A stretch of DNA of 64,000 nucleotides from Paludibacter sp. GTDB taxonomy: Bacteria; Bacteroidota; Bacteroidia; Bacteroidales; Paludibacteraceae. Every line of letters starts with the position of its first letter. The first letter of the stretch is position 1. The DNA lies in NCBI GenBank assembly GCA_019163375.1, contig JAFLKK010000008.1:368313-432312 (forward strand), written 5' to 3'. Shown here one piece after another: positions 1 to 64,000 of the stretch. The position numbers and the translations under genes were made by a program. Below the pieces are notes generated by a model, which was given only the letters and a program-made list of their open reading frames with translations, searched no databases and had not been told where the DNA came from.

Positions 1-553
1 GCAATAGCTCAAACACCAACGGCTCGTGCAATAAATCGTAACGTAACTTTTTAAATGCTTCGTCGAAAATCTGGTTGTGGTCGAACATAAGCTCCTTCAC
101 ATCATAAGCATTCTCCCAGTTGGCATCTTCAATCAATTTCGAATTATCTACATCGTTTATATTCAACAAGGAATAAAAACCGACCGTAATAACTCTGTCC
201 TCTGCAATACGTGGTTTCAACCACTCGTAATCCACCATATTTATCTTTAAACGGTTAGGATCGCTAAACACCGAAAACTGCTTTACGTAAATGTTTTCGA
301 GTCCGGTTTGCTCCTTTAAAATACGGGCTGCCGTTGCATCTATATCTTCGTTTCGCTTCACATGATTGCCCGGGAGCTTCCATTCAATGTGCGTTTCGCC
401 GTTGAAGGGGATAAACTCGCGACGAACCAACACTTTCAACTCATTTTCGCCATAACCAAAAATGGCACAATCGACAGAAATACTGGGTAAAAATTCTTTT
501 GCAAATGCCTCCTGGCTAATTCTGTTGGGATTTGGGTTTACTTCTGATTCCAT
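1..553 (-). CDS. NUDIX-domain protein, NrtR/COG1051 type (3' end cut by window edge)
   Basis: The reverse strand reads from an ATG at 551-553 without a stop to the window edge, giving about 184 residues. The NUDIX-like part has strands such as SVDCAIFGYGENELKVLVRR followed by WKLPGNHVKRNEDIDATAAR and LKEQTGLENIYVKQ. The classical Nudix box GX5EX7REUXEE is degenerate here (NHVKRNED, ILKEQTG), as is usual in NrtR-like regulators that bind a ligand rather than hydrolyse it. NrtR proteins carry a C-terminal winged helix, and the segment FDEAFKKLRYDLLHEPLVFELL looks like its start. In Bacteroides, members of this family regulate sugar or NAD use, so control of the neighbouring PUL is possible but not shown. 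It is divergent from that PUL. Catalytic hydrolase is the alternative. Confidence 0.8.
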   Translation of the reverse strand, partial: MESEVNPNPNRISQEAFAKEFLPSISVDCAIFGYGENELKVLVRREFIPFNGETHIEWKLPGNHVKRNEDIDATAARILKEQTGLENIYVKQFSVFSDPNRLKINMVDYEWLKPRIAEDRVITVGFYSLLNINDVDNSKLIEDANWENAYDVKELMFDHNQIFDEAFKKLRYDLLHEPLVFELL

Positions 554-744
554 GCTAATTCGGGCGTATTAAATTTTACTGCTTGTTGCGTTACTCGGTG
601 TTGTTCGAAAGACAGAGTTGTAAGTACTTTGAAATAAAAATGTCATGACACTTTAATTTTGTGACAAAGATATTGTAAATATGACACTTCTGTATACATC
701 GCATCTAAAAAAATAATATTTTTTTTATAGACCTCTATCCCTAA

Positions 745-900
745 GAGGGTGTCCAATAAGTGTTTTTTTGAACGCAAATTACGCAAATAGCACAAATTTT
801 CGCAAATCTCATTTTTATAAATACAAATATATCAGCAATTTATATTTTGTGTCGATTTGCGGTTTTTGCGTAATTTGCGTTCTTTTTTTTAGACACCCTC
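745..900. repeat. Long imperfect palindromic element
   Basis: The ends are exact inverted copies: GAGGGTGTC at 745-753 and GACACCCTC at 892-900. Inside them AACGCAAATTACGCAAA at about 770-786 is mirrored by a near-identical inverted arm at about 861-880. The arms flank an AT-rich centre. No open frame crosses it. The shape is that of a small non-autonomous palindromic element or a structured untranslated RNA; I cannot tell which. Confidence 0.6.
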
Positions 901-1195
901 GACACAGCACCGTAAGTAACAGAATATGCTGTTAGTCCACACTCGGCAAAGTCCCTCCCTTGTAGGGAGGGATTTAGGGAGAGGTCAATAATATTTTTTT
1001 ACAGACCTCTATCCCTAACCCTTTCTCCATAGGAGAAAGGGGACACAGCACCGTAATTAATGAGAATATACTGTTAGTCCGCAGTCGGCAAAGTCCCTCC
1101 AAAAACTCCATTTCCTATTTCTTTCTCCTTTTGGAGAAAGTATCCGTCAGCTGACGGAGGATAGAGGTAGGGAGGGATTTAGGGAAAGGTCAAAT
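901..1195. repeat. Host intergenic direct repeats with terminator-like arms
   Basis: Two near-identical blocks start with GACACAGCACCGTAA at 901 and 1042 and share CTGTTAGTCC and CGGCAAAGTCCCTCC. Between and after them lie inverted pairs such as CCTTTCTCC/GGAGAAAGG and CCCTCC/GGAGGG, and a palindrome CCGTCAGCTGACGG at about 1145-1158. Related sequence recurs at 11520-11695. It is a dispersed host spacer repeat, not a gene. Confidence 0.65.
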
Positions 1196-1321
1196 AATGT
1201 CTTCACAAATACAAACAACATTCGCTTATTTTCACGCTAAAGTTAACTATCTATATACCAATATATTTACATCGAACTACTGTTAAATATCATACTTAGT
1301 GTAAAATAAACACACTCTTTG

Positions 1322-1353
1322 TTTGGAAAATGAAATAATACTGTATATATTTG
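1322..1353 (+). promoter_or_regulatory. Bacteroidota promoter of the beta-glucan PUL
   Basis: The -33 box TTTG (1322-1325) and the -7 box TATATTTG (1346-1353) are separated by 20 nt, matching the phylum consensus TTTG-N19-21-TAnnTTTG. It leaves an untranslated leader of about 175 nt before the GH3 start, long enough for leader-based control. Confidence 0.75.
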
Positions 1354-1531
1354 CAGCATCAAACTTATTGTGCATTTGACACTATAGCCTGATAAAAACC
1401 TTTGAATCTGTACTGACAAGTTATATCAATTAGATGGGAGACATCGGTCCGGTTCAAAATAGAAATTAATCTGTTATCGAAGTTTCGTCAACTTAAACTC
1501 ATCAAATTTCAGTTATAACAAACATTATCAC

Positions 1532-3775
1532 ATGAAAAAGTTCTTACCCTTACTTATCCTCTCTCTTATCTGCCTGAGCGTTTTCGGGCAAAAAAAATCC
1601 TCACCGGCTTTGCGAGCCGACATGCTGATTCGTCAGATGACCCTCGACGAAAAAATCGGACAACTCAATCAATACACCAGCGATAGAAATGCCACAGGCA
1701 AAATTACTGCCGACGGCGATAAAGCCAATCAGGTGCGCCAGGGAAAAGTGGGTTCGATGCTCAACGTAGTAGGTGCAGAAGAAACCAGAAAGCTACAGGA
1801 ACTGGCCATGCAGTCGCGCTTAAAAATTCCCATGATCTTCGGGTTGGATGTTATCCACGGTTTTCGAACTACCTTCCCTGTTCCACTGGCTGAAACCGCA
1901 ACATGGGATGTAGCCCTGATGGAAAAATCGGCACGCATAGCAGCAACCGAAGCAGCAGCGTATGGAATTCACTGGACATTTGCTCCAATGGTGGACGTAG
2001 CCCGCGATCCTCGTTGGGGGCGCGTGATGGAAGGTGCCGGCGAAGATACTTACCTGGGCAGTCTGGTGGCAAAAGCCAGAGTAAACGGATTTCAGGGAAA
2101 TGGACTGGGAAATACAGATGCTGTAATGGCCTGTGCTAAACACTTTGCGGCCTACGGTGCTGCTGTGGGTGGCCGCGACTATAACTCTGTGGATATGAGC
2201 CTCAGACAATTGAACGAAACCTACCTCCCACCCTTCAAAGCAGCTGCCGAAGCCAATGTGGCTACGTTTATGAACTCGTTTAATGACATTAATGGTATAC
2301 CGGCTACAGCTAATAAATATATCCAACGCGACTTGTTGAAAAACCAATGGAATTACAAAGGTTTTGTGGTGAGCGACTGGGGCAGCATTGGTGAAATGGT
2401 AGCACACGGTTACGCTAAAAACGGTTACGAAGCAGCCATGAAGGCCATCATAGCCGGTTCGGATATGGATATGGAAAGTCGTTGTTACCGCGATCACCTG
2501 AAACAACTGGTGCTCGATAAAAAAGTGGATATATCCATTATCAACGATGCTGTAAAAAGAATCCTTATCAAAAAATTTGAACTGGGCTTGTTTGAAGATC
2601 CTTACCGCTTCTGCAATATAGAAAGAGAAAAGCAACAAACCGATAATGTTGCGAATAGAGAAGTGGCACGCGAGATTGGCAAAAAAAGTATCGTTCTGCT
2701 TAAAAACGAGAAACTTAGCAATGGCAAAACCCTCCTACCACTTTCGAAACAAACAAAAAGAGTGGCGCTGATAGGGCCGTTGTTCAAAGCTACTACTGCC
2801 AATCACGGATTCTGGTCGGTGGCTTTCCCCGATGACACTGCAAGAATTGTTTCTCAATATCAGGGCATCAAGAATCAATTGGATAAGAATTCCGAAATCC
2901 TTTATTCGAAAGGCTGTAACATTAATGATACCGACACATCCGGTTTTGAAGCAGCAATAGCTACTGCCAAAGCGGCCGATGTAGTTATTCTGTCGCTGGG
3001 TGAAGCAGCCGATATGAGCGGCGAAGCAAAAAGCAGAAGCAGCTTGCAACTTCCGGGCGTACAGGAAGAATTGATGAAAGAAATATACAAAACCGGTAAA
3101 CCTATTGTATTGCTGCTCAATACCGGACGCCCCTTGATTTTCAATTGGGCTGCCGATAATATTCCGGCTATTTTATACACCTGGTGGCTGGGTACCGAAG
3201 CAGGAAACTCAATAGCCGACGTAGTGTTTGGCGATTATAACCCGGCGGGCAAATTACCTATGTCGTTTCCAAGAACAGAAGGTCAGATTCCAATTTACTA
3301 TAACCATTACAGCACCGGTCGACCTGCCAAAGATGAAAATGACAAAAACTATGTTTCGGCCTATATCGATTTACAAAACAGTCCACGCTTTCCGTTTGGT
3401 TACGGCTTAAGCTACACTAAATTCAACATCAGCAATTTAAAACTATCTGCTAACGAATTAGCAATAAACGGTGGAAAGCTGACGGTGACTGTAGATGTAG
3501 AAAACGCAGGAGATTATGATGGCGAAGAAGTGGTACAACTTTACGTTCGCGATTTGTTTGGCTGCGTTGTTCGTCCGGTAAAAGAATTGAAAGGGTTTAA
3601 GAAACTGTTTCTGAAAAAAGGAGAAACTCAATCGGTTAGCTTCACCCTTACCGCTACTGATTTGAAATTCTACAACGACGAGGTAAAACTTATCAACGAA
3701 GCTGGAGACTACGAACTATTTGTTGGAAATTCTTCGGATGCCCATCTAAAAACGAAATGCAAATTAACTCTATAA
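1532..3775 (+). CDS. bglX: Glycoside hydrolase family 3 beta-glucosidase, exported
   Basis: The 747-residue protein releases glucose from the non-reducing end of beta-glucan oligosaccharides, acting in the periplasm. It begins with a signal peptide (MKKFLPLLILSLICLSVFG), then the GH3 TIM-barrel domain (about 35-340). GFVVSDWGS carries the predicted catalytic nucleophile Asp282. The GH3 C-terminal alpha/beta sandwich (about 385-625) and a fibronectin-III-like domain (about 660-735) follow. Length and order match BglX. It is the first gene of the PUL and follows a clear promoter at 1322-1353, so it is probably co-transcribed with susC and susD. Substrate specificity (beta-1,3 versus beta-1,6 gluco-oligosaccharides) is inferred from the GH16 and GH30 neighbours. 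Confidence 0.92.
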   Translation: MKKFLPLLILSLICLSVFGQKKSSPALRADMLIRQMTLDEKIGQLNQYTSDRNATGKITADGDKANQVRQGKVGSMLNVVGAEETRKLQELAMQSRLKIPMIFGLDVIHGFRTTFPVPLAETATWDVALMEKSARIAATEAAAYGIHWTFAPMVDVARDPRWGRVMEGAGEDTYLGSLVAKARVNGFQGNGLGNTDAVMACAKHFAAYGAAVGGRDYNSVDMSLRQLNETYLPPFKAAAEANVATFMNSFNDINGIPATANKYIQRDLLKNQWNYKGFVVSDWGSIGEMVAHGYAKNGYEAAMKAIIAGSDMDMESRCYRDHLKQLVLDKKVDISIINDAVKRILIKKFELGLFEDPYRFCNIEREKQQTDNVANREVAREIGKKSIVLLKNEKLSNGKTLLPLSKQTKRVALIGPLFKATTANHGFWSVAFPDDTARIVSQYQGIKNQLDKNSEILYSKGCNINDTDTSGFEAAIATAKAADVVILSLGEAADMSGEAKSRSSLQLPGVQEELMKEIYKTGKPIVLLLNTGRPLIFNWAADNIPAILYTWWLGTEAGNSIADVVFGDYNPAGKLPMSFPRTEGQIPIYYNHYSTGRPAKDENDKNYVSAYIDLQNSPRFPFGYGLSYTKFNISNLKLSANELAINGGKLTVTVDVENAGDYDGEEVVQLYVRDLFGCVVRPVKELKGFKKLFLKKGETQSVSFTLTATDLKFYNDEVKLINEAGDYELFVGNSSDAHLKTKCKLTL

Positions 3776-3888
3776 ATCAAACGGATAAAACTCAACTATT
3801 ATGAACAATTCTACGTGAATTAAAGCAAAATCAACAACTAAAATCATTAATTTACTAAAAACAATCATCTAATTATTAAATTAAATCT

Positions 3889-6800
3889 ATGAACAAAAAT
3901 TCACACCAAAGATGTAGGCTCTTCAACTTGCATCTGAACAAACTATTTATTAGTTTGCTTAGTACGTTTATTTTTATAATAATCGGTACAGTCTCGGCTT
4001 CAGCAGCAAATCCTGTAAAAGGAGTTGTAACTGACGCAAAATCGAACGAAGCGCTAATTGGAGTAAGTATTAAAGTAGAAGGTAGCAGCGTTGGAACAAT
4101 CACCGACACGAATGGTGCATTTAGAATTGAAACACCATCTGCTAACTCCGTGTTAGTGGTATCTTATATAGGTTACATCACCCAAAAAGTGAATGTAAGC
4201 GGACAGAACGACCTAAAAATAAATTTAATAGAAGACACTAAAAACCTCGACGAACTAATCGTTGTAGGATACGGTGTTCAAAAAAAGAGTGTAGTTACTG
4301 CAGCCATCAGCCGTGTATCGGCCGAGGATTTGAGTAAAACCACTCCTTCGCGCATCGAAGATGCCTTAAAAGGTAAAATTTCGGGTGTACAAATTACTCA
4401 AAGTTCAGGACAACCGGGATCGGATTCAAAAGTTCGTATTCGTGGTATTGGTACCGTAAACAATAGCGAACCGCTTTATATTGTTGATGGTATGGCTGTT
4501 GACGGTGGTATCAACTACCTGAATCCTGCCGACATTCAGTCTGTAGAAATTTTGAAAGATGCTGCATCAGCCGCTGTGTATGGTACACGTGGTGCTAACG
4601 GTGTAGTGTTGGTAACTACCAAAATGGGACTAAAAGGTAAAATGGCCATCAATTACAATGTGACCTATGGTATGCAAAACCCTTGGAAAAAAAGATCGGT
4701 ATTGGATGCAACTCAATACATGACTTTAATGAACGAGGCATCTATTAATGATGGCAATGCTCCTAAATATACTAACGCTCAGATTTCGTCTGCCGGAAAA
4801 GGCACCGACTGGCAAGATGCCACCTTCAATTATGACGCTCCTGTAGTTAGTCATCAAATAAGTGCAAGTGGTGGTACCGATAAAGCTACCTATTTCTTAT
4901 CGTTTGGATATTTCGATCAGGAAGGTATTGTAGGCGGTAACTTTGGTAAATCGAACTACAACCGCTACAGTTTGAGATCAAATAATACCTACAGTGTATT
5001 TGAAACAAAAACACGTGACTTCTTAAACAGATTGAAAGTGGGTGTAAACGTGAACTACTCAAGAATGAAATCTACAGGCGTTGAAACAAACTCTGAATAT
5101 GGTTCAATTTTAGGTAGTGCCTTGGCATTCGACCCTACTGTTCCTGTATATGCATTGGATCCTGCTGCAGTGTTAGCGGCTCATCCTACAGCAGTGAAAG
5201 ATAAAAACGGAAATGTATATTCAACTCCTCCCGGTGGTTTTCAGGAAATTGCAAACCCGGTAGCTATGCTGGATGCACCTTCAAAATCGACAGGCAATGC
5301 TGATAAATTTGTAAGTAGCTTTTGGGCTGAAATGGATGTAATCAAAGACTTGAAATTCAAAACTAATTACGGTGTCGATCTTGCATTCTGGGGTAACGAC
5401 GGATATTCTTTCCCTCACTTCCTGGCTTCGCAAGGTAAAGACATAACTCAAAGTTCCGTTCACTCTGAAATGCACCGCGGGTTTACATGGCAACTTGAAA
5501 ACACGCTGAACTACACAAAGAAAATTGCAGAAAAACATAACATATCTGTTTTATTAGGTCAATCGGCAAAAAAATACACGTATCGTAATTTATATGGCGA
5601 TGACTATAACTTGTTGGAAACAAACCCTGACAAAGCCAATATCAACTCGGCTATTGCTGCCAGAACTCTCGAAAGAGTTGCCGGTGGAACAGGTGGATTC
5701 TCTGCTCAAACATTGGCTTCGTACTTTGGTAGATTAGATTATAACTATGACGAACGCTATATTTTCCAGGCTACAGTTCGTCGTGATGGTTCTTCAAGAT
5801 TCGGTTCAATGCACAAATGGGCAATATTCCCTGCATTCTCATTGGGTTGGAATGCCACGAATGAAAAATTCATGGAAAGCCGTCCTGAATGGTTTAGCGC
5901 ATTAAAATTCCGCGGAAGCTGGGGTAGAAATGGTAACGAAAACATTGGTGATTTCAGATATACCAGTTTAATGACCGGTAATCAAAATTACTATTTTGGA
6001 TCGGGAGCTGCTTCAACTATGCAATACGGTACCAGTCCTTCGGTTATCGCAAATCCGGATGTGAAATGGGAACAATCAGAACAACTTGACCTTGGTTTTG
6101 AATCGCGTTATTTCAACAATGCATTAAGCTTTAGTTTCGATTATTTCAAGAAAAAAACCAACGGTATGTTGATGGATTTACCAATACCTGCTTATGTTGG
6201 TAAAGGTGCTCCTATTGCTAACGTAGGTGATATGGAAAACTGGGGATTGGAGTTTGAAGCTAGTTACAAACTAAACTTAAAAGACTTCACCTTTAATATT
6301 GGTGCAAATGCTTCTTACTTGAAAAACAAATTGATAAAACTGGGTAATGCATCCGGCGAAGCTATTTATGAAGATGCAGGAGCTACAGGAGTAGGAAGTT
6401 ATGTAAAAGGTAAAAACGGAGAAGTTTTCCCTTATTTCTATGGTTACAAAACCGGTGGAATTATCCAAACTCAAGCCGAAGCCGATGCTTACAATACGAA
6501 ATACGGCGAAAAAGCACAGCCGGGAGATGTTATCTTCATGGATATTGCCGGAGCTAAAGATGCAAATGGCAATGACATAGGCGACAACAAGATCGACGAC
6601 AATGATAAAACCAAAATTGGTAAAGGAATGGCGGACTGGACTTTCGGGTTTAATCTTGGAGCAGAATGGAAAGGCTTTGACTTAACTGCTTTCTTCCAGG
6701 GAACTGCCGGTAACGACATTTTCGATTATTCACAAAGAGGTGATATTACAGCTATGAACAGACCATCATGGGCACTTGACAGATGGATTGGCATTGGAAC

Positions 6801-7116
6801 TTCAAACAGCATTCCACGTATGACAGCTGTAAATCCAAATCGTAACTGGCGTTCTTCTGATCTTTACATCAAAGACGGATCGTACATACGTTTAAAAACG
6901 CTACAATTTGGTTATACTTTGCCTCAAAAAATGATGCGTAAAGTTGCCATTGATCGCTTCCGCTTGTTCGTTACAGCCGAAAACTTATTGACGCTGACAA
7001 AATACGATGGTTTTGATCCCGAAATTGCAGCAGGTGGCTACACCACAATAGGTGTTGACAAAGGAATTTACCCACAAGCCAGAACTATTTCAGTAGGCGC
7101 TAACATTACTTTCTAA
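3889..7116 (+). CDS. susC: SusC-like TonB-dependent outer-membrane transporter
   Basis: This 1075-residue protein imports oligosaccharides through the outer membrane using TonB energy. After a signal sequence (about 1-40, ending SASA) comes a carboxypeptidase-D-regulatory-like domain (VKGVVTDAKSNEALIGVSIK, about 43-120), a TonB-box region (ELIVVGYGVQKKS) and the plug with its diagnostic SusC signature (RIRGIGTVNNSEPLYIVDG). The beta-barrel ends in an aromatic residue (GANITF), the usual barrel sorting signal. The susD partner starts 19 nt downstream. The preceding 113-nt spacer has no visible terminator. SusC/SusD pairs form a lidded 'pedal-bin' importer; the substrate is inferred from the enzymes. 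Confidence 0.96.
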   Translation: MNKNSHQRCRLFNLHLNKLFISLLSTFIFIIIGTVSASAANPVKGVVTDAKSNEALIGVSIKVEGSSVGTITDTNGAFRIETPSANSVLVVSYIGYITQKVNVSGQNDLKINLIEDTKNLDELIVVGYGVQKKSVVTAAISRVSAEDLSKTTPSRIEDALKGKISGVQITQSSGQPGSDSKVRIRGIGTVNNSEPLYIVDGMAVDGGINYLNPADIQSVEILKDAASAAVYGTRGANGVVLVTTKMGLKGKMAINYNVTYGMQNPWKKRSVLDATQYMTLMNEASINDGNAPKYTNAQISSAGKGTDWQDATFNYDAPVVSHQISASGGTDKATYFLSFGYFDQEGIVGGNFGKSNYNRYSLRSNNTYSVFETKTRDFLNRLKVGVNVNYSRMKSTGVETNSEYGSILGSALAFDPTVPVYALDPAAVLAAHPTAVKDKNGNVYSTPPGGFQEIANPVAMLDAPSKSTGNADKFVSSFWAEMDVIKDLKFKTNYGVDLAFWGNDGYSFPHFLASQGKDITQSSVHSEMHRGFTWQLENTLNYTKKIAEKHNISVLLGQSAKKYTYRNLYGDDYNLLETNPDKANINSAIAARTLERVAGGTGGFSAQTLASYFGRLDYNYDERYIFQATVRRDGSSRFGSMHKWAIFPAFSLGWNATNEKFMESRPEWFSALKFRGSWGRNGNENIGDFRYTSLMTGNQNYYFGSGAASTMQYGTSPSVIANPDVKWEQSEQLDLGFESRYFNNALSFSFDYFKKKTNGMLMDLPIPAYVGKGAPIANVGDMENWGLEFEASYKLNLKDFTFNIGANASYLKNKLIKLGNASGEAIYEDAGATGVGSYVKGKNGEVFPYFYGYKTGGIIQTQAEADAYNTKYGEKAQPGDVIFMDIAGAKDANGNDIGDNKIDDNDKTKIGKGMADWTFGFNLGAEWKGFDLTAFFQGTAGNDIFDYSQRGDITAMNRPSWALDRWIGIGTSNSIPRMTAVNPNRNWRSSDLYIKDGSYIRLKTLQFGYTLPQKMMRKVAIDRFRLFVTAENLLTLTKYDGFDPEIAAGGYTTIGVDKGIYPQARTISVGANITF

Positions 7117-7135
7117 CTTTAAAAAAACAGAATAT

Positions 7136-8644
7136 ATGAAAAAATATAAATTTATTCTATTATTAGCGGCAGCTATAGGATGTGTGTCATGTGGCGACGA
7201 ATTCCTGACCAGCCACCCTACCCAATCGCAAGAAGCGGGTGGAGCTGCTACTGAAGGTGCAATATTATCTAACCTTGGTGCCTGTTATCAAATCTTGTTG
7301 TTCGACAGTTATGCAAACAATAACTATAACAGCGTCGTTTTAATGTCCGACTTGCGTGCTGATGACATCTACAAAGGTGGTGGTGATGCCGGTGATCAGG
7401 GCCAGTTATACCGTTTATCGCAACTGGATGCTACTGCTACCGAATTACCTGCAGGCCTCTGGAATATTTATTATTCGGGATTGAGCCGTTGTAACAACGT
7501 AATTCTGGCTTGCGACAATGCCGTAAATGTATCGGAAGCTAATTTGAATCAATACAAAGCAGAAGCACATTTCTTACGTGCTTACTACACGCATTGGTTG
7601 TGGAAATTCTGGGGTAACGTTCCTTATTTCGAAGCTGATTTAGCCGCACCTTATATGGCTAAACAATATACAGCCGACGAAATATATGCAAAAATCATTA
7701 CCGATTTGGATTTTGCAATCACCGGCGACAAATTGCCTATGCGCACTACTGCTGCCAATGATGGACGTATTACAAAAGCTGCAGCACAAATGCTGAAAGC
7801 CCGCGTAGTGATGTATCAGAAAGATGCAACTAAATATGCAGAAGTATTGAAAGATATGACTGAAATTATCAAAAGTAACAAGTATGCATTGGTGAATGAC
7901 TTTTCGTCCATATGGTTGAAAGCAGGCGAGTTTGGTGGTGAATCCATTTTTGAATCCAACCAACTACCTGAAGGAAAAACATGGTCGTCGGGTTGGGGTG
8001 GATATGGAACTAACCTTCCTGCCTTTATTTCTCCGAATGGTCTGTCAGGTCAAACACTTTATGTTGGTGGTTGGGGATTTGGTCCGGTACGTACCGAAGC
8101 ATATGCAATTTATGAAACCGGTGACACACGTTTAGTTGGAACTATCAATAAATTTGAAGATGGTACGTATACTCCACGTTTCCAAAATACCGGATTGTTT
8201 ATGTCGAAATATGCAGCACGTAAAGGGTATAATCCACCTCCGGGAGATGTAGATTTGAACTTTGATAACAATCTACGTATTTTCCGTTATGCTGAAACAT
8301 TATTGAATGCTGCTGAATTAATGGTAATGAACAGTGTAGCTCCGGTGAATGGAGTAACAGCTCAGGATTGTTTGGATCAAATCAGACAACGTGCCGGATT
8401 AACTTCGATACCTGCTACTACAGCCAATATCAAACTCGAGCGTCGTCGTGAATTTTTAGGTGAAGGTATCCGTTTCTGGGATATCGTTCGCTGGGGAGAT
8501 ACCAGTTTGTTGACCGAAAACAAACCTGCATTTTCATCTGTAAGAACCTGGGCAGATTACAAAAAGTACTTGCCTATTCCACAATCTGAAATTGAAAAAA
8601 CAGAAGGTGAGTTCAAGTTGAAACAAAACACAGGCTACAATTAA
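7136..8644 (+). CDS. susD: SusD-like starch-binding outer-membrane lipoprotein
   Basis: The 502-residue protein has a lipoprotein signal (LLAAAIGCVSCGDEF, lipidated Cys about 20) and then the SusD alpha-helical TPR fold. Family motifs include AEAHFLRAYYTHWLWKFWG near the middle, NLRIFRYAETLLNAAEL and the C-terminal LERRREFLGEGIRFWDIVRW, all typical of SusD/RagB. It acts as the surface lid that captures glycan and delivers it to the SusC pore. It lies 19 nt after susC and 27 nt before a further surface lipoprotein, so the three are surely one operon. Confidence 0.96.
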   Translation: MKKYKFILLLAAAIGCVSCGDEFLTSHPTQSQEAGGAATEGAILSNLGACYQILLFDSYANNNYNSVVLMSDLRADDIYKGGGDAGDQGQLYRLSQLDATATELPAGLWNIYYSGLSRCNNVILACDNAVNVSEANLNQYKAEAHFLRAYYTHWLWKFWGNVPYFEADLAAPYMAKQYTADEIYAKIITDLDFAITGDKLPMRTTAANDGRITKAAAQMLKARVVMYQKDATKYAEVLKDMTEIIKSNKYALVNDFSSIWLKAGEFGGESIFESNQLPEGKTWSSGWGGYGTNLPAFISPNGLSGQTLYVGGWGFGPVRTEAYAIYETGDTRLVGTINKFEDGTYTPRFQNTGLFMSKYAARKGYNPPPGDVDLNFDNNLRIFRYAETLLNAAELMVMNSVAPVNGVTAQDCLDQIRQRAGLTSIPATTANIKLERRREFLGEGIRFWDIVRWGDTSLLTENKPAFSSVRTWADYKKYLPIPQSEIEKTEGEFKLKQNTGYN

Positions 8645-8671
8645 TTCACACATCATTAAAACAGAATAGAT

Positions 8672-10129
8672 ATGAAAAATATATTTAAAACAGGAGCGTT
8701 AGCGGTGCTTTCATTGCTTATGATAACAGCTTGCGATCCGCAACAAAGTACGGATTATGCTTTGGGAGCTATGCCAACTGCTGATCAGTTAGACTTTACG
8801 GCTACGCCAACTGCATCGAAAGCCAATATTATTGACTTTGCGAATACCTCTTCGGTAAAAGGAATTGCCACCTGGGATTTAAGTGGTAGTAAAGCTAAAG
8901 GTGAAACTACACAGGCTACTTTCCCATTTAAGGGAGAATATACAATTACAATGACATTGTATACCTCGGGTGGATCGGCAACTATCACTAAAAAAGTGGT
9001 TATTGCTAATGACGATATGTCGTTATTGAACACTCCAATGTACACTTCACTCACCGGTGGAGCTGCTAACTTAGCAGGTAAAACGTGGGTGTTCGATCAA
9101 TATTACAATGGTCATTTCGGAATAGGTGAAGCTGCTGCTTTAACAGCTAACTGGTGGAATGCGAAAGCAGAGGAAAAAACGGACTGTTCATTATATACTC
9201 AGGAGTTCACCTTTACACAAGTAGGTGTGAAATTTGGTTGGAAAAATAATGGATATGTTTATTCCAATGGAGCCGGTAAAACATCTCTTGCCGATAAAGG
9301 TTATACTGCATTTATTGATAGAAGTGCTACAGCTGGTGATTTTGATATAGCTTATGTACCTAAAACAAACTACACATTTGCATTGAACGAAACTGCAAAA
9401 ACCATCACGCTTAGTGACGGAGCATTTCTTGGACATTATGCTGGTTCATCAACTTATCAGATTTTCTCAATCTCAGATGATGCTATGTATCTTAAATGTA
9501 TTAGTACACTTGAACCCGGTAATGGATGGTGGTATCGTTTAATACCAAAAGATAAAAACATTAAACCGAACATCATCATTCCATTGAAAGAAATTGCATT
9601 GAATGAAGATTTTGAATTGGCTACGCCTAAAGTTGTTTTTGCAAAAGAAGACATGGGTTCGCTGACAAATGCATTTTATTCAAATCCGGCTCCTGTACCT
9701 GTAAATACTTCTTCGAAAGCATTTTTATATGAAAAAAACACCGGCTTTTATTCAAATGTTTTCTTCCAGGCAACAGGTTACAAGTTTAATTTGACGGCAC
9801 AAAACAAAATTACGTTGAAGGTATTTATTCCTTCGTATAATGACTACACAACTTCTAATGCTGTGGCCGGAAGCTGGGTAAGCAATACGAAACTTAAACC
9901 TCAGGTAGCTGTAAAACTTCAAAATGGAAGCTTGGGTGGAAATGCATACACTACTCAAACCGAAATTGTAAAAACTGATTTGGCTACTGATAAATGGATC
10001 GATCTTACATTCGACTTCAGCGGTGTTAGTACCCGCGAAGATTATGACAAGATTGTAATCCAGTTCGGAGCCGAAGGTCAGGCCGGAGCAGGTATCTTCT
10101 TTATGGATGAGTTTCACTTTATCAAGTAA
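8672..10129 (+). CDS. Surface glycan-binding lipoprotein (SGBP-B/SusE-position)
   Basis: The protein has 485 residues and a lipoprotein signal (LSLLMITACDPQ, lipidated Cys about 21). Residues about 35-110 look like a PKD/Ig-type beta-sandwich (IIDFANTSSVKGIATWDLSG, EYTITMTLYTSGGSATITKK). The remainder is beta-rich, and the last 160 residues resemble a carbohydrate-binding jelly roll. In beta-glucan PULs the gene after susD usually encodes such a surface glycan-binding protein. No catalytic motif is visible. It shares the susCD operon; two hairpins follow at 10148 and 10215, which may reduce transcription into the enzyme genes. The function is inferred from position and architecture. Confidence 0.8.
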   Translation: MKNIFKTGALAVLSLLMITACDPQQSTDYALGAMPTADQLDFTATPTASKANIIDFANTSSVKGIATWDLSGSKAKGETTQATFPFKGEYTITMTLYTSGGSATITKKVVIANDDMSLLNTPMYTSLTGGAANLAGKTWVFDQYYNGHFGIGEAAALTANWWNAKAEEKTDCSLYTQEFTFTQVGVKFGWKNNGYVYSNGAGKTSLADKGYTAFIDRSATAGDFDIAYVPKTNYTFALNETAKTITLSDGAFLGHYAGSSTYQIFSISDDAMYLKCISTLEPGNGWWYRLIPKDKNIKPNIIIPLKEIALNEDFELATPKVVFAKEDMGSLTNAFYSNPAPVPVNTSSKAFLYEKNTGFYSNVFFQATGYKFNLTAQNKITLKVFIPSYNDYTTSNAVAGSWVSNTKLKPQVAVKLQNGSLGGNAYTTQTEIVKTDLATDKWIDLTFDFSGVSTREDYDKIVIQFGAEGQAGAGIFFMDEFHFIK

Positions 10130-10147
10130 TTATTCTATTTAAAAGCG

Positions 10148-10196
10148 GATGGTCAGAGTGCAGGTTATTTTTATTCGACAAGCCTGCACTCCCATC
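10148..10196 (+). terminator. Hairpin after the susCD-SGBP operon
   Basis: GAGTGCAGG (10156-10164) pairs with CCTGCACTC (10183-10191), extended by an outer GATGG/CCATC pair. There is no U-tract directly after it, so this may be a processing or attenuation hairpin rather than a simple terminator. Confidence 0.5.
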
Positions 10197-10214
10197 TATC
10201 TGCACATCAAGAAA

Positions 10215-10284
10215 AAGTAGTAAAAAAAAACACTCCGAATAGTCGGGCATCAAAGCAATTTGATACCGACTATTCTTACTACTT
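10215..10284 (+). promoter_or_regulatory. Long structured hairpin between SGBP and GH16
   Basis: Nested arms pair across 70 nt: AAGTAGTAA (10215-10223) with TTACTACTT (10276-10284), GAATAGTCGG (10237-10246) with CCGACTATTC (10266-10275), and an inner ATCAAA/TTTGAT. It ends 17 nt before the GH16 start codon, so it would sit in the leader of the enzyme genes. It may stabilise mRNA ends or set the ratio of transport genes to enzyme genes. Confidence 0.6.
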
Positions 10285-10301
10285 AAAAACAACAGAAATA
10301 T

Positions 10302-11477
10302 ATGAAAAAAGCACTTTCTCTTATCAGTTTGATTCTTCTTATCAGCTCGTGTAACGGCTCAAACTCACCCGGCAATGAAATAACCTCAAAACTAGCTGTA
10401 GTAGATGTTATTCACGAAAGAAGCAGCACGTCAACTACAAGCTATCGATTTACCATAAACGTCACTCCTACCTGTTCAAAACCAATTACGGTCAACTATA
10501 AAACCGTTGATGCAACAGCTGTAGCGGGTAAAGATTACACGGCACTAACCGGTAAGCTTACTATTCCTGCCAATACTTTAAATGCTTACATTGATGTTAC
10601 GGTTTCAAAAGATAGCCTTCGACAAGAAGATCAAACCTTTACATTAGAACTGAGTACTCCTACCAACGCTTCTATCTCCGGAACAGGTAAAGCCACCGGA
10701 ACGATTCAAAACTACGGAACCTATCTACCGGTTGATGGTACCGGCTACACAGGTGCTACCACTTATCCGGGAATGACACTCGCCTGGAGCGATGAATTTA
10801 CGGCTAACTATATCAACTCTAACAACTGGTCGTACGACACCGGTGGTTCGGGCTGGGGAAACAACGAATTGGAATACTATACCAACTCCAACAAAAATGC
10901 CTACACTACAGGCGGATATTTAGTGATCGAAGCCCGCAAAGAAACCATGGGCACCAACAACTACACGTCGGCCAGAATGATTTCGAAAGACAAGAAAACA
11001 TTCACCTACGGACGAATTGATTTCAGAGCCAAGTTACCAAAAGGACAAGGCGTTTGGCCGGCATTGTGGATGCTCGGCAATAATATTGGCACTACTCCAT
11101 GGCCGGCATGTGGCGAAATTGACATAATGGAACTACTGGGACATGAAGCACAAAAAACATACGGCACCATTCACTGGGGTGCTGCAGGCGGAGCAAGTAC
11201 GCATATCGGTGGCAACTACTCTTTACCTTCACTCACTTTCAACGATAAATTTCACCTCTTCAGTCTTAAATGGGAGGCCGATAAAATGACCTTTCTGATT
11301 GACGATGTGGTGTTCTTCACCGCCAATAAATCGCAGGTGAATGGCAATTATCCGTTCGACAAACCATTCTTCTTTATTATGAATGTGGCTGTAGGTGGCA
11401 ATTGGCCGGGCAATCCGGATGCAACTACCGTATTTCCACAACGAATGATAGTGGATTACGTACGGGTTTTTCAATAA
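10302..11477 (+). CDS. GH16 endo-beta-1,3-glucanase (laminarinase) lipoprotein with Calx-beta domain
   Basis: The 391-residue lipoprotein (LILLISSCNGS, lipidated Cys 17) has a Calx-beta-type domain at about 30-145 (DATAVAGKDYTALTGKLTIP, QEDQTFTLELS) and a GH16 catalytic domain at about 155-391. The GH16 active site is explicit: GEIDIMELLGHE carries Glu272 (nucleophile), Asp274 and Glu277 (acid/base) in the ExDxxE form typical of laminarinases. GVWPALWMLG and the C-terminal DYVRVFQ are further family marks. It would cut beta-1,3-glucan at the cell surface and feed SusCD and the GH3 enzyme. The gene stands behind a structured leader (10215-10284). Confidence 0.93.
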   Translation: MKKALSLISLILLISSCNGSNSPGNEITSKLAVVDVIHERSSTSTTSYRFTINVTPTCSKPITVNYKTVDATAVAGKDYTALTGKLTIPANTLNAYIDVTVSKDSLRQEDQTFTLELSTPTNASISGTGKATGTIQNYGTYLPVDGTGYTGATTYPGMTLAWSDEFTANYINSNNWSYDTGGSGWGNNELEYYTNSNKNAYTTGGYLVIEARKETMGTNNYTSARMISKDKKTFTYGRIDFRAKLPKGQGVWPALWMLGNNIGTTPWPACGEIDIMELLGHEAQKTYGTIHWGAAGGASTHIGGNYSLPSLTFNDKFHLFSLKWEADKMTFLIDDVVFFTANKSQVNGNYPFDKPFFFIMNVAVGGNWPGNPDATTVFPQRMIVDYVRVFQ

Positions 11478-11700
11478 TTATTCAGGCTTAAAATAAATAA
11501 GTATTATTGATATGTTCTTAATTTCGACCCTGCCTGCCGCAGGCAAGCTCTCCCTAAATCCCTCTCCCGAGGACTTGCCTGCGGCAGGCAGAGAGGGACT
11601 TTGCTGAGTGAGAGTTAATAGCAGAGTCTCTAAGTTTGAGATGCACTGTACCCTTTCTCCTTGGGAGAAAGGGTTAGGGATAGAGGTCAAAATTACTAAA
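11478..11700. repeat. Intergenic host repeat with two GC palindromes
   Basis: The 223-nt spacer contains CCTGCCTGCCGCAGGCAAG at about 11529-11547 and an inverted copy near 11573-11591. It also has CCCTTTCTCC/GGAGAAAGGG and GTTAGGGATAGAGGTC, all also seen at 901-1195. A short frame across it is low-complexity and not supported as a gene. Confidence 0.6.
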
Positions 11701-11767
11701 GATGATTCATAGATACAAACTTGAAAAACATATCAATAATAATTCTCACTTACTTAAAATACAGATT

Positions 11768-13225
11768 ATGTTTAGTAAACAATTCACTTCCCGACATATT
11801 TTCTTAAAATTCGCGGTTGTTTCGGCTCTGGCAGTAGTGTCGAGCTGTGCAACCGGGAATGAAATAGTGCAAAATAAACCCGAAGAGCCCAAAAATGGGA
11901 GTTCGGATGTATCCTATTGGTTGACGGAATCCAGTTCAATGAGTTTTTTAAAGAAACAAACAAAAGCTTTAAATTTCACAGCCACATCAAATGTAAATCC
12001 GTCGATAACGGTCGACTCGCTCACAAAATATCAAACCATGGATGGGTTTGGATTTGCTATGACCGGCGGTAGTGCCTTTCTTATCAATAAACTGGGCGCC
12101 ACCGACAAGGCTAATTTAATGAAGGAACTTTTCTCGAACGACAGCACAGCTATTGGTATCAGTTATCTTCGGGTAAGCCTCGGAGCATCCGATTTAAGCT
12201 CGTCCGTATTTTCGTACGACGACATTAATCCATCGGGCGTCGACAACGATTTGCAGCATTTCAGTCTTAAACCCGATTCGGCCGATCTGATTCCGGTATT
12301 AAAATCGGCATTAGCCATCAATCCGAACATCAAAATTATGGCTTCACCCTGGTCGGCTCCGGCATGGATGAAAACAAACAAAAGTGCAAAAGGCGGTAGT
12401 CTGAAACCGGAATTCTTCGGAGTGTATGCGCGCTATTTCGTAAAATACATTCAGGCCATGAAAGCGCAGGGAATCCCTATCGATGCCATTACTATTCAAA
12501 ATGAACCACTGAACCCGGATAATAATCCGAGCATGTACATGACAGCGCTTGATCAGGCATTGTTTATAAAAAATCATCTGGGACCTGAGTTTGTCAAAAA
12601 CAATATCACCACAAAAATTATTCTGTACGACCATAACTGCGATATGTACAGTTACCCGTTAACGGTTCTTAGCGATCCGGATGCACGCAAATACAGCGAC
12701 GGATCGGCATTTCACCTCTATGGTGGTAATATAATTGCACTCACCACGGTTCACAATGCCTATCCCGAAAAGAACGTGTATTTCACCGAACAATGGGTAG
12801 GTGCGCCGGGCAATTTTGTGGAAGATTTGAAATGGCACGTAAAAAACCTGGTTATCGGTGCACCCCGTAACTGGAGTAAAAATGTGATTGAATGGAACCT
12901 GGCTGCCGACCCTAACTACTATCCTCACACCGATGGAGGTTGTGGAACCTGCCTGGGAGCATTGACTATCAGCAACAGCGTATCCCGTAACGTAGCTTAT
13001 TACATCATTGGCCATGCTTCTAAGTTTGTCCCTGCCGGATCGGTACGCGTGGAATCGAGCGTGGTCAGCAACCTGCCCAATGTGGCCTTCGTCACTCCTA
13101 CCGGCAAAAAAGTGCTGATAGTGCTCAATGATAGCAACGCATCTCAAACTTTCAATATCCAGTTTAAAAACAAAATTGTAAGTCCTGTTTTGGGTGCGGG
13201 TGCAGTGGCAACTTACGTATGGTAA
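11768..13225 (+). CDS. GH30 beta-glucanase lipoprotein, first copy
   Basis: Start chosen at ATG 11768 rather than the in-frame ATG at 11702, because only the shorter form begins with a lipoprotein signal (VVSALAVVSSCATG, Cys 27). The 485-residue product matches GH30: YQTMDGFGFAMTGGSAFL at the barrel start, MASPWSAPAWMKTN, TIQNEPLNPD with acid/base Glu246 and VYFTEQWVG with nucleophile Glu341, then the terminal beta-sandwich. GH30_3 enzymes of Bacteroidota cleave beta-1,6-glucan, which fits a laminarin-type substrate with beta-1,6 branches. It is followed 40 nt later by a second, diverged GH30. The subfamily is inferred. Confidence 0.9.
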   Translation: MFSKQFTSRHIFLKFAVVSALAVVSSCATGNEIVQNKPEEPKNGSSDVSYWLTESSSMSFLKKQTKALNFTATSNVNPSITVDSLTKYQTMDGFGFAMTGGSAFLINKLGATDKANLMKELFSNDSTAIGISYLRVSLGASDLSSSVFSYDDINPSGVDNDLQHFSLKPDSADLIPVLKSALAINPNIKIMASPWSAPAWMKTNKSAKGGSLKPEFFGVYARYFVKYIQAMKAQGIPIDAITIQNEPLNPDNNPSMYMTALDQALFIKNHLGPEFVKNNITTKIILYDHNCDMYSYPLTVLSDPDARKYSDGSAFHLYGGNIIALTTVHNAYPEKNVYFTEQWVGAPGNFVEDLKWHVKNLVIGAPRNWSKNVIEWNLAADPNYYPHTDGGCGTCLGALTISNSVSRNVAYYIIGHASKFVPAGSVRVESSVVSNLPNVAFVTPTGKKVLIVLNDSNASQTFNIQFKNKIVSPVLGAGAVATYVW

Positions 13226-13265
13226 TGTACAAAGAGCCGGTTACGAAAATAACAACTAAAATAAA

Positions 13266-14708
13266 ATGAAAAAACACATATACCTTCTGGCACTTGCATT
13301 CCTCTGTTGCAATTTACACAGCAATGCAAAAGAACTTAGCTCAGCACTAACAGCAAAGCAATATACCACTTCCGAAACCGGGAATCTGCGGTTAGCGTAC
13401 GTGGGTGATCTTCAGTTTGATGATAAAAACCATCCGGCTGAAGTGGAAACCAGCATTTTTATCAATCCCGGTAAAAAGTTTCAAACCCTTTTGGGCATTG
13501 GTGGTGCACTGACCGATGCTTCGGCCGAAACATTTGCCAAAATGCCTGTTGAGAAACAAAAGGCATTCTTGAAATCGTACTACAACCCTATCGAAGGAAT
13601 TGGATATACGCTGGCCAGAACCAACATCAACAGTTGCGACTTTTCGAGTGCCAGTTACAGCTATGTGGCCGACAAAGATGCCGCTCTGAAAACATTCAGC
13701 GTGGAGCATGACATGAAGTTCCGCATTCCGCTAATCAAGCAAGCCATTGCCGAAGCCGGTGAAAAACTGACGCTATTTGCAAGTCCTTGGAGTCCTCCGG
13801 CTTGGATGAAAGATAACAACGATATGTTGCACGGCGGTAAATTATTACCGCAATATCATCAGTCCTGGGCCAATTATTTCGTTAAGTTTATTCAGGAATA
13901 TCAAAAAAATGGCATCCCTGTTTGGGGCATGTCGGTACAAAACGAGCCTATGGCTAAACAAACATGGGAATCGTGTATTTATACGGCCGTTGAAGAAAAA
14001 GACTTTGTAAAAAACTATCTTGGACCAACACTGAAAAAAGCGGGAATGGGCAACAAGAAAATCATTGTTTGGGATCACAATCGCGACTTGATGGTGCAAC
14101 GTGCCAACGATACTTACAGCGACAAAGAGGCTGCTAAATACATTTGGGGAACCGGCTTTCACTGGTACGAAAACTGGAGCGGTGGCCGTCAGCAATTCGA
14201 AAACGTACAACGTGTAAACGAAGCGTATCCCGATAAAAATCTAATATTCACCGAAGGGTGTATTGGAAATTTCGATTTAAAGAAAATGAATGACTGGAGC
14301 ATGGGTGAGCAGTATGGTGAGTCGATGATTAACGACTTCAACAACGGAACAGTGGCCTGGACCGATTGGAATGTCCTGCTGGACGAACAAGGCGGCCCCA
14401 ATCACGTGCAAAACTTCTGCTTTGCACCCGTTCATTACAATACCAAAACAGACGAATTGATCTATAACAACGAGTTTTATTATATCGGTCACTTCTCTAA
14501 ATTCATAAAACCCGGAGCTAAACGAATTTCGGCAGCTTCGAGTAAAAGTTTTCTTATCACCACAGCATTTCAAAATGTAGACGGAACAATTGCCGTAGTG
14601 GTAATGAATCAAACAGATAAGGCCGAAGCATTTCTGGTATGGTTGAATGGTAAATCCATACCATCCAATCTGCCCAAAAGGTCTATTTCCACATTCGTGA
14701 TTGAATAA
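13266..14708 (+). CDS. GH30 beta-glucanase, second copy
   Basis: The 480-residue protein has a signal peptide (ALAFLCCNLHSNAKE). A lipoprotein is less likely. GH30 motifs: FQTLLGIGGALTDASAETFA, LFASPWSPPAWMKDNNDM, SVQNEPMAKQ with acid/base Glu227 and IFTEGCIGNF with nucleophile Glu330, then GPNHVQNFC and a C-terminal beta-sandwich. It resembles the neighbouring GH30 in layout but not closely in sequence, so the pair is more likely functionally split than a recent duplication. Likely role: exo- or endo-beta-1,6-glucanase of the same PUL, acting in the periplasm on imported chains. No terminator is obvious before the repeat region that follows. Confidence 0.9.
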   Translation: MKKHIYLLALAFLCCNLHSNAKELSSALTAKQYTTSETGNLRLAYVGDLQFDDKNHPAEVETSIFINPGKKFQTLLGIGGALTDASAETFAKMPVEKQKAFLKSYYNPIEGIGYTLARTNINSCDFSSASYSYVADKDAALKTFSVEHDMKFRIPLIKQAIAEAGEKLTLFASPWSPPAWMKDNNDMLHGGKLLPQYHQSWANYFVKFIQEYQKNGIPVWGMSVQNEPMAKQTWESCIYTAVEEKDFVKNYLGPTLKKAGMGNKKIIVWDHNRDLMVQRANDTYSDKEAAKYIWGTGFHWYENWSGGRQQFENVQRVNEAYPDKNLIFTEGCIGNFDLKKMNDWSMGEQYGESMINDFNNGTVAWTDWNVLLDEQGGPNHVQNFCFAPVHYNTKTDELIYNNEFYYIGHFSKFIKPGAKRISAASSKSFLITTAFQNVDGTIAVVVMNQTDKAEAFLVWLNGKSIPSNLPKRSISTFVIE

Positions 14709-14805
14709 TTTTCATTTATTAAGGTTGATTTGTTGGAAAAGGGAGGTGTCGGTTTTTACCGGCATCTCTCTTTGTCGTTATACCCTACCCAACGAAATGA
14801 TAAAT

Positions 14806-15346
14806 GCGATATTGCTTGGTTGTCATGCAATATTGAATGGATGTGGTCCGATATTGCTTGGCGGTCATGCGATATGGGATGGTATCCGTGCGATATTGGA
14901 TGGCGGTCATGCGATATGAGATGGTATTGGTGCTATATTGATTGGCGGTCATGCGATATGGGATGGTATCCGTGACATATTGGATGGCGGTCATGCGATA
15001 TGAGATGGTATCCGTGCGATATGGAATGGTTGTCATGCAATATGAGATGGTATTGGTGTGATATTGATACTGCATAGTGCGATATAGTTGCTGCATAGTG
15101 CAATATTGATACTGCATAGTGCGATATAGTTGCTGCATAGTGCGATATGGATACTGCTTTGTGCGATATAGTTGCTGCATAGTGCAATATGGATACTGCA
15201 TGATGCGATATAGTTGCTGCATGGTGCGATATGAATACTGCATGATGCGATATAGTTACTGCATAGTGCGATATGAATACTGCATGATGCGATATGGTTA
15301 CTGCATAGTGCGATATGAATACTGCATGATGCGATATGGATTCGGC
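14806..15346. repeat. 21-bp minisatellite, about 26 units
   Basis: The unit is 21 bp, begins GCGATAT and ends in a variable half. Units fall into alternating classes. In the first half one class ends GGCGGTCAT and the other GGTATCCGT. In the second half they are GCGATATAGTTGCTGCATAGT and GCGATATGAATACTGCATGAT, giving a 42-bp higher-order period. Because 21 is a multiple of 3, several frames stay open on both strands, but the predicted peptides are pure repeats without any start context, so I do not call a gene. It lies between the GH30 gene and the FadR-type regulator. Confidence 0.9.
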
Positions 15347-15506
15347 TTCATGTCAATATTGAACTTCCTCTAAACTAAACAGGCATTTTCATGTTTCTAT
15401 AGTGCTTACTAAACACAAATAGTGCACACGCATTGTACAAATGCACGTTGTATTTATTAATCACATTACGATTGCAATTAATTTAGCCCCTTTCAATATC
15501 GAATTG

Positions 15507-15537
15507 TTTGATGTTTAATTAATTCAAAGTATCTTTG
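15507..15537 (+). promoter_or_regulatory. Promoter of the FadR-type regulator
   Basis: TTTG (15507-15510) and TATCTTTG (15530-15537) are 19 nt apart, an exact match to the Bacteroidota -33/-7 consensus, 62 nt before the start codon. Confidence 0.8.
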
Positions 15538-15598
15538 TAAATCATTTTTCAAAACAATCCATTTATTTAATTTATAAACGGATGAGAAGCACATAAAT

Positions 15599-16312
15599 AT
15601 GACAGAAACAGTTTTAGGATTGACAGATCAAAGTTTGGAAACACCTACCGACAAAGTAATCTCTAAGATTAAAGAACTAATTATTTCGGGCGTATTGAAA
15701 CCGGGCGACAAACTCCCGGCTGAACGGAAAATGGCCATAGAATTTGGCTTTGGCAGAACGCATGTGCGCGAAGCACTGCATAAACTAGAGTTTTATGGCA
15801 TTATAAAAACCTTGCCACAAAGTGGTTCGGTGGTAAATGGACTGGACATCAACACGCTCGACGGACTTATTTCGGACGTGCTGAATCTTCAGAGCTACGA
15901 CTTCTACTCCTTAGTTGAAACACGTATCTTGCTCGAAGTAAAAGGAGTAAGACTCTGTGCTGAACGACGGACTGAAAAGGACATTGCAATACTTGAAAAA
16001 GCCCATGCCGATTTTGTGGAGCATTTTGATACTCCCGAGCGCGTGAGTTACGACTTTGCCTATCATCGTGCGTTGGCCGAGGCGAGTCATAATCCCGTTA
16101 TCAAAGCGATGTTAATGATCGTTATCCCCGACATTCTCGCTATTTATCAACGCGATAGAATCTGTGTTCCCAACTCTCAAATCATTGAGGAACATGAAGG
16201 TATGCTCAACTGCATAAAAGCCGGAGATGCCGATGGTGCTGGAGAACTAATGAATAAACACTTGCAAGGTGTACTTCAATTTGCAAAACAAAGATTAGAA
16301 CAAGGAAATTGA
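15599..16312 (+). CDS. GntR-family transcriptional regulator, FadR/FCD type
   Basis: The protein has 237 residues. An N-terminal GntR winged helix (about 18-80: IKELIISGVLKPGDKLPAER, FGFGRTHVREALHKLEFYGI) precedes an all-helical FCD ligand domain (about 100-230: VETRILLEVKGVRLCAER, DFAYHRALAEASHNPVIKAM, HEGMLNCIKAGDADGAGELM). FCD regulators commonly sense small organic acids, often uronates. It ends at TGA (16310-16312), direct evidence that the host uses TGA as stop; reading on would destroy the next gene's frame. It has its own promoter (15507-15537), and the next gene starts 5 nt after the stop, so the two form an operon. It may control that cupin and possibly the PUL. Confidence 0.93.
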   Translation: MTETVLGLTDQSLETPTDKVISKIKELIISGVLKPGDKLPAERKMAIEFGFGRTHVREALHKLEFYGIIKTLPQSGSVVNGLDINTLDGLISDVLNLQSYDFYSLVETRILLEVKGVRLCAERRTEKDIAILEKAHADFVEHFDTPERVSYDFAYHRALAEASHNPVIKAMLMIVIPDILAIYQRDRICVPNSQIIEEHEGMLNCIKAGDADGAGELMNKHLQGVLQFAKQRLEQGN

Positions 16313-16317
16313 AATAT

Positions 16318-16662
16318 ATGACTACTAAAAGCGCAAATTTTATCGTTGAGAATGAAACCGTTTGGGAAGACTTAGGCGGAGGGGTATCACGGCAGATTAT
16401 GGGTTACGATGGTCAGATTATGATGGTGAAAGTAAAATTCGAAAAAGGAGCCATTGGGTATGTCCACGAGCATTTTCATTCGCAAACTACTTACGTGGCA
16501 GGCGGCTCATTCGAAGTAAACATCAACGGTGAAAAGAAAATACTCAACACAGGCGACGGCTTTTACACCGAACCCGACAAACCACACGGCGTAGTATGCC
16601 TCGAAGCCGGCATTCTAATGGATGTGTTTACCCCTATGCGTTTGGAGTTTCTCAAAAAATAA
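16318..16662 (+). CDS. kdgF: KdgF-like cupin protein
   Basis: The ATG at 16318 is chosen; an upstream TTG in frame would overlap the regulator. The 114-residue product is a single cupin domain. It matches the KdgF pattern: EDLGGGVSRQIMGYDGQIMM, FEKGAIGYVHEHFHSQTTYV with metal-binding histidines and Gln, GDGFYTEPDKPHGVVCLEAG and the terminal DVFTPMRLEFL. KdgF opens the ring of 4,5-unsaturated uronates released by pectate or alginate lyases. No lyase lies in this window, so its substrate supplier must be elsewhere, or it serves as a general unsaturated-sugar converter. It is co-transcribed with the upstream FCD regulator. Confidence 0.82.
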   Translation: MTTKSANFIVENETVWEDLGGGVSRQIMGYDGQIMMVKVKFEKGAIGYVHEHFHSQTTYVAGGSFEVNINGEKKILNTGDGFYTEPDKPHGVVCLEAGILMDVFTPMRLEFLKK

Positions 16663-16671
16663 ATGATAGCA

Positions 16672-16735
16672 GTAACTTGTAACCTGCCTCCGGCAGGCAG
16701 GCTCGTAACTTGTAACTCGTAACTATATAATATTA
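16672..16735. repeat. Short repeat tract with palindrome
   Basis: GTAACTTGTAAC-type words recur three times around the palindrome CCTGCCTCCGGCAGGCAGG (about 16682-16700). It is similar in kind to the palindromes at 11529 and 11573. It fills the spacer before hisB and has no coding potential. Confidence 0.55.
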
Positions 16736-16740
16736 CAATA

Positions 16741-17889
16741 ATGACAAATCAACAAGACCCAACTATAAAAAAGAAAGTTCTTTTTATTGATCGCGACGGC
16801 ACGATCATCATCGAGCCACCGGTGACCTATCAGGTAGACCGCGTGGATCAGATTGAATACCTGCCTGCCGTATTGCGTAACCTGCACTTTATCCGCAAAA
16901 AGCTCGACTTCGAATGGGCGTTGGTTACCAATCAGGACGGTTTGGGAACACCGGTATATCCACAGGAAAACTTCGATCAGGTACAAGCCAGCTTTCTGAA
17001 GACACTTGCAAACGAGGACATTCATTTCGATAAGATATTCATCGATATATCTTTCCCCGAAGATAATTTACCAACACGCAAGCCGGGCACTGCCATGCTT
17101 ACCGAATATTTCACCGAAGCATATGATTTAGCAGGCTCATTTGTTATTGGCGACCGCTATACCGATGTTGAATTAGCCAAAAACATGGGCTGCAAAGCTA
17201 TTTTCATCAGCACCGACGAGGAGATATTGAAGGAAAAAGGACTGACAGCCTACTGTGCATTGCAAACTACCGACTGGAACCGCATCACCGAGTTCCTCTT
17301 TGCCGGTGAACGCACTGCCACGGTAAAACGTACCACCAAAGAAACCGATATCCTTATCGAACTGAACTTAGACGGTTCCGGAAAATGCAACATCAACACC
17401 GGACTGAAATTTTTCGACCACATGTTGGAACAAATAGGTAAACACTCCGGTTCCGATTTGACCATTCAGGTGAAAGGCGATCTTGAAGTAGACGAACATC
17501 ACACCATCGAAGATACTGCTATCGCTCTGGGCGAAGCGTTTGGCAAGGCATTGGGCAATAAACGTGGCGTAGAACGTTACGGGTTCTATTTACCCATGGA
17601 CGACTGCTTATGCTCTGTGGCTCTCGACTTTGGCGGACGTGCCTGGTTAGTATACGATGCTGAATTTAAACGCGAATATGTGGGTGATTTACCTACCGAA
17701 ATGGTCCTCCATTTCTTCAAATCATTCAGCGACGCTGCCAAAATGAACCTAAACATTAAAGCCGAAGGCGATAACGAACATCACAAAATCGAAGGTATCT
17801 TTAAAGCATTGGCCAAATCAATCAAAATGGCTGTAAAACGGGATATCTATCAATATGAATTGCCGTCAACCAAGGGGACGATCTTTTAG
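16741..17889 (+). CDS. hisB: Bifunctional histidinol-phosphatase / imidazoleglycerol-phosphate dehydratase
   Basis: The 382-residue protein catalyses two steps of histidine synthesis. Residues about 13-165 form a HAD phosphatase: LFIDRDGTI supplies Asp17 and Asp19, and [15 protein letters not shown] the C-terminal acidic motif. Residues about 190-382 form the IGP dehydratase with its two metal-binding motifs ([22 protein letters not shown]; later [17 protein letters not shown]). The fused form is usual in Bacteroidota and Enterobacteria. No other his gene is in the window. A good terminator follows at 18002-18040. The prophage lies directly downstream. Confidence 0.96.
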
Positions 17890-17919
17890 TAGTTTGTAAT
17901 ATCTTACAAATAAATGAGT

Positions 17920-17926
17920 TATACCG
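17920..17926. other. Candidate left attachment core (TATACCG)
   Basis: TATACCG at 17920-17926 recurs in the same orientation at 53911-53917, next to the integrase promoter, and both are preceded by AATGA. If this is the crossover site, the empty host locus would read hisB, then about 110 nt, then the phosphatase-like gene. It is only a 7-bp match, so it is weak evidence. An alternative shared 8-mer, TTTACAAT, occurs at 18166 and 53970. Confidence 0.3.
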
Positions 17927-18001
17927 AAAAGTTTTTCAAACTTTTTTATTAGCTCCTACCCTATTGTAGATATATAATACAAATTCAATACTACCTAAAA
18001 C

Positions 18002-18040
18002 AAAAAAGCCAACTACATTAACCCTGTAATTGGCTTTTTT
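18002..18040 (+). terminator. Terminator after hisB
   Basis: AAAAAAGCCAA (18002-18012) pairs with TTGGCTTTTTT (18030-18040), ending in a U-run on the plus strand; an A-run on the other side makes it bidirectional. If the candidate core at 17920 is right, this terminator belongs to the phage end rather than to hisB. Confidence 0.8.
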
Positions 18041-18427
18041 GACTTCAATATGCTTGTTTTGAGGTTTACGATTTTTGGAAAAATACCTCTTGCGTAAAGA
18101 AGGGAGGGGTGAGGTTTACTCCATTAGTTAATAACATTTTGACCCCATACCCCCTCTATTCACCCTTTACAATCACTTTAGTTGATAAAATCAATAAAGT
18201 TTATCAACAAACGAAGTAATACATATAGATATTTACCATATTTTATTATTGTTTTGATTTTCTTTTCGTGATTTTTGATAACCTTCTTAGAGGTTGTTGT
18301 TACATTTTTCTTTTTCATAATTATATATTTTATAATATATATCCGGGTTATCATGAAAAGTCTAAATTTGAATAGTTAATAAACGTTAAATGTGCTATAC
18401 ACTTAATAATGAATTATATATAATGAA
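18041..18427. other. Non-coding prophage/host junction stretch
   Basis: No convincing gene is seen here. The first part (18050-18175) has GAGGTTTAC words and polypyrimidine tracts resembling host spacer repeats. At 18181-18208 a perfect 9-bp inverted repeat, GTTGATAAA/TTTATCAAC, encloses 10 nt. The rest is very AT-rich. I searched it for a tRNA fold and did not find one. Confidence 0.5.
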
Positions 18428-18462
18428 AAAAGGCTGCTCACATTGATAGTGAACAGCCTTTT
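18428..18462. terminator. Bidirectional terminator at the prophage left end
   Basis: AAAAGGCTGCTCAC (18428-18441) pairs with GTGAACAGCCTTTT (18449-18462). On the minus strand it closes the small operon ending at 18485; the A- and T-flanks allow action both ways. Confidence 0.8.
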
Positions 18463-18484
18463 GAATTCATTTTAAAGAATTATG

Positions 18485-18781
18485 CTATTTAAGATTCAGT
18501 ATTATAGGATTTGTAATAACAATTTGACCATCCTTTTCCTTTAGAGTTCCAGTGTATTTGTAGTTATAACCGCTAAAATCTCCTACATTGTTCTTTACTT
18601 TTAATTCTACTTTTGTTGAACCCTCAAAACTGTAATTGTCTAAATTGCTACCTTCAACCGGATTTGTGTGTACACAGTCAAGAACGGTAACACCAAAATC
18701 AATCACTTCCAGAAATTCATTTTGACTGGTTTTAAATTTAATTTCACCTTTGGCAAGCATTTCTGCAATATTTACTTTCAT
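18485..18781 (-). CDS. Small unrecognised protein, prophage left end
   Basis: The 98-residue protein is acidic-to-neutral and beta-rich in appearance (STKVELKVKNNVGDFSGYNY, GTLKEKDGQIVITNPIILNL). It has no Trp, so its codes cannot be told apart, and it ends at TAG. It lies 24 nt downstream of the ParB-like gene and is probably translated from the same mRNA. I do not recognise the family. No signal peptide or membrane segment is seen. Confidence 0.65.
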   Translation of the reverse strand: MKVNIAEMLAKGEIKFKTSQNEFLEVIDFGVTVLDCVHTNPVEGSNLDNYSFEGSTKVELKVKNNVGDFSGYNYKYTGTLKEKDGQIVITNPIILNLK

Positions 18782-18805
18782 ATTTTTCTATATTTAGTTT
18801 GTAAT

Positions 18806-19615
18806 TTACTTCTTTAGCTCATACATAACAGCAGCTTTAATTTCTGTAATAATAGCCTCGCCTTTGCATTTCTCAATGGCTTTGATAGTTTCACCCGTTA
18901 GCCGTCCCAAGGCTTCGCAAACAGGCTTATAACCGTCTTCTATTGACAGATCAATTATCGAATCAATAAGATAGCGTTTCGCAACAAATGATTTTGTGAA
19001 CTTAGAAGCTGCTTCGAGGAAACAGTTTGATTTTTCAAGGTTATACTCTTTGATTGGCGCACCTTTCATAATATCAGCGTATACCTTTGCAGTGATCTTT
19101 ACGCTTTTATCAAAGCTGATTATCTTACTGATGGTACTCATTGAGAACTTATCATCAGACAATTTTTTCGCTAATTGTAGAAGCTTATCATCCGGTTTAG
19201 ATAGCATAGCACCGTTTATAAAATTGCTACCTTTCCAACCTTCAACCTCAATATTAGCTTCGGCTAATAAATCTTTTGTGTTGTGATCACTGTAACATTC
19301 AAATAGAAAAATCTTGTCTGGTGCTACTCCAGCCTTAAGCGCAGCAGTATATCGATTTTGCCCATCAATAATGGCACTATAATTTTCTGCTTTAGTTGCT
19401 TCGATTGGCGTTACACCGTCAATCTCAACTAAACTGCAACCATCGGTAACTGCTTTCGTACCCTTGACGTACATTAGTGGAATAATTATACCATATTTTT
19501 TTACAGATTCCATTTTAGAATTTACATTCTTGTCTGTTACTGGTCTGTTTCCATAAATGAAACACGGTGTTAATTGAAGTGCTGATAATTCAGCGATTGA
19601 AATAAATTCTTTCAT
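18806..19615 (-). CDS. ParB/Spo0J nuclease-domain-like protein
   Basis: The 269-residue protein has an N-terminal ParB-like fold. A region suggesting target specification (YGIIIPLMYVKGTKAVTDGC) leads into AIIDGQNRYTAALKAG, where DGQ(N/H)R is the hallmark of ParB-N domains that bind nucleotide. The rest is helical (EVEGWKGSNFINGAMLSKPD and beyond). Stand-alone ParB-like proteins in phages often act as DNA-binding or NTP-dependent modifiers. Its only Trp is TGG. A promoter-like TAATTTTG lies upstream (around 19670). It could be cargo rather than a structural gene. Sure of the domain, not of the role. Confidence 0.75.
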   Translation of the reverse strand: MKEFISIAELSALQLTPCFIYGNRPVTDKNVNSKMESVKKYGIIIPLMYVKGTKAVTDGCSLVEIDGVTPIEATKAENYSAIIDGQNRYTAALKAGVAPDKIFLFECYSDHNTKDLLAEANIEVEGWKGSNFINGAMLSKPDDKLLQLAKKLSDDKFSMSTISKIISFDKSVKITAKVYADIMKGAPIKEYNLEKSNCFLEAASKFTKSFVAKRYLIDSIIDLSIEDGYKPVCEALGRLTGETIKAIEKCKGEAIITEIKAAVMYELKK

Positions 19616-19734
19616 TTTTTTTATTTGTTTAAAATTGATAATGATTTTTGTAATCTCTCTTGATTACGATGCAAAATTATATCAATTAGAAACTGTTTTT
19701 AGTGGGGAAATAGGCACAACATTTCACCCCACCT

Positions 19735-20556
19735 TTAATCATACCAAGAAGTAAAATACTCAAGATTTGATGATTTTATTTTATGGTTCTTATATTCCTT
19801 CAAACATTGTTTTAATGTATCATCTGTGGATAAAAGATTTTTATTGGTTGATATTTTTGTAAAGAAAACAAGTCTGGATATGAGTAATAACAAACTAAGA
19901 GAAACTGTATCACCATTTCTTGCTTTACGCTTAATCTTCACATAGGTTTTAAAGAATGACTTAAGGATTCTTGTAAAGTAACATATAAATACTGAAGTAG
20001 ATTCTGGACTTGTTGTTTTGTAGTCAACTATAGATAACGTTAAGTGGTGAGCTAAGTTTTTTAGTCCTTCTTCACACAATTTTGCTAGATAAATCATAGC
20101 ATTTGGATTGTCAATCACTACATTATGTTTTCCTTTTACTGATAATGTGAGTTTTGATTCGCTTTTTAAAGTACTAAATGCTTTGTCTTCTTTTATGTTG
20201 TCATATATTGCTTTAATTAAATTTTGCAATTGTTCATTAGTGCTTTCTTTGACTAATGAACCACTAACACATTCGCAATAGCTAAAATCATATGCAAATA
20301 AAAGAAAGTACCAAAACATTTCAATATCGATGTCTAATGCTTGTATTGTGTCCTGTACATCTTTATTTCGCTTATAATCTTCATATTTGAAATAACTATT
20401 TATTTTGTTGGTATTATATCTCTCTACGAAAGTATATAATGCGCCTAAAGAATAGCATAGTTCTGGTTCACCATTATCATTAATATCAACATCTGGGAGA
20501 TGTGAACCTACCATTTCTCTGACATAACCTAAAACCGGATCTTTTACTTCTAGCAT
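19735..20556 (-). CDS. Unrecognised 273-residue prophage protein
   Basis: The protein is mostly helical, with no signal peptide and no clear membrane segment. Motif-like stretches include YVERYNTNKINSYFKYEDYK and FVCYFTRILKSFF-like sequence (actual text VFICYFTRILKSFFKTYV). Its Trp codons are TGG only (DIEMFWYFLL, TSWYD), unlike the adjoining late genes. It has its own -7 box (TACCTTTG, 20573-20580) and sits beyond the late-operon terminator, so it is expressed independently of the lytic genes. Lysogenic-conversion cargo is the likeliest class; the function is unknown. Confidence 0.7.
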   Translation of the reverse strand: MLEVKDPVLGYVREMVGSHLPDVDINDNGEPELCYSLGALYTFVERYNTNKINSYFKYEDYKRNKDVQDTIQALDIDIEMFWYFLLFAYDFSYCECVSGSLVKESTNEQLQNLIKAIYDNIKEDKAFSTLKSESKLTLSVKGKHNVVIDNPNAMIYLAKLCEEGLKNLAHHLTLSIVDYKTTSPESTSVFICYFTRILKSFFKTYVKIKRKARNGDTVSLSLLLLISRLVFFTKISTNKNLLSTDDTLKQCLKEYKNHKIKSSNLEYFTSWYD

Positions 20557-20572
20557 ATTTTCAGTGTTTTTG

Positions 20573-20580
20573 CAAAGGTA
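20573..20580 (-). promoter_or_regulatory. Promoter -7 box of the left-end cargo gene
   Basis: The minus strand reads TACCTTTG, matching TAnnTTTG, 17 nt upstream of the start at 20556. It lies directly after the terminator hairpin; no good -33 TTTG is seen. Confidence 0.55.
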
Positions 20581-20585
20581 AAAAA

Positions 20586-20615
20586 AAGTCTGTAATCTAC
20601 TTGGACTACAGACTT
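20586..20615 (-). terminator. Terminator of the late operon
   Basis: The minus strand reads AAGTCTGTA, a loop, then TACAGACTT followed by a run of eight T. This is the end of the head-tail operon, just after the holin-like gene. Confidence 0.85.
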
Positions 20616-20620
20616 CAATA

Positions 20621-20827
20621 TTATTTACTAATCTTTTTATAGTGGTAATCTACCCCAAACAAAGCACCTGCAAAAGTGCAAATTTCCCCAAAGGCTATTA
20701 AAACACTATTGTGTATAATACCAATGGGCTTAACTCAAAAACCCATAAATAAAAGGCATATCCCAGCCAACACCAATACACAAGCTACTGCTAGTTGTAC
20801 GTTCAATTTTGTTTCTTTCAAATTCAT
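20621..20827 (-). CDS. Small two-segment membrane protein, holin-like (recoded)
   Basis: Read with TGA = Trp this is 68 residues: MNLKETKLNVQLAVACVLVL starts it, with one TGA giving GFWVKPIG. Two hydrophobic segments (about 11-32 and 38-58) flank a short loop, and the tail is basic (YHYKKISK). It is the last gene of the late operon, a usual place for lysis functions, and no other holin is visible. It ends at TAA. In the standard code it would stop after about 31 residues. The holin role is inferred from size, topology and place; no adjoining endolysin is seen. Confidence 0.6.
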
Positions 20828-20850
20828 TATGTTTTGTCTTTAATTTTTTA

Positions 20851-21978
20851 TTAGCCATATATATCTGTTAGGTTATAATTCAATGTTACTTTATAGTTCT
20901 TCAATCTTGTATTAATTGGCATTATATTGTCACCACCTAAAGTTATCCAATTTAACCCATCCCCATATGCCCCATAGGTATCAAAGAATATATTATCTAA
21001 ATATACACCATTTGATAAATAACCGCTATCAACTGTTATAGTTGTGTTGTTCTGTTGTATTGATAGAATAGTTCCAACAGTTGCATTAATCGAACATTCA
21101 GCAAATGCATCAAAGAACCCCATTGTTGATGGTGTGAAATTCCACACCCAAATCATTTCTACAACACCATTTCCACCACTGTAAGTAGCTGTACCATCAT
21201 TAAACATTATTTCTCTATTTTCGTTAAAATCAAAGAATATACCTGCATCATCATAAGCACTTAAATTACAATTCAAAGAATAAAAACTAAACCTAGTATC
21301 TGAACTAAAATATGTACCGTTACTTGTTTCATCAACCCTCATCCACATTCTAATAGTTAACGCTCCATTTGTTAGAACGGGTGAATCATAGTTTATTTGT
21401 AAAGCATCAATTTGTTTATACCCATTAATTTTTAAATCAATTGGAATATCAAGCGGTTGATTTTTTAATACAACACTTCCACTATATGCACCATTGGTTA
21501 CAATTGTACCTGCATTAGTATCATCCAAATTGTGCCAACTTTCAGAACCCTTACCACCATCAATGGGTGTAATACTACCTGCATACCAATTATGAAACTG
21601 ATTAGTAACTAACTTGAATTTATTCAAATCAGATTTGTAAATTATATCACTAAAACTATTACTTTGTGTTAATGTAGTAAATGGATTGTAATAAGTTAAT
21701 GAATTAGTAGTACTATATGGAATTGTTGTTAATTGTGTAAAGTTATCATTTGATTGTGATATACTTTTGACTATTGAATTATTAATTCCTTGAATTTGTC
21801 CCGAATCTTTAGCCTCTGCATATGGATCTAAAAAAGTTAATTCTTGCGTTATTGTGTAATCAAATTTTAGTTTATTAGTCCATATTCCTGTAGTACCCAT
21901 AAATACATTATTTACCTGTACATTTCCCATTTTTATGTTAGCTATATTATTTATTGAACCTGTGTTAAAATCTCCCAT
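20851..21978 (-). CDS. Phage tail/receptor-binding accessory protein
   Basis: The 375-residue protein starts MGDFNTGSINNIANIKMGN, resembling a phage fibre N-terminus. It then reads as beta-rich, Ser/Thr/Asn/Gly-rich sequence typical of surface-exposed phage proteins. It follows the fibre gene by 8 nt and precedes the holin-like gene. All seven Trp codons are TGG and none TGA, which is unlike the head and tail genes, so the gene may have been exchanged recently from a standard-code phage. The role in host binding is inferred from position and composition. Confidence 0.7.
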   Translation of the reverse strand: MGDFNTGSINNIANIKMGNVQVNNVFMGTTGIWTNKLKFDYTITQELTFLDPYAEAKDSGQIQGINNSIVKSISQSNDNFTQLTTIPYSTTNSLTYYNPFTTLTQSNSFSDIIYKSDLNKFKLVTNQFHNWYAGSITPIDGGKGSESWHNLDDTNAGTIVTNGAYSGSVVLKNQPLDIPIDLKINGYKQIDALQINYDSPVLTNGALTIRMWMRVDETSNGTYFSSDTRFSFYSLNCNLSAYDDAGIFFDFNENREIMFNDGTATYSGGNGVVEMIWVWNFTPSTMGFFDAFAECSINATVGTILSIQQNNTTITVDSGYLSNGVYLDNIFFDTYGAYGDGLNWITLGGDNIMPINTRLKNYKVTLNYNLTDIYG

Positions 21979-21986
21979 ATTAGTTA

Positions 21987-24900
21987 TTATATTATTATAT
22001 ACATTGTATTACTGTCTTTAGTTAATGAGGCAAATGTTGATTGTGAACCAACCCATATATGTTTACCATCAACTGTATCAGCATTAACATTACTCAATCC
22101 CGAACCGTTACCATTTAAACTACTGGCTGTAACACTACCGACAAATTTTGCATTACCAGTTGATAAACTTATTTGAGCATTTTTATTACCATTATCAGCA
22201 AAAAATATAGAATGCCCAAAACCTGCAATATTTTCATAGCAATAACCGATACCATAATGATTACTTAATGAAGTCCAACCAGCTCCAATTGTCCAAATAA
22301 TTTTTGAAGTTGTACCCGCTTCTGAGTAATCGCCAATCATACCAATACCACCATAACCTGTTTTAAATTGAGCTGCTTTTATTTGACCTGCACTTGTTAT
22401 ATCACCTGTTGCATTTATATCATTTGAATGATAATTAGCTCCATAAATATCACCACTCATTGACAACGAACTACCATACAGGTTATTAAGATATAAATTT
22501 TCTCTACTTCCCCCAGGATTATTATTCAAATAGAATGAACCATTTGTTCCTATTGATATACTACTTGCGACAATACCGCCCCAGTGAAAACCTAGTCTAG
22601 GGGCTGCCTCAACAGCAGTATTACCACCTTGCCCCAACGGCTCTCTAACACAAACAGCATAATTATAACCTTGTCCCAATACTGATGATTGAATACCACC
22701 CCCACCACTATTCATTAAAGAATTAGCGGTTAAACTACCTGCATAACCTGATAGACCTGCACCCGAACCATTAAATTGAGTTGCACCAACAGTACCACTA
22801 AAAACAGAATTACCGTCATTAGTTATAGAAAGTCCTGCATAAAAATCACCAGTCGAGCCACAAACACCCATCCTAACCCATCTATTGATTGTCGATGGGT
22901 CACTTAGTATTTGAACACAACCACCATTAACACCACCCCATATCGTTCTAATATTAGTATTAGAACTTAGATTAATATTACCACCTGTAGTAATATTTTT
23001 GTTTATATCCCATATCAAAGCAGTATTATTAATATTTCTATCAACTCCACCGCCACCAGTACCAAGCCCCCAAGAATTAGAACTTATTGTTTGAATAGCT
23101 CCATAATTAGCACCACTAGCATTAATTAAAATTGAATTTCCTACTGTCGAATTAGTATTTAAAAATAAATCATTAGCAGTTATTTTACCAGTTGAGTATA
23201 AAGAACCATTAATAACAGAATTATCAGAACCATCAATATAAAATGGTGTTGTACCATCGGAAGCATTTCTAATTGAAAATCCAGTGTTTGAAATTCCTTG
23301 TATTGAATTTTTAATATAATATGTTTTTGCTGAACCTTGTGAACCTTGTAATTGTATTCTTGCCTCACCTCCAACATCATTTCTAATTATTACAGCACTT
23401 TTATTAATTAGAGCAATATCACCTGTTCCACTTTCAGCACTAATATATACTGCATTGCCAGTAAACTGTAAGTAACCTTGTCTAACTGTATTTGCTGAAT
23501 TATAACCACTCAAATAAGCGGCATCAGCAATCATTCTTATTCCCTCACCTGCATAAGTATTAACAGTTCCAGTTGCCATTAAAGTACCATTCACTGCCAA
23601 CTTATACCCTTGGTCAGAAATATATCCAATCCCAGTATTACCATTAGGGCTAATATAAAACCTCCCAATATCGGGTACTGTATTAGCACTTTGGGTTGAT
23701 TGAGTAGTAATTGCAAAATCTCCATAAGATTGATAATCTGTATGTATGAACCATTTCCTAGAACTACCATTAGATGCATTATGGTCAAATGATAACATTC
23801 CTACCCAACCTGAACCGCTAGGCAATGATAATCTTCCGTTAATTCCTATACCACCATTAAGAACTAATGCTCCTGTTGATGGTGATAGTGATTGAGTTGT
23901 TGAATTAAGTTTAGTATTTCCTATTCTGTCAATTTCGACCGCTGACCTATATGTTCCAGTTATCTCATCCGCATTACTCTCTGTAGTCAGGAACTTAAAA
24001 CCCATACCACCATAAACTGCATCTCTATTTGGTTGGATTCTACAACCACCTATCGTATTATTTCTATGTAATTCAATATAATTATTCAAATAACTACCAT
24101 CTAAATCAGCAATCCCGATTATATTTTTTGCGGTTACGGTAGAAGCAAAAGTTGCTGCTCCTGATTGATTTATTTTAAAAGCATTAGTAAGATTACCACT
24201 ATTATAAACATCTACATTATAACTTTTATCAGTACCTATTCTTTGTGAAACATAACTACCACCCATTATGATTGCTCCTGTTGTTGGTGTATCTGAATCG
24301 GTAATTGTAGTTTTTATAACTCCACTAATCCACATATTTGCAGATTGTGCAGAGCTATTTTGGTTTAATATGTGGTCGTTAGTGTTGGTATAAGCCGATG
24401 AACCTAAACCTAAGAATCCTTGAATTGCATTAGCGTTCCATTTATAAGCATACCCATTAGTATGTACAGCTAAAATAGAATTAATAGAATTTGTGGTAAG
24501 CACACCTGCACCAAAAGCATTTTCTAAACTACCCCACTTATAACTATTATCAACAGTAGAACCTGCTACATAATAAGTACTATTATCATAACTAACTGTT
24601 GAACCGTTGACCTTAACAAAACCTATTCCGTTAAACTGAGGTTGTGAGCCTGTTGTTTCAATCGCTGTTACCCTTTGTAGTAAGTTCTTACCAACATAAG
24701 CATTAACACTGTTTGATATGTCTTCACTTGAAAAAGTACCGCTTAATAATTCATCAATTTTATATATTCTAGCTCCTAAAGGTTGACCATTTAAAGTTAA
24801 CTTTCCATCAATTGCATCAGTTGATAATACATTGTTATGAGTACCACTATTAATAGTTATATTATGTGATTTTATTGTACCATTTACATTTAATTGGTAG

Positions 24901-25388
24901 CCCTCTGAATATTCAGTATTGATTGATACATTGCCACCGTTGGGATTAATTAAAAGGTCTTGATATACTCCATCAATGATGCTTTGTATTACGGGTTTAT
25001 TTGTCATTTCTGACCCGCTAAGCAAAAGATTACCATCTGCATTAATATCTAGTTTGATGTTCTTAGAATCGCTTACAAGCTCTAAGCTACCTATATTTAG
25101 CTTACCATCTTTATCTAATCCAGCAATATTTTTTGTACCATTTGAAAAGATTCAACCATTACTATTAATAAAATAGTTAGCTGTTTCACCTGTAACACTG
25201 CCTAACAAACCACCTATTGAAGTAGGTAGTTGTATAATTCCGTTTGTAATTAAATTGCTTGTTTGTTGGGTTAATTGCAAATAATTCAAAGGTGCTGAAA
25301 CTAAACCAGAACCACCAGAACTATAATTATTAATAGCAGTAGTTGTTGAACCTCTTTGTAAGGCTATATTTTTACTTTGAAATTCCAT
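21987..25388 (-). CDS. Long tail fibre / side-tail protein (one TGA-Trp codon)
   Basis: The complete frame is 1133 residues, from ATG at 25388 to the stop at 21987, joined by TGA at 25152-25154 read as Trp79 (context NSNG-W-IFSNGTK). The body is full of G/N/S/T-rich beta-helix-like repeats with phrases such as TGNAKFVGSVTASSLNGNGS and GLSNVNADTVDGKHIWVGS, known from bacteriophage and Bacteroidota fibres. The only TGA lies in the N-terminal 80 residues that should attach to the tail; the 13 other Trp codons are TGG. This pattern suggests a conserved phage anchor joined to an imported host-range tip. No chaperone domain was noticed. Confidence 0.85.
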
Positions 25389-25416
25389 TTTATTATTGTT
25401 TTACTGTTGTTTCTGT

Positions 25417-27525
25417 TTATTTCTTAGATACTATATTCAATAGATTAGTATCATTTTTTACATCTATACTCATACCATCAACAATAAATTTTTCAGTTGG
25501 AAAAATACTATCTATTGTTAGTAATGAATAGGGTTTAAATATATTAGCCAACGTTATATTTAGCTTTTTGGCAGGTGTTGAATACTGATTCACATAAGAC
25601 TGGATAATATTGTATTCTTGCAATTGACTTGTATTTAATGCCTTATTTAACATTGCACTATTGTAAACATATTCACTAGCTCCAAAAACAGGGTTAACAT
25701 TATGCTGCAATACACTGGAGTAACTCATTCCTTTATCGGTTTGACTGCATACTTTTAAATTCATTTCTGAGTATTCATTTACAAAGTCAGTATTGATCAC
25801 ATTTTTATACTCTGTGTCTGTATCGCTATTCTTTGTGAGCTCAGACTTAATTAGTTTAATACTTAGATCTTTAATAAATACATTTTCAGTTCTATAATTA
25901 GAAGTAATGCTTTGGGGTGCATATAATCAAAATTCAACAGCACCCATTAACTGATAAACTTCACCAACAGGAATTAATATCCCTTTCCCGCTAAAGTTAT
26001 CATAATATGCAACTTGATTTTGAACGTCAAATCATTTATGAATTAAATGTTTACCATCACCATTAAATCTAATTTTAAATGTTGAATCTGTCAAACTTCA
26101 TTGAGTACCATTCCAACACCTATTACCAATTTTTAATTTTGCGGTTAGATACAAATTACTAGTTGTATAGGTGTCATTGCTCCGCTCATCACTTTCATCA
26201 ATATAGCTTCTATTGACATCTGACCATAAAGCAGAACCATTAATCAATATTGCATACTGTGTATTATCAAATAAATATGATGCTGTTGGAATAGTTCCAA
26301 CATTCAATTTTAGAACAGGTTTTAGTAGGTTATGATTCCCGGATAAATCATTTCCTAGGTGTCTAAATAATTGAACATAGTTGTTATAACTTATATTATT
26401 AGGATAGCCATCTTTTGAATCAAATGTTCCCATCTTAACTACACAAGCACCTATTTTATTTTGTGTTGTAGTCATATCAATAATACCTGTTATTTCATTC
26501 CAATTTGTATCGTTATCATATTGAATATATGTGTAATCTTTATGAGTGTAATACCTATTAAAATAATACTTATTGTTAGCTGTAAACATATCAGTATGCA
26601 GTCAGTCATTTTCACCAAAAGTATTTGTCAACTTATCTTCATCAAAGAAATCGGGTATTAAAACATCCTTTTTATATGTATTAGTTTTAATTGAAACTTG
26701 ATTATATACTGTTGCCAGTTCCACGGATGCACCATTACTTTTAAAAGAGTTTGCAGTTACATTATATTGATGATTTAATGTTGTGTAACCTGTTGAATAA
26801 TTCAACCAGTTGTTTACTGTTGAATAAGTATGATAGTCAACAAAACCACTTTTTAAGTAATCATAGTTTAGAATATACAACACATCACCATCAGCGACAA
26901 TTGTATAATTTAAGAATTGAAGAAGTTGTGTAAGTACTTCTTTGTATGTAACTGGTTCGTTATCCTCACTAAAAAAGTTTTGTTCACTGACTAGTAACTT
27001 ATCAATTGCCTTTTGATTTTCATAACCACTAATACAATTATTCTCATTGACATATATTTTTGAATAACAATTGCATTTCTTTACTAAATGAATTATTAGC
27101 TCTTCAAATGTTCTTATTTTCTTGTTAACCTCTATTGATTCAAATTTGAAGTTATCCAATGTACTTAAACCATCTATTGCTTCAAGTTCAATACTTTCAT
27201 AATGTTGTTCAAAGCCTTGTGTATATATGTTTGGAGTCAAGTAACCAACTCATTTAATCATATTGTTATCAACATCTCTCAATGTCATTTTAGTACCTTG
27301 TGCAGTTGCAGAATAAAGATTGAAATTGTAACTATCAGATATAATTGTACAAGTTGCATTTGATAATTTCAACGGCTCATAAATTGTATCGTTTGAGTTT
27401 AATTCTATTTTAAATGGTTCATCTGAGAAAATTATCTCAGATGTTCCATTATTACCATCATTTACATTTATATCCACTTGATATAAAGTATTGTTTATGC
27501 TTTTAAATTGTCCTGTGTAGATCAT
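25417..27525 (-). CDS. Distal tail / baseplate hub protein (recoded)
   Basis: With TGA as Trp the frame is continuous for 702 residues. In the standard code it is broken into at least four pieces. The in-frame TGA codons are at 27250, 26602, 26098, 26032 and 25927; contexts include NNMIK-W-VGYL, GEND-W-LHTD and AVEF-W-LYAP. There are also four TGG Trp codons. It starts in the overlap with the tape-measure stop and precedes the fibre gene, the normal place for a tail hub or Tal-like protein. An extended beta-rich middle (about 300-550) fits a structural role. No peptidase motif was recognised. Confidence 0.85.
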
Positions 27526-30500
27526 TATACTTTACTTTTTATTTTGTCATAATTACTAAGAACGCCTTTCAGATTCTTGCCATCAATTTTAAATTCAACC
27601 GTTCCACCAATTCCAGAACTTGTAGAGTTTATACCACCTTTACCATTTAAAAGAGCAAATAAGTTACTTTGTTGACCGTGATTTAATATCATTTCACCAG
27701 CGTTTACCCTAGCTAGGATTTTATCACCAGAAATAGAACCACCTTGTACAATACCACCGTTTGCAAATTTTGGTAATGAAGATGCTAACATTGCCAATAC
27801 AGAACCAACTGCTGCAACTGCTAAAATCGGTCCAACTATAGGAACTGCTGCAACGGATGCTGCTGCTCCAGAACCAGCAACGGCTGTATTTGCTGCAACC
27901 TCTGTTGTTGCTGCACCTGCTGTTATTGCTGCTGCTCCAAGTGCTGAGGATGCAGTTAAACCAGAATTTATTACTTTTTGAGTTGTATTAGCATTATCAA
28001 TTGCTTGTTCTGCCTGTTTAGCTAAACCTAATTTTTTTGTTACCTCAGTGATGGTTTCAATAGTCTTTACAACTGACATTATACTATCAACAGTATTAGT
28101 TAAAGCATCTCAGATTGAAAGAAACTTTTCCCATCCACTAGCATCAACATTATTCAATGTATCGGTTACTGCTTTAAATCCTTCATACATATTTTTAGCA
28201 GAACCTGCTACACCTTTAATACCATCGTATAAGCCGTTATTTAATTCCTTCTGTAAATCCTTTACCTGTTTTTTTACTTCAAGTAATTTGAGTGCTTTAT
28301 CTAAACCTTGTACTTTTGATAACTTTTCATCTAATTGAGCAGTTAAATCATCAGTTGTTTTTAATGCTAAATCCTTTAAATCTTCCAGTTGCTTTTTAGT
28401 ATCTTCTAAATTAATAGCTGCTACTTCAATATCAGTTTTACCTAGATTTTCATAGGGTGAACTATAATCATACTTTGATAAATCTTTATCTTTAGGTTTT
28501 AATTTATCCAGTTCATTATCCTTTGTAAATAAACCTTTAATAAAGTCTGTTCCAGCTACTTCAATATCATCAATTTTATAAGATGCTTTAATAGTTGATT
28601 TAATTAAAGATTGTAGGGCTGTATTGTATTCTTGTTGGTTAATATAGCCAAGTTTCAATTCTAAGTCTAAATCCTTCTTAGAATCTAAATAGTTTGATTG
28701 AACTTCATTATATTTTTCAGTCCCTATTTCAGATTTACTTACTAATGGGTTTTCAGCATCCTTTTTTATACTTGTGTAATATTTACTTTTTGATAAATCA
28801 CCTTTTGAAAATTCAGCATACTTTTCAAATGATTTTTTATTTAATTCGTCAAGTAATTTATTCTTTTCAAGTTCTGTTTTGATTTGTCCGTTGTTGAATC
28901 TATTTATAATAGATTCTTTTTCTTTATAATATGATTCCTCTGCTTTTTGTAAATCAGTTTTCTTCACCTTATCAGGTGTATCAACTGGTGCAGTGTATGG
29001 TTTAGGCTTGCCAGATATTTTTTCAATGCTAGTTTTAATTGATAAAACTTTATTAGATGCATCATCATATACTTTAGTTAATGCTTCTAATTCACCTTGT
29101 AAGATACTTCTATCTTTTACTAAGCCTTTATCAACACCTTTACCACCATTAATATCACTTCTTAATTGATTATTTATTGTATCAATTTGGTTTGTTTTTT
29201 CAGCTACTTTATCACCAGCTTGTATTTTACTATTGATAGCATAATTTAATTCAGCAGTCTTTTCTAGTAGATTTAATCTATCCTTAATTTTACTATTAAT
29301 ATCACCAGCAATAGATAAACCTTTTTTATCAAACTCATAATTAGTACCAAGTATAGTATTTATCTCGTTTAAAGCTGTTTTTCTTTCATCTAGTGATTTA
29401 GTTGTATCATAAATGACTGATTGTAATTTCTTTAAATCTTTTACCGCTGAATCATTTTGACCTGCATTCTGTAACCCAGATTGATAATCATTTCAGATAG
29501 CTTTTAATTCCTTTGTCTTTGCTGCAATATCAGAGAAATGTTGATAAATAGCAATCAACCCAGAAATAATTAGCATTGGTGCAAAAGTTGCAAACGCTGC
29601 TTTTAAAGCTACTCCAACTTTTGCAAAAGCAACTGTTGAAATGTTTTTAAATTTATTGGCATTATATGCCATTTCATCAAATGCCACACCGGACATTAAA
29701 GCCTGTTTTTTGTAGAATCTAAGTGCAGTTACTTCTAAAGTCCTATAACTTGCAATAATTGCATTAATAGCTTTACCAATAATTAAACTTGCAACTATAT
29801 TTACAATAGCATTACCAGCCGTTTTAAAGTTATTCATTAACCACTGAAAACCCTGTCCAGTTTGATCTAGTAAGTTCTTATAGATACCACCTACATTTAA
29901 TTTGTCGGTTAATTCTTTGAATGAGTTTTTTAAACGGTTGAATGAAGTTTCTATATTATCAGTGTTGACATTAGGCATCATTTCATTTAATGCTTTGGCA
30001 AACTTTGGTAATACATCAGCACTCATTAATTTACCAGCCTTCATTATCTTATCCAGACCTGCTACAGTTGTACCTGCTGCCCTTGCCATCGCTTGCATTG
30101 CAATAGGCATTCTTTCCCCTAATTGACCACGAAGTTCTTCTGCTTGAATCTTACCCTTACCCATCATTTGAGTAATAGCCAGAAATACACCGTTAGTTTC
30201 ATCTGCTGATAAACCAAACCCTGTTGATGCTCTTGAAAGACTTTCAAACAAAAGTTGTTGATCTTTCATAGACATATTAGCATTAGTAGCTGCTGCTGTA
30301 AACTTTGAGAAATTACCTACTAAGTCATTTACATACAAACCGTATTTTTGAGATAGAGCAATTAAAAACTTTTGGTTCTTTCCATAAGTTTCTCAATCAC
30401 CGGAAACGTTTTTTAATGCTGTAGATGTTCTGTTTGTTTGTCTGGCAACATCTATTAAATTAGATACAAGTTCACCCAAACCTAAAGAACCAGCACCAAG

Positions 30501-30626
30501 TGCAGCAAACATTGTCATTGCTTGCATTTGTATATTACGAAGTCCGTTTTTTATTTCACCAGAACCCCTTTTAAAATTTTCAGTCAGTAAATTAATAGCT
30601 ACTGAGAAACTTAATCTTCCTGCCAT
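27525..30626 (-). CDS. Tail tape-measure protein (recoded)
   Basis: The continuous frame is 1033 residues with TGA = Trp at 30393, 29493 and 28110; two other Trp are TGG. The N-terminus carries the standard tape-measure region (AAGTTVAGLDKIMKAGKLMS, LRGQLGERMPIAMQAMARAAG), then long coiled coil (about 330-780), then a hydrophobic Ala/Gly-rich membrane-like stretch (about 870-940). It ends with a mostly hydrophilic tail. Tape-measure length sets tail length, about 1.5 angstrom per residue by general rule, so roughly 150 nm. It follows the chaperone gene by 1 nt. Confidence 0.93.
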
Positions 30627-30627
30627 A

Positions 30628-31272
30628 TTATTGTTGTTTTTGCTTGTTTATTTTTTCAATTAGATCTGCACTAGATTTAAAAATGTCTGGTAGTTCATCA
30701 GCCATACTTTTTAGTTCTGTTTTATCTTGTTCAACTTGTGCTTCAAGTTCCCAAGGGAAAGGATAAAGTTTTACTGGTGAATTTACTTTACTATCTAGGC
30801 TAGGTAATAGTGTTAGATATGTTCATAATCTGCTACTTTCCATTTGTTGCTTCACACTATTGTTATAGGCTTCCATATATAAAGAAATATCATTAATACT
30901 CAATTCATTCATTACGAAATTTATATCTAGTCCAGCATTCACTACAAGTATTGCAGCAATATCTTTTATATATGTCTTTTCCTTCTCCGATTGTTGTTCT
31001 TCTACAACTTCGTCTTTGATTTCCTTATTAGAAAATAATTCAATCAATTTAATTTCTTTGTTGAATTTATCCGAAATGGTTTTACTTATCTTCTTACTCT
31101 TTATTAGCTCTAAAAACTCTTCATAAGTAAATACCTCTGGATTGTTTGAAAGTACTATACAGTACATCAATTTCAATAAATCATCTGCATTTGTATAGTC
31201 TATTTCATTGAATGATTTATTAGTAAACTGCTCAAATTTGATGATACTTTTAATGTTTAATTTTATATTCAT
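30628..31272 (-). CDS. Tail assembly chaperone-like protein (recoded)
   Basis: The protein has 214 residues. The first 149 (KFEQFTNKSFNEIDYTNADD, NPEVFTYEEFLELIKSKK) match the chaperone class that precedes tape-measure genes in Bacteroidota siphophages. A TGA at 30823-30825 read as Trp (SSRL-W-TYLTLLPSL) extends it into a tail containing LYPFPWELEAQVEQDK, where this Trp is TGG. The classical arrangement has a frameshift product; here stop recoding alone connects the two parts, and I saw no slippery site. It ends 1 nt before the tape-measure start. Confidence 0.8.
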
Positions 31273-31293
31273 ATATCAATTTGATTTTAAAAC

Positions 31294-31320
31294 AAAAGGC
31301 GGTATAATCACCGCCTTTAT
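31294..31320 (-). terminator. Partial terminator between tail tube and chaperone genes
   Basis: AAAGGCGG (31295-31302) pairs with CCGCCTTT (31311-31318) around an 8-nt loop. On the minus strand it precedes a TTTTG run. It probably attenuates rather than stops the operon, keeping the tail-tube mRNA in excess. Confidence 0.7.
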
Positions 31321-31332
31321 ATTTTGATCTTA

Positions 31333-31776
31333 TTATACTGTAACTTTAGTCAAAGCACCAGATCCTGTTAAAGATACAGAACAAGATGCTACTGCATCAC
31401 CTTCTGCTTTTAAAGATAAAGATGCAATGTGTGCTTTTCCGCTGTATAGTCCTTTTGTCATTGCAAAAGTTGCAGAATCAGATGTAGTACCGATAACTAC
31501 ATCAATTGCATCACCTGCAATCATTGAAGTCATTAAGGTGTCAAAGTTGGTATCACCTGCTACGCTTGTGAATAGAAAATCACTAGAAATTGTTCAAGAA
31601 ATTACACCCTGTAAAGAGCTTTTGAAGTTTCCAGACATTTTATTTGAAGTATCAATTGCATCTGCACTAATAGATAAATCACTAGATTTTGCAAATGCTA
31701 ACGGAGTTGAACCGATATACAATAACAGACTATTACCTTTTACTAAGTCTGTATTTACGTTATATGATGTTGGCAT
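31333..31776 (-). CDS. Major tail tube protein (recoded)
   Basis: The protein has 147 residues from ATG 31776. A TGA at 31594-31596 read as Trp joins two pieces (LQGVIS-W-TISSDFLF). The sequence PTSYNVNTDLVKGNSLLLYI through IDTSNKMSGNFKSSLQG, and the later AGDAIDVVIGTTS and IASLSLKAEGDAVASCSVSL, fits the phage major tail protein type (TP901-like). Its place before an attenuating hairpin and the chaperone agrees. Length is typical. Confidence 0.85.
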
Positions 31777-31798
31777 ATTATTTTATTTTTATTTGTTG

Positions 31799-32188
31799 TT
31801 ATTTAATTTCAAATACTAGTATTTGTATGTATTTTTTATCTTCAAAATCTTCTGTTGAATCTAGTAATCTGCATTCGTAATCATAACCAGAAGTATTTTT
31901 ATGTTTACCTTCAATTGCTTCATTTATTAGTTGTGCAATTCTTTGTGATCTATCATAGTTATCACTAACAGCACCAATTCAAACTGTACAGTGTTCGTTG
32001 AAAATTCCAAAATTTGTATATTCTTTGCCGTACTTGTCACGATAATAAATTATAAAATCGCCTGTTGTTCCTTCTGGTGCTAAAATTGGAAAAATATTAC
32101 TGTTGACAATAGATTGTAGTTCTACATTTTCAATTAATAGTTTTCTTATGTCAGTAGTTATACTGAATTTTGTAAAAGCTTGTATCAT
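31799..32188 (-). CDS. DUF3168-like tail completion protein (recoded)
   Basis: The frame is 129 residues: MIQAFTKFSITTDIRKLLIE, with NSNIFPILAPEGTTGDFIIY, matches the DUF3168/tail-terminator class. TGA at 31979-31981 is read as Trp in HCTV-W-IGAVSDNYD, and the C-terminal part YDYECRLLDSTEDFEDKKYI follows. It caps the tail tube and contacts the head connector. It starts 1 nt after the gp10-like gene ends. Confidence 0.82.
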
Positions 32189-32189
32189 C

Positions 32190-32624
32190 TTATCCTCTCA
32201 TTATTATTCTTTGAATCCCTCTTTCAATACCTTCATACACTTTAGATATTGCTGTATTCTGATTAGTATTTATTGCATCAGTTCAGAAATTATTAGCTAT
32301 CATTCGACCACGATTTGCACCGCTTCTAGTTGTTCTGTTTACTGTTCCCATATCTAAAAGATGAGCGTGCATTCCTAGTTGATTAAAACCACCTATTGCA
32401 CCCAACTTACTACGCTTTAATTTACTTCTAAATGATTTATTTAGATTACCAGTGTTTTTATTACCTTTTAATCTAGCTCTCAAATTAGATCTTCCAGCCC
32501 TTAAAAATACGTTTGTTGCAGCCCTTAAACCAGCTTTGATAGTTTGATCTTTTTCAATATCGGTTAACCCTTCAATTGCTCTAAATACTTTATCATAGTC
32601 TATTAGTGTTGATTGTATTTCCAT
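32190..32624 (-). CDS. HK97 gp10-like head-tail adaptor (recoded)
   Basis: The protein has 144 residues: KDQTIKAGLRAATNVFLRAG and HAHLLDMGTVNRTTRSGANR fit the HK97 gp10 family. TGA at 32283-32285 is the Trp of IANNF-W-TDAINTN. The very basic region RARLKGNKNTGNLNKSFRSK is typical. It starts 5 nt after the neighbouring gene, inside the head-tail joining cluster. It stops at TAA. Confidence 0.82.
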
Positions 32625-32629
32625 AGGAT

Positions 32630-32950
32630 TTAATTGTTTATTTTTTCAAGTAAAAGATTTAAGCTATTATCAAATTTATTCTCATCAACACTTACAATCT
32701 TATATTCATTAGAATTATAATCAATTGTTAGGTCTGTATTTATTAGCTTGTTATATCTAACTTTAAATTCGATTTGTGAACTATTAAACATCTCTTTAGC
32801 ATCTTCACCGTAATTGTTTTTGGTTTTAACTTTAGCTGCTTTACAAGTAAATAATTCAACTTTTGATTTAGTGATAAATCCGGATTCTGTTTGTGTTTCA
32901 ATAACCTGTTTAAAGATCAATTTATACTTTAGTGTTCCCGCTGGTATCAT
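32630..32950 (-). CDS. Head closure protein (SPP1 gp16-like)
   Basis: The 106-residue protein MIPAGTLKYKLIFKQVIETQ through the ending NEYKIVSVDENKFDNSLNLL resembles the family of small phage head-tail joining proteins. It has no Trp, so its genetic code cannot be read from the sequence. Place and size fit: it lies between the connector and gp10-like genes, with 3-nt and 5-nt gaps. Confidence 0.78.
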   Translation of the reverse strand: MIPAGTLKYKLIFKQVIETQTESGFITKSKVELFTCKAAKVKTKNNYGEDAKEMFNSSQIEFKVRYNKLINTDLTIDYNSNEYKIVSVDENKFDNSLNLLLEKINN

Positions 32951-32953
32951 AAT

Positions 32954-33262
32954 CTAGTTTGAATAGTTTTTGTAGAAGTCCAATAAATATCTATAATTAA
33001 ATGGTATTTCAGATGCTTTGCCATTCATTGAAACAGATTCACGATTTGCATATAAATTACCAACCATTAATAACATTGCGTGCAATAATGGCAAGGGTAG
33101 AACCTCACCATTAATTGCAGCAACATCAATTAATTTTTGATTAATATGTAATTCAACCGCTGCTTCTGCCACTTGAATTAATGAAGTGATATAACTATCA
33201 TCTTCAATATATTCTGTTTCCAGATTTAAGTGCTTTTTAGCTTGTTCGATTGTCAAATACAT
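32954..33262 (-). CDS. Head-tail connector protein (gp6-like)
   Basis: The 102-residue protein MYLTIEQAKKHLNLETEYIE, with DSYITSLIQVAEAAVELHIN and LPLLHAMLLMVGNLYANRES, is a good match to the phage gp6-like connector family (QCxxHLNL-type start and the LxxAxLLLVGHLYENRE pattern). It contains no Trp. It follows the capsid gene by 10 nt. Confidence 0.85.
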   Translation of the reverse strand: MYLTIEQAKKHLNLETEYIEDDSYITSLIQVAEAAVELHINQKLIDVAAINGEVLPLPLLHAMLLMVGNLYANRESVSMNGKASEIPFNYRYLLDFYKNYSN

Positions 33263-33272
33263 ATATTATAGA

Positions 33273-34472
33273 CTATTTTAAAATAGCTTTTACGAAAGAT
33301 TCAGTTCTACGAGGTTTAGCATCAAAATAAGCATTGATCACTAAGCGAACTTTTCCGTTTGAAGCTTGTGTATATTGATCCACAGTCAAATCAATTCCAC
33401 CCCATTGACCAATCACGTAATCTTCAAAACAACCAAAGATTACACCGTTAGAAGGTACAGCAGAAGTAGATAAAGTATTGTAGCCATTAATTTCAGATCC
33501 TTCCATTAAAAAACCAGCGGCTACACCAGATGCTTTTAAAGTTGTTTTTAATGCTCCCTTTGCAGATGGTGAAACAATAAATACTTTGTTTCCTTTTACA
33601 TTAGCAGATTCTAAAGTAGTATCCATAGCTACAATATCTGCATAGGTTACTGTTGCGGCATTTACTGCTACACCATTTAATAGTCCAGCAGGTTGAGTTG
33701 CAGAACCAGAAGCAGAACCTAATATAGTAGCTTCTAATTTGTTTGAAATTGCTTTTACAATATCTCTTTTAAGCATATCTTCAGCACTTAAGGAATCTTG
33801 AATTAAAAATTGTTTTGAAACATCTAAAAGTGCAGTAATTCTTTTTGGTTCTAAAGTCACTTCAGTGAATGAACCTGCACCATCTGTTGCTCCAGCAGTT
33901 TCACCTGCTCACAACACATTACTCCCTGAATAAGCTGGGATAGATACAGTACCTGCTAAACCAGTCATATATGTTGCTCCAGCTTGAACCATTACTAAAT
34001 TTGATCTAAGTGGTTCTAAGATTCCAAGTTTATCTTCTGCTACGACTTCTTGTCCGGCAGTTGCGATTGTTGCAGAAATTGTTGCACGTTTTTCAATTGG
34101 TAATATAATCTGACCAGAATAATTTTGACCTGCTTTTCTAAATTCCGCAATCCCAGCATTAATTACTTCTTGTGCTCTTTCGTCTAGTTGACGGTTGTTA
34201 GCTATATCATTAATAGCTTTCAATAATGAAAAATTTTCCATAGTTTGATTTGTTTGTTTTGTTGTTGTTACTTTGTTTAGGTTTCTTTTATTATCTTCTT
34301 CGATCTTTCTGATCTCTTGATCTATTTGATCCAATTGTATTGTTATTGCTTCAAACTCTGTATTCTCAACATCATTCAATTTTCTAACTTCTTTTTCAGC
34401 ACCAGAGATTAATTCTGTAGCTCGTTTTTTTAATTGGTCTTTTTCGTCTAGTAATTCTAATGTGTTCTTCAT
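33273..34472 (-). CDS. HK97-fold major capsid protein (recoded)
   Basis: The protein has 399 residues. An N-terminal coiled-coil scaffold region (about 1-80, LDEKDQLKKRATELISGAEK) is followed by the mature coat. TGA at 33909-33911 encodes Trp188 in SGSNVL-W-AGETAG, exactly the TVSIP...W..E stretch that is Trp in many HK97 capsids. A second Trp is TGG (GQWGGIDLT). Later motifs include KRITALLDVSKQFLIQDSLS and GVIFGCFEDYVIGQWGG. The gene overlaps the protease by one base. The standard code would leave two useless pieces. Confidence 0.93.
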
Positions 34473-35023
34473 TAATTGATTTTCATTTTTAAGGTTTCAT
34501 AATATCCAGATAGATCTTCAGCTTTTAAGTCAGTCATTTTTCGAAGTGCTACTGTAGTGTCTGGATAGGCTTCTTTGTAAACAGGAGAAACATCAAACAA
34601 TTCTTTGAACTTTGTAATCTTTCTTAGATAACCATTACTTCTTTTTTCCCAAACATCACTATCAATAGTAAATGCAAAGCTTGAAGTGGTAATGTCACCA
34701 CGTTTTAACCCTTCTAAAAGTTCATCACCCAAAGAAGTATTAGGTGCTTCAAATCTGTATTTCAAACCTTCACTGTCAACCTCTAATTTTAATGAACCGG
34801 CACCAAATTTAGAACGTGCTAAAACACCTCTATCTTCACTATGATTAAGTAAGCAAAGTATATCAGATTGTTCTAAAATACCATCTAATGCTTCTGGTTC
34901 TATCACCTCAATAAAGCCCCCTAAATCCCTAGATTCTTTATTAAATTTTAAAGCATACCCTTCTACGGTTCTGCTGTTTTCTGTAGTTCTTAATTCTCAA
35001 CTACTGTTTCGTAATTCCATCAT
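34472..35023 (-). CDS. Prohead protease, HK97 type, S78 (recoded)
   Basis: From ATG 35023 the frame gives 183 residues. TGA at 34997-34999 becomes Trp9 (MELRNSS-W-ELRT). The start of the family is then visible: RTVEGYALKFNKES, followed by CLLNHSEDRGVLAR (predicted catalytic His in NHSEDRG) and DITTSSFAFTIDSD with the catalytic Ser, then KFKELFDVSPVYKEAYPDT. All the key residues are present. The N-terminus overlaps the 3' end of the portal gene by 23 nt. Confidence 0.92.
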
Positions 35024-36239
35024 TTTTTTGTGTATTTACAATTTGTGTTTCTTTTACTGCATTTTGCAGCGTAATAGTATTTACTTGTACAAAACTATTA
35101 TCACCATTATCTATAGCAGGTAAATCTAATTCCTTTCTAATTTCATTAATGGTTATAGCACCGATTTGGAATAGCTTATTAAGGTATTCTGCTTGCGTAG
35201 CTTTATCGGCTCTTAATAAAACAGAAGTATCAAACCGAACATCTATACTATCTCGTTCAGATGGTTTGTATAGTTTACGTTCAAATTCCAGTTCTATCTT
35301 TTCTAATAAAGGGGAAAGTGTATCTGTGAGGAATGCTAACTGTGTGGCTTCTACTGTTGCATAATTAGCTTGTGTAAGATCAAAACATTTCATTGGTGAA
35401 ACTCCAAAGAATCTACAGACATCAATAACATTAAATTGTCTGGTTTCTAAAAGTTGTGCATCTACAGGACTAACTGTTATAGGTTGAAAATCCATATTAC
35501 CTTCTAATACAGCTATTCCGTTAGGTGTTCCACTAGAAGCATTAAAAGCAGACTGTCAAGATGCTTTTAAATCTTGTTTTTGTTCTGGAAGTAGTGAACC
35601 TTGAACCTTTAAAACACCTGCTAAATTAGCACCACCTTTAAAAAATCCGGCTGCGTGTGCTTCTGAATCTGTAGCTAATCCAAGTGTTAGCCTTGCGTGT
35701 TCTAGTGTGCTTATTCCACGAATACCATCATAACTAAAGTTTAGTATATGAATCATATTGATAGGCTCTACCAAAGCATCAAAACCTGTAATTGAATACA
35801 TCAGTTTATTGGTTTTTGTGTCTGTTGTAACTACTGTTACTCACGTACTATCTATAAATTGTAATGCTATAACATTACCGCTTCGATCTCTTTCTATATA
35901 AGCGTAAGCATTACCCCTTAAAAGAACACTTTGAACTAGTGTTTTCATAAAAGTAAACCTGCTCATTTTATTGTTCGGTTCACTATTTAAAAGTCTGTAT
36001 GTAGGGTGTGTTTTATGCTTTGTTTTATAACCGTTATTGTCAATCAAATAAGGTTCTAAAGGTAATTGTGCTACAGAATCACTAATCACTTCTACACATC
36101 TATAAACAGCAGGTAGAAACATAGCTTTGTTAGTAGTATAACCGCTTTGTGAATTATACATCAAAGAATCAAAAAAGCTTCTTTGTTCTGCTATGGGTGC
36201 TTGTATTGGTTTTTTGATAAATCAGTCTTTAAATGCCAT
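35001..36239 (-). CDS. Portal protein, HK97 family (recoded)
   Basis: The protein has 412 residues from ATG 36239. TGA codons at 36222, 35841 and 35556 give MAFKD-W-FIKK, FIDST-W-VTVV and DLKAS-W-QSAF; all its Trp codons are TGA. Family motifs: AVYRCVEVISDSVAQLPLEP, LRGNAYAYIERDRSGNVIAL, ILNFSYDGIRGISTLEHARL and KCFDLTQANYATVEATQLAF. It forms the dodecameric vertex through which DNA enters. It lies 10 nt after terL and ends at TAG. Confidence 0.94.
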
Positions 36240-36249
36240 TTGTATTTTG

Positions 36250-37863
36250 TTAAATTGTGTTTGAATAATGAGGAACTTGTAAATACATACCTAAAGCTTG
36301 TATCATAGAAATTACACCATCAATTTTATTATTGTCTATATATTTTACTGGTTTTGTGTTACCGTTTTGATCTGATTTTAATTCGACATTTTTAAAGCAG
36401 AATCTGCTGATCTCATTGTTATCAATTACTGCTTTATCAGATAATATAAGTCTTTCTATTTCTTTGGTTGGTCTATTAAAGTTTCCAATTGTTTGAGAAT
36501 AAACTTCAAGCGGTAAACCTTTAGCAGTAGCATCAATTGCTCACTGAGTAGAATTATAACTATCATATCCAATTACTTGTATATTTACAATCTGTGAATA
36601 CTTCATCAAATCGTTAGTTATATAGTCATAATCGGTTACATTGCCAGGCGTTACAGTTAGTTGCCCTTTTCGCTTTCAATCTTTATACAATTCTTTATTT
36701 GCCTTTATTCTTAAAGCTTCTTCTGGAAGGTAGTAATGAGTTTTGAAGTAGTATTTATTATCAACTACTACGAGGTAGGAAACAGCCGTTAAATCTGAAG
36801 TTTGCCCTAAATCGACACCAACATAACAAGCTTCACCTTTGAAATCATTCAGATCAATATTTTTACTACTTCTTAGAATATACTCATCCGGTAGCCAAAC
36901 ATTCTCAGAATCACACCAAAGATTTAGTGTTTTAGTTTTTACACCAGTTTCTTCTGATGGATTGTTTTTAGCCTGTTGAACTTGTCCCCTAATATATTTA
37001 GTAGTTACAGTAACATCTAAATTCGGTGCACATTTAATTCAATTCTTTTCATCTTGCCAATCATCTTCAACATCTAAAGAATAGATAGCGATAAACATTT
37101 CATCATCCGTTTTTACAGCATTTAAAACTTCTATTGCTACTGTTCTAAGTTGATAGCAGGGTAAAGACTTATTAAAGCCAGCAGTGGTTATTGTACACAA
37201 ATGAGGATTTGCTCTCATTCCCATACTAGATTTTATTACATCTCTAACTTTGCTGTTGGGTGCTGCGTGGTATTCATCTAGTAAACCAAATGATGCATTA
37301 AAGCCGTCTAATTTTGAATCATCAGCGGCTAATACTTTAAGTTTACTGTTTGTGAGGTTGAATTTTATATCTGCTCTATATGGGATAAAATATTTTGTTT
37401 TGGGATCAATTCCCTTTACAAAACTAGAACACATATCAAAGGCAATTTTTGCCTGTTCTTTGCTATTGGCTGCAAGTAGTACTTCTGCACCTTCTTCATT
37501 ATCTGCGATTAGATAATATAAACACAAAGCTGCTGCTAGTGCAGTTTTACCTTGTTTTCTGCTTACTTCTATATAAGAACTAGAAAATCTTCGTGTTCCA
37601 GTTTCTTTTCAGTAGAAGCCAATAATATTGGCTATTATAAATTGTTGTCAACCTTCCAGAATGAAAGGCTTTCCAGAATGTTTTCCGGTGAAGTGTTTTA
37701 ATGTGCTTATAAATTTTATAGCTCTATCAACTTCATATTCTCTAAATTCTAAATCTTCTCTGAGTAAATCACTTTTAAATCTGGTACAAGCAAGTTGCAT
37801 TGATTTACCAGTTACAATTGTTTTAGTTAGAACTTCATTAACATATTCGTTATATAGTTTCAT
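36250..37863 (-). CDS. Terminase large subunit (recoded)
   Basis: The frame is 537 residues with five TGA-Trp codons (37648, 37609, 37039, 36676, 36541) and three TGG. The N-terminal TGA positions are those where terminases have conserved Trp: KPFILEG-W-QQF and IIGFY-W-KETGTRR. Walker A is VSRKQGKTA, Walker B and catalytic Glu are in ASFGLLDEYHA, and the nuclease domain begins YVGVDLGQTSDLTAV. It drives DNA packaging. Its ATG overlaps the stop codon of the upstream gene as TAATG. Confidence 0.95.
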
Positions 37864-38525
37864 TATTTGATATTGTAATATTTTCTTAATACTCTACATA
37901 ATAAAAGTATCTCTTCAAGTTGTGAAAAATAATTTTCATATACACTTTCTATCTCTTTACTTAAACCATCATCTATATTCATACCTACATTCAAATTTCT
38001 ATATTTATAGTCATTTAAGATTATAATTATGTTTGGAGGTAAAATATTGAAATAGTTTAGATTTATAGGTTCTATATAACTTTTAAGATAATCAAATGTC
38101 ATTTTTAGTAATGGCAATTTTTTCATTATCATATGAGATCTTATAAAATCTTGTCTTGCAGTATTTGAATTAGTTTCTATTAACTTAGAAAATTCTTCAA
38201 AAGTGTATTTAACATTAGTATCACCTTTAGTGACTATATTTACAACGGTACTGGATATGCCTTCAATTTGGTTTAAGTCTGGAACTAAATTTTTCTTCAG
38301 TTTTTTTATCTGCGAAAATTTAGGAATAAAAATTGTAAACAGATAAAATAATCCAGCTGCAACAATTGAAGAAAAAACTGTATATGTTATATCTGCCCAT
38401 TTAAAAGAATCAGCAAATAGTGGTTCAGTATTAATCCAAATAATTTTAAAGAAAATAATCCATAAAATGCATACAAAACTAACACCAAATACAATAAAAT
38501 CTACTGAATTGAAATACTTTCTCAT
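37863..38525 (-). CDS. Two-segment membrane protein inserted in the packaging module
   Basis: The 220-residue protein has two membrane segments (about 8-30 and 45-72) and a cytoplasmic C-terminal domain of about 145 residues that I do not recognise (IPKFSQIKKLKKNLVPDLNQ, LPLLKMTFDYLKSYIEPINL). Its Trp codons are all TGG (LWIIFFKIIWIN, FKWADI), though it sits between two strongly recoded genes, and its stop TAA overlaps the terL start. A moron gene with superinfection or antiphage function is a reasonable guess based on topology only. Confidence 0.7.
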   Translation of the reverse strand: MRKYFNSVDFIVFGVSFVCILWIIFFKIIWINTEPLFADSFKWADITYTVFSSIVAAGLFYLFTIFIPKFSQIKKLKKNLVPDLNQIEGISSTVVNIVTKGDTNVKYTFEEFSKLIETNSNTARQDFIRSHMIMKKLPLLKMTFDYLKSYIEPINLNYFNILPPNIIIILNDYKYRNLNVGMNIDDGLSKEIESVYENYFSQLEEILLLCRVLRKYYNIK

Positions 38526-38551
38526 AATATCTATTTTAAATTTATCTCGTT

Positions 38552-39262
38552 TTATAATTGCGTTTTATGCACAAATAGTTTTTCAATAGCCTTTTTACTT
38601 GAACCTCCAAGATTACAACTTATTTCTTTGCTTCAGATACACACAAAATCATCAGGTGCATTATATTCTGAAACATACACTTTATGACTTTCTAAAGACT
38701 TTTCTCTACACCATTGCCAGAATGCAACAGAATCGAACCCTTCCTTACTATACTTCGTAGTATTTGCATAGGGTGGATCACAATAAATAACTGAATTGTT
38801 TGGAATATTTAGAGTATCATAATCACCTGCATTAAAAGTTACATCTAATACATTTGGTAATTGTTTTACAATACTTCTGAATGCTTGGCCTATATAATCT
38901 CTCTCCGGATCATTCCCACTAAATCCTCCTCACCACTTACTTCTAAAGCTACAAGTAAATCCTACATAACCAATTAAATGCTCCGGATATTTATTAGTTT
39001 TAGATCTATAATCTGTTCTAATATCATCATATTCTGCTTTATTCAATTGTGTTGGTGGAATCCAACCGTTTTGTAATTCCTTTCACATAGCAATTAAATA
39101 TTGGTTGTTATCTGCACCAATTTTTAAACTGTGTTTCACTTTATCTATCATATTACAACCTCCAACAAAAGGCTCAACATAGTATTGATCCGGTTGAATG
39201 TTTTCTAAAATTATTGGTAGAATATCATTTGCTATTCTACGCTTACTTCCCATATATTGCAT
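38552..39262 (-). CDS. DNA adenine methyltransferase, D12/Dam class (recoded)
   Basis: The protein has 236 residues. It opens MQYMGSKRRIANDILPIILE (FxGG-type SAM motif YYVEPFVGGCNM nearby) and has the catalytic DPPY in SVIYCDPPYANTTKYSKEG. TGA codons at 39083, 38930 and 38633 give LIAM-W-KELQ, SKW-W-GGFSGN and VCI-W-SKEIS; four other Trp are TGG. It methylates adenine in a short site, probably to protect phage DNA against host restriction. It starts inside the terS stop as TAATG (39262) and stops at TAA. Confidence 0.92.
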
Positions 39263-39642
39263 TACCTCGTTTCCTTTCCTTGTTTTATAAATTGCTCAAA
39301 CGGTGAATCCTCATCGCTTTCATTATCTTTTTGTATTAGTTTGGTTCTAGCTTTTGCAGTTAGTCCAAATTCTAACATCACTTTCATTGCTTGTGTTTGA
39401 GCATCTTTAGCCACCTTAATTAATGGGTGTTGTGCTATATTACCTCTATCACTTTCGACAGTTAATCCATCTTTTTCTAATTGCTTAGATGCCTTTATAA
39501 ACATTGAATAATTACGAGCTAACATAGTTAGTGCAGCACTATCAACTTCTTCTAGTATTCTACTATTTTCTAGCTTTGATAATACATCTTGCATATAAAC
39601 AGATGCATCTTTTTCAATATCTTTTGGTATTTGTCATTTCAT
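39262..39642 (-). CDS. Terminase small subunit, P27-like (recoded)
   Basis: The 126-residue protein begins MKW (TGA at 39634) QIPKDIEKDASVYMQ. The body IEKD...LSKLENSRILEEVDSAALTM and the C-terminal KVMLEFGLTAKARTKLIQKD fit P27-family small terminases, where the LGLTPxxRxxL ending is usual. It heads the packaging and head operon, and its stop overlaps the methyltransferase start by one base. Confidence 0.83.
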
Positions 39643-39712
39643 ATTATTTGGTTTTAATCATTTCTAATATTAACCTTATTGTTGGCTGCCAAATAATTAT
39701 CTTAAGCTCTAT

Positions 39713-40885
39713 CTAACTTTTCTTGTCGAGATTTTTTTCAGCTTCTGTAAAGCAAAATAATATACTATCTATAAATTTCTTTTCCTGCTCTATCCACGAA
39801 TCGTCAAACCGAATTAGAAATAAATCTTTACAAAAAATATCGTCAAAGATTTTGGAAGTTGCTATTAATTCTAGATTTTCAATGTTAGATTTAGACGAAA
39901 CAGTATTAAATAGGCAAATTAGACTTTCCTTTCTAGAAAGTTGCGCTCTATAAAGCTCAAAATAATATATCTTATCATAATTAAAACGATTGATAGTTTC
40001 TAACATATAATACATATTTCTAAAATATTGTCCAAGTAAGTGTCCAAATTTGACATAAAGAATATTACCAGCTACTTGCATTGCGTTGAACATTGTCTCA
40101 CTATTAATGTATATGTTAAAATATTCAAATATATTTGAATATGGATTTGCAAAACTTTGGTCATAATTAATTTTGGAATAAAGAAAAAATGTGTTAATTT
40201 TCTTTTTAATGTATTCTTGTACGCCAGCTAAATTAATATTTTGGGGATTCGGAGTATTCTGGTAATTATTAGTTAATTCAGTGTTTATCGCATTACTTCG
40301 CATTAAAATTTCTAATTCTATATATTTAGTTGGATCAAGTTTATTGAAACATTCAGTACTCATACTTATGATGCAATAATTAAATGAGTATTCAAGTAAT
40401 ATATTATTTAATATGATAATATAATTATCTATTGCGTTAATCCCTTTATAATTGACTTCAAAGTTATTTCCAGTGTAAACAACTGTTTCTAATTTGTTCT
40501 TGTGCAATTCTAAAAGTTTAAAGAATAGATCTCTTTCCTCTCTTTTTATAGCTTGTTTAGTTGCAATATCTTCTCTTCTTTGTGCGTCAGTTGCGGCAAT
40601 ATCAGCAGCAATATTGGCTTTAATTTCAGCTCTAGCAGCATCTTTCTTTGCCTCAAGTGTGGCTTTATTTGATTGTATTACAGTAAGTAATGCACCTAAA
40701 AAAGCAAGTAGTCCCGCAACAGATCCAAAGTAACTACCAAAACTGCCCCAATCTTCCACATAATCGGATAAAGTACCCCAGAAATTTAAAATAAAAGCAA
40801 TTATCATTATTATAGATATAGCTAGAACTGATAAACTTAATAGTTCTAAAGCACTCCTTTTTTTAAACCAATTTACTATTTTCAT
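39713..40885 (-). CDS. putAbiC-like abortive-infection membrane protein, first copy
   Basis: The protein has 390 residues: two N-terminal membrane segments (about 17-35 and 53-72, around FGSYFGSVAGLLAFLGALLT), a charged coiled coil (about 75-125), then the conserved core. The core pattern LGQYFRNMYYMLETINRF...YRAQLSRKESLICLFNTVSS is that of the putative phage abortive infection family (putAbiC). Trp codons are TGG only, and it ends at TAG. It lies 70 nt upstream of terS, reading the same way. It should protect the lysogen against other phages; the family assignment is from motif memory, not a search. Confidence 0.72.
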   Translation of the reverse strand: MKIVNWFKKRSALELLSLSVLAISIIMIIAFILNFWGTLSDYVEDWGSFGSYFGSVAGLLAFLGALLTVIQSNKATLEAKKDAARAEIKANIAADIAATDAQRREDIATKQAIKREERDLFFKLLELHKNKLETVVYTGNNFEVNYKGINAIDNYIIILNNILLEYSFNYCIISMSTECFNKLDPTKYIELEILMRSNAINTELTNNYQNTPNPQNINLAGVQEYIKKKINTFFLYSKINYDQSFANPYSNIFEYFNIYINSETMFNAMQVAGNILYVKFGHLLGQYFRNMYYMLETINRFNYDKIYYFELYRAQLSRKESLICLFNTVSSKSNIENLELIATSKIFDDIFCKDLFLIRFDDSWIEQEKKFIDSILFCFTEAEKNLDKKS

Positions 40886-40917
40886 TACTTTGAATATTTA
40901 TTTATTTTGTGTGATTT

Positions 40918-40946
40918 TTATAAAAGCATTCATATTGCTTTTATAA
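40918..40946 (-). terminator. Terminator hairpin between the putAbiC-like genes
   Basis: TTATAAAAGCA (40918-40928) pairs perfectly with TGCTTTTATAA (40936-40946). It overlaps the last codons of the upstream gene. Confidence 0.65.
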
Positions 40947-42065
40947 TTGTTGTTTCTCGTATTCATTGAATAGCATATTTGTAAATTCATTAATATCAAA
41001 ATTGTATTTGACTTTAGTTAACTTATATAACATAAGATCTTTTGAATTGATATTATTGAATATGTCATTGTCTTTATACAGCTTTAGTGTCTCTAATGTT
41101 GATTGACTACTTACCATATTAAAGAGTAATAATATTAATTCGTACTTCGATAATTGTGATCTGAAGATTTTAGAATACTTCTCCTTTTCTATATTTGTAG
41201 AAATTGTTTCCAATATATAATATACTGTTCTGAAGTATTGTCCTAGTTGATCTTCATTTTCTATGTATATCATATCTGCAATTCCTTTCATAATATTGAA
41301 AATATAATTATTAAAGTAAAATTTAACAGTTGCATTTTTTAGGACATAAAGTGCATATATATTTAACTCATTATTAAACTTGACATCTTTAAAACTTTCT
41401 ACATTAGGGATGCTAAAATCTTTTTCTTTGAACAGTGATTCAATTCTTTCTTTTAAATTGTAAGCAATTTCTTCTCTAGATATTTGCAAATTATCTGCAT
41501 TAATTCCATAAGACTGTGCAATCTTATGCTGTATTAATAATATTTTAGGATCATCACTTAATTTGAAGTTTTTATCTTTTAAGATACTATCATAAATTAT
41601 ATAAACAAGCATAACTAAACCTTCATCTTTTGTAAATTCAAAGAACGATTTATTCTTTGTTATTAAATCTGCTTGTCTATGATACATTTTCAACATATTG
41701 AAAAATAAATCCCTTTCTTCTCTCTTTACTGCTTGTTCATTTGCTTTTGCTTCTCGTTTATCTGCTTCTTGTTTTGCAAATTTTGCTGCTATTTTAGCTT
41801 CTTGTTCGACTAAAAGTGTTTTTGTTTCTGCTTTATTAGCTCGCTTTTCAGACTGAATTGCTGTAAACAAAACTGCTAAAAATGCCATTAATCCAGTAAT
41901 TGAACCAAAGTAGCTGCCGAAGTTTGCCCAATCAGCAGATTTTTCTGCAAATTTACCGTTAAAATGAAAGAAATATATAATAAGCATTAGTACACATACA
42001 AATGAAAATGCAAAACCTAAAAACCTTAGAGTTTTCATTCCATTAGTCCAATTTCCTTTTCTCAT
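40941..42065 (-). CDS. putAbiC-like abortive-infection membrane protein, second copy
   Basis: The 374-residue protein is a diverged paralogue of its neighbour: same start, two membrane segments, FGSYFGSITGLMAFLAVLFT, the alanine-rich coiled coil (about 70-115) and the core LGQYFRTVYYILETISTNIE and FRSQLSKYELILLLFNMVSS. All Trp codons are TGG. The -7 box TATCTTTG at 42090-42097 sits 25 nt upstream and points this way, so in the lysogen this gene can be expressed without the late promoter. Either redundancy or two different triggers could explain the pair. Confidence 0.72.
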   Translation of the reverse strand: MRKGNWTNGMKTLRFLGFAFSFVCVLMLIIYFFHFNGKFAEKSADWANFGSYFGSITGLMAFLAVLFTAIQSEKRANKAETKTLLVEQEAKIAAKFAKQEADKREAKANEQAVKREERDLFFNMLKMYHRQADLITKNKSFFEFTKDEGLVMLVYIIYDSILKDKNFKLSDDPKILLIQHKIAQSYGINADNLQISREEIAYNLKERIESLFKEKDFSIPNVESFKDVKFNNELNIYALYVLKNATVKFYFNNYIFNIMKGIADMIYIENEDQLGQYFRTVYYILETISTNIEKEKYSKIFRSQLSKYELILLLFNMVSSQSTLETLKLYKDNDIFNNINSKDLMLYKLTKVKYNFDINEFTNMLFNEYEKQQL

Positions 42066-42089
42066 ATCACATTAAATTTGATTGAATCA

Positions 42090-42168
42090 CAAAGATAATA
42101 ATCTAAATTAAATATTTCACATTTTACACCAAATATAGATTTTTGTTAAATATTGTTTTATACCTTTG
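42090..42168. promoter_or_regulatory. Divergent promoter region between late/cargo and early modules
   Basis: On the minus strand TATCTTTG lies at 42090-42097; on the plus strand TACCTTTG lies at 42161-42168 with a TTTTTG about 15-20 nt before. Both match the TAnnTTTG consensus and face away from each other. No obvious operator repeat lies between them. Confidence 0.6.
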
Positions 42169-42193
42169 TGTGAATCTAAAAAATATTACAACT

Positions 42194-42382
42194 ATGAAAT
42201 TAACCTCAATGCAAAACCGAATTACAGTAAGATTAGACAATGATATAAATCAAAGTTTAGAAGTAATGCACCAATCAACCCAAATAGATAAAGCTAAATT
42301 AGTCAGAATGATACTGAAAGACTGATTTAATACAAATGAAGAACTAATAAACAAATACTATGAAGAAACAAAAGCAGAATAA
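42194..42382 (+). CDS. Small ribbon-helix-helix-like DNA-binding protein (recoded)
   Basis: With TGA at 42323-42325 read as Trp, the 62-residue product is MQNRITVRLDNDINQSLEVM...KLVRMILKD-W-FNTNEE. The ITVRLD strand followed by two helices is the CopG/Arc ribbon-helix-helix pattern. It is first in the early plus-strand operon and 26 nt downstream of a -7 box, so an autoregulator is likely. The next gene starts inside its 3' end. Confidence 0.65.
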
Positions 42383-42827
42383 AGAAACACTATTGCAATA
42401 TATCTTTGATTATGGGATAGAAAACACTTGTAAAAATTGAAACATTACAGATGAACAATTAGATAAAATATTGAATCCGATTATTGATTCAGATCCCAAA
42501 ATCAGAAATTTAAAGAGTAAATCAACTACTCTAAATGCTGAAGTATCTAATATCATATCAAAGAACTATAATACACTTTGAGATAAATATGTGAAGGATA
42601 AAGAAAGACTTTCAATGTGTCAAACTTCAGAGGATGTTTTCCATACTACACTTTTAAAAGTAATGGAAGAACTAGCAGAACTTGATGAAAAGCAAGTCCT
42701 AGAATATATAGATTATAAGCTCAAAATGGTGAATTTCCAGATAAAACAAGATCAAAAAGAACTATACAAACATCAAATATATTTGGAAGATGCCAACGAT
42801 CAATCGACCCCAGAAACAGAGGATTAA
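42360..42827 (+). CDS. Unrecognised early protein (recoded)
   Basis: The frame has 155 residues with TGA-Trp at 42438 (ENTCKN-W-NITDEQ) and 42579 (NTL-W-DKYVKD). It is helical and charged, with a coiled-coil-like C-terminal half (LAELDEKQVLEYIDYKLKMV). It overlaps the preceding gene by 23 nt and the HNH gene by 38 nt, so it is certainly part of the early operon. Size and position beside HNH and near terminase suggest a DNA-binding helper, but I do not recognise the family. Confidence 0.75.
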
Positions 42828-43101
42828 ATCTAATAGAACAAAGGAAAGACAGGCTGTGTATAATACCACCAGATGAAAGAAAGTAAGGCTAGCTAAAATG
42901 ATGGACAATCCACTTTGTGAAGTCTGTTTATTAGCTGGAAAAGTAACCCCTGCTGTAGATATACATCACATTGATAGTTTTATGAATTATGAAGGCTTGA
43001 CCCGAATAAATAAAGCCTACGATCCGACCAATTTACAGAGTATTTGCAAGGAATGCCACCAGAGGCTTCACAACCCCCAAATCACCGAATTACCCCTCTA
43101 A
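42790..43101 (+). CDS. HNH endonuclease (recoded)
   Basis: From ATG 42790 the frame is 103 residues. TGA at 42874-42876 gives the expected Trp of the HNH signature: VYNTTR-W-KKVRLAKM. Then CEVCLLAGKVTPAVDIHHID and the zinc-binding CKECHQRLHNP follow. In HK97-like phages this HNH protein cooperates with terminase in genome cutting, often next to terS. Here it is on the opposite strand from the terminase genes. In the standard code only the 67 C-terminal residues would appear. Confidence 0.88.
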
Positions 43102-43339
43102 AATCCCGAAATTTCGGCTACAGCTCACCCTCAATACTATGTTTGTAGAAATATAGAATTTATAGATTTTAAGTGAGTCAATATCGATAACTTTGTATCA
43201 GAATTTAAAAAGAGTAATTGTCGTGAGTTACTACCTTGAATGCTGTTTAATTTGATTTTTTGGAAATTAGGCGTTTAAAATGCGCCTAATTTTTTTAATC
43301 ATTAAACGATAAATCCAAAACCAATCAATAATAAATTAT
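43102..43339 (+). other. Non-coding stretch with inverted repeat
   Basis: This 238-nt gap has no supported gene. GTAATTGTCGTGAGTTAC (about 43214-43231) can fold on itself, and the sequence closes with the terminator listed separately. I looked for a tRNA fold with a TCA anticodon and did not find one. A small regulatory RNA is possible. Confidence 0.4.
43264..43297 (+). terminator. Terminator in the early region
   Basis: AAATTAGGCG (43264-43273) pairs with CGCCTAATTT (43283-43292), followed by TTTT. It separates the first three early genes from the next operon. Confidence 0.85.
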
Positions 43340-43504
43340 ATGTGAAAATACAAGAATGAGATTTATACAACTCAAAAAGAAATCCGAATAAAATGTGGTT
43401 TGTCCGGCTCAGTTTTACGAGCAAAAATAAAAGATAATGAAATAGTAAAAATTGAAAATACAGGTTGCCAAACTTATGAAAACATACACAACAATATCAA
43501 ATAA
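43340..43504 (+). CDS. Small helix-turn-helix-like protein (recoded)
   Basis: TGA directly after the ATG (43343) is read as Trp2: M-W-KYKNEIYTTQKEIRIKC. The 54-residue product resembles a helix-turn-helix (TTQKEIRIKCGLSGSVLRAK). It ends at TAA and overlaps the following gene by 29 nt. Its start is less certain than others because the alternatives are few. Confidence 0.55.
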
Positions 43505-44228
43505 TATAGGGAAATACCTAAATTTTGAAGATACCTTTAGATATGCTTGTTTAGCTTTTACCCCAACGAAAGAGAATAACTCATTTACGGATTCAACATT
43601 TAAACAAATAATGTGATTAACCAAAGATACATCAGAGAATACTATTAAGGATTTTGTAAGTAGACTTAGAAAATCTGGATTTATTGAAATTGAAACTTAC
43701 AACCAAACAGTCCATATTAAAAGGAATAAATACTTTATGAAAAAGGAAACTGAAAACTTTAGAATGATAGGAAATGAAATAATAGAACTTGATTTAAAAC
43801 CAGCACATAAAGGCTTTTTAATACAACTATTTGGTTTGTGTCTCAATAATACAAGAAGATGTGAATTTACAAATACCAAAATTGCGCAACAACTTAATGT
43901 TGTCCCTTCAACTGTAGGAAAATACACAAAAGAACTTATGCAATTAGGACACCTTAAGAAGTTGAAAAAAGGCTATGAAATACAGGGTGAGTATTTTATA
44001 AATGCACTGACACAAAAGGAAAAAGAAAGACTTGAAGAACTAGAATTTGTAAAACAAAAATCTGAAGAGCTTAAGTTTTTATATCCAGATAATTACATTT
44101 CAGAGATAATTGACAATACTAACTGGAGTAATATTGTGCACCCTAAAAAATATATTCAAGCAATTGAAGCCGGAGTTGCAAATTTTCCAAAAAAAGGAAA
44201 AGAAATCATTGAAGAAATTTATTTATAA
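43476..44228 (+). CDS. Helix-turn-helix replication-initiator-like protein (recoded)
   Basis: The frame is 250 residues from ATG 43476; TGA at 43614-43616 gives FKQIM-W-LTKDTSE. The N-terminal part has a winged-helix look (KDFVSRLRKSGFIEIETYNQ), and the second (EFTNTKIAQQLNVVPSTVGK, YTKELMQLGHLKKLKKGYEI) is a clear HTH. Two HTH-like domains in one early protein suggest a replication initiator or early regulator. It is not a polymerase or helicase, and none is seen elsewhere in the prophage. One Trp is TGG (NTNWSNIV). Confidence 0.7.
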
Positions 44229-44361
44229 GCATTTTTAAAATTTTCGATTTTCCACCTACCGGATATTCACCTCGACATCCATACTATAATACCTATCTAT
44301 AATAACTACTATATGGTGCTTTGCACCTTCAAAAAAAATCAACAATTTAAACTAAACGACA

Positions 44362-44544
44362 ATGACAACAGCAATTTTTATTACAGCCTTCGCTTTATTC
44401 TGCATTTGATTAGGTGCTAAAATAGCAGAGTTTATCACAATGAAAAAGATAATCAGATTAAAAAATAAGCAGATAAAACAACTTAGAATGCAAAATCTGA
44501 TAACTAAACAAAGACTTTATATTGAACAATTATTTAAGAAATAG
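44362..44544 (+). CDS. Small membrane-anchored protein (recoded)
   Basis: The 60-residue product has one membrane segment (about 4-20: IFITAFALFCI-W-LGAKI, Trp from TGA at 44407) and a basic tail rich in Lys and Gln (RLKNKQIKQLRMQNLITKQR). It ends at TAG and the next gene starts 1 nt later. Role unknown. Confidence 0.6.
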
Positions 44545-44545
44545 T

Positions 44546-45022
44546 ATGAGATCAAATAGAGAAGAAATAACACTAGATTGAGTAAAAGAGATATTAGCTT
44601 TAAGTGGAATAACAGCAACCGGAACTACAGAACAATATGCTAAACACGATCTGGATTGCTCAAACGGTGGAATAATTGAAGTAAAAGAAAGATGATTAGA
44701 TAAATCTAAGTTTTGACAATACAGTGAACAGGGTTTTATTCTGGAAGATATAAAATATCAGTACTTACTAGGTAAAAAGAGCTTGTACTGTAATGTGTTT
44801 GATTTTTCTGATTTAAAGATAGCTTTGTTTTGAAACGTCAACCAGATAGAAAGTAATATTAGTAGCCTGCTATGTAATGCAACTACTATATTTAGCAATA
44901 ATTCCTATACTAATAAACAAGTCCACCTTGTAAATATAAACCAAACTGCATTCATCTTTTTATATGAAAATGGTGAGTGAATTAGATCAAATAAAGACAC
45001 CCTAATTACCAAATTAAGCTAA
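44546..45022 (+). CDS. PD-(D/E)XK nuclease-like protein (recoded, five TGA)
   Basis: The 158-residue protein needs five TGA codons as Trp (44579, 44693, 44714, 44831, 44978), the highest density in the prophage, and has no TGG. Contexts are TLD-W-VKEI, KER-W-LDKS, KF-W-QYSE, LF-W-NVNQ and GE-W-IRSN. The stretch QYAKHDLDCSNGGIIEVKER has the DX(n)EXK arrangement of PD-(D/E)XK nucleases (Asp about 37 or 39, Glu about 46, Lys about 48). A Holliday-junction or recombination nuclease is possible. The assignment rests on this motif only. Confidence 0.6.
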
Positions 45023-45024
45023 CT

Positions 45025-45279
45025 ATGAAAATACCACAAGAACAAATTACAGAACAGACCCAAAAGATAATGACGGATTTAGAAGTTTATTCTAATCGTT
45101 TGAAAAAATTAAATGAAGAAATAATTATAATGAATCTACTAAAGGAAGATCTATCACTAATAAATTTATGAGGAAATCCAGAAATTGAAATTTGTTTTGA
45201 TTATTTTATGAATCCAAGTCTTTTGAGAAGTACAGTAAGATTAATTATAGATATTGACCCAAATGAAATTACGAAATAA
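45025..45279 (+). CDS. Unrecognised early protein (recoded)
   Basis: The 84-residue product has one TGA-Trp (45169: SLINL-W-GNPEIEI). The N-terminal half is a coiled coil (EVYSNRLKKLNEEIIIMNLL). It lies 2 nt after the nuclease-like gene and ends TAA, so it is in the same operon. Function unknown. Confidence 0.6.
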
Positions 45280-45287
45280 ACCGAACT

Positions 45288-45443
45288 ATGAAAGAACTAA
45301 CAGAACTACAATTTAAAGTAAGTATTGAAGATGCAAACATTCTATTGAATGCACTAAGTACACAACCATTTAATCAAGTTGCCAAACTGATTAACAACCT
45401 ACAAGAACAAGCAAATACACAATTACAACCAATTAAAGAATAA
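45288..45443 (+). CDS. Tiny early protein
   Basis: The 51-residue product MKELTELQFKVSIEDANILL... has no Trp. A short helix-rich sequence (FNQVAKLINNLQEQANTQLQ) is seen. The gene fits the regular spacing of the operon (8 nt after the previous stop, 5 nt before the next start). Function unknown. Confidence 0.55.
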   Translation: MKELTELQFKVSIEDANILLNALSTQPFNQVAKLINNLQEQANTQLQPIKE

Positions 45444-45448
45444 ACAAA

Positions 45449-45772
45449 ATGGCACTAACTAAAAGAATCGACTTTTTAAACGGAGTAGTAACAGAATCAG
45501 CTCATATAGTTATAAGCAATATTACGATTGACTGAGATAATAAAACGGCTAATATCAACGTAAAAACATATCTAGATAAAGCCACAAAAGAAGCAGGTTT
45601 GCAACCTATGCAAACAGATTATATCCATATCTCAGATAATGCGCTTCCAATGCAAACAGAAACACCAGTACTAAACTTTACTACTTACTTTTCAGATGGT
45701 AATACTAAAGTTGATGCTGAAACTTATATGTTGACACTGGATAAATATAAAGATTGTACAATAGTTGAATAA
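45449..45772 (+). CDS. Unrecognised early protein (recoded)
   Basis: The 107-residue product uses one TGA as Trp (45533: NITID-W-DNKTAN). It is beta-rich (VVTESAHIVISNITID, TPVLNFTTYFSDGNTKVDAE) and may form a small structural or single-strand-binding fold, but I do not recognise it. It ends the early operon. Confidence 0.6.
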
Positions 45773-45797
45773 GAATATTTTATAATTTTATTTGTTT

Positions 45798-45831
45798 TTT
45801 GCATTGTAATTAAAAAAATATATTATTTTTG
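45798..45831 (+). promoter_or_regulatory. Promoter of the accessory membrane gene
   Basis: TTTG (45798-45801) and TATTTTTG (45824-45831) are 22 nt apart, slightly long but close to consensus. It lies 51 nt before the start codon at 45883. Confidence 0.55.
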
Positions 45832-45882
45832 CATTTGTATTTTTTGTATTAAAATGATTATAAACCATAAATTGTAACACTT

Positions 45883-46434
45883 ATGAATTGGAAAAACATT
45901 AAAGATTTTTTAGGTAAAAACTTGTTAGCTCTTTTGACATTAGCTGTGGCTGTATATATTGGTATTGCACAAATTAATTTACAAAAGCAACTTTATAGTA
46001 TTGATAAGTTCAATGAAGAAAATCGTGAAAATCGTGAAAATCAAATTGAAAAGACAGACTTGGCAAGGCTCACTCGCTCAATTATTGACCTAATTGACGA
46101 AAGAGACCAAAGGCTTAAAATGAATAATAAAGAAAGCGTAGAGGAAAAACTTCAGCTAATAGCTATATTAAAAGAAAAGGTTGATCTTGGATTAAAAAAT
46201 AAATATTTGTACAAGGACAGTTTACTTTATAGTGACTGTCAAGATATAATTAAAACTTTAAATATTTATGAAGGCTTTTTAAAAAATAAAACCAAGTCAA
46301 AACAAGACGCCGAATTACCTATTCATATGAAGATAATAGTTGAAAATGTTTTTGGTGGAGCAAGAAATACTATGAAGACGATTGAAAGTAAATTTGATTT
46401 AAATTTTGAATGTAGAGTTTTGGATAAAATATAA
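45883..46434 (+). CDS. Membrane-anchored coiled-coil protein, cargo
   Basis: The 183-residue protein has one N-terminal membrane segment (about 12-29: LLALLTLAVAVYIGIAQI) and a long charged coiled coil (about 30-90). The rest is helical. The single Trp is TGG (MNWKNIK). It has its own promoter and its own terminator (46464), and stands between the recoded early operon and the GmrSD-like gene. It resembles the membrane/coiled-coil design of the putAbiC proteins but lacks their core motif. Function unknown. Confidence 0.7.
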   Translation: MNWKNIKDFLGKNLLALLTLAVAVYIGIAQINLQKQLYSIDKFNEENRENRENQIEKTDLARLTRSIIDLIDERDQRLKMNNKESVEEKLQLIAILKEKVDLGLKNKYLYKDSLLYSDCQDIIKTLNIYEGFLKNKTKSKQDAELPIHMKIIVENVFGGARNTMKTIESKFDLNFECRVLDKI

Positions 46435-46463
46435 CTAAATATTTCATTTATGTGTTTACGTTT

Positions 46464-46546
46464 AAAAGGCTGATAGAGAAATTTATCAGCCTTTATTATT
46501 GGAAATTTAATTAAGTGAACAAAAAAAGTTGTAAATTTGCAAATAA
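46464..46546 (+). repeat. Terminator-promoter cassette, copy A
   Basis: The hairpin GGCTGATA...TATCAGCC (about 46468-46491) is followed after 26 nt by AAAAAAAGTTG and the -7 box TAAATTTG (46532-46539). The same layout, with the same 26-nt spacing, recurs at 48914-48993. It ends one cargo unit and starts the next. Confidence 0.8.
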
Positions 46547-46724
46547 TAGAGTGTTGTATTTAGGATTGAAATATAATGTGTTACTTTTTATAATACAATT
46601 ACTGTTACATCATTTATTTCACTATTACACAAGTATTTTTTCAATAAAACGTTTAACTCCCATAGACTTGGTTGTTTGGATAATATGTAGAAAATATCAA
46701 CAATAATAAAAAAAATATCAAAAT

Positions 46725-48872
46725 ATGAATGAGCTAGAATCACTTAAGACAATTTTCAAAGACAGAATATTTAAGATCCCCGATTATCAACGTGGATATG
46801 CTTGGACGAAAAGACAATTAAATGATTTTTGGAACGACCTTGTTAATGTTCCAATGGATAGGTATCATTACACAGGACTGTTATCTCTGAAAAAAGTTGA
46901 TAAGAACGTTTGGACTAACTGGAATGAAGAAAAATGGCTAATTGAAGACAGAGGATTCAAGGCATTTCATATTGTTGATGGACAGCAACGACTCACAACA
47001 TTTGTGATTTTTATTCAAGCAATATCCGAACTAATAGAAAATTTAGAAGAAAATAAAGGGAAAACGGATGATGAAATTTATCTTGGTTCATTTAGTCTAA
47101 AAGCGATAAAAGAGGAATACTTAGTTATTTCAAGACCGCCACAATTTATTATAAGAAGTTATAAATTTGGTTATGAGGTAGATAATCCAAGTTTCAAGTA
47201 CCTGAAACATAGAATATTTCAAGAACAAAATAGTGGTACAATTCAAGAAACATTTTACACTCTGAACTTAGAAAAATCTAAAATATTTTTCAAAGAAAAC
47301 TTAGCAAATTACTATGACAAATATGGGCTAAATGAAGTAGAAGGATTATTCAAGAAAATAACTCAGAACTTAATGTTCAATGTTTATGAAATTAGTGATG
47401 ACTTTGACGTCTTTGTTGCATTTGAAACAATGAATAATAGAGGAAAAAAATTGTCAAATCTTGAACTCCTAAAGAATCGCTTAATTTATCTAACGACTTT
47501 ATATGATGATAATGAGTTAAAAACTGATGAACGAAATTCATTAAGAAAAACAATAAACGATGCTTGGAAAGAGGTGTATTATCAGCTTGGCAGAAATAAA
47601 CGAAATCCGTTAAACGATGATGATTTTTTAGTAGCTCATTGGATTATGTATTTTCAATACACAAGAGAAAAAGGAGATGATTATATTCGGTTTTTATTAG
47701 AACAGAAATTTACACCACAAAATATTTATGCAAAAACCGAAATTATTCTTAGTTCATTACAAGACTTTAAAGAAATAATGGAGGAGGAAGATACAGAACA
47801 AGAACAAGAGGAAGAGGAAGAGGAAGAGGAAGAGGAAATAAATGAAGAGGAAGAGATAACTGTTTTACGCTCAAAATTAGCTCCTAAAGAAATTGAAGAT
47901 TATGTGAACAGTTTAAAATCATCTGCTATTCATTGGTATAACACTCATAATCCTATCAACAACGCCGATTTAACAGCAGAAGAAAGTCGTTGGATTGACC
48001 GACTTAATCGAATTGGTATTATTTATTTTAGACCATTGATAACTACTTCCTTTTTGTCTGAACACATTGATTCAAAAAAGAGAGTTCAATTATTTAAAGC
48101 AGTAGAGCGGTTTATATTTATAGCATTTAGAATGAGTCGTTCTATGGCAAATTACAGGAATAGTGAATTTTTCAAAACAGCAAGGTTGTTAAGGCTGAAT
48201 ACAATCTCAGTAGATGAAGTAATTTGTAGATTAGATAGTTTAATTATCGATGTGTTTTCTTATACCTCCGAAAATGATGATAATTTATACTTTTATTCTG
48301 GATATTTTAAAACGTTCTTAGACAAAAAATTTAAATCAGGTGGCGGTTATTATAATTGGAATGGGCTAAGATACTTCCTATATGAATATGAGATGGAAAA
48401 GGTTCGTCTTAGAGGTAGTCAGAAAATTGATTGGAAACTTTTTGTAAAAGGTGAAAAGGATAAAGTTTCAATAGAACATATTTATCCTCAAACGCCAACA
48501 AACAAATATTGGAAAACTAAATTTAAAGATTATAAAAAATCTCAACAACCAAATTTTCAAGGAACACTTGGAAATCTGCTACCTCTTTCACAAAGTATTA
48601 ATTCAAGTTTGCAGAATGATAGTTTTACTGATAAGAAAACTGCGAAATTCAACGACCGAAAAGAGAAGGTACGGCAAGGATATTCTGATGGGTCACACTC
48701 TGAGATAGAAGTATCTATTTATGAGGACTGGAATCCAGACAACATTCTTGACAGAGGATTAAAACTGCTGGAGTTTATGGAAAAACGTTGGAACTTTAAA
48801 TTTGAAGGCGATTCTACTAAAACGGAATTATTATTCCTAGAATTTATGAATATAGATAATTTAAAAAAGTAA
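46725..48872 (+). CDS. GmrSD-like DUF262/DUF1524 protein
   Basis: The 715-residue protein has an N-terminal DUF262 (ParB-like NTP-binding) domain with DYQRGYAWTKRQLNDFWNDL and HIVDGQQRLTTFVIF (Asp85), and a C-terminal DUF1524 HNH nuclease domain (VSIEHIYPQTPTNKYWKTKF, His585, and LGNLLPLSQSINSSLQN). In between is a Glu-rich stretch (about 345-380). This architecture is that of type IV GmrSD-like restriction, which attacks modified or foreign DNA. All Trp codons are TGG. It has its own promoter (46532-46539). It would defend the lysogen, and must spare its own prophage DNA. Confidence 0.88.
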   Translation: MNELESLKTIFKDRIFKIPDYQRGYAWTKRQLNDFWNDLVNVPMDRYHYTGLLSLKKVDKNVWTNWNEEKWLIEDRGFKAFHIVDGQQRLTTFVIFIQAISELIENLEENKGKTDDEIYLGSFSLKAIKEEYLVISRPPQFIIRSYKFGYEVDNPSFKYLKHRIFQEQNSGTIQETFYTLNLEKSKIFFKENLANYYDKYGLNEVEGLFKKITQNLMFNVYEISDDFDVFVAFETMNNRGKKLSNLELLKNRLIYLTTLYDDNELKTDERNSLRKTINDAWKEVYYQLGRNKRNPLNDDDFLVAHWIMYFQYTREKGDDYIRFLLEQKFTPQNIYAKTEIILSSLQDFKEIMEEEDTEQEQEEEEEEEEEEINEEEEITVLRSKLAPKEIEDYVNSLKSSAIHWYNTHNPINNADLTAEESRWIDRLNRIGIIYFRPLITTSFLSEHIDSKKRVQLFKAVERFIFIAFRMSRSMANYRNSEFFKTARLLRLNTISVDEVICRLDSLIIDVFSYTSENDDNLYFYSGYFKTFLDKKFKSGGGYYNWNGLRYFLYEYEMEKVRLRGSQKIDWKLFVKGEKDKVSIEHIYPQTPTNKYWKTKFKDYKKSQQPNFQGTLGNLLPLSQSINSSLQNDSFTDKKTAKFNDRKEKVRQGYSDGSHSEIEVSIYEDWNPDNILDRGLKLLEFMEKRWNFKFEGDSTKTELLFLEFMNIDNLKK

Positions 48873-48913
48873 TAACCTCAATTATTGTAATAGGTGATAT
48901 TTTTTTTATTTAT

Positions 48914-48993
48914 AAGGCTGCTAGAGAAATCTAACAGCCTTTTTTTATAACAAATAGAATTATGTTATAAAAAAAGTTGTAGATTTGTAAATC
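48914..48993 (+). repeat. Terminator-promoter cassette, copy B
   Basis: GGCTGCTA...TAACAGCC and a T-run are followed after 26 nt by AAAAAAAGTTG and the -7 box TAGATTTG (48980-48987). It is about 80% similar to copy A at 46464-46546. Confidence 0.8.
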
Positions 48994-49146
48994 CTTAGCA
49001 TAGAATATTGTCAATAAACAAAATGTCAATATCAGTGCCTATTACGATAACTACTAAGCTTTATTACTTTAATTTATCAATCTTTTTTCAAATCACTACA
49101 AGCTATGCCATTGTTTGTAGTCCATTGTTTAAATAAATAATTACAA

Positions 49147-49881
49147 ATGAAACCGAAAAAGAAAATAATAACATTTATTAAAGCTATTGATAAACAGTAT
49201 TTTGACAGTTTTATCAATGAAGGTCAAGTTTGTATGAATACTATTAAATGGTTTCGAGAATACGAAAAATATGATTCTAATATAGGAGATGAATTTGAAG
49301 GAGCAAGAATGGTTTGTGGTAAAGATTTTACTATTTCTATTGCAGATCCAATCACAGAATATAATTCTGAAGAAGAACTTAATGAGAAGTTGAAATCATC
49401 AAAATGGAAAAAATTAGGAAAAGGTATCAATCTAAAGCAATTTGATGAAAGTGATAATGCAAACATTTTAAGTTTGTATGCTATTACAACAACTAGCGAT
49501 ATAAATTTTGAAGGCTATTTAGTACCACAAAAATTTGCAGAGGAGTTCACCAATCATAGGTTTGTCATTATTTTAGAACCTATGATTTTCATTTCAAGAA
49601 TGAAGTCAGCGATTTTTGAATTTAACAAATCGTTTAAACACGGATTAGTGAATTATTATACTCTGGATGAAAACTTTGTAGAGAATTTATTATATTTCGC
49701 TAAACCAGAAAAATACTCGTATCAAAGCGAATTTAGGTTAGTTGTTGAAGACCCAAATGCTGTTCAACGTATTTTTAAAATTGGTTCTTTGAAAGAAATA
49801 TGTTTAGAAATTGATATAAATAAGGAATATGTATTTTCTATGATCAACGAAACCCAGTTTTCAATTAAGCAGAAAAATTAA
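49147..49881 (+). CDS. Unrecognised cargo protein with MNT-FREYE motif
   Basis: The 244-residue protein is globular, without signal or membrane segments. It has VCMNTIKWFREYEKYD and GDEFEGARMVCGKD, then FAKPEKYSYQSEFRLVVED towards the C-terminus (about 200-220). I have seen this combination in uncharacterised proteins near phage and defence loci, but cannot name the family. Trp codons are TGG only (IKWFRE, SKWKKL). It follows cassette B and is 29 nt upstream of a second unknown gene, so the pair is probably an operon. Confidence 0.72.
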   Translation: MKPKKKIITFIKAIDKQYFDSFINEGQVCMNTIKWFREYEKYDSNIGDEFEGARMVCGKDFTISIADPITEYNSEEELNEKLKSSKWKKLGKGINLKQFDESDNANILSLYAITTTSDINFEGYLVPQKFAEEFTNHRFVIILEPMIFISRMKSAIFEFNKSFKHGLVNYYTLDENFVENLLYFAKPEKYSYQSEFRLVVEDPNAVQRIFKIGSLKEICLEIDINKEYVFSMINETQFSIKQKN

Positions 49882-49910
49882 ATTGACACGAAAAATAGTA
49901 GAATTATAAA

Positions 49911-50636
49911 ATGAGAAAAAAGAAAGATTTACCCCTCTCAATTCTAAAATCCTTAGAACCATTCGTTGACTTAAAAGGTGAAAAATTTGAAGTTGTTGAC
50001 CCAAAAGACAACTTACTCAAAGTAATTGATAAAGACCCAAATTCAGCTTTTCATTTTACAATTGAAAAGTATCAAAAATCTAATAATGATCCGTTTATAT
50101 TTTTAGTCAAAAGAACGCCTAAAAGTATTGATGAAATTGGTACAGATCAAAATTGGTTTGAAGCTTCGGCAATTAACGGTCAATTTAATGATTGGTTAAT
50201 ACTATTGAACGAATATGATACAGTAAAGTCATTTTTTGATGACCCTATTATAAAATCATTTCAAGAAGAATTTTATACAGAATTTGAACTAATTGATGTA
50301 GATGTAGACAGAAGCCCTTTCAAAACGAGTCAGATTCTAATGTTAGATAGCTATTTGGAAGCTGTTGACAATAGATTGAATGAATTTATTACTGAGAATA
50401 ACTCTTGCGAAATTGCAGATATAAAGGCAGACATTAATCTACTTCGTAATAATCTTACATCCAAGTCAAAAAAATGGGTAGTAAAAGAACTTACGACAAT
50501 TTGGGCTAAAATTGCGAAACAAGGGACTATATTCATCCGTGAGTTTTTGACCGAATCAAAGAAAGAAATTATAAAACAAGGAGTGAAGGGAATTTTAGAA
50601 TTTGTGATTGAAAATGGTGCAAATTTGTTGAATTAG
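49911..50636 (+). CDS. Unrecognised cargo protein, partner of the preceding gene
   Basis: The 241-residue protein is acidic in the middle (EFYTEFELIDVDVDRSPF) and helical in the C-terminal part (VKELTTIWAKIAKQGTIFIR, KKEIIKQGVKGILEFVIENG), where an amphipathic, membrane-active helix is possible. Trp codons are TGG only. It ends at TAG. No family recognised. A two-gene defence or toxin-immunity unit is one option, based only on arrangement. Confidence 0.7.
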   Translation: MRKKKDLPLSILKSLEPFVDLKGEKFEVVDPKDNLLKVIDKDPNSAFHFTIEKYQKSNNDPFIFLVKRTPKSIDEIGTDQNWFEASAINGQFNDWLILLNEYDTVKSFFDDPIIKSFQEEFYTEFELIDVDVDRSPFKTSQILMLDSYLEAVDNRLNEFITENNSCEIADIKADINLLRNNLTSKSKKWVVKELTTIWAKIAKQGTIFIREFLTESKKEIIKQGVKGILEFVIENGANLLN

Positions 50637-50694
50637 AAGATGTAAAATATATGTATTTTTCCACTCTGTAGAATTAATCAACTGTCTTAAACTA

Positions 50695-51276
50695 TTAAAC
50701 TACCTCATTATTGTATGTTCTTTTTTCACCATACATTGTTTCATAATCAATATCATACTTTACGGTTTTTAACAAGTCGTAAACTTCATTGAACTCTTCT
50801 TTATTATTAAATTTAATATCAAGTAGGCACAAACTATTATTAGCGGCGAGTGCAATATTAATCGGAGGGTCTGGAAATGAATAATGTTTTAATTTATAAT
50901 TAAAATTAATGTGCTTGTATAATAATATACTAAAATCACCAACTGTTTCATTTTTATATACAAGGCTAAATTTATCAATTATAGCAGTTCCAATTCCACT
51001 GTTATACATTTCAAGTCTAATTGTATAGTCGTTCTGTGATACAGAAAATGGGATGTTTAAAATCGGTTCTACTGATAGTTTACTATGTTTAATTGTGTGT
51101 TCCAAAGTTTGTCTACTATAACTAGCAGAAATCCAAAGTCCCATTAAAGTTACAATAATAGCTAAAACAGCAATGATTATTGTAGGATCTTTGTAATACT
51201 CAATAATTGGTTTTTGATTACCCAAAACCAGAACTTTTACAGTGTCATTCTGTAAAACAGCGTTTAATAATGTCAT
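50695..51276 (-). CDS. Membrane-anchored cargo protein
   Basis: The 193-residue protein has one membrane segment (about 32-50: IIIAVLAIIVTLMGLWISAS), a charged linker (SYSRQTLEHTIKHSKLSVEP) and a beta-sandwich-like outer domain (about 75-190). Similar layouts occur in uncharacterised Bacteroidota defence-associated proteins. It stops at TAA, and its start lies 5 nt after the stop of a tiny membrane gene. Convergent with the unknown pair upstream on the other strand. Confidence 0.68.
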   Translation of the reverse strand: MTLLNAVLQNDTVKVLVLGNQKPIIEYYKDPTIIIAVLAIIVTLMGLWISASYSRQTLEHTIKHSKLSVEPILNIPFSVSQNDYTIRLEMYNSGIGTAIIDKFSLVYKNETVGDFSILLYKHINFNYKLKHYSFPDPPINIALAANNSLCLLDIKFNNKEEFNEVYDLLKTVKYDIDYETMYGEKRTYNNEVV

Positions 51277-51281
51277 AGGGC

Positions 51282-51443
51282 TTATAGGTTGAATAGTATT
51301 ACACCAATTAGTATAATGCTTATAAATGAATAAAATATTATTAATTCGTGCGTTTTTGGTATATTCTTTTCTTTATTGGGTGGATGGTGCAAATTGAAAA
51401 ATGATATAAGTATTGATTTCATTTGAACAGAATTGATTGTCAT
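51282..51443 (-). CDS. Small membrane protein (standard code)
   Basis: The 53-residue frame MTINSVQMKSILISFFNLHH... ends in a membrane segment (about 35-52: LIIFYSFISIILIGVILF). Its ATG overlaps the upstream stop as ATGA (51440-51443), typical of coupled translation. A TAA precedes the next start by 5 nt. It has no Trp codon. This gene only makes sense if the upstream TGA is a stop. Confidence 0.55.
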   Translation of the reverse strand: MTINSVQMKSILISFFNLHHPPNKEKNIPKTHELIIFYSFISIILIGVILFNL

Positions 51444-51898
51444 TTTATATCGTTAACTATCAGCATTCTAACTGCAACATACTCTGTTAATTCTTCCTTT
51501 GTCATATTTATGTCAATTTTATTTCTCAATTTTGTATATATAGATTGAAGTTCTCCTAATTGATAAAAATTTTCCTCTGAACTTAAATACTGAAAATAAA
51601 TAGTCTTTGAATTTAATAATTTCCCAAAAATTGAATTTGTTTCTTTAATATATTCTTTAATTTTACCTTCTTCTGAATTATTGATTCTCAACAAGTGTAA
51701 ATTCATAATTACACCTGAAAACTCAAATAAATTAACTATTAATGAAATTGCAGCATCTTGTTTTTTAGAATAATCATTTTGCCTTTTCCAAATAAAATAA
51801 CCTACTAAACCCAATATTCCACCAACAACTAAACCTGTTATAGTGCCAGATATTACTGTTGTCCATACATTATCCCAATCAATATACAAATCACCCAT
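51440..51898 (-). CDS. Membrane-anchored cargo protein, ends at TGA
   Basis: The 152-residue protein has an N-terminal membrane segment (about 14-35: VISGTITGLVVGGILGLVGY) and a helical cytoplasmic part (QDAAISLIVNLFEFSGVIMN). It ends at TGA (51440-51442), overlapping an ATG of the following small membrane gene. Trp codons are TGG (DWDNVWTT, FIWKRQ). It lies just downstream of the integrase terminator. Function unknown, membrane-linked cargo. Confidence 0.68.
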   Translation of the reverse strand: MGDLYIDWDNVWTTVISGTITGLVVGGILGLVGYFIWKRQNDYSKKQDAAISLIVNLFEFSGVIMNLHLLRINNSEEGKIKEYIKETNSIFGKLLNSKTIYFQYLSSEENFYQLGELQSIYTKLRNKIDINMTKEELTEYVAVRMLIVNDIK

Positions 51899-51940
51899 AT
51901 CTCATTTTTTTATCGAACAAAGTTAATGTATTTTTTTAAT

Positions 51941-51976
51941 AAAAAAGCTTATCAGAATCAACTGATAAGCTTTTTA
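51941..51976. terminator. Terminator after the integrase gene
   Basis: AAAAAAGCTTATCAG (51941-51955) pairs with CTGATAAGCTTTTTA (51962-51976). It begins five bases after the integrase stop codon on the minus strand. If the integrase TGA were read as Trp, translation would run into this hairpin. Confidence 0.88.
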
Positions 51977-51980
51977 TTTT

Positions 51981-53846
51981 TCAATCTTCAAATACAGTAC
52001 CAAATTTAGTACTCATATATTCTCTAAATTCAGTTTCATCTTCTGGAATAATATCTGGTTTTTTACTTTTTGGATTGGTATATTCAACAGCTGGATAATA
52101 TTCTGAATACATACCAGAATGTTCTAATATTGCACACATTTCATCAAATACATAATATTCCCAATATGAAGAACCAGCTAAGTCTGTAGGGTTGCTGAAA
52201 TAGAAATTATCTGACTCCTTTAGTGTTGCTGGTCTATCTTTACCTTTTAAAAAGGTAGCAACAAAATCTTCAATGTACCAATATTTAAAAATTCTTTTAC
52301 TTCTCTGATTTAAAAGGATATTATAAACAGGATAGTCATACATATTTACTTGTAAAACTACTGAATTATTATCAATCTTGTAAACTACAATATTATCTAC
52401 CACATCATTAATCACCTTTTTCATCTGAACTCTATCAGATTCTATTTTAGTTATTGAATCCGCTGAAAAATCAGAATTTTTAATTAGGTCTATTCTATTG
52501 TTAGTTAAAGAAATATCTGATCTAGCTTTGGATATTTCCCTTTCATAGTCATTTATTGACTTATCAATTTCAGCTTTATCTTTAGCTATATCGTTTATAG
52601 AGAAAATACCCTGTTTTACCACATCTAATAGATTAGCCACCTTTTGCTTCTCAATTAGTATATATCTTTCTCTAAGTGATATTATTTCAAATAAAGGTTG
52701 TTTTTCGGCTTCAAGTTCAGCTATCTTCTTAGCTTTTTCTTCTTCGTCCAAGTTTGCAAATACAAATGAATTATTTTTGATAAAATCCCACACTAAGGCT
52801 TCAAATCTAAAATAATTAAATGTTGTATTGCCACATTTCTCTTTTGTACTTGTATAACTAGTACATAAATAACTACCCGATTTTCCACCAGTATCTAAAT
52901 GCCCAGACATCAAATTGCCACAGTGTCCACAAATAACTTTCTTTTGTAGTAGGTGAGTATGATTTCTTGATTTTTCTATGAATTTGGGGTTTAAAACAAG
53001 TTTCTCTTGTACTTTATCAAATACTTCTTTATCTACTATTGCAGGTACTTCTTTCTTTATTTCTTGAAAGTAAGTTTCACCGATATAAATCTTGTTTTTA
53101 AGCATTGAACTTATTACTCCAACATTCCATTTTATGTTATCAGTAGATTTAGTAAAACCACTTGCATTTTTAAAAGTACCGCTTGTACTATTTTTTTTAT
53201 ATCTGGTATCAAAACCTAATGTATTGGCATATCTTGTTAAGGCTGACAAACTATATTTACCTGTAGAATACTTTTCAAACATATCTAAAACAAATGGTGC
53301 TTCTGTTTCATCAATAACTGTTTTACCTGTTTCAACATCCTTTTTGTAGCCGTAATTAATATAACCACCAGTAGCTAAACCTTTACTAGCTGAATTTCTG
53401 CGACCTCGCATAGTCCTACTTTTTAAAGTTTTTAGTTCTTGTTCAGCAAAATCAAAGAACATACCCACAACCATTTTAGTAGTTGGATCTTCTTCTAAAG
53501 TTGTTCTGTCAAGTGTCCAAATACCTCTATCTTTAAAATAAATTGGTATTTTCATTTCCACAAAATCCCGAACAAAGGATCTTCCATCAATACTACTTCT
53601 ACTTAGTCTGGACACCTCATAAATGAAGATAGCCTTAATTTCACCAGTAGCACAAGCTTCTTTCAATCTGGTAATAGATTTTCTTTCACTTACTCTAATA
53701 TCATCTTTACCTGTTATATGCTCACCAAATATATAATTATCTGGTATATCATACCCAAAACCCTCTGCAATAGGCTTTAAATCATTCTTTTGACTGTCTA
53801 AATCCTGTTGCTCAGTGGACACTCTTAACAATAAAGCTGCTTTCAT
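51981..53846 (-). CDS. Large serine recombinase (integrase), standard code
   Basis: The 621-residue protein has a resolvase domain (about 1-150, RVST with catalytic Ser10, and VSRLSRSSIDGRSFVRDF), a recombinase domain (about 155-270), a zinc ribbon (CGHCGNLMSGHLDTGGKSG, followed by further Cys) and a coiled coil (about 385-450). It integrates the phage and, with a directionality factor, excises it. All Trp codons are TGG and the gene ends at TGA (51981-51983), followed directly by a terminator. So it is written in the host code although the phage lytic genes are not. An exact -33/-7 promoter lies upstream. Confidence 0.95.
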   Translation of the reverse strand: MKAALLLRVSTEQQDLDSQKNDLKPIAEGFGYDIPDNYIFGEHITGKDDIRVSERKSITRLKEACATGEIKAIFIYEVSRLSRSSIDGRSFVRDFVEMKIPIYFKDRGIWTLDRTTLEEDPTTKMVVGMFFDFAEQELKTLKSRTMRGRRNSASKGLATGGYINYGYKKDVETGKTVIDETEAPFVLDMFEKYSTGKYSLSALTRYANTLGFDTRYKKNSTSGTFKNASGFTKSTDNIKWNVGVISSMLKNKIYIGETYFQEIKKEVPAIVDKEVFDKVQEKLVLNPKFIEKSRNHTHLLQKKVICGHCGNLMSGHLDTGGKSGSYLCTSYTSTKEKCGNTTFNYFRFEALVWDFIKNNSFVFANLDEEEKAKKIAELEAEKQPLFEIISLRERYILIEKQKVANLLDVVKQGIFSINDIAKDKAEIDKSINDYEREISKARSDISLTNNRIDLIKNSDFSADSITKIESDRVQMKKVINDVVDNIVVYKIDNNSVVLQVNMYDYPVYNILLNQRSKRIFKYWYIEDFVATFLKGKDRPATLKESDNFYFSNPTDLAGSSYWEYYVFDEMCAILEHSGMYSEYYPAVEYTNPKSKKPDIIPEDETEFREYMSTKFGTVFED

Positions 53847-53874
53847 ATCGGTATTTATTAGTAGTTTTGTGATA

Positions 53875-53905
53875 CAAAAATAACCTAAACATTTTAAACT
53901 ACAAA
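53875..53905 (-). promoter_or_regulatory. Integrase promoter
   Basis: On the minus strand TTTG (53902-53905) and TATTTTTG (53875-53882) are 19 nt apart, an exact match to the Bacteroidota consensus, 29 nt before the integrase start. The candidate attachment core lies 5 nt outside it. Confidence 0.8.
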
Positions 53906-53910
53906 ATGAC

Positions 53911-53917
53911 TATACCG
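53911..53917. other. Candidate right attachment core (TATACCG)
   Basis: TATACCG here matches 17920-17926 in direct orientation. Serine integrases usually act near their own gene, and this is 65 nt from the integrase start. The match is too short to be proof. Confidence 0.3.
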
Positions 53918-53997
53918 TTCACCAAAGGAATGCTTTAGGTAGTTATAAGTGAACAGTTATCATTAACCATTTACAATTAACCATTGATAATTATATA

Positions 53998-55611
53998 ATG
54001 CGCTTTACTCTCCCTAAATATTTCCTTGTTTTAGTTCTTGCATTTCAATCCACATTGCTTTGTGCGCAACCCGGCACTACGGTGCGCCCACGTTTGGTAG
54101 TCGGAATCATGATCGATGGTCTTCAACAGAAGCATCTCGATTTAATGTACAATTATTTCGACAGCAATGGACTGAGAAAGATAATCGGTCAGGGTGCGAA
54201 TTGCGAAAACGTACACTACGACATTATTTCAGCAGGGAATGCATCGGATATTGCCACGATGATGACGGGAACTATTCCCTACTACAACGGCATTGCGGGT
54301 GATAATTACTACAACAGAGCCGAAAAGGAAATAAAATCGATACTTGAGGATGAAAATGAAACCGGCATAGGAACCAAACTGACGGTTTCGGCTCACAACC
54401 TTCTTTCGAGCACCATCACCGATGAACTTATGCTGGCCAATCCCAATAATTCGAAGACCTACTCAATAGCTTTAAATGCCGAGGATGCCATCATGATGGG
54501 TGGACACACAGCCAAAAGTGTGGCATGGATAGATGATACACAAATGAAATGGGTGGGAACCGGTTATTATATGGATGGACTCACGCATTGGGCCGAAAAC
54601 ATGAATACCAATGGAGAATTTCAAACCTACGTGGATCGTGTATGGAATCCACTGTTTGGCATCGGCACTTATAATTTTCATCCGGTAAAAGAGGATAAAA
54701 GATCGGGATTCACGTACGATCCTAAAAGCAAAAAGAATTTGAGATCAAACGTAACCATTCTCAAAAACACACCTGCAGCCAATTCACTGGTAGCCGATGT
54801 GGCCTGCAAACTCATTACCGAGCAGGGATTGGGCGCTGATAAATATCCCGATATGCTAATGTTACAATTCACAGTGCGTACACCCAACGAAAAAACAACA
54901 GCCCTGCAAACGGCCGAAAAAGAGGACATGTATCTCCGACTGGATAAAGACATTCAACGAATATTGCAAAAGATTGATACCTCGGTAGGACTGGATAAAA
55001 CGGTGGTCTTTATGTTCGGAAATCAAACGGGCGTACACTCACCGGCCGAACTGGGCGAAAACAAGATTCCGGCGGGTTATTTCAATGCGAATCGTTCGTT
55101 AGCACTGCTGAGCACTTACTTAATGGCCGTATACGGACAAGAAAAGTGGATAGAAGGCTATTATGCTAAAAACATCTATCTGAACAAAAAGAAAATTGAA
55201 GAGAAAAAAATCAAGTTCAGCGATATGCAGCAAAACATAGCTGAGTTTATGCTCGAATTTGAAGGCATACAATCTGCCTACACTTCAACCCAACTGCTTA
55301 GCATGGGACGAAACGGAAACAGTGTCATTGAACGTATTCAAAACTCTACGACTCATAAAAGCACCGGCGATATCATTCTGACACTTTTACCCGGTTGGAT
55401 AGAAGTGGACGACAAGAACAATCCGATTGGTGAATCAAATGCCATCGTTTCGTACACGCCGCTGTATTTCTATGGTTGGCAAATTCCAACTAAAAAAATT
55501 GTAAGTTCTTACAGCACTACCGACATTGCTCCTACGCTGTCGCGGATTTTAAATATTCCGATGCCAAATGCTTGCATCGGAAAACCAATTGAAGAAGTAT
55601 TATCCAAATAA
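53998..55611 (+). CDS. Alkaline-phosphatase-superfamily protein, possibly non-catalytic
   Basis: The 537-residue exported protein (signal peptide MRFTLPKYFLVLVLAFQSTL) starts like PafA/nucleotide-pyrophosphatase family members: RLVVGIMIDGLQQKHLDLM with the first metal Asp, then MTGTIPYYNGIAGDNYYNR. Two departures are visible. The nucleophile region reads ISAGNASDIATMMTG instead of PGH(T/S)xxxTG, and the usual ADHG metal motif is replaced by MFGNQTGVHSP. So phosphate hydrolysis is doubtful. It may be a structural or chaperone-like relative. It directly follows the prophage; its host promoter, if any, is in the spacer. Confidence 0.75.
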   Translation: MRFTLPKYFLVLVLAFQSTLLCAQPGTTVRPRLVVGIMIDGLQQKHLDLMYNYFDSNGLRKIIGQGANCENVHYDIISAGNASDIATMMTGTIPYYNGIAGDNYYNRAEKEIKSILEDENETGIGTKLTVSAHNLLSSTITDELMLANPNNSKTYSIALNAEDAIMMGGHTAKSVAWIDDTQMKWVGTGYYMDGLTHWAENMNTNGEFQTYVDRVWNPLFGIGTYNFHPVKEDKRSGFTYDPKSKKNLRSNVTILKNTPAANSLVADVACKLITEQGLGADKYPDMLMLQFTVRTPNEKTTALQTAEKEDMYLRLDKDIQRILQKIDTSVGLDKTVVFMFGNQTGVHSPAELGENKIPAGYFNANRSLALLSTYLMAVYGQEKWIEGYYAKNIYLNKKKIEEKKIKFSDMQQNIAEFMLEFEGIQSAYTSTQLLSMGRNGNSVIERIQNSTTHKSTGDIILTLLPGWIEVDDKNNPIGESNAIVSYTPLYFYGWQIPTKKIVSSYSTTDIAPTLSRILNIPMPNACIGKPIEEVLSK

Positions 55612-55654
55612 TTAGCGCCATCAATTTCAGAATGGCATATTTCCAAATATAAGT

Positions 55655-56830
55655 ATGAAATATAATTTTGATGAAATAATCGATCGTAACCAAACCGATG
55701 CGATAAAAATAGAACGCTGCAAGGCTCTTTTCGGAACAGAAAATGTACTACCATTGTGGGTGGCCGACATGGATTTTCGTACCCCCGATTTTATTATTGA
55801 TGCTGTGAAACAACGCTGCGAACATCCTGTTTTTGGCTATTCTAAACTACCAAAGGGTTTTATTCCTGCATTGACCGGCTGGATACAACAATTGCACAAC
55901 TGGACTGTAAAGCCCGAGTGGGTAGGTTTTCTTCCGGGAATTGTTTCGGGAATTGCCTTCGCGGTTGATGCCTATACCCAAACAAGCGACGAAATCATCA
56001 TTCAGCCACCGGTTTATTATCCATTCATTCAGGTTGTTCAAAAAGCGAATCGCAATTTGGTGTATAATCAACTGAAAGAAGTAAATGGTAAATTCGAAAT
56101 GGACTTCGAAGACCTGGAACAAAAAATTACTGCCAACACCCGTATGTTTATTCTTTGCAATCCTCACAATCCAGGTGGACGTGCATGGGATGCCAAAACA
56201 CTGGAACGTTTGGCCGAAATTTGTGCTAAACATAATATCATCGTCATCTCCGATGAGATTCACTCTGATCTGGTTTTACACGGACAGCCACATACTCCGT
56301 TTGCAACCGTATCAGCTGCAGCTGCCGACATCAGCCTGACCTTTATGGCACCTACCAAAACCTTCAATATGCCGGGATTGGTAAGTTCGTCGTATATCAT
56401 TCCTAATCCAGCATTGCGCAAGCAATATGCTGAATATCTTGAGAAAATAGAACAAGCCGGCGGAAATATATTCGCTTACGTGGCCACACAAGCTGCCTAC
56501 GAACAAGGTGCTGAATGGAGAAAGCAAATGCTCGAATATGTAGAAGGAAATATAGACTTTGTGGTTGACTTTTTGAAAACCAACATTCCTCAGATTAAGC
56601 CTATGATACCAGAAGCTACATACCTGATATGGTTGGATGGTAGTGAGTTGGGAATGAACACCGATGATCTATTCCGCTTCTTTGTCGACAAGGCAAGCCT
56701 GGGACTAAACAAAGGAACCGTTTTTGGACCCGGTGGTGAATGTCATTTGCGCTTGAACGCTGCTTGTCCGCGTAGCGTGTTGGAACAGGCAATGAACCAA
56801 TTATTAACGGCGGTAAACAGTCGACAGTAA
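55655..56830 (+). CDS. patB: MalY/PatB-type aminotransferase (cystathionine beta-lyase)
   Basis: The 391-residue PLP-dependent fold-type-I enzyme has LPLWVADMDFRTPDFIIDAV near the start, ILCNPHNPGGRAWDAKTLER, VISDEIHSDLVL (PLP-contacting Asp) and FMAPTKTFNMPGL with the PLP-binding Lys235. The C-terminal part contains GPGGECHLRLNAACPRSVLE with the substrate-binding Arg. The PatB/MalY class cleaves cystathionine to homocysteine, and members vary between lyase and transaminase activity. It starts 43 nt after the previous gene. Confidence 0.92.
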   Translation: MKYNFDEIIDRNQTDAIKIERCKALFGTENVLPLWVADMDFRTPDFIIDAVKQRCEHPVFGYSKLPKGFIPALTGWIQQLHNWTVKPEWVGFLPGIVSGIAFAVDAYTQTSDEIIIQPPVYYPFIQVVQKANRNLVYNQLKEVNGKFEMDFEDLEQKITANTRMFILCNPHNPGGRAWDAKTLERLAEICAKHNIIVISDEIHSDLVLHGQPHTPFATVSAAAADISLTFMAPTKTFNMPGLVSSSYIIPNPALRKQYAEYLEKIEQAGGNIFAYVATQAAYEQGAEWRKQMLEYVEGNIDFVVDFLKTNIPQIKPMIPEATYLIWLDGSELGMNTDDLFRFFVDKASLGLNKGTVFGPGGECHLRLNAACPRSVLEQAMNQLLTAVNSRQ

Positions 56831-56907
56831 TCAGTTATCAGTTATCAGTAAACCCTATTTTACCAACGGATTACAAATAAAAAAACAAGTCAAAGACTAC
56901 TGAAAAA

Positions 56908-57570
56908 ATGAATGTAAGGATAGAACCCTCGTGGAAAAACGCGTTGCAATCGGAATTCGACAAAGATTATTTTGCCAGATTGACTGATTTTGTACGTAAT
57001 GAATATAAAACCAAGCTAACATTTCCACCTTCAGCTCTTATTTTCAACGCATTCGAGCAATGTCCGTTCGACAAAGTAAAAGTGGTGATTATTGGTCAGG
57101 ATCCGTATCACGGCGACGGACAAGCACATGGGTTGTGTTTTTCGGTGGCCGATGGTGTGGCTTTTCCACCTTCACTGCTCAATATCTTCAAAGAGATAGA
57201 GCGCGATTTAGGCATTGCTAAACCAACTAGTGGCAACCTTATCCGCTGGGCACAACAGGGTGTTTTATTGCTCAATGCCACCCTAACGGTTCAGGCACAT
57301 GCAGCTGGCTCACATCAGGGACGCGGTTGGGAGACCTTTACCGACGCGGCCATTCATAAATTGGCTTCCGAAAAAGAAGGATTGGTATTCATGTTATGGG
57401 GATCGTACGCTCAGAAAAAAGGTGATTTTATTGATACCAACAAACATCTGGTATTGAAATCGGTACATCCTTCTCCCCTATCCGCCTATCGTGGGTTTAT
57501 TGGTAACAATCATTTTTCGTTGGCAAACAAATACATGAAGGAAAAAGGACTTGAAGAAGTACAATGGTAA
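56908..57570 (+). CDS. ung: Uracil-DNA glycosylase
   Basis: The 220-residue protein has the family I signature: IGQDPYHGDGQAHGLCFS with catalytic Asp65, GVLLLNATLTVQAHAAGSH, and the DNA-binding loop SVHPSPLSAYRGF with the conserved His. It removes uracil from DNA in base-excision repair. Length is typical, and there is no sign of truncation. It starts 77 nt after the aminotransferase; a short CAGTTAT tandem repeat lies between. Confidence 0.97.
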   Translation: MNVRIEPSWKNALQSEFDKDYFARLTDFVRNEYKTKLTFPPSALIFNAFEQCPFDKVKVVIIGQDPYHGDGQAHGLCFSVADGVAFPPSLLNIFKEIERDLGIAKPTSGNLIRWAQQGVLLLNATLTVQAHAAGSHQGRGWETFTDAAIHKLASEKEGLVFMLWGSYAQKKGDFIDTNKHLVLKSVHPSPLSAYRGFIGNNHFSLANKYMKEKGLEEVQW

Positions 57571-57618
57571 TATTTGCGAACCTATTTTGAAATATAAACA
57601 GACATCAAAATAAATGAT

Positions 57619-58167
57619 ATGAATACGGCTTTATTGATTATCGACGTGCAAAACGATTATTTCGAGGGTGGAGCAATGTCACTGGTTGGGACAGACAAAG
57701 CAAGCGAAAACATAAAATTATTGCTACAGAAATTCAGAACCGAACATCAACCGGTTGTCTATATTCAGCATATCGCAACAAGACCTGACGCGACTTTCTT
57801 TGTCCCAAATACTATTGGTGCAGAAATTCATGCTAATGTAAAGCCACTGAACGATGAAAAAGTAGTCATTAAACATTACCCCAACAGCTTTCGTGAAACT
57901 GATTTACTTAATCATTTAAAATCACTGGATATAACTAATCTGGTCATCTGCGGTATGATGACGCATATGTGTATTGACGCCACCACCAGAGCAGCAAAGG
58001 ACCTGGGATTTGAATGTACGCTCATTGCTGATGCCTGTGCAACAAAAGATCTTGAAATAAATGGAAAAATCGTGACTGCAGAAAATGTTCACAACAGTTT
58101 CCTGGCTGCGCTGAATTATTTTTATTCAACCGTTACCAATACAAACGAATATCTTGGAGAGAAATAA
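57619..58167 (+). CDS. Isochorismatase-family cysteine hydrolase
   Basis: The 182-residue protein has the catalytic triad of the cysteine hydrolase family: Asp9 (LLIIDVQNDYFEGG), a Lys near 85 (VVIKHYPNSF) and Cys118 (ICGMMTHMCIDATTRAA), with the cis-peptide motif before the Cys. Typical substrates are amides such as nicotinamide, or N-carbamoyl compounds. The sequence alone does not fix which. It ends 13 nt before the stop of the convergent gene, without a clear terminator. Confidence 0.9.
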   Translation: MNTALLIIDVQNDYFEGGAMSLVGTDKASENIKLLLQKFRTEHQPVVYIQHIATRPDATFFVPNTIGAEIHANVKPLNDEKVVIKHYPNSFRETDLLNHLKSLDITNLVICGMMTHMCIDATTRAAKDLGFECTLIADACATKDLEINGKIVTAENVHNSFLAALNYFYSTVTNTNEYLGEK

Positions 58168-58180
58168 TACTTTTCTACGA

Positions 58181-59071
58181 TTACCTTTTACTCAATAAAT
58201 TCTGTAAGGCTTTATTAATTTCCGGGAACGAAAACTTAAAACCGCCCTCACTGAGCTTTTTGGGAACTACATAGGCACTATTCAAAATCAATTCAGGCTC
58301 TGTTCCTATCAGCCTTGCACCCAACCGAATGGCAAATTCGAGTGCCGGAATTCCAAAAGGAACATGCAACACGTTGCGAAGTGCGTGCATAAACACATCA
58401 TTGGAAATCGGATGTGGAGCGCTACAGTTAAATACACCCTTCAACGCATCCTGCTCCTGCAAGAAAAGCACCACACGGAAATAATCTTCCAAATGAATCC
58501 AACTAAACATTTGCGTACCCGATGCTTGCTTACCACCTAACCAAAAGCGGGTTAACCACACCAAAGGACCTAGTGCGCCGCCATCTTTGCCCAATACCAC
58601 CGATGTACGCAACGCCACTTGACGCGTGGAGGCTAACTCACATCCGAAGAATGCCTTCTCCCAACTAGTAACTACTTCTGCTAAAAAATCATTCCCAAGT
58701 TCCGTTTCGTCTTCAGACATAGGATGACTTATCGACGGTTTGTAAACACCCGTTGCACTGGCATTTATCCATAATTTCGGGGCTTGAGTACAATTTAGTA
58801 TGGCCTCACCAAGTAGTTCGGTTGTACTTATTCTTGACTCCAGAATAGCTTTTTTATTCGTAGGAGTATGTCTGCAATTGATGGACTTACCTGCCAGATT
58901 AATCAATATATCAGCCTTATTAAGTGCTTCGGTCAATGCTGTCAATTCCCAGGACACATGTGCCTTATCGCGCGACACGAGTACAACTTTATATCCACGT
59001 TCACGAAAACGCATATCAAGATAACTCCCAATAAACCCTGTACCCCCTGCAATTACTATTTTCTTCATCAT
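58181..59071 (-). CDS. TIGR01777-family epimerase (SDR39U1-like)
   Basis: The 296-residue Rossmann protein has GGTGFIGSYLDMRFRERGY at the start (nucleotide-binding GxxGxxG), NLAGKSINCRHTPTNKKAIL, NASATGVYKPSIS and the DUF1731-type C-terminus (FAIRLGARLIGTEPELILNS, VVPKKLSEGGFKFSFPE). These are the hallmarks of the TIGR01777 subfamily. The reaction is not known. Convergent with the isochorismatase-like gene and divergent from nothing close. Confidence 0.9.
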   Translation of the reverse strand: MMKKIVIAGGTGFIGSYLDMRFRERGYKVVLVSRDKAHVSWELTALTEALNKADILINLAGKSINCRHTPTNKKAILESRISTTELLGEAILNCTQAPKLWINASATGVYKPSISHPMSEDETELGNDFLAEVVTSWEKAFFGCELASTRQVALRTSVVLGKDGGALGPLVWLTRFWLGGKQASGTQMFSWIHLEDYFRVVLFLQEQDALKGVFNCSAPHPISNDVFMHALRNVLHVPFGIPALEFAIRLGARLIGTEPELILNSAYVVPKKLSEGGFKFSFPEINKALQNLLSKR

Positions 59072-59140
59072 CGACGTTTAAATTAATACGATAGGCGCAA
59101 ATTACAAAATATATCCCACAAACTACAAACAATTGAAACA

Positions 59141-59173
59141 AAAAACTCCTCTGCAAAAAATTGCAAAGGAGTT
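59141..59173 (-). terminator. Terminator after the pseudouridine synthase gene
   Basis: AACTCCT (59144-59150) pairs with AGGAGTT (59167-59173), with an inner TGC/GCA pair. On the minus strand a TTTTTT run follows. Confidence 0.8.
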
Positions 59174-59224
59174 CTCTATTTATTATCTCAATTTGATTGT
59201 AAAAGAAACAACCAATCTACTATT

Positions 59225-61003
59225 CTATTCGTGCGCACCCATTTTAAGCATTTGCACTTCGCGTTCGCTTAAGAAGCGGTATTTGCCACGTGGTAAACTT
59301 TTCTTGGTCAAACCTGCAAAGTATACACGATCCAAACGAATTACCTTGTAACCCAATTTTTCAAAAATACGACGTACAACTCGATTTTGTCCTGAGTGGA
59401 TTTCAATACCAACTTGTTTCAAGTCACCTGGTTTTACAAATTCCAAAGCATCAGCCTTGATTACATCATCTTCGTCTAAGTTAACACCATTCAAAATTGT
59501 TTCGAAATCTGCTCTCTCAAGCGCTTTATCCAAAGCAACGTGATAGATTTTTTTCTTATCGTATTTTGGGTGTGTCAGTTTAGAAGCCAAATCACCATCA
59601 TTTGTCAAAAGTAAAACACCGGTAGTATTTCTATCCAAACGACCAACAGGGTAAATACGCTCGCTACAAGCATTCTTTACTAAATCAAGCACTGTCAAAC
59701 GATCGTGTGTATCTTCAGAAGTTGTAACACAATCTTTTGGTTTGTTCAACAACAAATAAACTTTTTTCTCCGATTGAACGGTTTGTTCGTGGAAAGTTAC
59801 TTTGTCGGTAAGTAATACTTTTACTCCCATTTCAGTAACAATTTGTCCATTCACCGAAATTACACCAGCCTGGATATATTCATCCGCCTCACGACGTGAA
59901 CAGATACCTGCATTAGCCAAAAATTTATTTAAACGCACCGGCTTTGTCAAATCAACAACAGTCTTGCGGTATTCTAATTGCTTTTTATTGCTGTATTTTG
60001 AATTCGGATCATAAGTATCATCGCTACTGCGTTTACGGAAGGTTACACCATCTTTTTTGTTATCAAAACGCGTTTCAGAATATTCAGCTCTTTTTCCTTC
60101 AGGTAATTTAGAAAAACTTAACTTGCCTGTACGCACTTCATCATCTCCCGATTCATTGAATCTACCGTAGACTTTCTCACCATTAGCATCCGTATTTAAT
60201 GGACGACTATCGCGATTTTCCCATGGTTTCTTAGCACCACCAAAGGCAGGACGGTCACCATACGGTTTACGATCGCCAAAAGCGGGCTTACGGTCGCCGT
60301 ATGCGGGTTTTCTATCTCCATAGGCAGGTTTACCTTCACGGCTCTCCCAAGGTTTCTTCTCACCGTAGGCAGGTTTGCTATCACGATTTTCCCATGGTTT
60401 CTTTTCACCATAAGCAGGACGTTCACCTCGGTTTTCATAAGGTTTACGTTCGCCATATGACGAGCGACCTTCGCTGCTTTGGAATGATTTCTTTTCGCCA
60501 AAAGAAGAACGACCTTCTTTCATCTCAGCAGCTTTGCGTTCAGCATAAGTTGGTTTTCCTTCACCTCCTACATATCGTTCGGAGCTTGCTGGTTTTCTGT
60601 CAAAGCTAGGCTTGCTGCTATCTCTGTTTTCCCAAGGTTTGCGATCACCGTAAGGAGTTTTATTTTCGCCACCACCGTAAGGCTTTCTGTCGCCAAAAGA
60701 TGGTTTACTATCTCTGTTTTCCCATGGTTTTTTGTCACCAAAAGCGGGTTTGCTGTCGCGGTTCTCCCATGGCTTCTTTTCACCATAAGCCGGACGGCTA
60801 TCGTCTCTTTTTTTGTAGTCCGCACTTCCTGATGCACGATTGTCATCACGAGCTGGTCTATCAGAACCAAATTTTGCTGCACCTCTTGAACCTTTTAAAA
60901 TCGATTTCACATCGCGTGACTCAAATGGTTTACCATCACGGCTGGCACCAGCATTCGATTTTGGTCTCGAACTTCCTTGCCATTTTTCATTATTTGTTTT
61001 CAT
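59225..61003 (-). CDS. rluB: RluB-type rRNA pseudouridine synthase with long repetitive N-terminus
   Basis: The protein has 592 residues, twice the usual RluB. The core is C-terminal: S4 RNA-binding domain (RLNKFLANAGICSRREADEY, about 355-410), then the synthase with GRLDRNTTGVLLLTNDG (catalytic Asp457) and HSGQNRVVRRIFEKLGYKV. It isomerises uridine in 23S rRNA. The first 340 residues are low complexity, built from repeats such as KKPWENRDSKPAYGE, very basic and charged. Such tails occur in other Bacteroidota RluB proteins. The tail would be disordered and may bind RNA. A terminator follows at 59141-59173. Confidence 0.9.
   Translation of the reverse strand: MKTNNEKWQGSSRPKSNAGASRDGKPFESRDVKSILKGSRGAAKFGSDRPARDDNRASGSADYKKRDDSRPAYGEKKPWENRDSKPAFGDKKPWENRDSKPSFGDRKPYGGGENKTPYGDRKPWENRDSSKPSFDRKPASSERYVGGEGKPTYAERKAAEMKEGRSSFGEKKSFQSSEGRSSYGERKPYENRGERPAYGEKKPWENRDSKPAYGEKKPWESREGKPAYGDRKPAYGDRKPAFGDRKPYGDRPAFGGAKKPWENRDSRPLNTDANGEKVYGRFNESGDDEVRTGKLSFSKLPEGKRAEYSETRFDNKKDGVTFRKRSSDDTYDPNSKYSNKKQLEYRKTVVDLTKPVRLNKFLANAGICSRREADEYIQAGVISVNGQIVTEMGVKVLLTDKVTFHEQTVQSEKKVYLLLNKPKDCVTTSEDTHDRLTVLDLVKNACSERIYPVGRLDRNTTGVLLLTNDGDLASKLTHPKYDKKKIYHVALDKALERADFETILNGVNLDEDDVIKADALEFVKPGDLKQVGIEIHSGQNRVVRRIFEKLGYKVIRLDRVYFAGLTKKSLPRGKYRFLSEREVQMLKMGAHE
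60196..60860 (-). repeat. Tandem coding repeats in the rluB N-terminus
   Basis: Short units encoding KKPWENRDSKPA(F/Y)G(D/E) and shorter RKPA(Y/F)GD units recur many times. DNA copies such as GGTTTC-TTTTCACCATA are almost identical, so copy-number change by slippage is likely. Variation would keep the frame because units are multiples of 3. Confidence 0.75.
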
Positions 61004-61499
61004 TCAAACTTTTTTTTATTTGTATTTGGGGTGCAAAGGTCGTAAAAATTCCTGAATAAACAGCACATTTTTAGACTTAAAGCAAGTTTATTCTCGAAAA
61101 TTACAATCCTATTTATAATTATCAAATATATAGTTGCAATCACTACTGTTTCAGAACATAAAATTAGCTATGGAACTATATCTGTATAATTATAAATTAT
61201 TATCACGTTTTATACAAACGTTTGAATAAACAAAAAAGTTGAAGCCAAAATTGTTATTTTTAAATACTGACAATATATGATTCATTATTAAAATACAGCT
61301 CACTCACAAAAAGAATGTATACATTTGCATCGTAATTTAATATCAATTTTTTATACATTAAGAAATTAATCAGTTCAAATAATTCTAAGGCATTTAAACA
61401 TTATCTTCCCATTATAAGTAGATATACATCTATCATAATAAGCAAATTATAAAACATATTTATAAAATAAGAACACTTTCAATTCATCGACAAGAAAAA
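61004..61499. other. Divergent intergenic region with promoter
   Basis: This 496-nt stretch has no supported gene. It is very AT-rich. A -7 box TACATTTG at 61320-61327 points right, 173 nt before the DUF1697 start. A TTTG-containing stretch near 61033-61045 may serve the leftward rluB gene. Confidence 0.5.
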
Positions 61500-62048
61500 A
61501 TGACAACATACATTTCCATGTTACGAGGCATCAACGTTGGTGGCCATAAAAAGATCAAAATGGACGTTTTGAAACAACTGTATGTTGAGCTGGGCTATAT
61601 AAACGTTCAAACCTATATTCAGAGTGGAAATATTATTTTTCTAACTCAGGATACTGATACTGCATACCTAGAGAAAAGAATTTCGAAACAGATTTTGAAA
61701 GTGACCGGTTTTGAGGTTCCTGTGTTAGTTCTAAAGTTGGATGAATTGAAGCAAATAGTTGAAAACAATCCATTTACCTTAGACTCAACAAAAAATACAG
61801 CTTCGTTCCATATCACTTTTTTGTCAGCAATTCCTGATACAACAAGCGTTGAAAAGCTGAAATCAACAGACTATGGTGCAGATCATTTTGAACAGTTGGA
61901 CAAAGTCATATATGTATATTGCCCAACCGGTTATGGCACTACAAAACTAACAAATACTTTTTTCGAGAACAAATTAAAAGTTACTGCCACCTGCAGAAAC
62001 TGGAAAACCGTAAATGAATTAGTCAGATTAGCCGGGCTAATTTTGTAG
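61500..62048 (+). CDS. DUF1697-family protein
   Basis: The 182-residue protein begins TTYISMLRGINVGGHKKIKM, followed by GYINVQTYIQSGNIIF and the end TCRNWKTVNELVRLAGL. These are standard DUF1697 motifs. No activity is established for the family. It stands alone between the rluB divergent region and rarA, 96 nt apart. Confidence 0.92.
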   Translation: MTTYISMLRGINVGGHKKIKMDVLKQLYVELGYINVQTYIQSGNIIFLTQDTDTAYLEKRISKQILKVTGFEVPVLVLKLDELKQIVENNPFTLDSTKNTASFHITFLSAIPDTTSVEKLKSTDYGADHFEQLDKVIYVYCPTGYGTTKLTNTFFENKLKVTATCRNWKTVNELVRLAGLIL

Positions 62049-62144
62049 CATCGCTACAAAATTATTATTACATTTGTCCTATAATAATTTATCGACAGCA
62101 ATTTGCACAACTGCTAAATATTTTCATTTCCAAACCATTCTCAC

Positions 62145-63410
62145 ATGCCACCTTTAGCCGAACGACTCCGTCCACAAACTCTAGACAATTACATTGGCCA
62201 AAAACATTTAGTCGGTGAAAACGCCATCTTACGCAAGATGATTGAATCCGGACATATCTCCTCGTTCATTTTGTGGGGACCTCCGGGCGTAGGCAAAACT
62301 ACCCTGGCTAAGATTATTGCCAATAAGCTAGATAGACCCTTTTATACACTTAGCGCAGTAACATCCGGCGTAAAAGATGTGCGAGAAGTGATTGAAAAAG
62401 CGAAAGCAAATCGTTTTTTTTCCCAGGCAAATCCAATCCTGTTTATTGATGAAATTCACCGTTTCAGTAAGTCACAACAAGACTCACTACTCGGCGCAGT
62501 GGAAAATGGTACTGTTACATTGATAGGTGCCACAACCGAAAACCCTTCATTTGAAGTCATCACTCCCCTCCTTTCGCGTTGTCAGGTATATGTATTGAAA
62601 TCATTAGATAAAGAGGATTTACTGGAATTAGCGGAATACGCAATCAAAACGGATATTGAATTAAAAAACCGTCAGATTATTTTTGAAGAAACCGAATCCT
62701 TGATTCGTTACTCAGGTGGCGACGCACGTAAACTTTTGAATATATTAGAGTTAGTGGCGAATTCAGAAACATCTGAAAAAGTAATATTCACGAACCAAAT
62801 TGTAACAGAACGACTTCAACAAAACCCATCTGCTTACGATAAAGATGGTGAAATGCACTACGATATTATCTCTGCATTTATCAAATCAATTCGTGGCAGT
62901 GATCCCGATGCAGCTATCTACTGGTTAGCACGCATGATAGCCGGTGGTGAAGATCCTAAATTTATTGCCCGTCGTTTGGTTATTTCTGCGGCTGAAGATA
63001 TAGGCTTAGCCAATCCTAATGCTCTGCTACTTGCCAATGCCTGTTTTGATGCATTACAGAAAATCGGTTGGCCCGAGGGTCGGATTATATTAGCTGAAGC
63101 CACTGTTTATTTAGCAGCTTCGCCTAAAAGTAATTCAGCCTACCTTGCAATTGATGAAGCATTGGCTTTGGTAGAACGCACCGGTAATCTGCCGATTCCA
63201 TTGCACTTACGTAATGCTCCTACAAAACTGATGAAGGAATTGAATTATGGCACGAACTATAAATACTCGCATGATTTTCCAAATCATTTCGTAGAACAAC
63301 AATTCCTCCCCGATGAACTAACAAAAACAAGTATCTGGAAAGTACAAAACAGTCCTGCCGAAAGCAAACTGGGCGAATGGCTAAGATCCTTGTGGAAAGG
63401 TAGATATTAG
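62145..63410 (+). CDS. rarA: Replication-associated recombination protein A (MgsA/RarA)
   Basis: The 421-residue AAA+ ATPase has Walker A WGPPGVGKTTLAK (Lys51), Walker B ILFIDEIHRFSKSQQDSLLG, sensor 1 TLIGATTENPSFEV, the arginine-finger region PLLSRCQVYVL, and the C-terminal tetramerisation domain (YDIISAFIKSIRGSDPDAAI, ARRLVISAAEDIGLANPNAL). It acts at stalled replication forks in association with SSB and RecA. Length is typical. A terminator follows at 63471-63503. Confidence 0.96.
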   Translation: MPPLAERLRPQTLDNYIGQKHLVGENAILRKMIESGHISSFILWGPPGVGKTTLAKIIANKLDRPFYTLSAVTSGVKDVREVIEKAKANRFFSQANPILFIDEIHRFSKSQQDSLLGAVENGTVTLIGATTENPSFEVITPLLSRCQVYVLKSLDKEDLLELAEYAIKTDIELKNRQIIFEETESLIRYSGGDARKLLNILELVANSETSEKVIFTNQIVTERLQQNPSAYDKDGEMHYDIISAFIKSIRGSDPDAAIYWLARMIAGGEDPKFIARRLVISAAEDIGLANPNALLLANACFDALQKIGWPEGRIILAEATVYLAASPKSNSAYLAIDEALALVERTGNLPIPLHLRNAPTKLMKELNYGTNYKYSHDFPNHFVEQQFLPDELTKTSIWKVQNSPAESKLGEWLRSLWKGRY

Positions 63411-63470
63411 TTTGTCTCTCAAAAGAACAAGAATTTCTAAAATAGATTACCCAAACGTTTCCATTAAAAC

Positions 63471-63503
63471 AAACCCTCTACAGCACAATGCCGTAGAGGG
63501 TTT
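63471..63503 (+). terminator. Terminator after rarA
   Basis: AAACCCTCTAC (63471-63481) pairs with GTAGAGGGTTT (63493-63503). Confidence 0.85.
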
Positions 63504-63613
63504 ACGTTTATATAAAATGAGTAGTATTCTCTTTCCAATTCTTCAGCTTCAATTTTATTGCAAAAAAAAAAGCCCCGATCACTGATTTGATTCAGTAATC
63601 GGGGCTTTAAAAA

Positions 63614-63662
63614 CGGCTGCTATCTATACTCTCCCTCCGTCTGCTGACGGAAGTACCATCTC
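63614..63662 (-). pseudogene. 5S-rRNA-like 3' fragment, copy 1
   Basis: The minus strand reads GATGGTACTTCCGTCAGCAG, then GGGAGAGTATAGATAGC, which resembles the 3' third of a Bacteroidota 5S rRNA (GATGGTACT...GGGAGAGTAGGT). A terminator follows. Identification is from memory of 5S sequence, not from alignment. Confidence 0.45.
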
Positions 63663-63803
63663 CATGTACGGTAAGAAACTACTTATGGAGTAAAAAATAT
63701 GAACAAGCATTAGCACCCATTTTTCTATTTTCATTCTTCATTTCTCCACATTCAGGCACAAAAAAAAGCCCCGACTACTTTTCAGTAATCGGGGCTTTAA
63801 AAA

Positions 63804-63849
63804 CGACGGCTATCTACTCTCCCTCCGTCTGCTGACGGAAGTACCATCT
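63804..63849 (-). pseudogene. 5S-rRNA-like 3' fragment, copy 2
   Basis: This nearly repeats copy 1, about 188 nt further right, with GATGGTACTTCCGTC and GGGAGAGTAGATAGCCG. A third 5S-like end (AGCCGCCG) begins at the window edge (63991-64000) and may be the real 5S rRNA. Confidence 0.45.
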
Positions 63850-64000
63850 CCATGTACGGTAAGAAACTACTTATGGAGTAAAAAATATGAACAAGCATTA
63901 GCACCCATTTTTCTATTTTCATTCTTCATTTCCCCACTTTCGGGCACAAAAAAAGCCCCGACTACTTTTCAGTAATCGGGGCTTTAAAAACGGCGGCTAT

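What the first reader, a model, noticed from the sequence alone, without database searches (positions are those of the whole stretch)
17927..53910. Prophage with TGA read as tryptophan inside a standard-code host
Forty-two in-frame TGA codons interrupt otherwise complete phage genes, and no in-frame TAA or TAG does. TGA falls at known Trp positions: TerL ILEG-W-QQF and GFY-W-KE, HNH TTR-W-KKVR, and the capsid NVL-W-AGE. Recoded genes end only at TAA or TAG. Roughly 17 Trp codons in the same genes are TGG. Stop recoding is known in Bacteroidota phages such as crAss-like ones; a complete integrated temperate phage with table 4 is much less described.
Basis: partly seen in the sequence, partly recalled or inferred. 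Interest (0 to 1): 0.95.

Follow-up and report, generated by a model that had tools for sequence, protein, structure and literature searches.

The report
Prophage whose lytic genes need TGA-tryptophan
A virus dormant in the chromosome of an ordinary-code bacterium has its lytic genes interrupted by the stop codon TGA, which is predicted to be read as tryptophan; no tRNA able to read it was found in virus or host, so the virus would likely wait for one brought in from outside, for example by another phage.

Summary
Window 17886-53867 is a complete siphovirus-type prophage between hisB and a phosphodiesterase gene of a Paludibacter-like host. Its 14 late and 8 early genes hold 40 in-frame TGA and 17 TGG. 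At TGA sites relatives carry Trp in 305 of 523 residues (TGG sites 197 of 234, other codons 363 of 83,818). TGA as sense lifts late coding density from 0.51 to 0.99; TAG or TAA does not. Recoded genes are under purifying selection. The host uses TGA as a stop, has RF2, and tRNA-Trp(CCA) is its only Trp tRNA found. New: (1) a split by code: integrase and eight accessory genes hold 0 TGA and 36 TGG, and the integrase ends at TGA; (2) no UCA tRNA is detectable in prophage or host, though a same-site relative carries one; (3) the TerL tree needs 7 code changes (TGA=Trp, TAG=Gln, standard). Best reading: a translational lock. Lysogeny genes work in the host code; lytic genes would need an opal suppressor, in this copy probably supplied in trans (untested). 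Recoded prophages in standard-code hosts are already in print (Borges 2022, seen only as cited): a new variant of a known kind.

The parts
17886..17895 (.). left copy of the 10-bp repeat TTAGTAGTTT (attL core candidate), overlapping the hisB stop codon
53858..53867 (.). right copy of TTAGTAGTTT (attR core candidate), just upstream of the integrase start
16741..17889 (+). host hisB (HAD + IGPD domains), left flank
   Evidence: in 9 of 11 relatives' loci hisB and the phosphodiesterase gene are close together with no prophage between
53998..55611 (+). host type I phosphodiesterase gene, right flank
51981..53846 (-). large serine integrase, 621 aa, 0 TGA and 5 TGG inside, stop codon TGA at 51981-51983
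36250..37863 (-). terminase large subunit, 5 TGA + 3 TGG, all at Trp positions
35001..36239 (-). portal, 3 TGA
34472..35023 (-). head maturation protease, 1 TGA
33273..34472 (-). major capsid protein, 1 TGA (aligned Trp in 31 of 35 residues compared)
32954..33262 (-). head-tail adaptor, no TGA and no Trp
32630..32950 (-). head closure protein, no TGA and no Trp
32190..32624 (-). neck/tail completion protein, 1 TGA
31799..32188 (-). tail terminator, 1 TGA
31333..31776 (-). major tail protein, 1 TGA (aligned Trp in 22 of 27 residues compared)
30628..31311 (-). tail assembly protein candidate (by position), 2 TGA
27525..30626 (-). tape measure protein, 3 TGA
25417..27525 (-). distal tail protein candidate (by position), 5 TGA
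21987..25388 (-). tail fibre candidate, 1 TGA + 13 TGG; shares 96-98%-identical stretches with fibre genes on contigs G001/G025
20851..21978 (-). fibre/receptor-binding candidate (by position), 0 TGA + 7 TGG
38552..39262 (-). D12-class DNA adenine methyltransferase, 3 TGA
39262..39642 (-). terminase small subunit, TGA as codon 3
37863..38525 (-). accessory gene, 0 TGA + 3 TGG
39713..40885 (-). putAbiC-domain accessory gene, 0 TGA + 4 TGG
40941..42065 (-). putAbiC-domain accessory gene, 0 TGA + 2 TGG
42194..42382 (+). small DNA-binding-like protein (ribbon-helix-helix by eye), 1 TGA
42360..42827 (+). early gene, 2 TGA
42790..43101 (+). HNH endonuclease, 1 TGA (aligned Trp in 33 of 34 residues compared)
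43452..44228 (+). replication initiator candidate, 1 TGA + 1 TGG
44229..44361 (+). intergenic stretch with AGGTATTATAG-like repeats (iteron-like, by eye) at the place where relative L052 has its UCA tRNA and helicase module
44362..44544 (+). small membrane-protein-like ORF (by eye), 1 TGA
44522..45022 (+). early gene, 5 TGA and 0 TGG
45025..45279 (+). early gene, 1 TGA
45449..45772 (+). early gene, 1 TGA
46725..48872 (+). GmrSD-type restriction endonuclease homologue, 0 TGA + 14 TGG
45883..51276 (.). block of accessory genes around the GmrSD homologue (45883, 49147, 49911 on +; 50695 on -), no TGA in any

Best explanation
This is a complete temperate tailed-phage prophage at hisB of a standard-code Paludibacter-like bacterium, split by genetic code: its integrase and accessory genes hold no in-frame TGA, its structural and replication genes are predicted to be read with TGA as Trp, and since no UCA tRNA was found in prophage or host its lytic genes would likely be translated in full only when an opal-suppressor tRNA arrives in trans. 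Shown: the insertion, the TGA codons at Trp sites, the code split, the integrase stop at TGA, RF2 and host use of TGA as a stop, and no detectable UCA tRNA. Inferred: in the lysogen RF2 ends synthesis at the first in-frame TGA, which would keep lytic genes silent even if transcribed, while integrase and accessory proteins are made whole. Close relatives solve the decoding problem with their own tRNA(UCA) bearing the Trp-like end A1-U72/G73; in this lineage the helicase+tRNA segment is replaced by a replication-initiator segment without a tRNA. Inferred, untested: the tRNA is then borrowed, most plausibly from a TGA-recoded crAss-like phage that shares the tail-fibre gene (hence probably the host), or from an L052-type phage.
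For: TGA=Trp: at TGA sites Trp is 305 of 523 aligned residues and the commonest residue at 17 of 32 sites with homologues, against 197 of 234 and 11 of 17 at TGG sites, and 363 of 83,818 at other codons (39 loci whose TerL has no TGA, many related to each other, so counts are not independent; an earlier run, with overlapping loci and one wrong-strand ORF gave 331 of 562 and 18 of 32). At the 8 Trp positions of TerL the relatives at 60% identity or more have TGA or TGG wherever aligned, apart from TAT at one position in two TAG-recoded ones. dN/dS is below 0.5 in every TGA-bearing gene compared with G001, G002, L064 and G007 except 44522 against G001 (0.79 at 31% identity). Code split: late+early 40 TGA/17 TGG against accessory+integrase 0/36, Fisher p 7.2e-13; p 1.6e-11 if the ambiguous gene 51341 (2/3), left out of both sets, is added to the accessory side; three left-end genes (0/3) were also left out. 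Five integrases of TGA-recoded phages hold 0 TGA/20 TGG, p 1.3e-7 against each phage's own late-gene ratio; two of five end at TGA, where the L102 frame was cut by me. No tRNA in the window, none with two models built from relatives' UCA tRNAs, filters off, none above shuffles in a relaxed scan. Host: tRNA-Trp(CCA) the only Trp tRNA among those found, no UCA tRNA recognised. Relatives with UCA tRNA: L041, L042, L052, L070, L082/L119, L102. Module swap. crAss-like phage with UCA tRNA and a 99.9%-identical 1.95-kb fibre stretch.
Against: No direct evidence of trans supply. A tRNA can escape detection: ARAGORN and Rfam both missed the one in L102, found only with a model from relatives. The host searches were not exhaustive (limits under Tried and rejected). 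The G001/G025 contigs that join the crAss-like phage to a window-like phage may be assembly chimeras. TGA sites are Trp in relatives less often than TGG sites are (58% against 84% of residues); at 15 of 32 sites Trp is not the commonest residue (often Tyr or Phe), and 9 of 41 sites had no homologue. The code split is partly expected from history, since accessory genes are probably recent imports; the fibre genes are late yet hardly recoded.
Confidence: 0.42

Rival explanations
1. The prophage does encode its own UCA suppressor, but so divergent that present models miss it; it works like any code-4 phage with the tRNA switched on at induction.
For: L102 carries a UCA tRNA with an unusual T-loop that ARAGORN and Rfam missed. 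PMC7886860 and PMC12386605 (passages read) name this as an explanation for recoded phages without a detectable tRNA.
Against: Models of both relatives' tRNA types with filters off give at best 10.1 and 11.7 bits in the window, whereas R1 still found the other type at 26.8-30.3 bits. A relaxed cloverleaf scan gives at best 18, inside the range of 20 shuffles (0-19), while the four real UCA tRNAs tried score 20-23. The position where L052 has its tRNA holds another module.
Confidence: 0.28
2. The host tRNA-Trp(CCA) reads UGA by near-cognate pairing when the phage lowers RF2 activity, so no dedicated suppressor is needed.
For: Trp is the residue expected from near-cognate reading of UGA (recalled). 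TGA is the rarest host stop, 25 of 223.
Against: RF2 is intact with a normal frameshift site; host tRNA-Trp has G at position 24, not the recalled suppressor A24 (by eye). TerL would need five readthroughs. No leaky base after TGA: A16 G12 T8 C5, against A12 G13 T8 C4 after TGG. Capsid and major tail protein each contain a TGA. No RF2 antagonist is recognisable among the proteins scanned.
Confidence: 0.2
3. A decaying prophage: the lytic genes are pseudogenes and the TGA codons are ordinary nonsense mutations.
For: No suppressor is detectable, so the copy may be locked for good.
Against: Only TGA as sense, not TAA or TAG, opens the genes; TGA falls on Trp sites; low dN/dS; a metagenome contig is 100.0% identical over 23 kb; 16 of 60 TerL rows of the tree carry in-frame TGA.
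Confidence: 0.06
4. The host itself reads TGA as Trp.
For: None found.
Against: 25 of 223 host ORFs of 200 aa or more stop at TGA; host flanks do not open with TGA sense; RF2 present; no UCA tRNA recognised.
Confidence: 0.01

Closest known systems
Stop-codon-recoded phages, code 4 (Ivanova 2014 and Borges 2022, recalled or seen as cited; PMC7886860, PMC11210395, PMC10746230, passages read)
   Same: TGA at Trp sites mainly in late genes, standard-code Bacteroidota hosts, UCA suppressor tRNA in some relatives, code switches over short distances.
   Different: Temperate, integrated at hisB, with a stark code split; no suppressor tRNA detected in phage or host, the host being searched here in an assembly rated 99.99% complete.
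Recoded prophages in standard-code bacteria (Borges 2022, not held; known from a passage of PMC10746230 that cites it)
   Same: Recoded prophage in a standard-code host; proposed use as a lysogenic-to-lytic switch (passage of PMC12386605).
   Different: Could not be compared in detail. Here the integrase stops at TGA and the suppressor gene is absent while present in a same-site relative.
crAss-like phages (Crassvirales)
   Same: TGA recoding of late genes; the ~175-kb crAss-like part of contig G025 shares a fibre stretch with a window-like phage and carries a UCA tRNA.
   Different: TerL and portal belong to other families (phrog_9 and phrog_12 against phrog_6681 and phrog_6547); small, temperate, serine integrase.
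Phage satellites (P4-, PICI-like; recalled)
   Same: Predicted dependence on a function brought by another phage.
   Different: Carries its own set of head, tail and packaging genes.

Membership tests
Code-4 recoded phage | in-frame TGA at conserved Trp positions of core genes | tested here: met
Code-4 recoded phage | host uses the standard code | tested here: met
Code-4 recoded phage | phage-encoded UCA suppressor tRNA (not universal: 11 of 73 in PMC11210395, where many of the rest infect Mycoplasma or Spiroplasma) | tested here: not met
   met in relatives L041, L042, L052, L070, L082/L119, L102
Code-4 recoded phage | phage-encoded RF1 or TrpRS (some members) | tested here: inconclusive
   none among the PHROG/Pfam hits of the proteins scanned; not every small ORF was scanned
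Temperate tailed phage with large serine integrase | integrase with Resolvase, Recombinase and zinc-ribbon domains | tested here: met
Temperate tailed phage with large serine integrase | insertion at a host site that is empty in relatives, short direct repeat at both ends | tested here: met
Temperate tailed phage with large serine integrase | excises and makes virions | not testable with these tools
crAss-like phage | crAss-like TerL and portal | tested here: not met
   TerL hits phrog_9 and portal phrog_12; the crAss-like TerL in G025 hits phrog_6681
Phage satellite | lacks its own structural genes | tested here: not met
Phage satellite | lytic growth needs a helper phage | not testable with these tools
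   predicted from the missing tRNA only

The most novel reading that the evidence does not exclude
A code-locked prophage: a phage with a full structural gene set whose lytic half is written in a code that neither it nor its host can read, so that it can be productive only when another recoding phage (or a same-site relative) brings tRNA-Trp(UCA), making a borrowed tRNA the signal for its lytic switch.
Probability: 0.35. Interest if true: 0.87.

Novelty: new variant of a known kind. Interest (0 to 1): 0.64.

Why it matters
Some recoded phages lack a detectable suppressor tRNA, and whether a host tRNA, a hidden phage tRNA or something else reads the codon is open (passages of PMC7886860, PMC12386605). 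Here both the complete prophage and a near-complete host genome are in hand and a close relative at the same insertion site does have the tRNA, so the question can be tested. The clean split between host-code lysogeny genes and recoded lytic genes, with an integrase that uses TGA as its stop, is strong comparative support for recoding as a lytic lock; dependence on another phage's tRNA would be a new kind of phage-phage dependence.

Tried and rejected
Rejected: host recoding; chance or pseudogene origin of the TGA codons; TAG or TAA recoding of this prophage. Led nowhere: permissive ARAGORN runs (14 to 126 chance tRNAs in ordinary mode); BLAST/nhmmer with the L082 tRNA (no credible match outside L082); search by eye and fold for a tRNA in the gaps of the prophage (the 44.2-44.4 kb gap looks like an iteron-bearing origin); the odd tRNA at G000:C4:22711-22785 (called Cys-ACA by ARAGORN, mispaired, a pseudo-tRNA). 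The integrase scan of viral contigs found one contig and the replication-initiator scan five, all already seen. In 393 genomes of the order TerL rang in 6, the window's own included, and only that one had in-frame TGA. No structure was predicted; it would not bear on the code. Limits: three whole-genome tRNA searches scored 150 of 311-339 first-look candidates (one search scored 116 of 116), and no tRNA-Asn or tRNA-Ile was among the hits, so some tRNAs were missed; of 96 pattern hits (63 in its backward control) 48 were checked by ARAGORN and none is a UCA tRNA. R1 was given 26 of the 28 loci of TGA-recoded relatives (not L065, L067). The TerL scan of genome contigs used patterns with Trp, presumably spelled TGG, so recoded relatives are probably under-counted.


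Full report
What is there. Window 17886-53867 is a prophage of about 36 kb with a G+C of 27-35% in a host of 37-45% (2-kb steps). PHROG hits give terminase small and large subunits, portal, head protease, major capsid, adaptor, head closure, neck, tail terminator, major tail protein and tape measure on the minus strand, and an integrase; Pfam gives a large serine recombinase, HNH, D12 methyltransferase, GmrSD and two putAbiC proteins. A 10-bp repeat lies at both ends. In 9 of 11 relatives' loci that hold hisB, the phosphodiesterase gene found on the window's right flank lies close to it with no prophage; in the other 2 no match to it was found within the locus. HisB is 89% identical to a protein named Paludibacter propionicigenes on a contig of 3,685,504 bases; the same-genus genome G048 has a contig of just that length. 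So the host is taken as Paludibacter-like; that name is an inference.

Is TGA read as Trp? In 14 late genes there are 27 TGA and 16 TGG, in 8 early genes 13 and 1. With TGA as sense the late region's coding density rises from 0.508 to 0.991; TAG or TAA as sense gives 0.535 and 0.509. Against 39 loci of phages whose TerL has no TGA, residues at TGA sites are Trp in 305 of 523 comparisons, at TGG sites in 197 of 234, elsewhere in 363 of 83,818; by site, Trp is commonest at 17 of 32 TGA and 11 of 17 TGG sites (41 TGA and 37 TGG sites in all, the rest without homologue). TGA sites are thus somewhat less Trp-conserved than TGG sites, and more than 100 times richer in Trp than other codons. Sites where Trp is not commonest: distal tail 308, 498 and 533, tape measure 78 and 378, 30628 codon 12, tail terminator 70, protease 9, portal 133, methyltransferase 60 and 111, TerS codon 3 (Tyr, Phe), 42194 codon 44 (Phe) and both sites of 42360. 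In TerL all 8 Trp positions alternate between TGA and TGG in near relatives. Against G001, G002, L064 and G007 the TGA-bearing genes show dN/dS of 0.03-0.41, one short match (44522, 0.79) apart. So the recoding is real in this lineage and the genes are used.

The host. In 223 ORFs of 200 aa or more from 420 kb, stops are TAA 159, TAG 39, TGA 25 (mechanical ORFs). prfB is intact with a canonical frameshift site, by eye. tRNA-Trp has anticodon CCA and, by eye, G24. No UCA tRNA was recognised by Rfam tRNA and tRNA-Sec models, by two models built here, or by pattern, with the limits given under Tried and rejected.

Split by code. Eight accessory genes and the integrase have 0 TGA and 36 TGG against 40 and 17 in the lytic set (Fisher p 7.2e-13; 1.6e-11 with the ambiguous gene 51341 added to the accessory side). 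For accessory genes recent import is a sufficient cause; for integrases it is less so: five integrases from TGA-recoded phages hold 0 TGA and 20 TGG (p 1.3e-7 against their own late genes). The window's integrase ends at TGA where the G002 copy ends at TAA, and the L102 integrase appears to end at TGA as well (codon 557; read through, its frame would hold two TGA, at 557 and 574). The fibre genes (1 TGA, 20 TGG) are late yet hardly recoded; these too may be recent imports.

Where is the tRNA? Relatives show different answers. L041, L042, L052 and L070 carry one identical 71-nt tRNA with UCA, A1-U72 and G73, between a helicase-like gene and a small ORF; its anticodon stem has two mismatches (features by eye). 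L082/L119 (Bacteroides neonati; the two look like one prophage) and L102 (Proteiniphilum acetatigenes) carry a UCA tRNA with a long variable arm and G73, which Rfam scores as tRNA-Sec-like, below its cut-off, in L082. That A1-U72 and G73 mark bacterial tRNA-Trp is recalled; the host's tRNA-Trp has both. In the window, in the 28.8-kb circular-looking unit of G001 and in G003 (28.1 kb) none was found. Of 26 loci of TGA-recoded relatives searched with R1, 7 had a tRNA in the window-like phage; most others are fragments (the G001 hit lies in its crAss-like part). Window, G001 and L064 carry a replication initiator with iteron-like repeats where L052 has helicase and tRNA. On the TerL tree window pairs with tRNA-bearing L042, and L067 (same phage as G001) with tRNA-bearing L052, so the tRNA was lost or gained more than once, probably with the early module.

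Evolution of the code. In a tree of 60 TerL proteins (16 with TGA, 4 with TAG, 40 with neither; rows under 45% identity or about 420 residues and identical rows dropped) the best tree needs 7 changes of code; well-supported branches alone force 4 for TGA and 2 for TAG. Two of the three TAG codons of L058 sit where relatives have Gln, so neighbours use TGA=Trp, probably TAG=Gln, and the standard code.

A possible donor. Contigs G001 and G025 hold a phage whose TerL is related to crAss-like records (the label crAss-like for them is recalled), about 175 kb, with TGA in late genes and 25 ARAGORN tRNAs, one of them a UCA tRNA with A1-U72/G73. It is joined to a window-like phage at a 1.95-kb, 99.9%-identical fibre stretch; G025 also starts with hisB-side sequence 97% identical to the window's flank. 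The join may be an assembly chimera; the shared fibre still suggests a shared host. This is the basis, and the only one, for naming a crAss-like phage as likely donor.

Mechanism. In the lysogen, TGA would end the TGA-bearing lytic proteins early while integrase and accessory proteins are made whole: a lock on top of repression. A tRNA-Trp(UCA) would open it. In L052-type phages this is the phage's own; in the window phage it is probably borrowed (about 0.42 for the whole chain; about 0.95 for TGA=Trp and 0.85 for the split being functional). A hidden tRNA (0.28) and near-cognate reading (0.20) stay open. Against near-cognate reading: no leaky base after TGA, five TGA in TerL, TGA in capsid and major tail protein, normal RF2.

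Known or new. Recoded prophages in standard-code hosts and a lytic-switch role were proposed by Borges 2022 (not held; cited in passages of PMC10746230 and PMC12386605). Missing suppressors are known: 11 of 73 code-4 phages encode one, though many of the rest infect Mycoplasma or Spiroplasma (PMC11210395, passage). PMC7886860 (passage) suggests a host suppressor or a divergent tRNA; here the first was searched for and not found. Searches (listings only, open-licence papers only) showed no paper on a suppressor borrowed from another phage. New variant of a known kind.

Noticed in passing
L208-L211 (contig G001) and L225-L235 (contig G025): A ~175-kb TGA-recoded crAss-like phage is joined to a window-like temperate phage through a 1.95-kb 99.9%-identical fibre stretch, with hisB-side host flank at one end of G025; chimera or real cointegrate is undecided.
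   Followed up: partly
L057, L058, L096, L097, L098, L120: TerL genes with 3-9 in-frame TAG (TAG=Gln likely) in the same TerL family; L096 also carries a CTA-anticodon tRNA at 5772-5843.
   Followed up: partly
L082 7655-7748, L119 9493-9586, L102 7539-7635: UCA tRNAs with a long variable arm, partly tRNA-Sec-like, in TGA-recoded prophages: an odd suppressor type.
   Followed up: partly
L119 9992-13210: The Bacteroides neonati prophage has its TerL gene split by an unrelated 429-aa ORF.
   Followed up: no
window 43340-43345: A conserved small ORF starts ATG TGA (TGA as codon 2), also in G001.
   Followed up: partly
window 43190-43300: Conserved hairpin and terminator downstream of a Bacteroidota-like promoter (by eye), upstream of the replication initiator: possible small RNA.
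   Followed up: no
window 51341-51898: Gene beside the integrase with TGA at codons 153 and 160; it may really stop at the first (51440), like the integrase. No homologue to decide.
   Followed up: partly
L216, L217 (contig G009, metagenome 3300010965): 100.0% identical to window 18485-41556 over 23 kb: same phage in a metagenome.
   Followed up: no
L009 711-786 (G000:C4:22711-22785): Degenerate tRNA-like sequence, called Cys(ACA), in a tRNA cluster beside two tRNA-Val: likely a pseudo-tRNA.
   Followed up: partly
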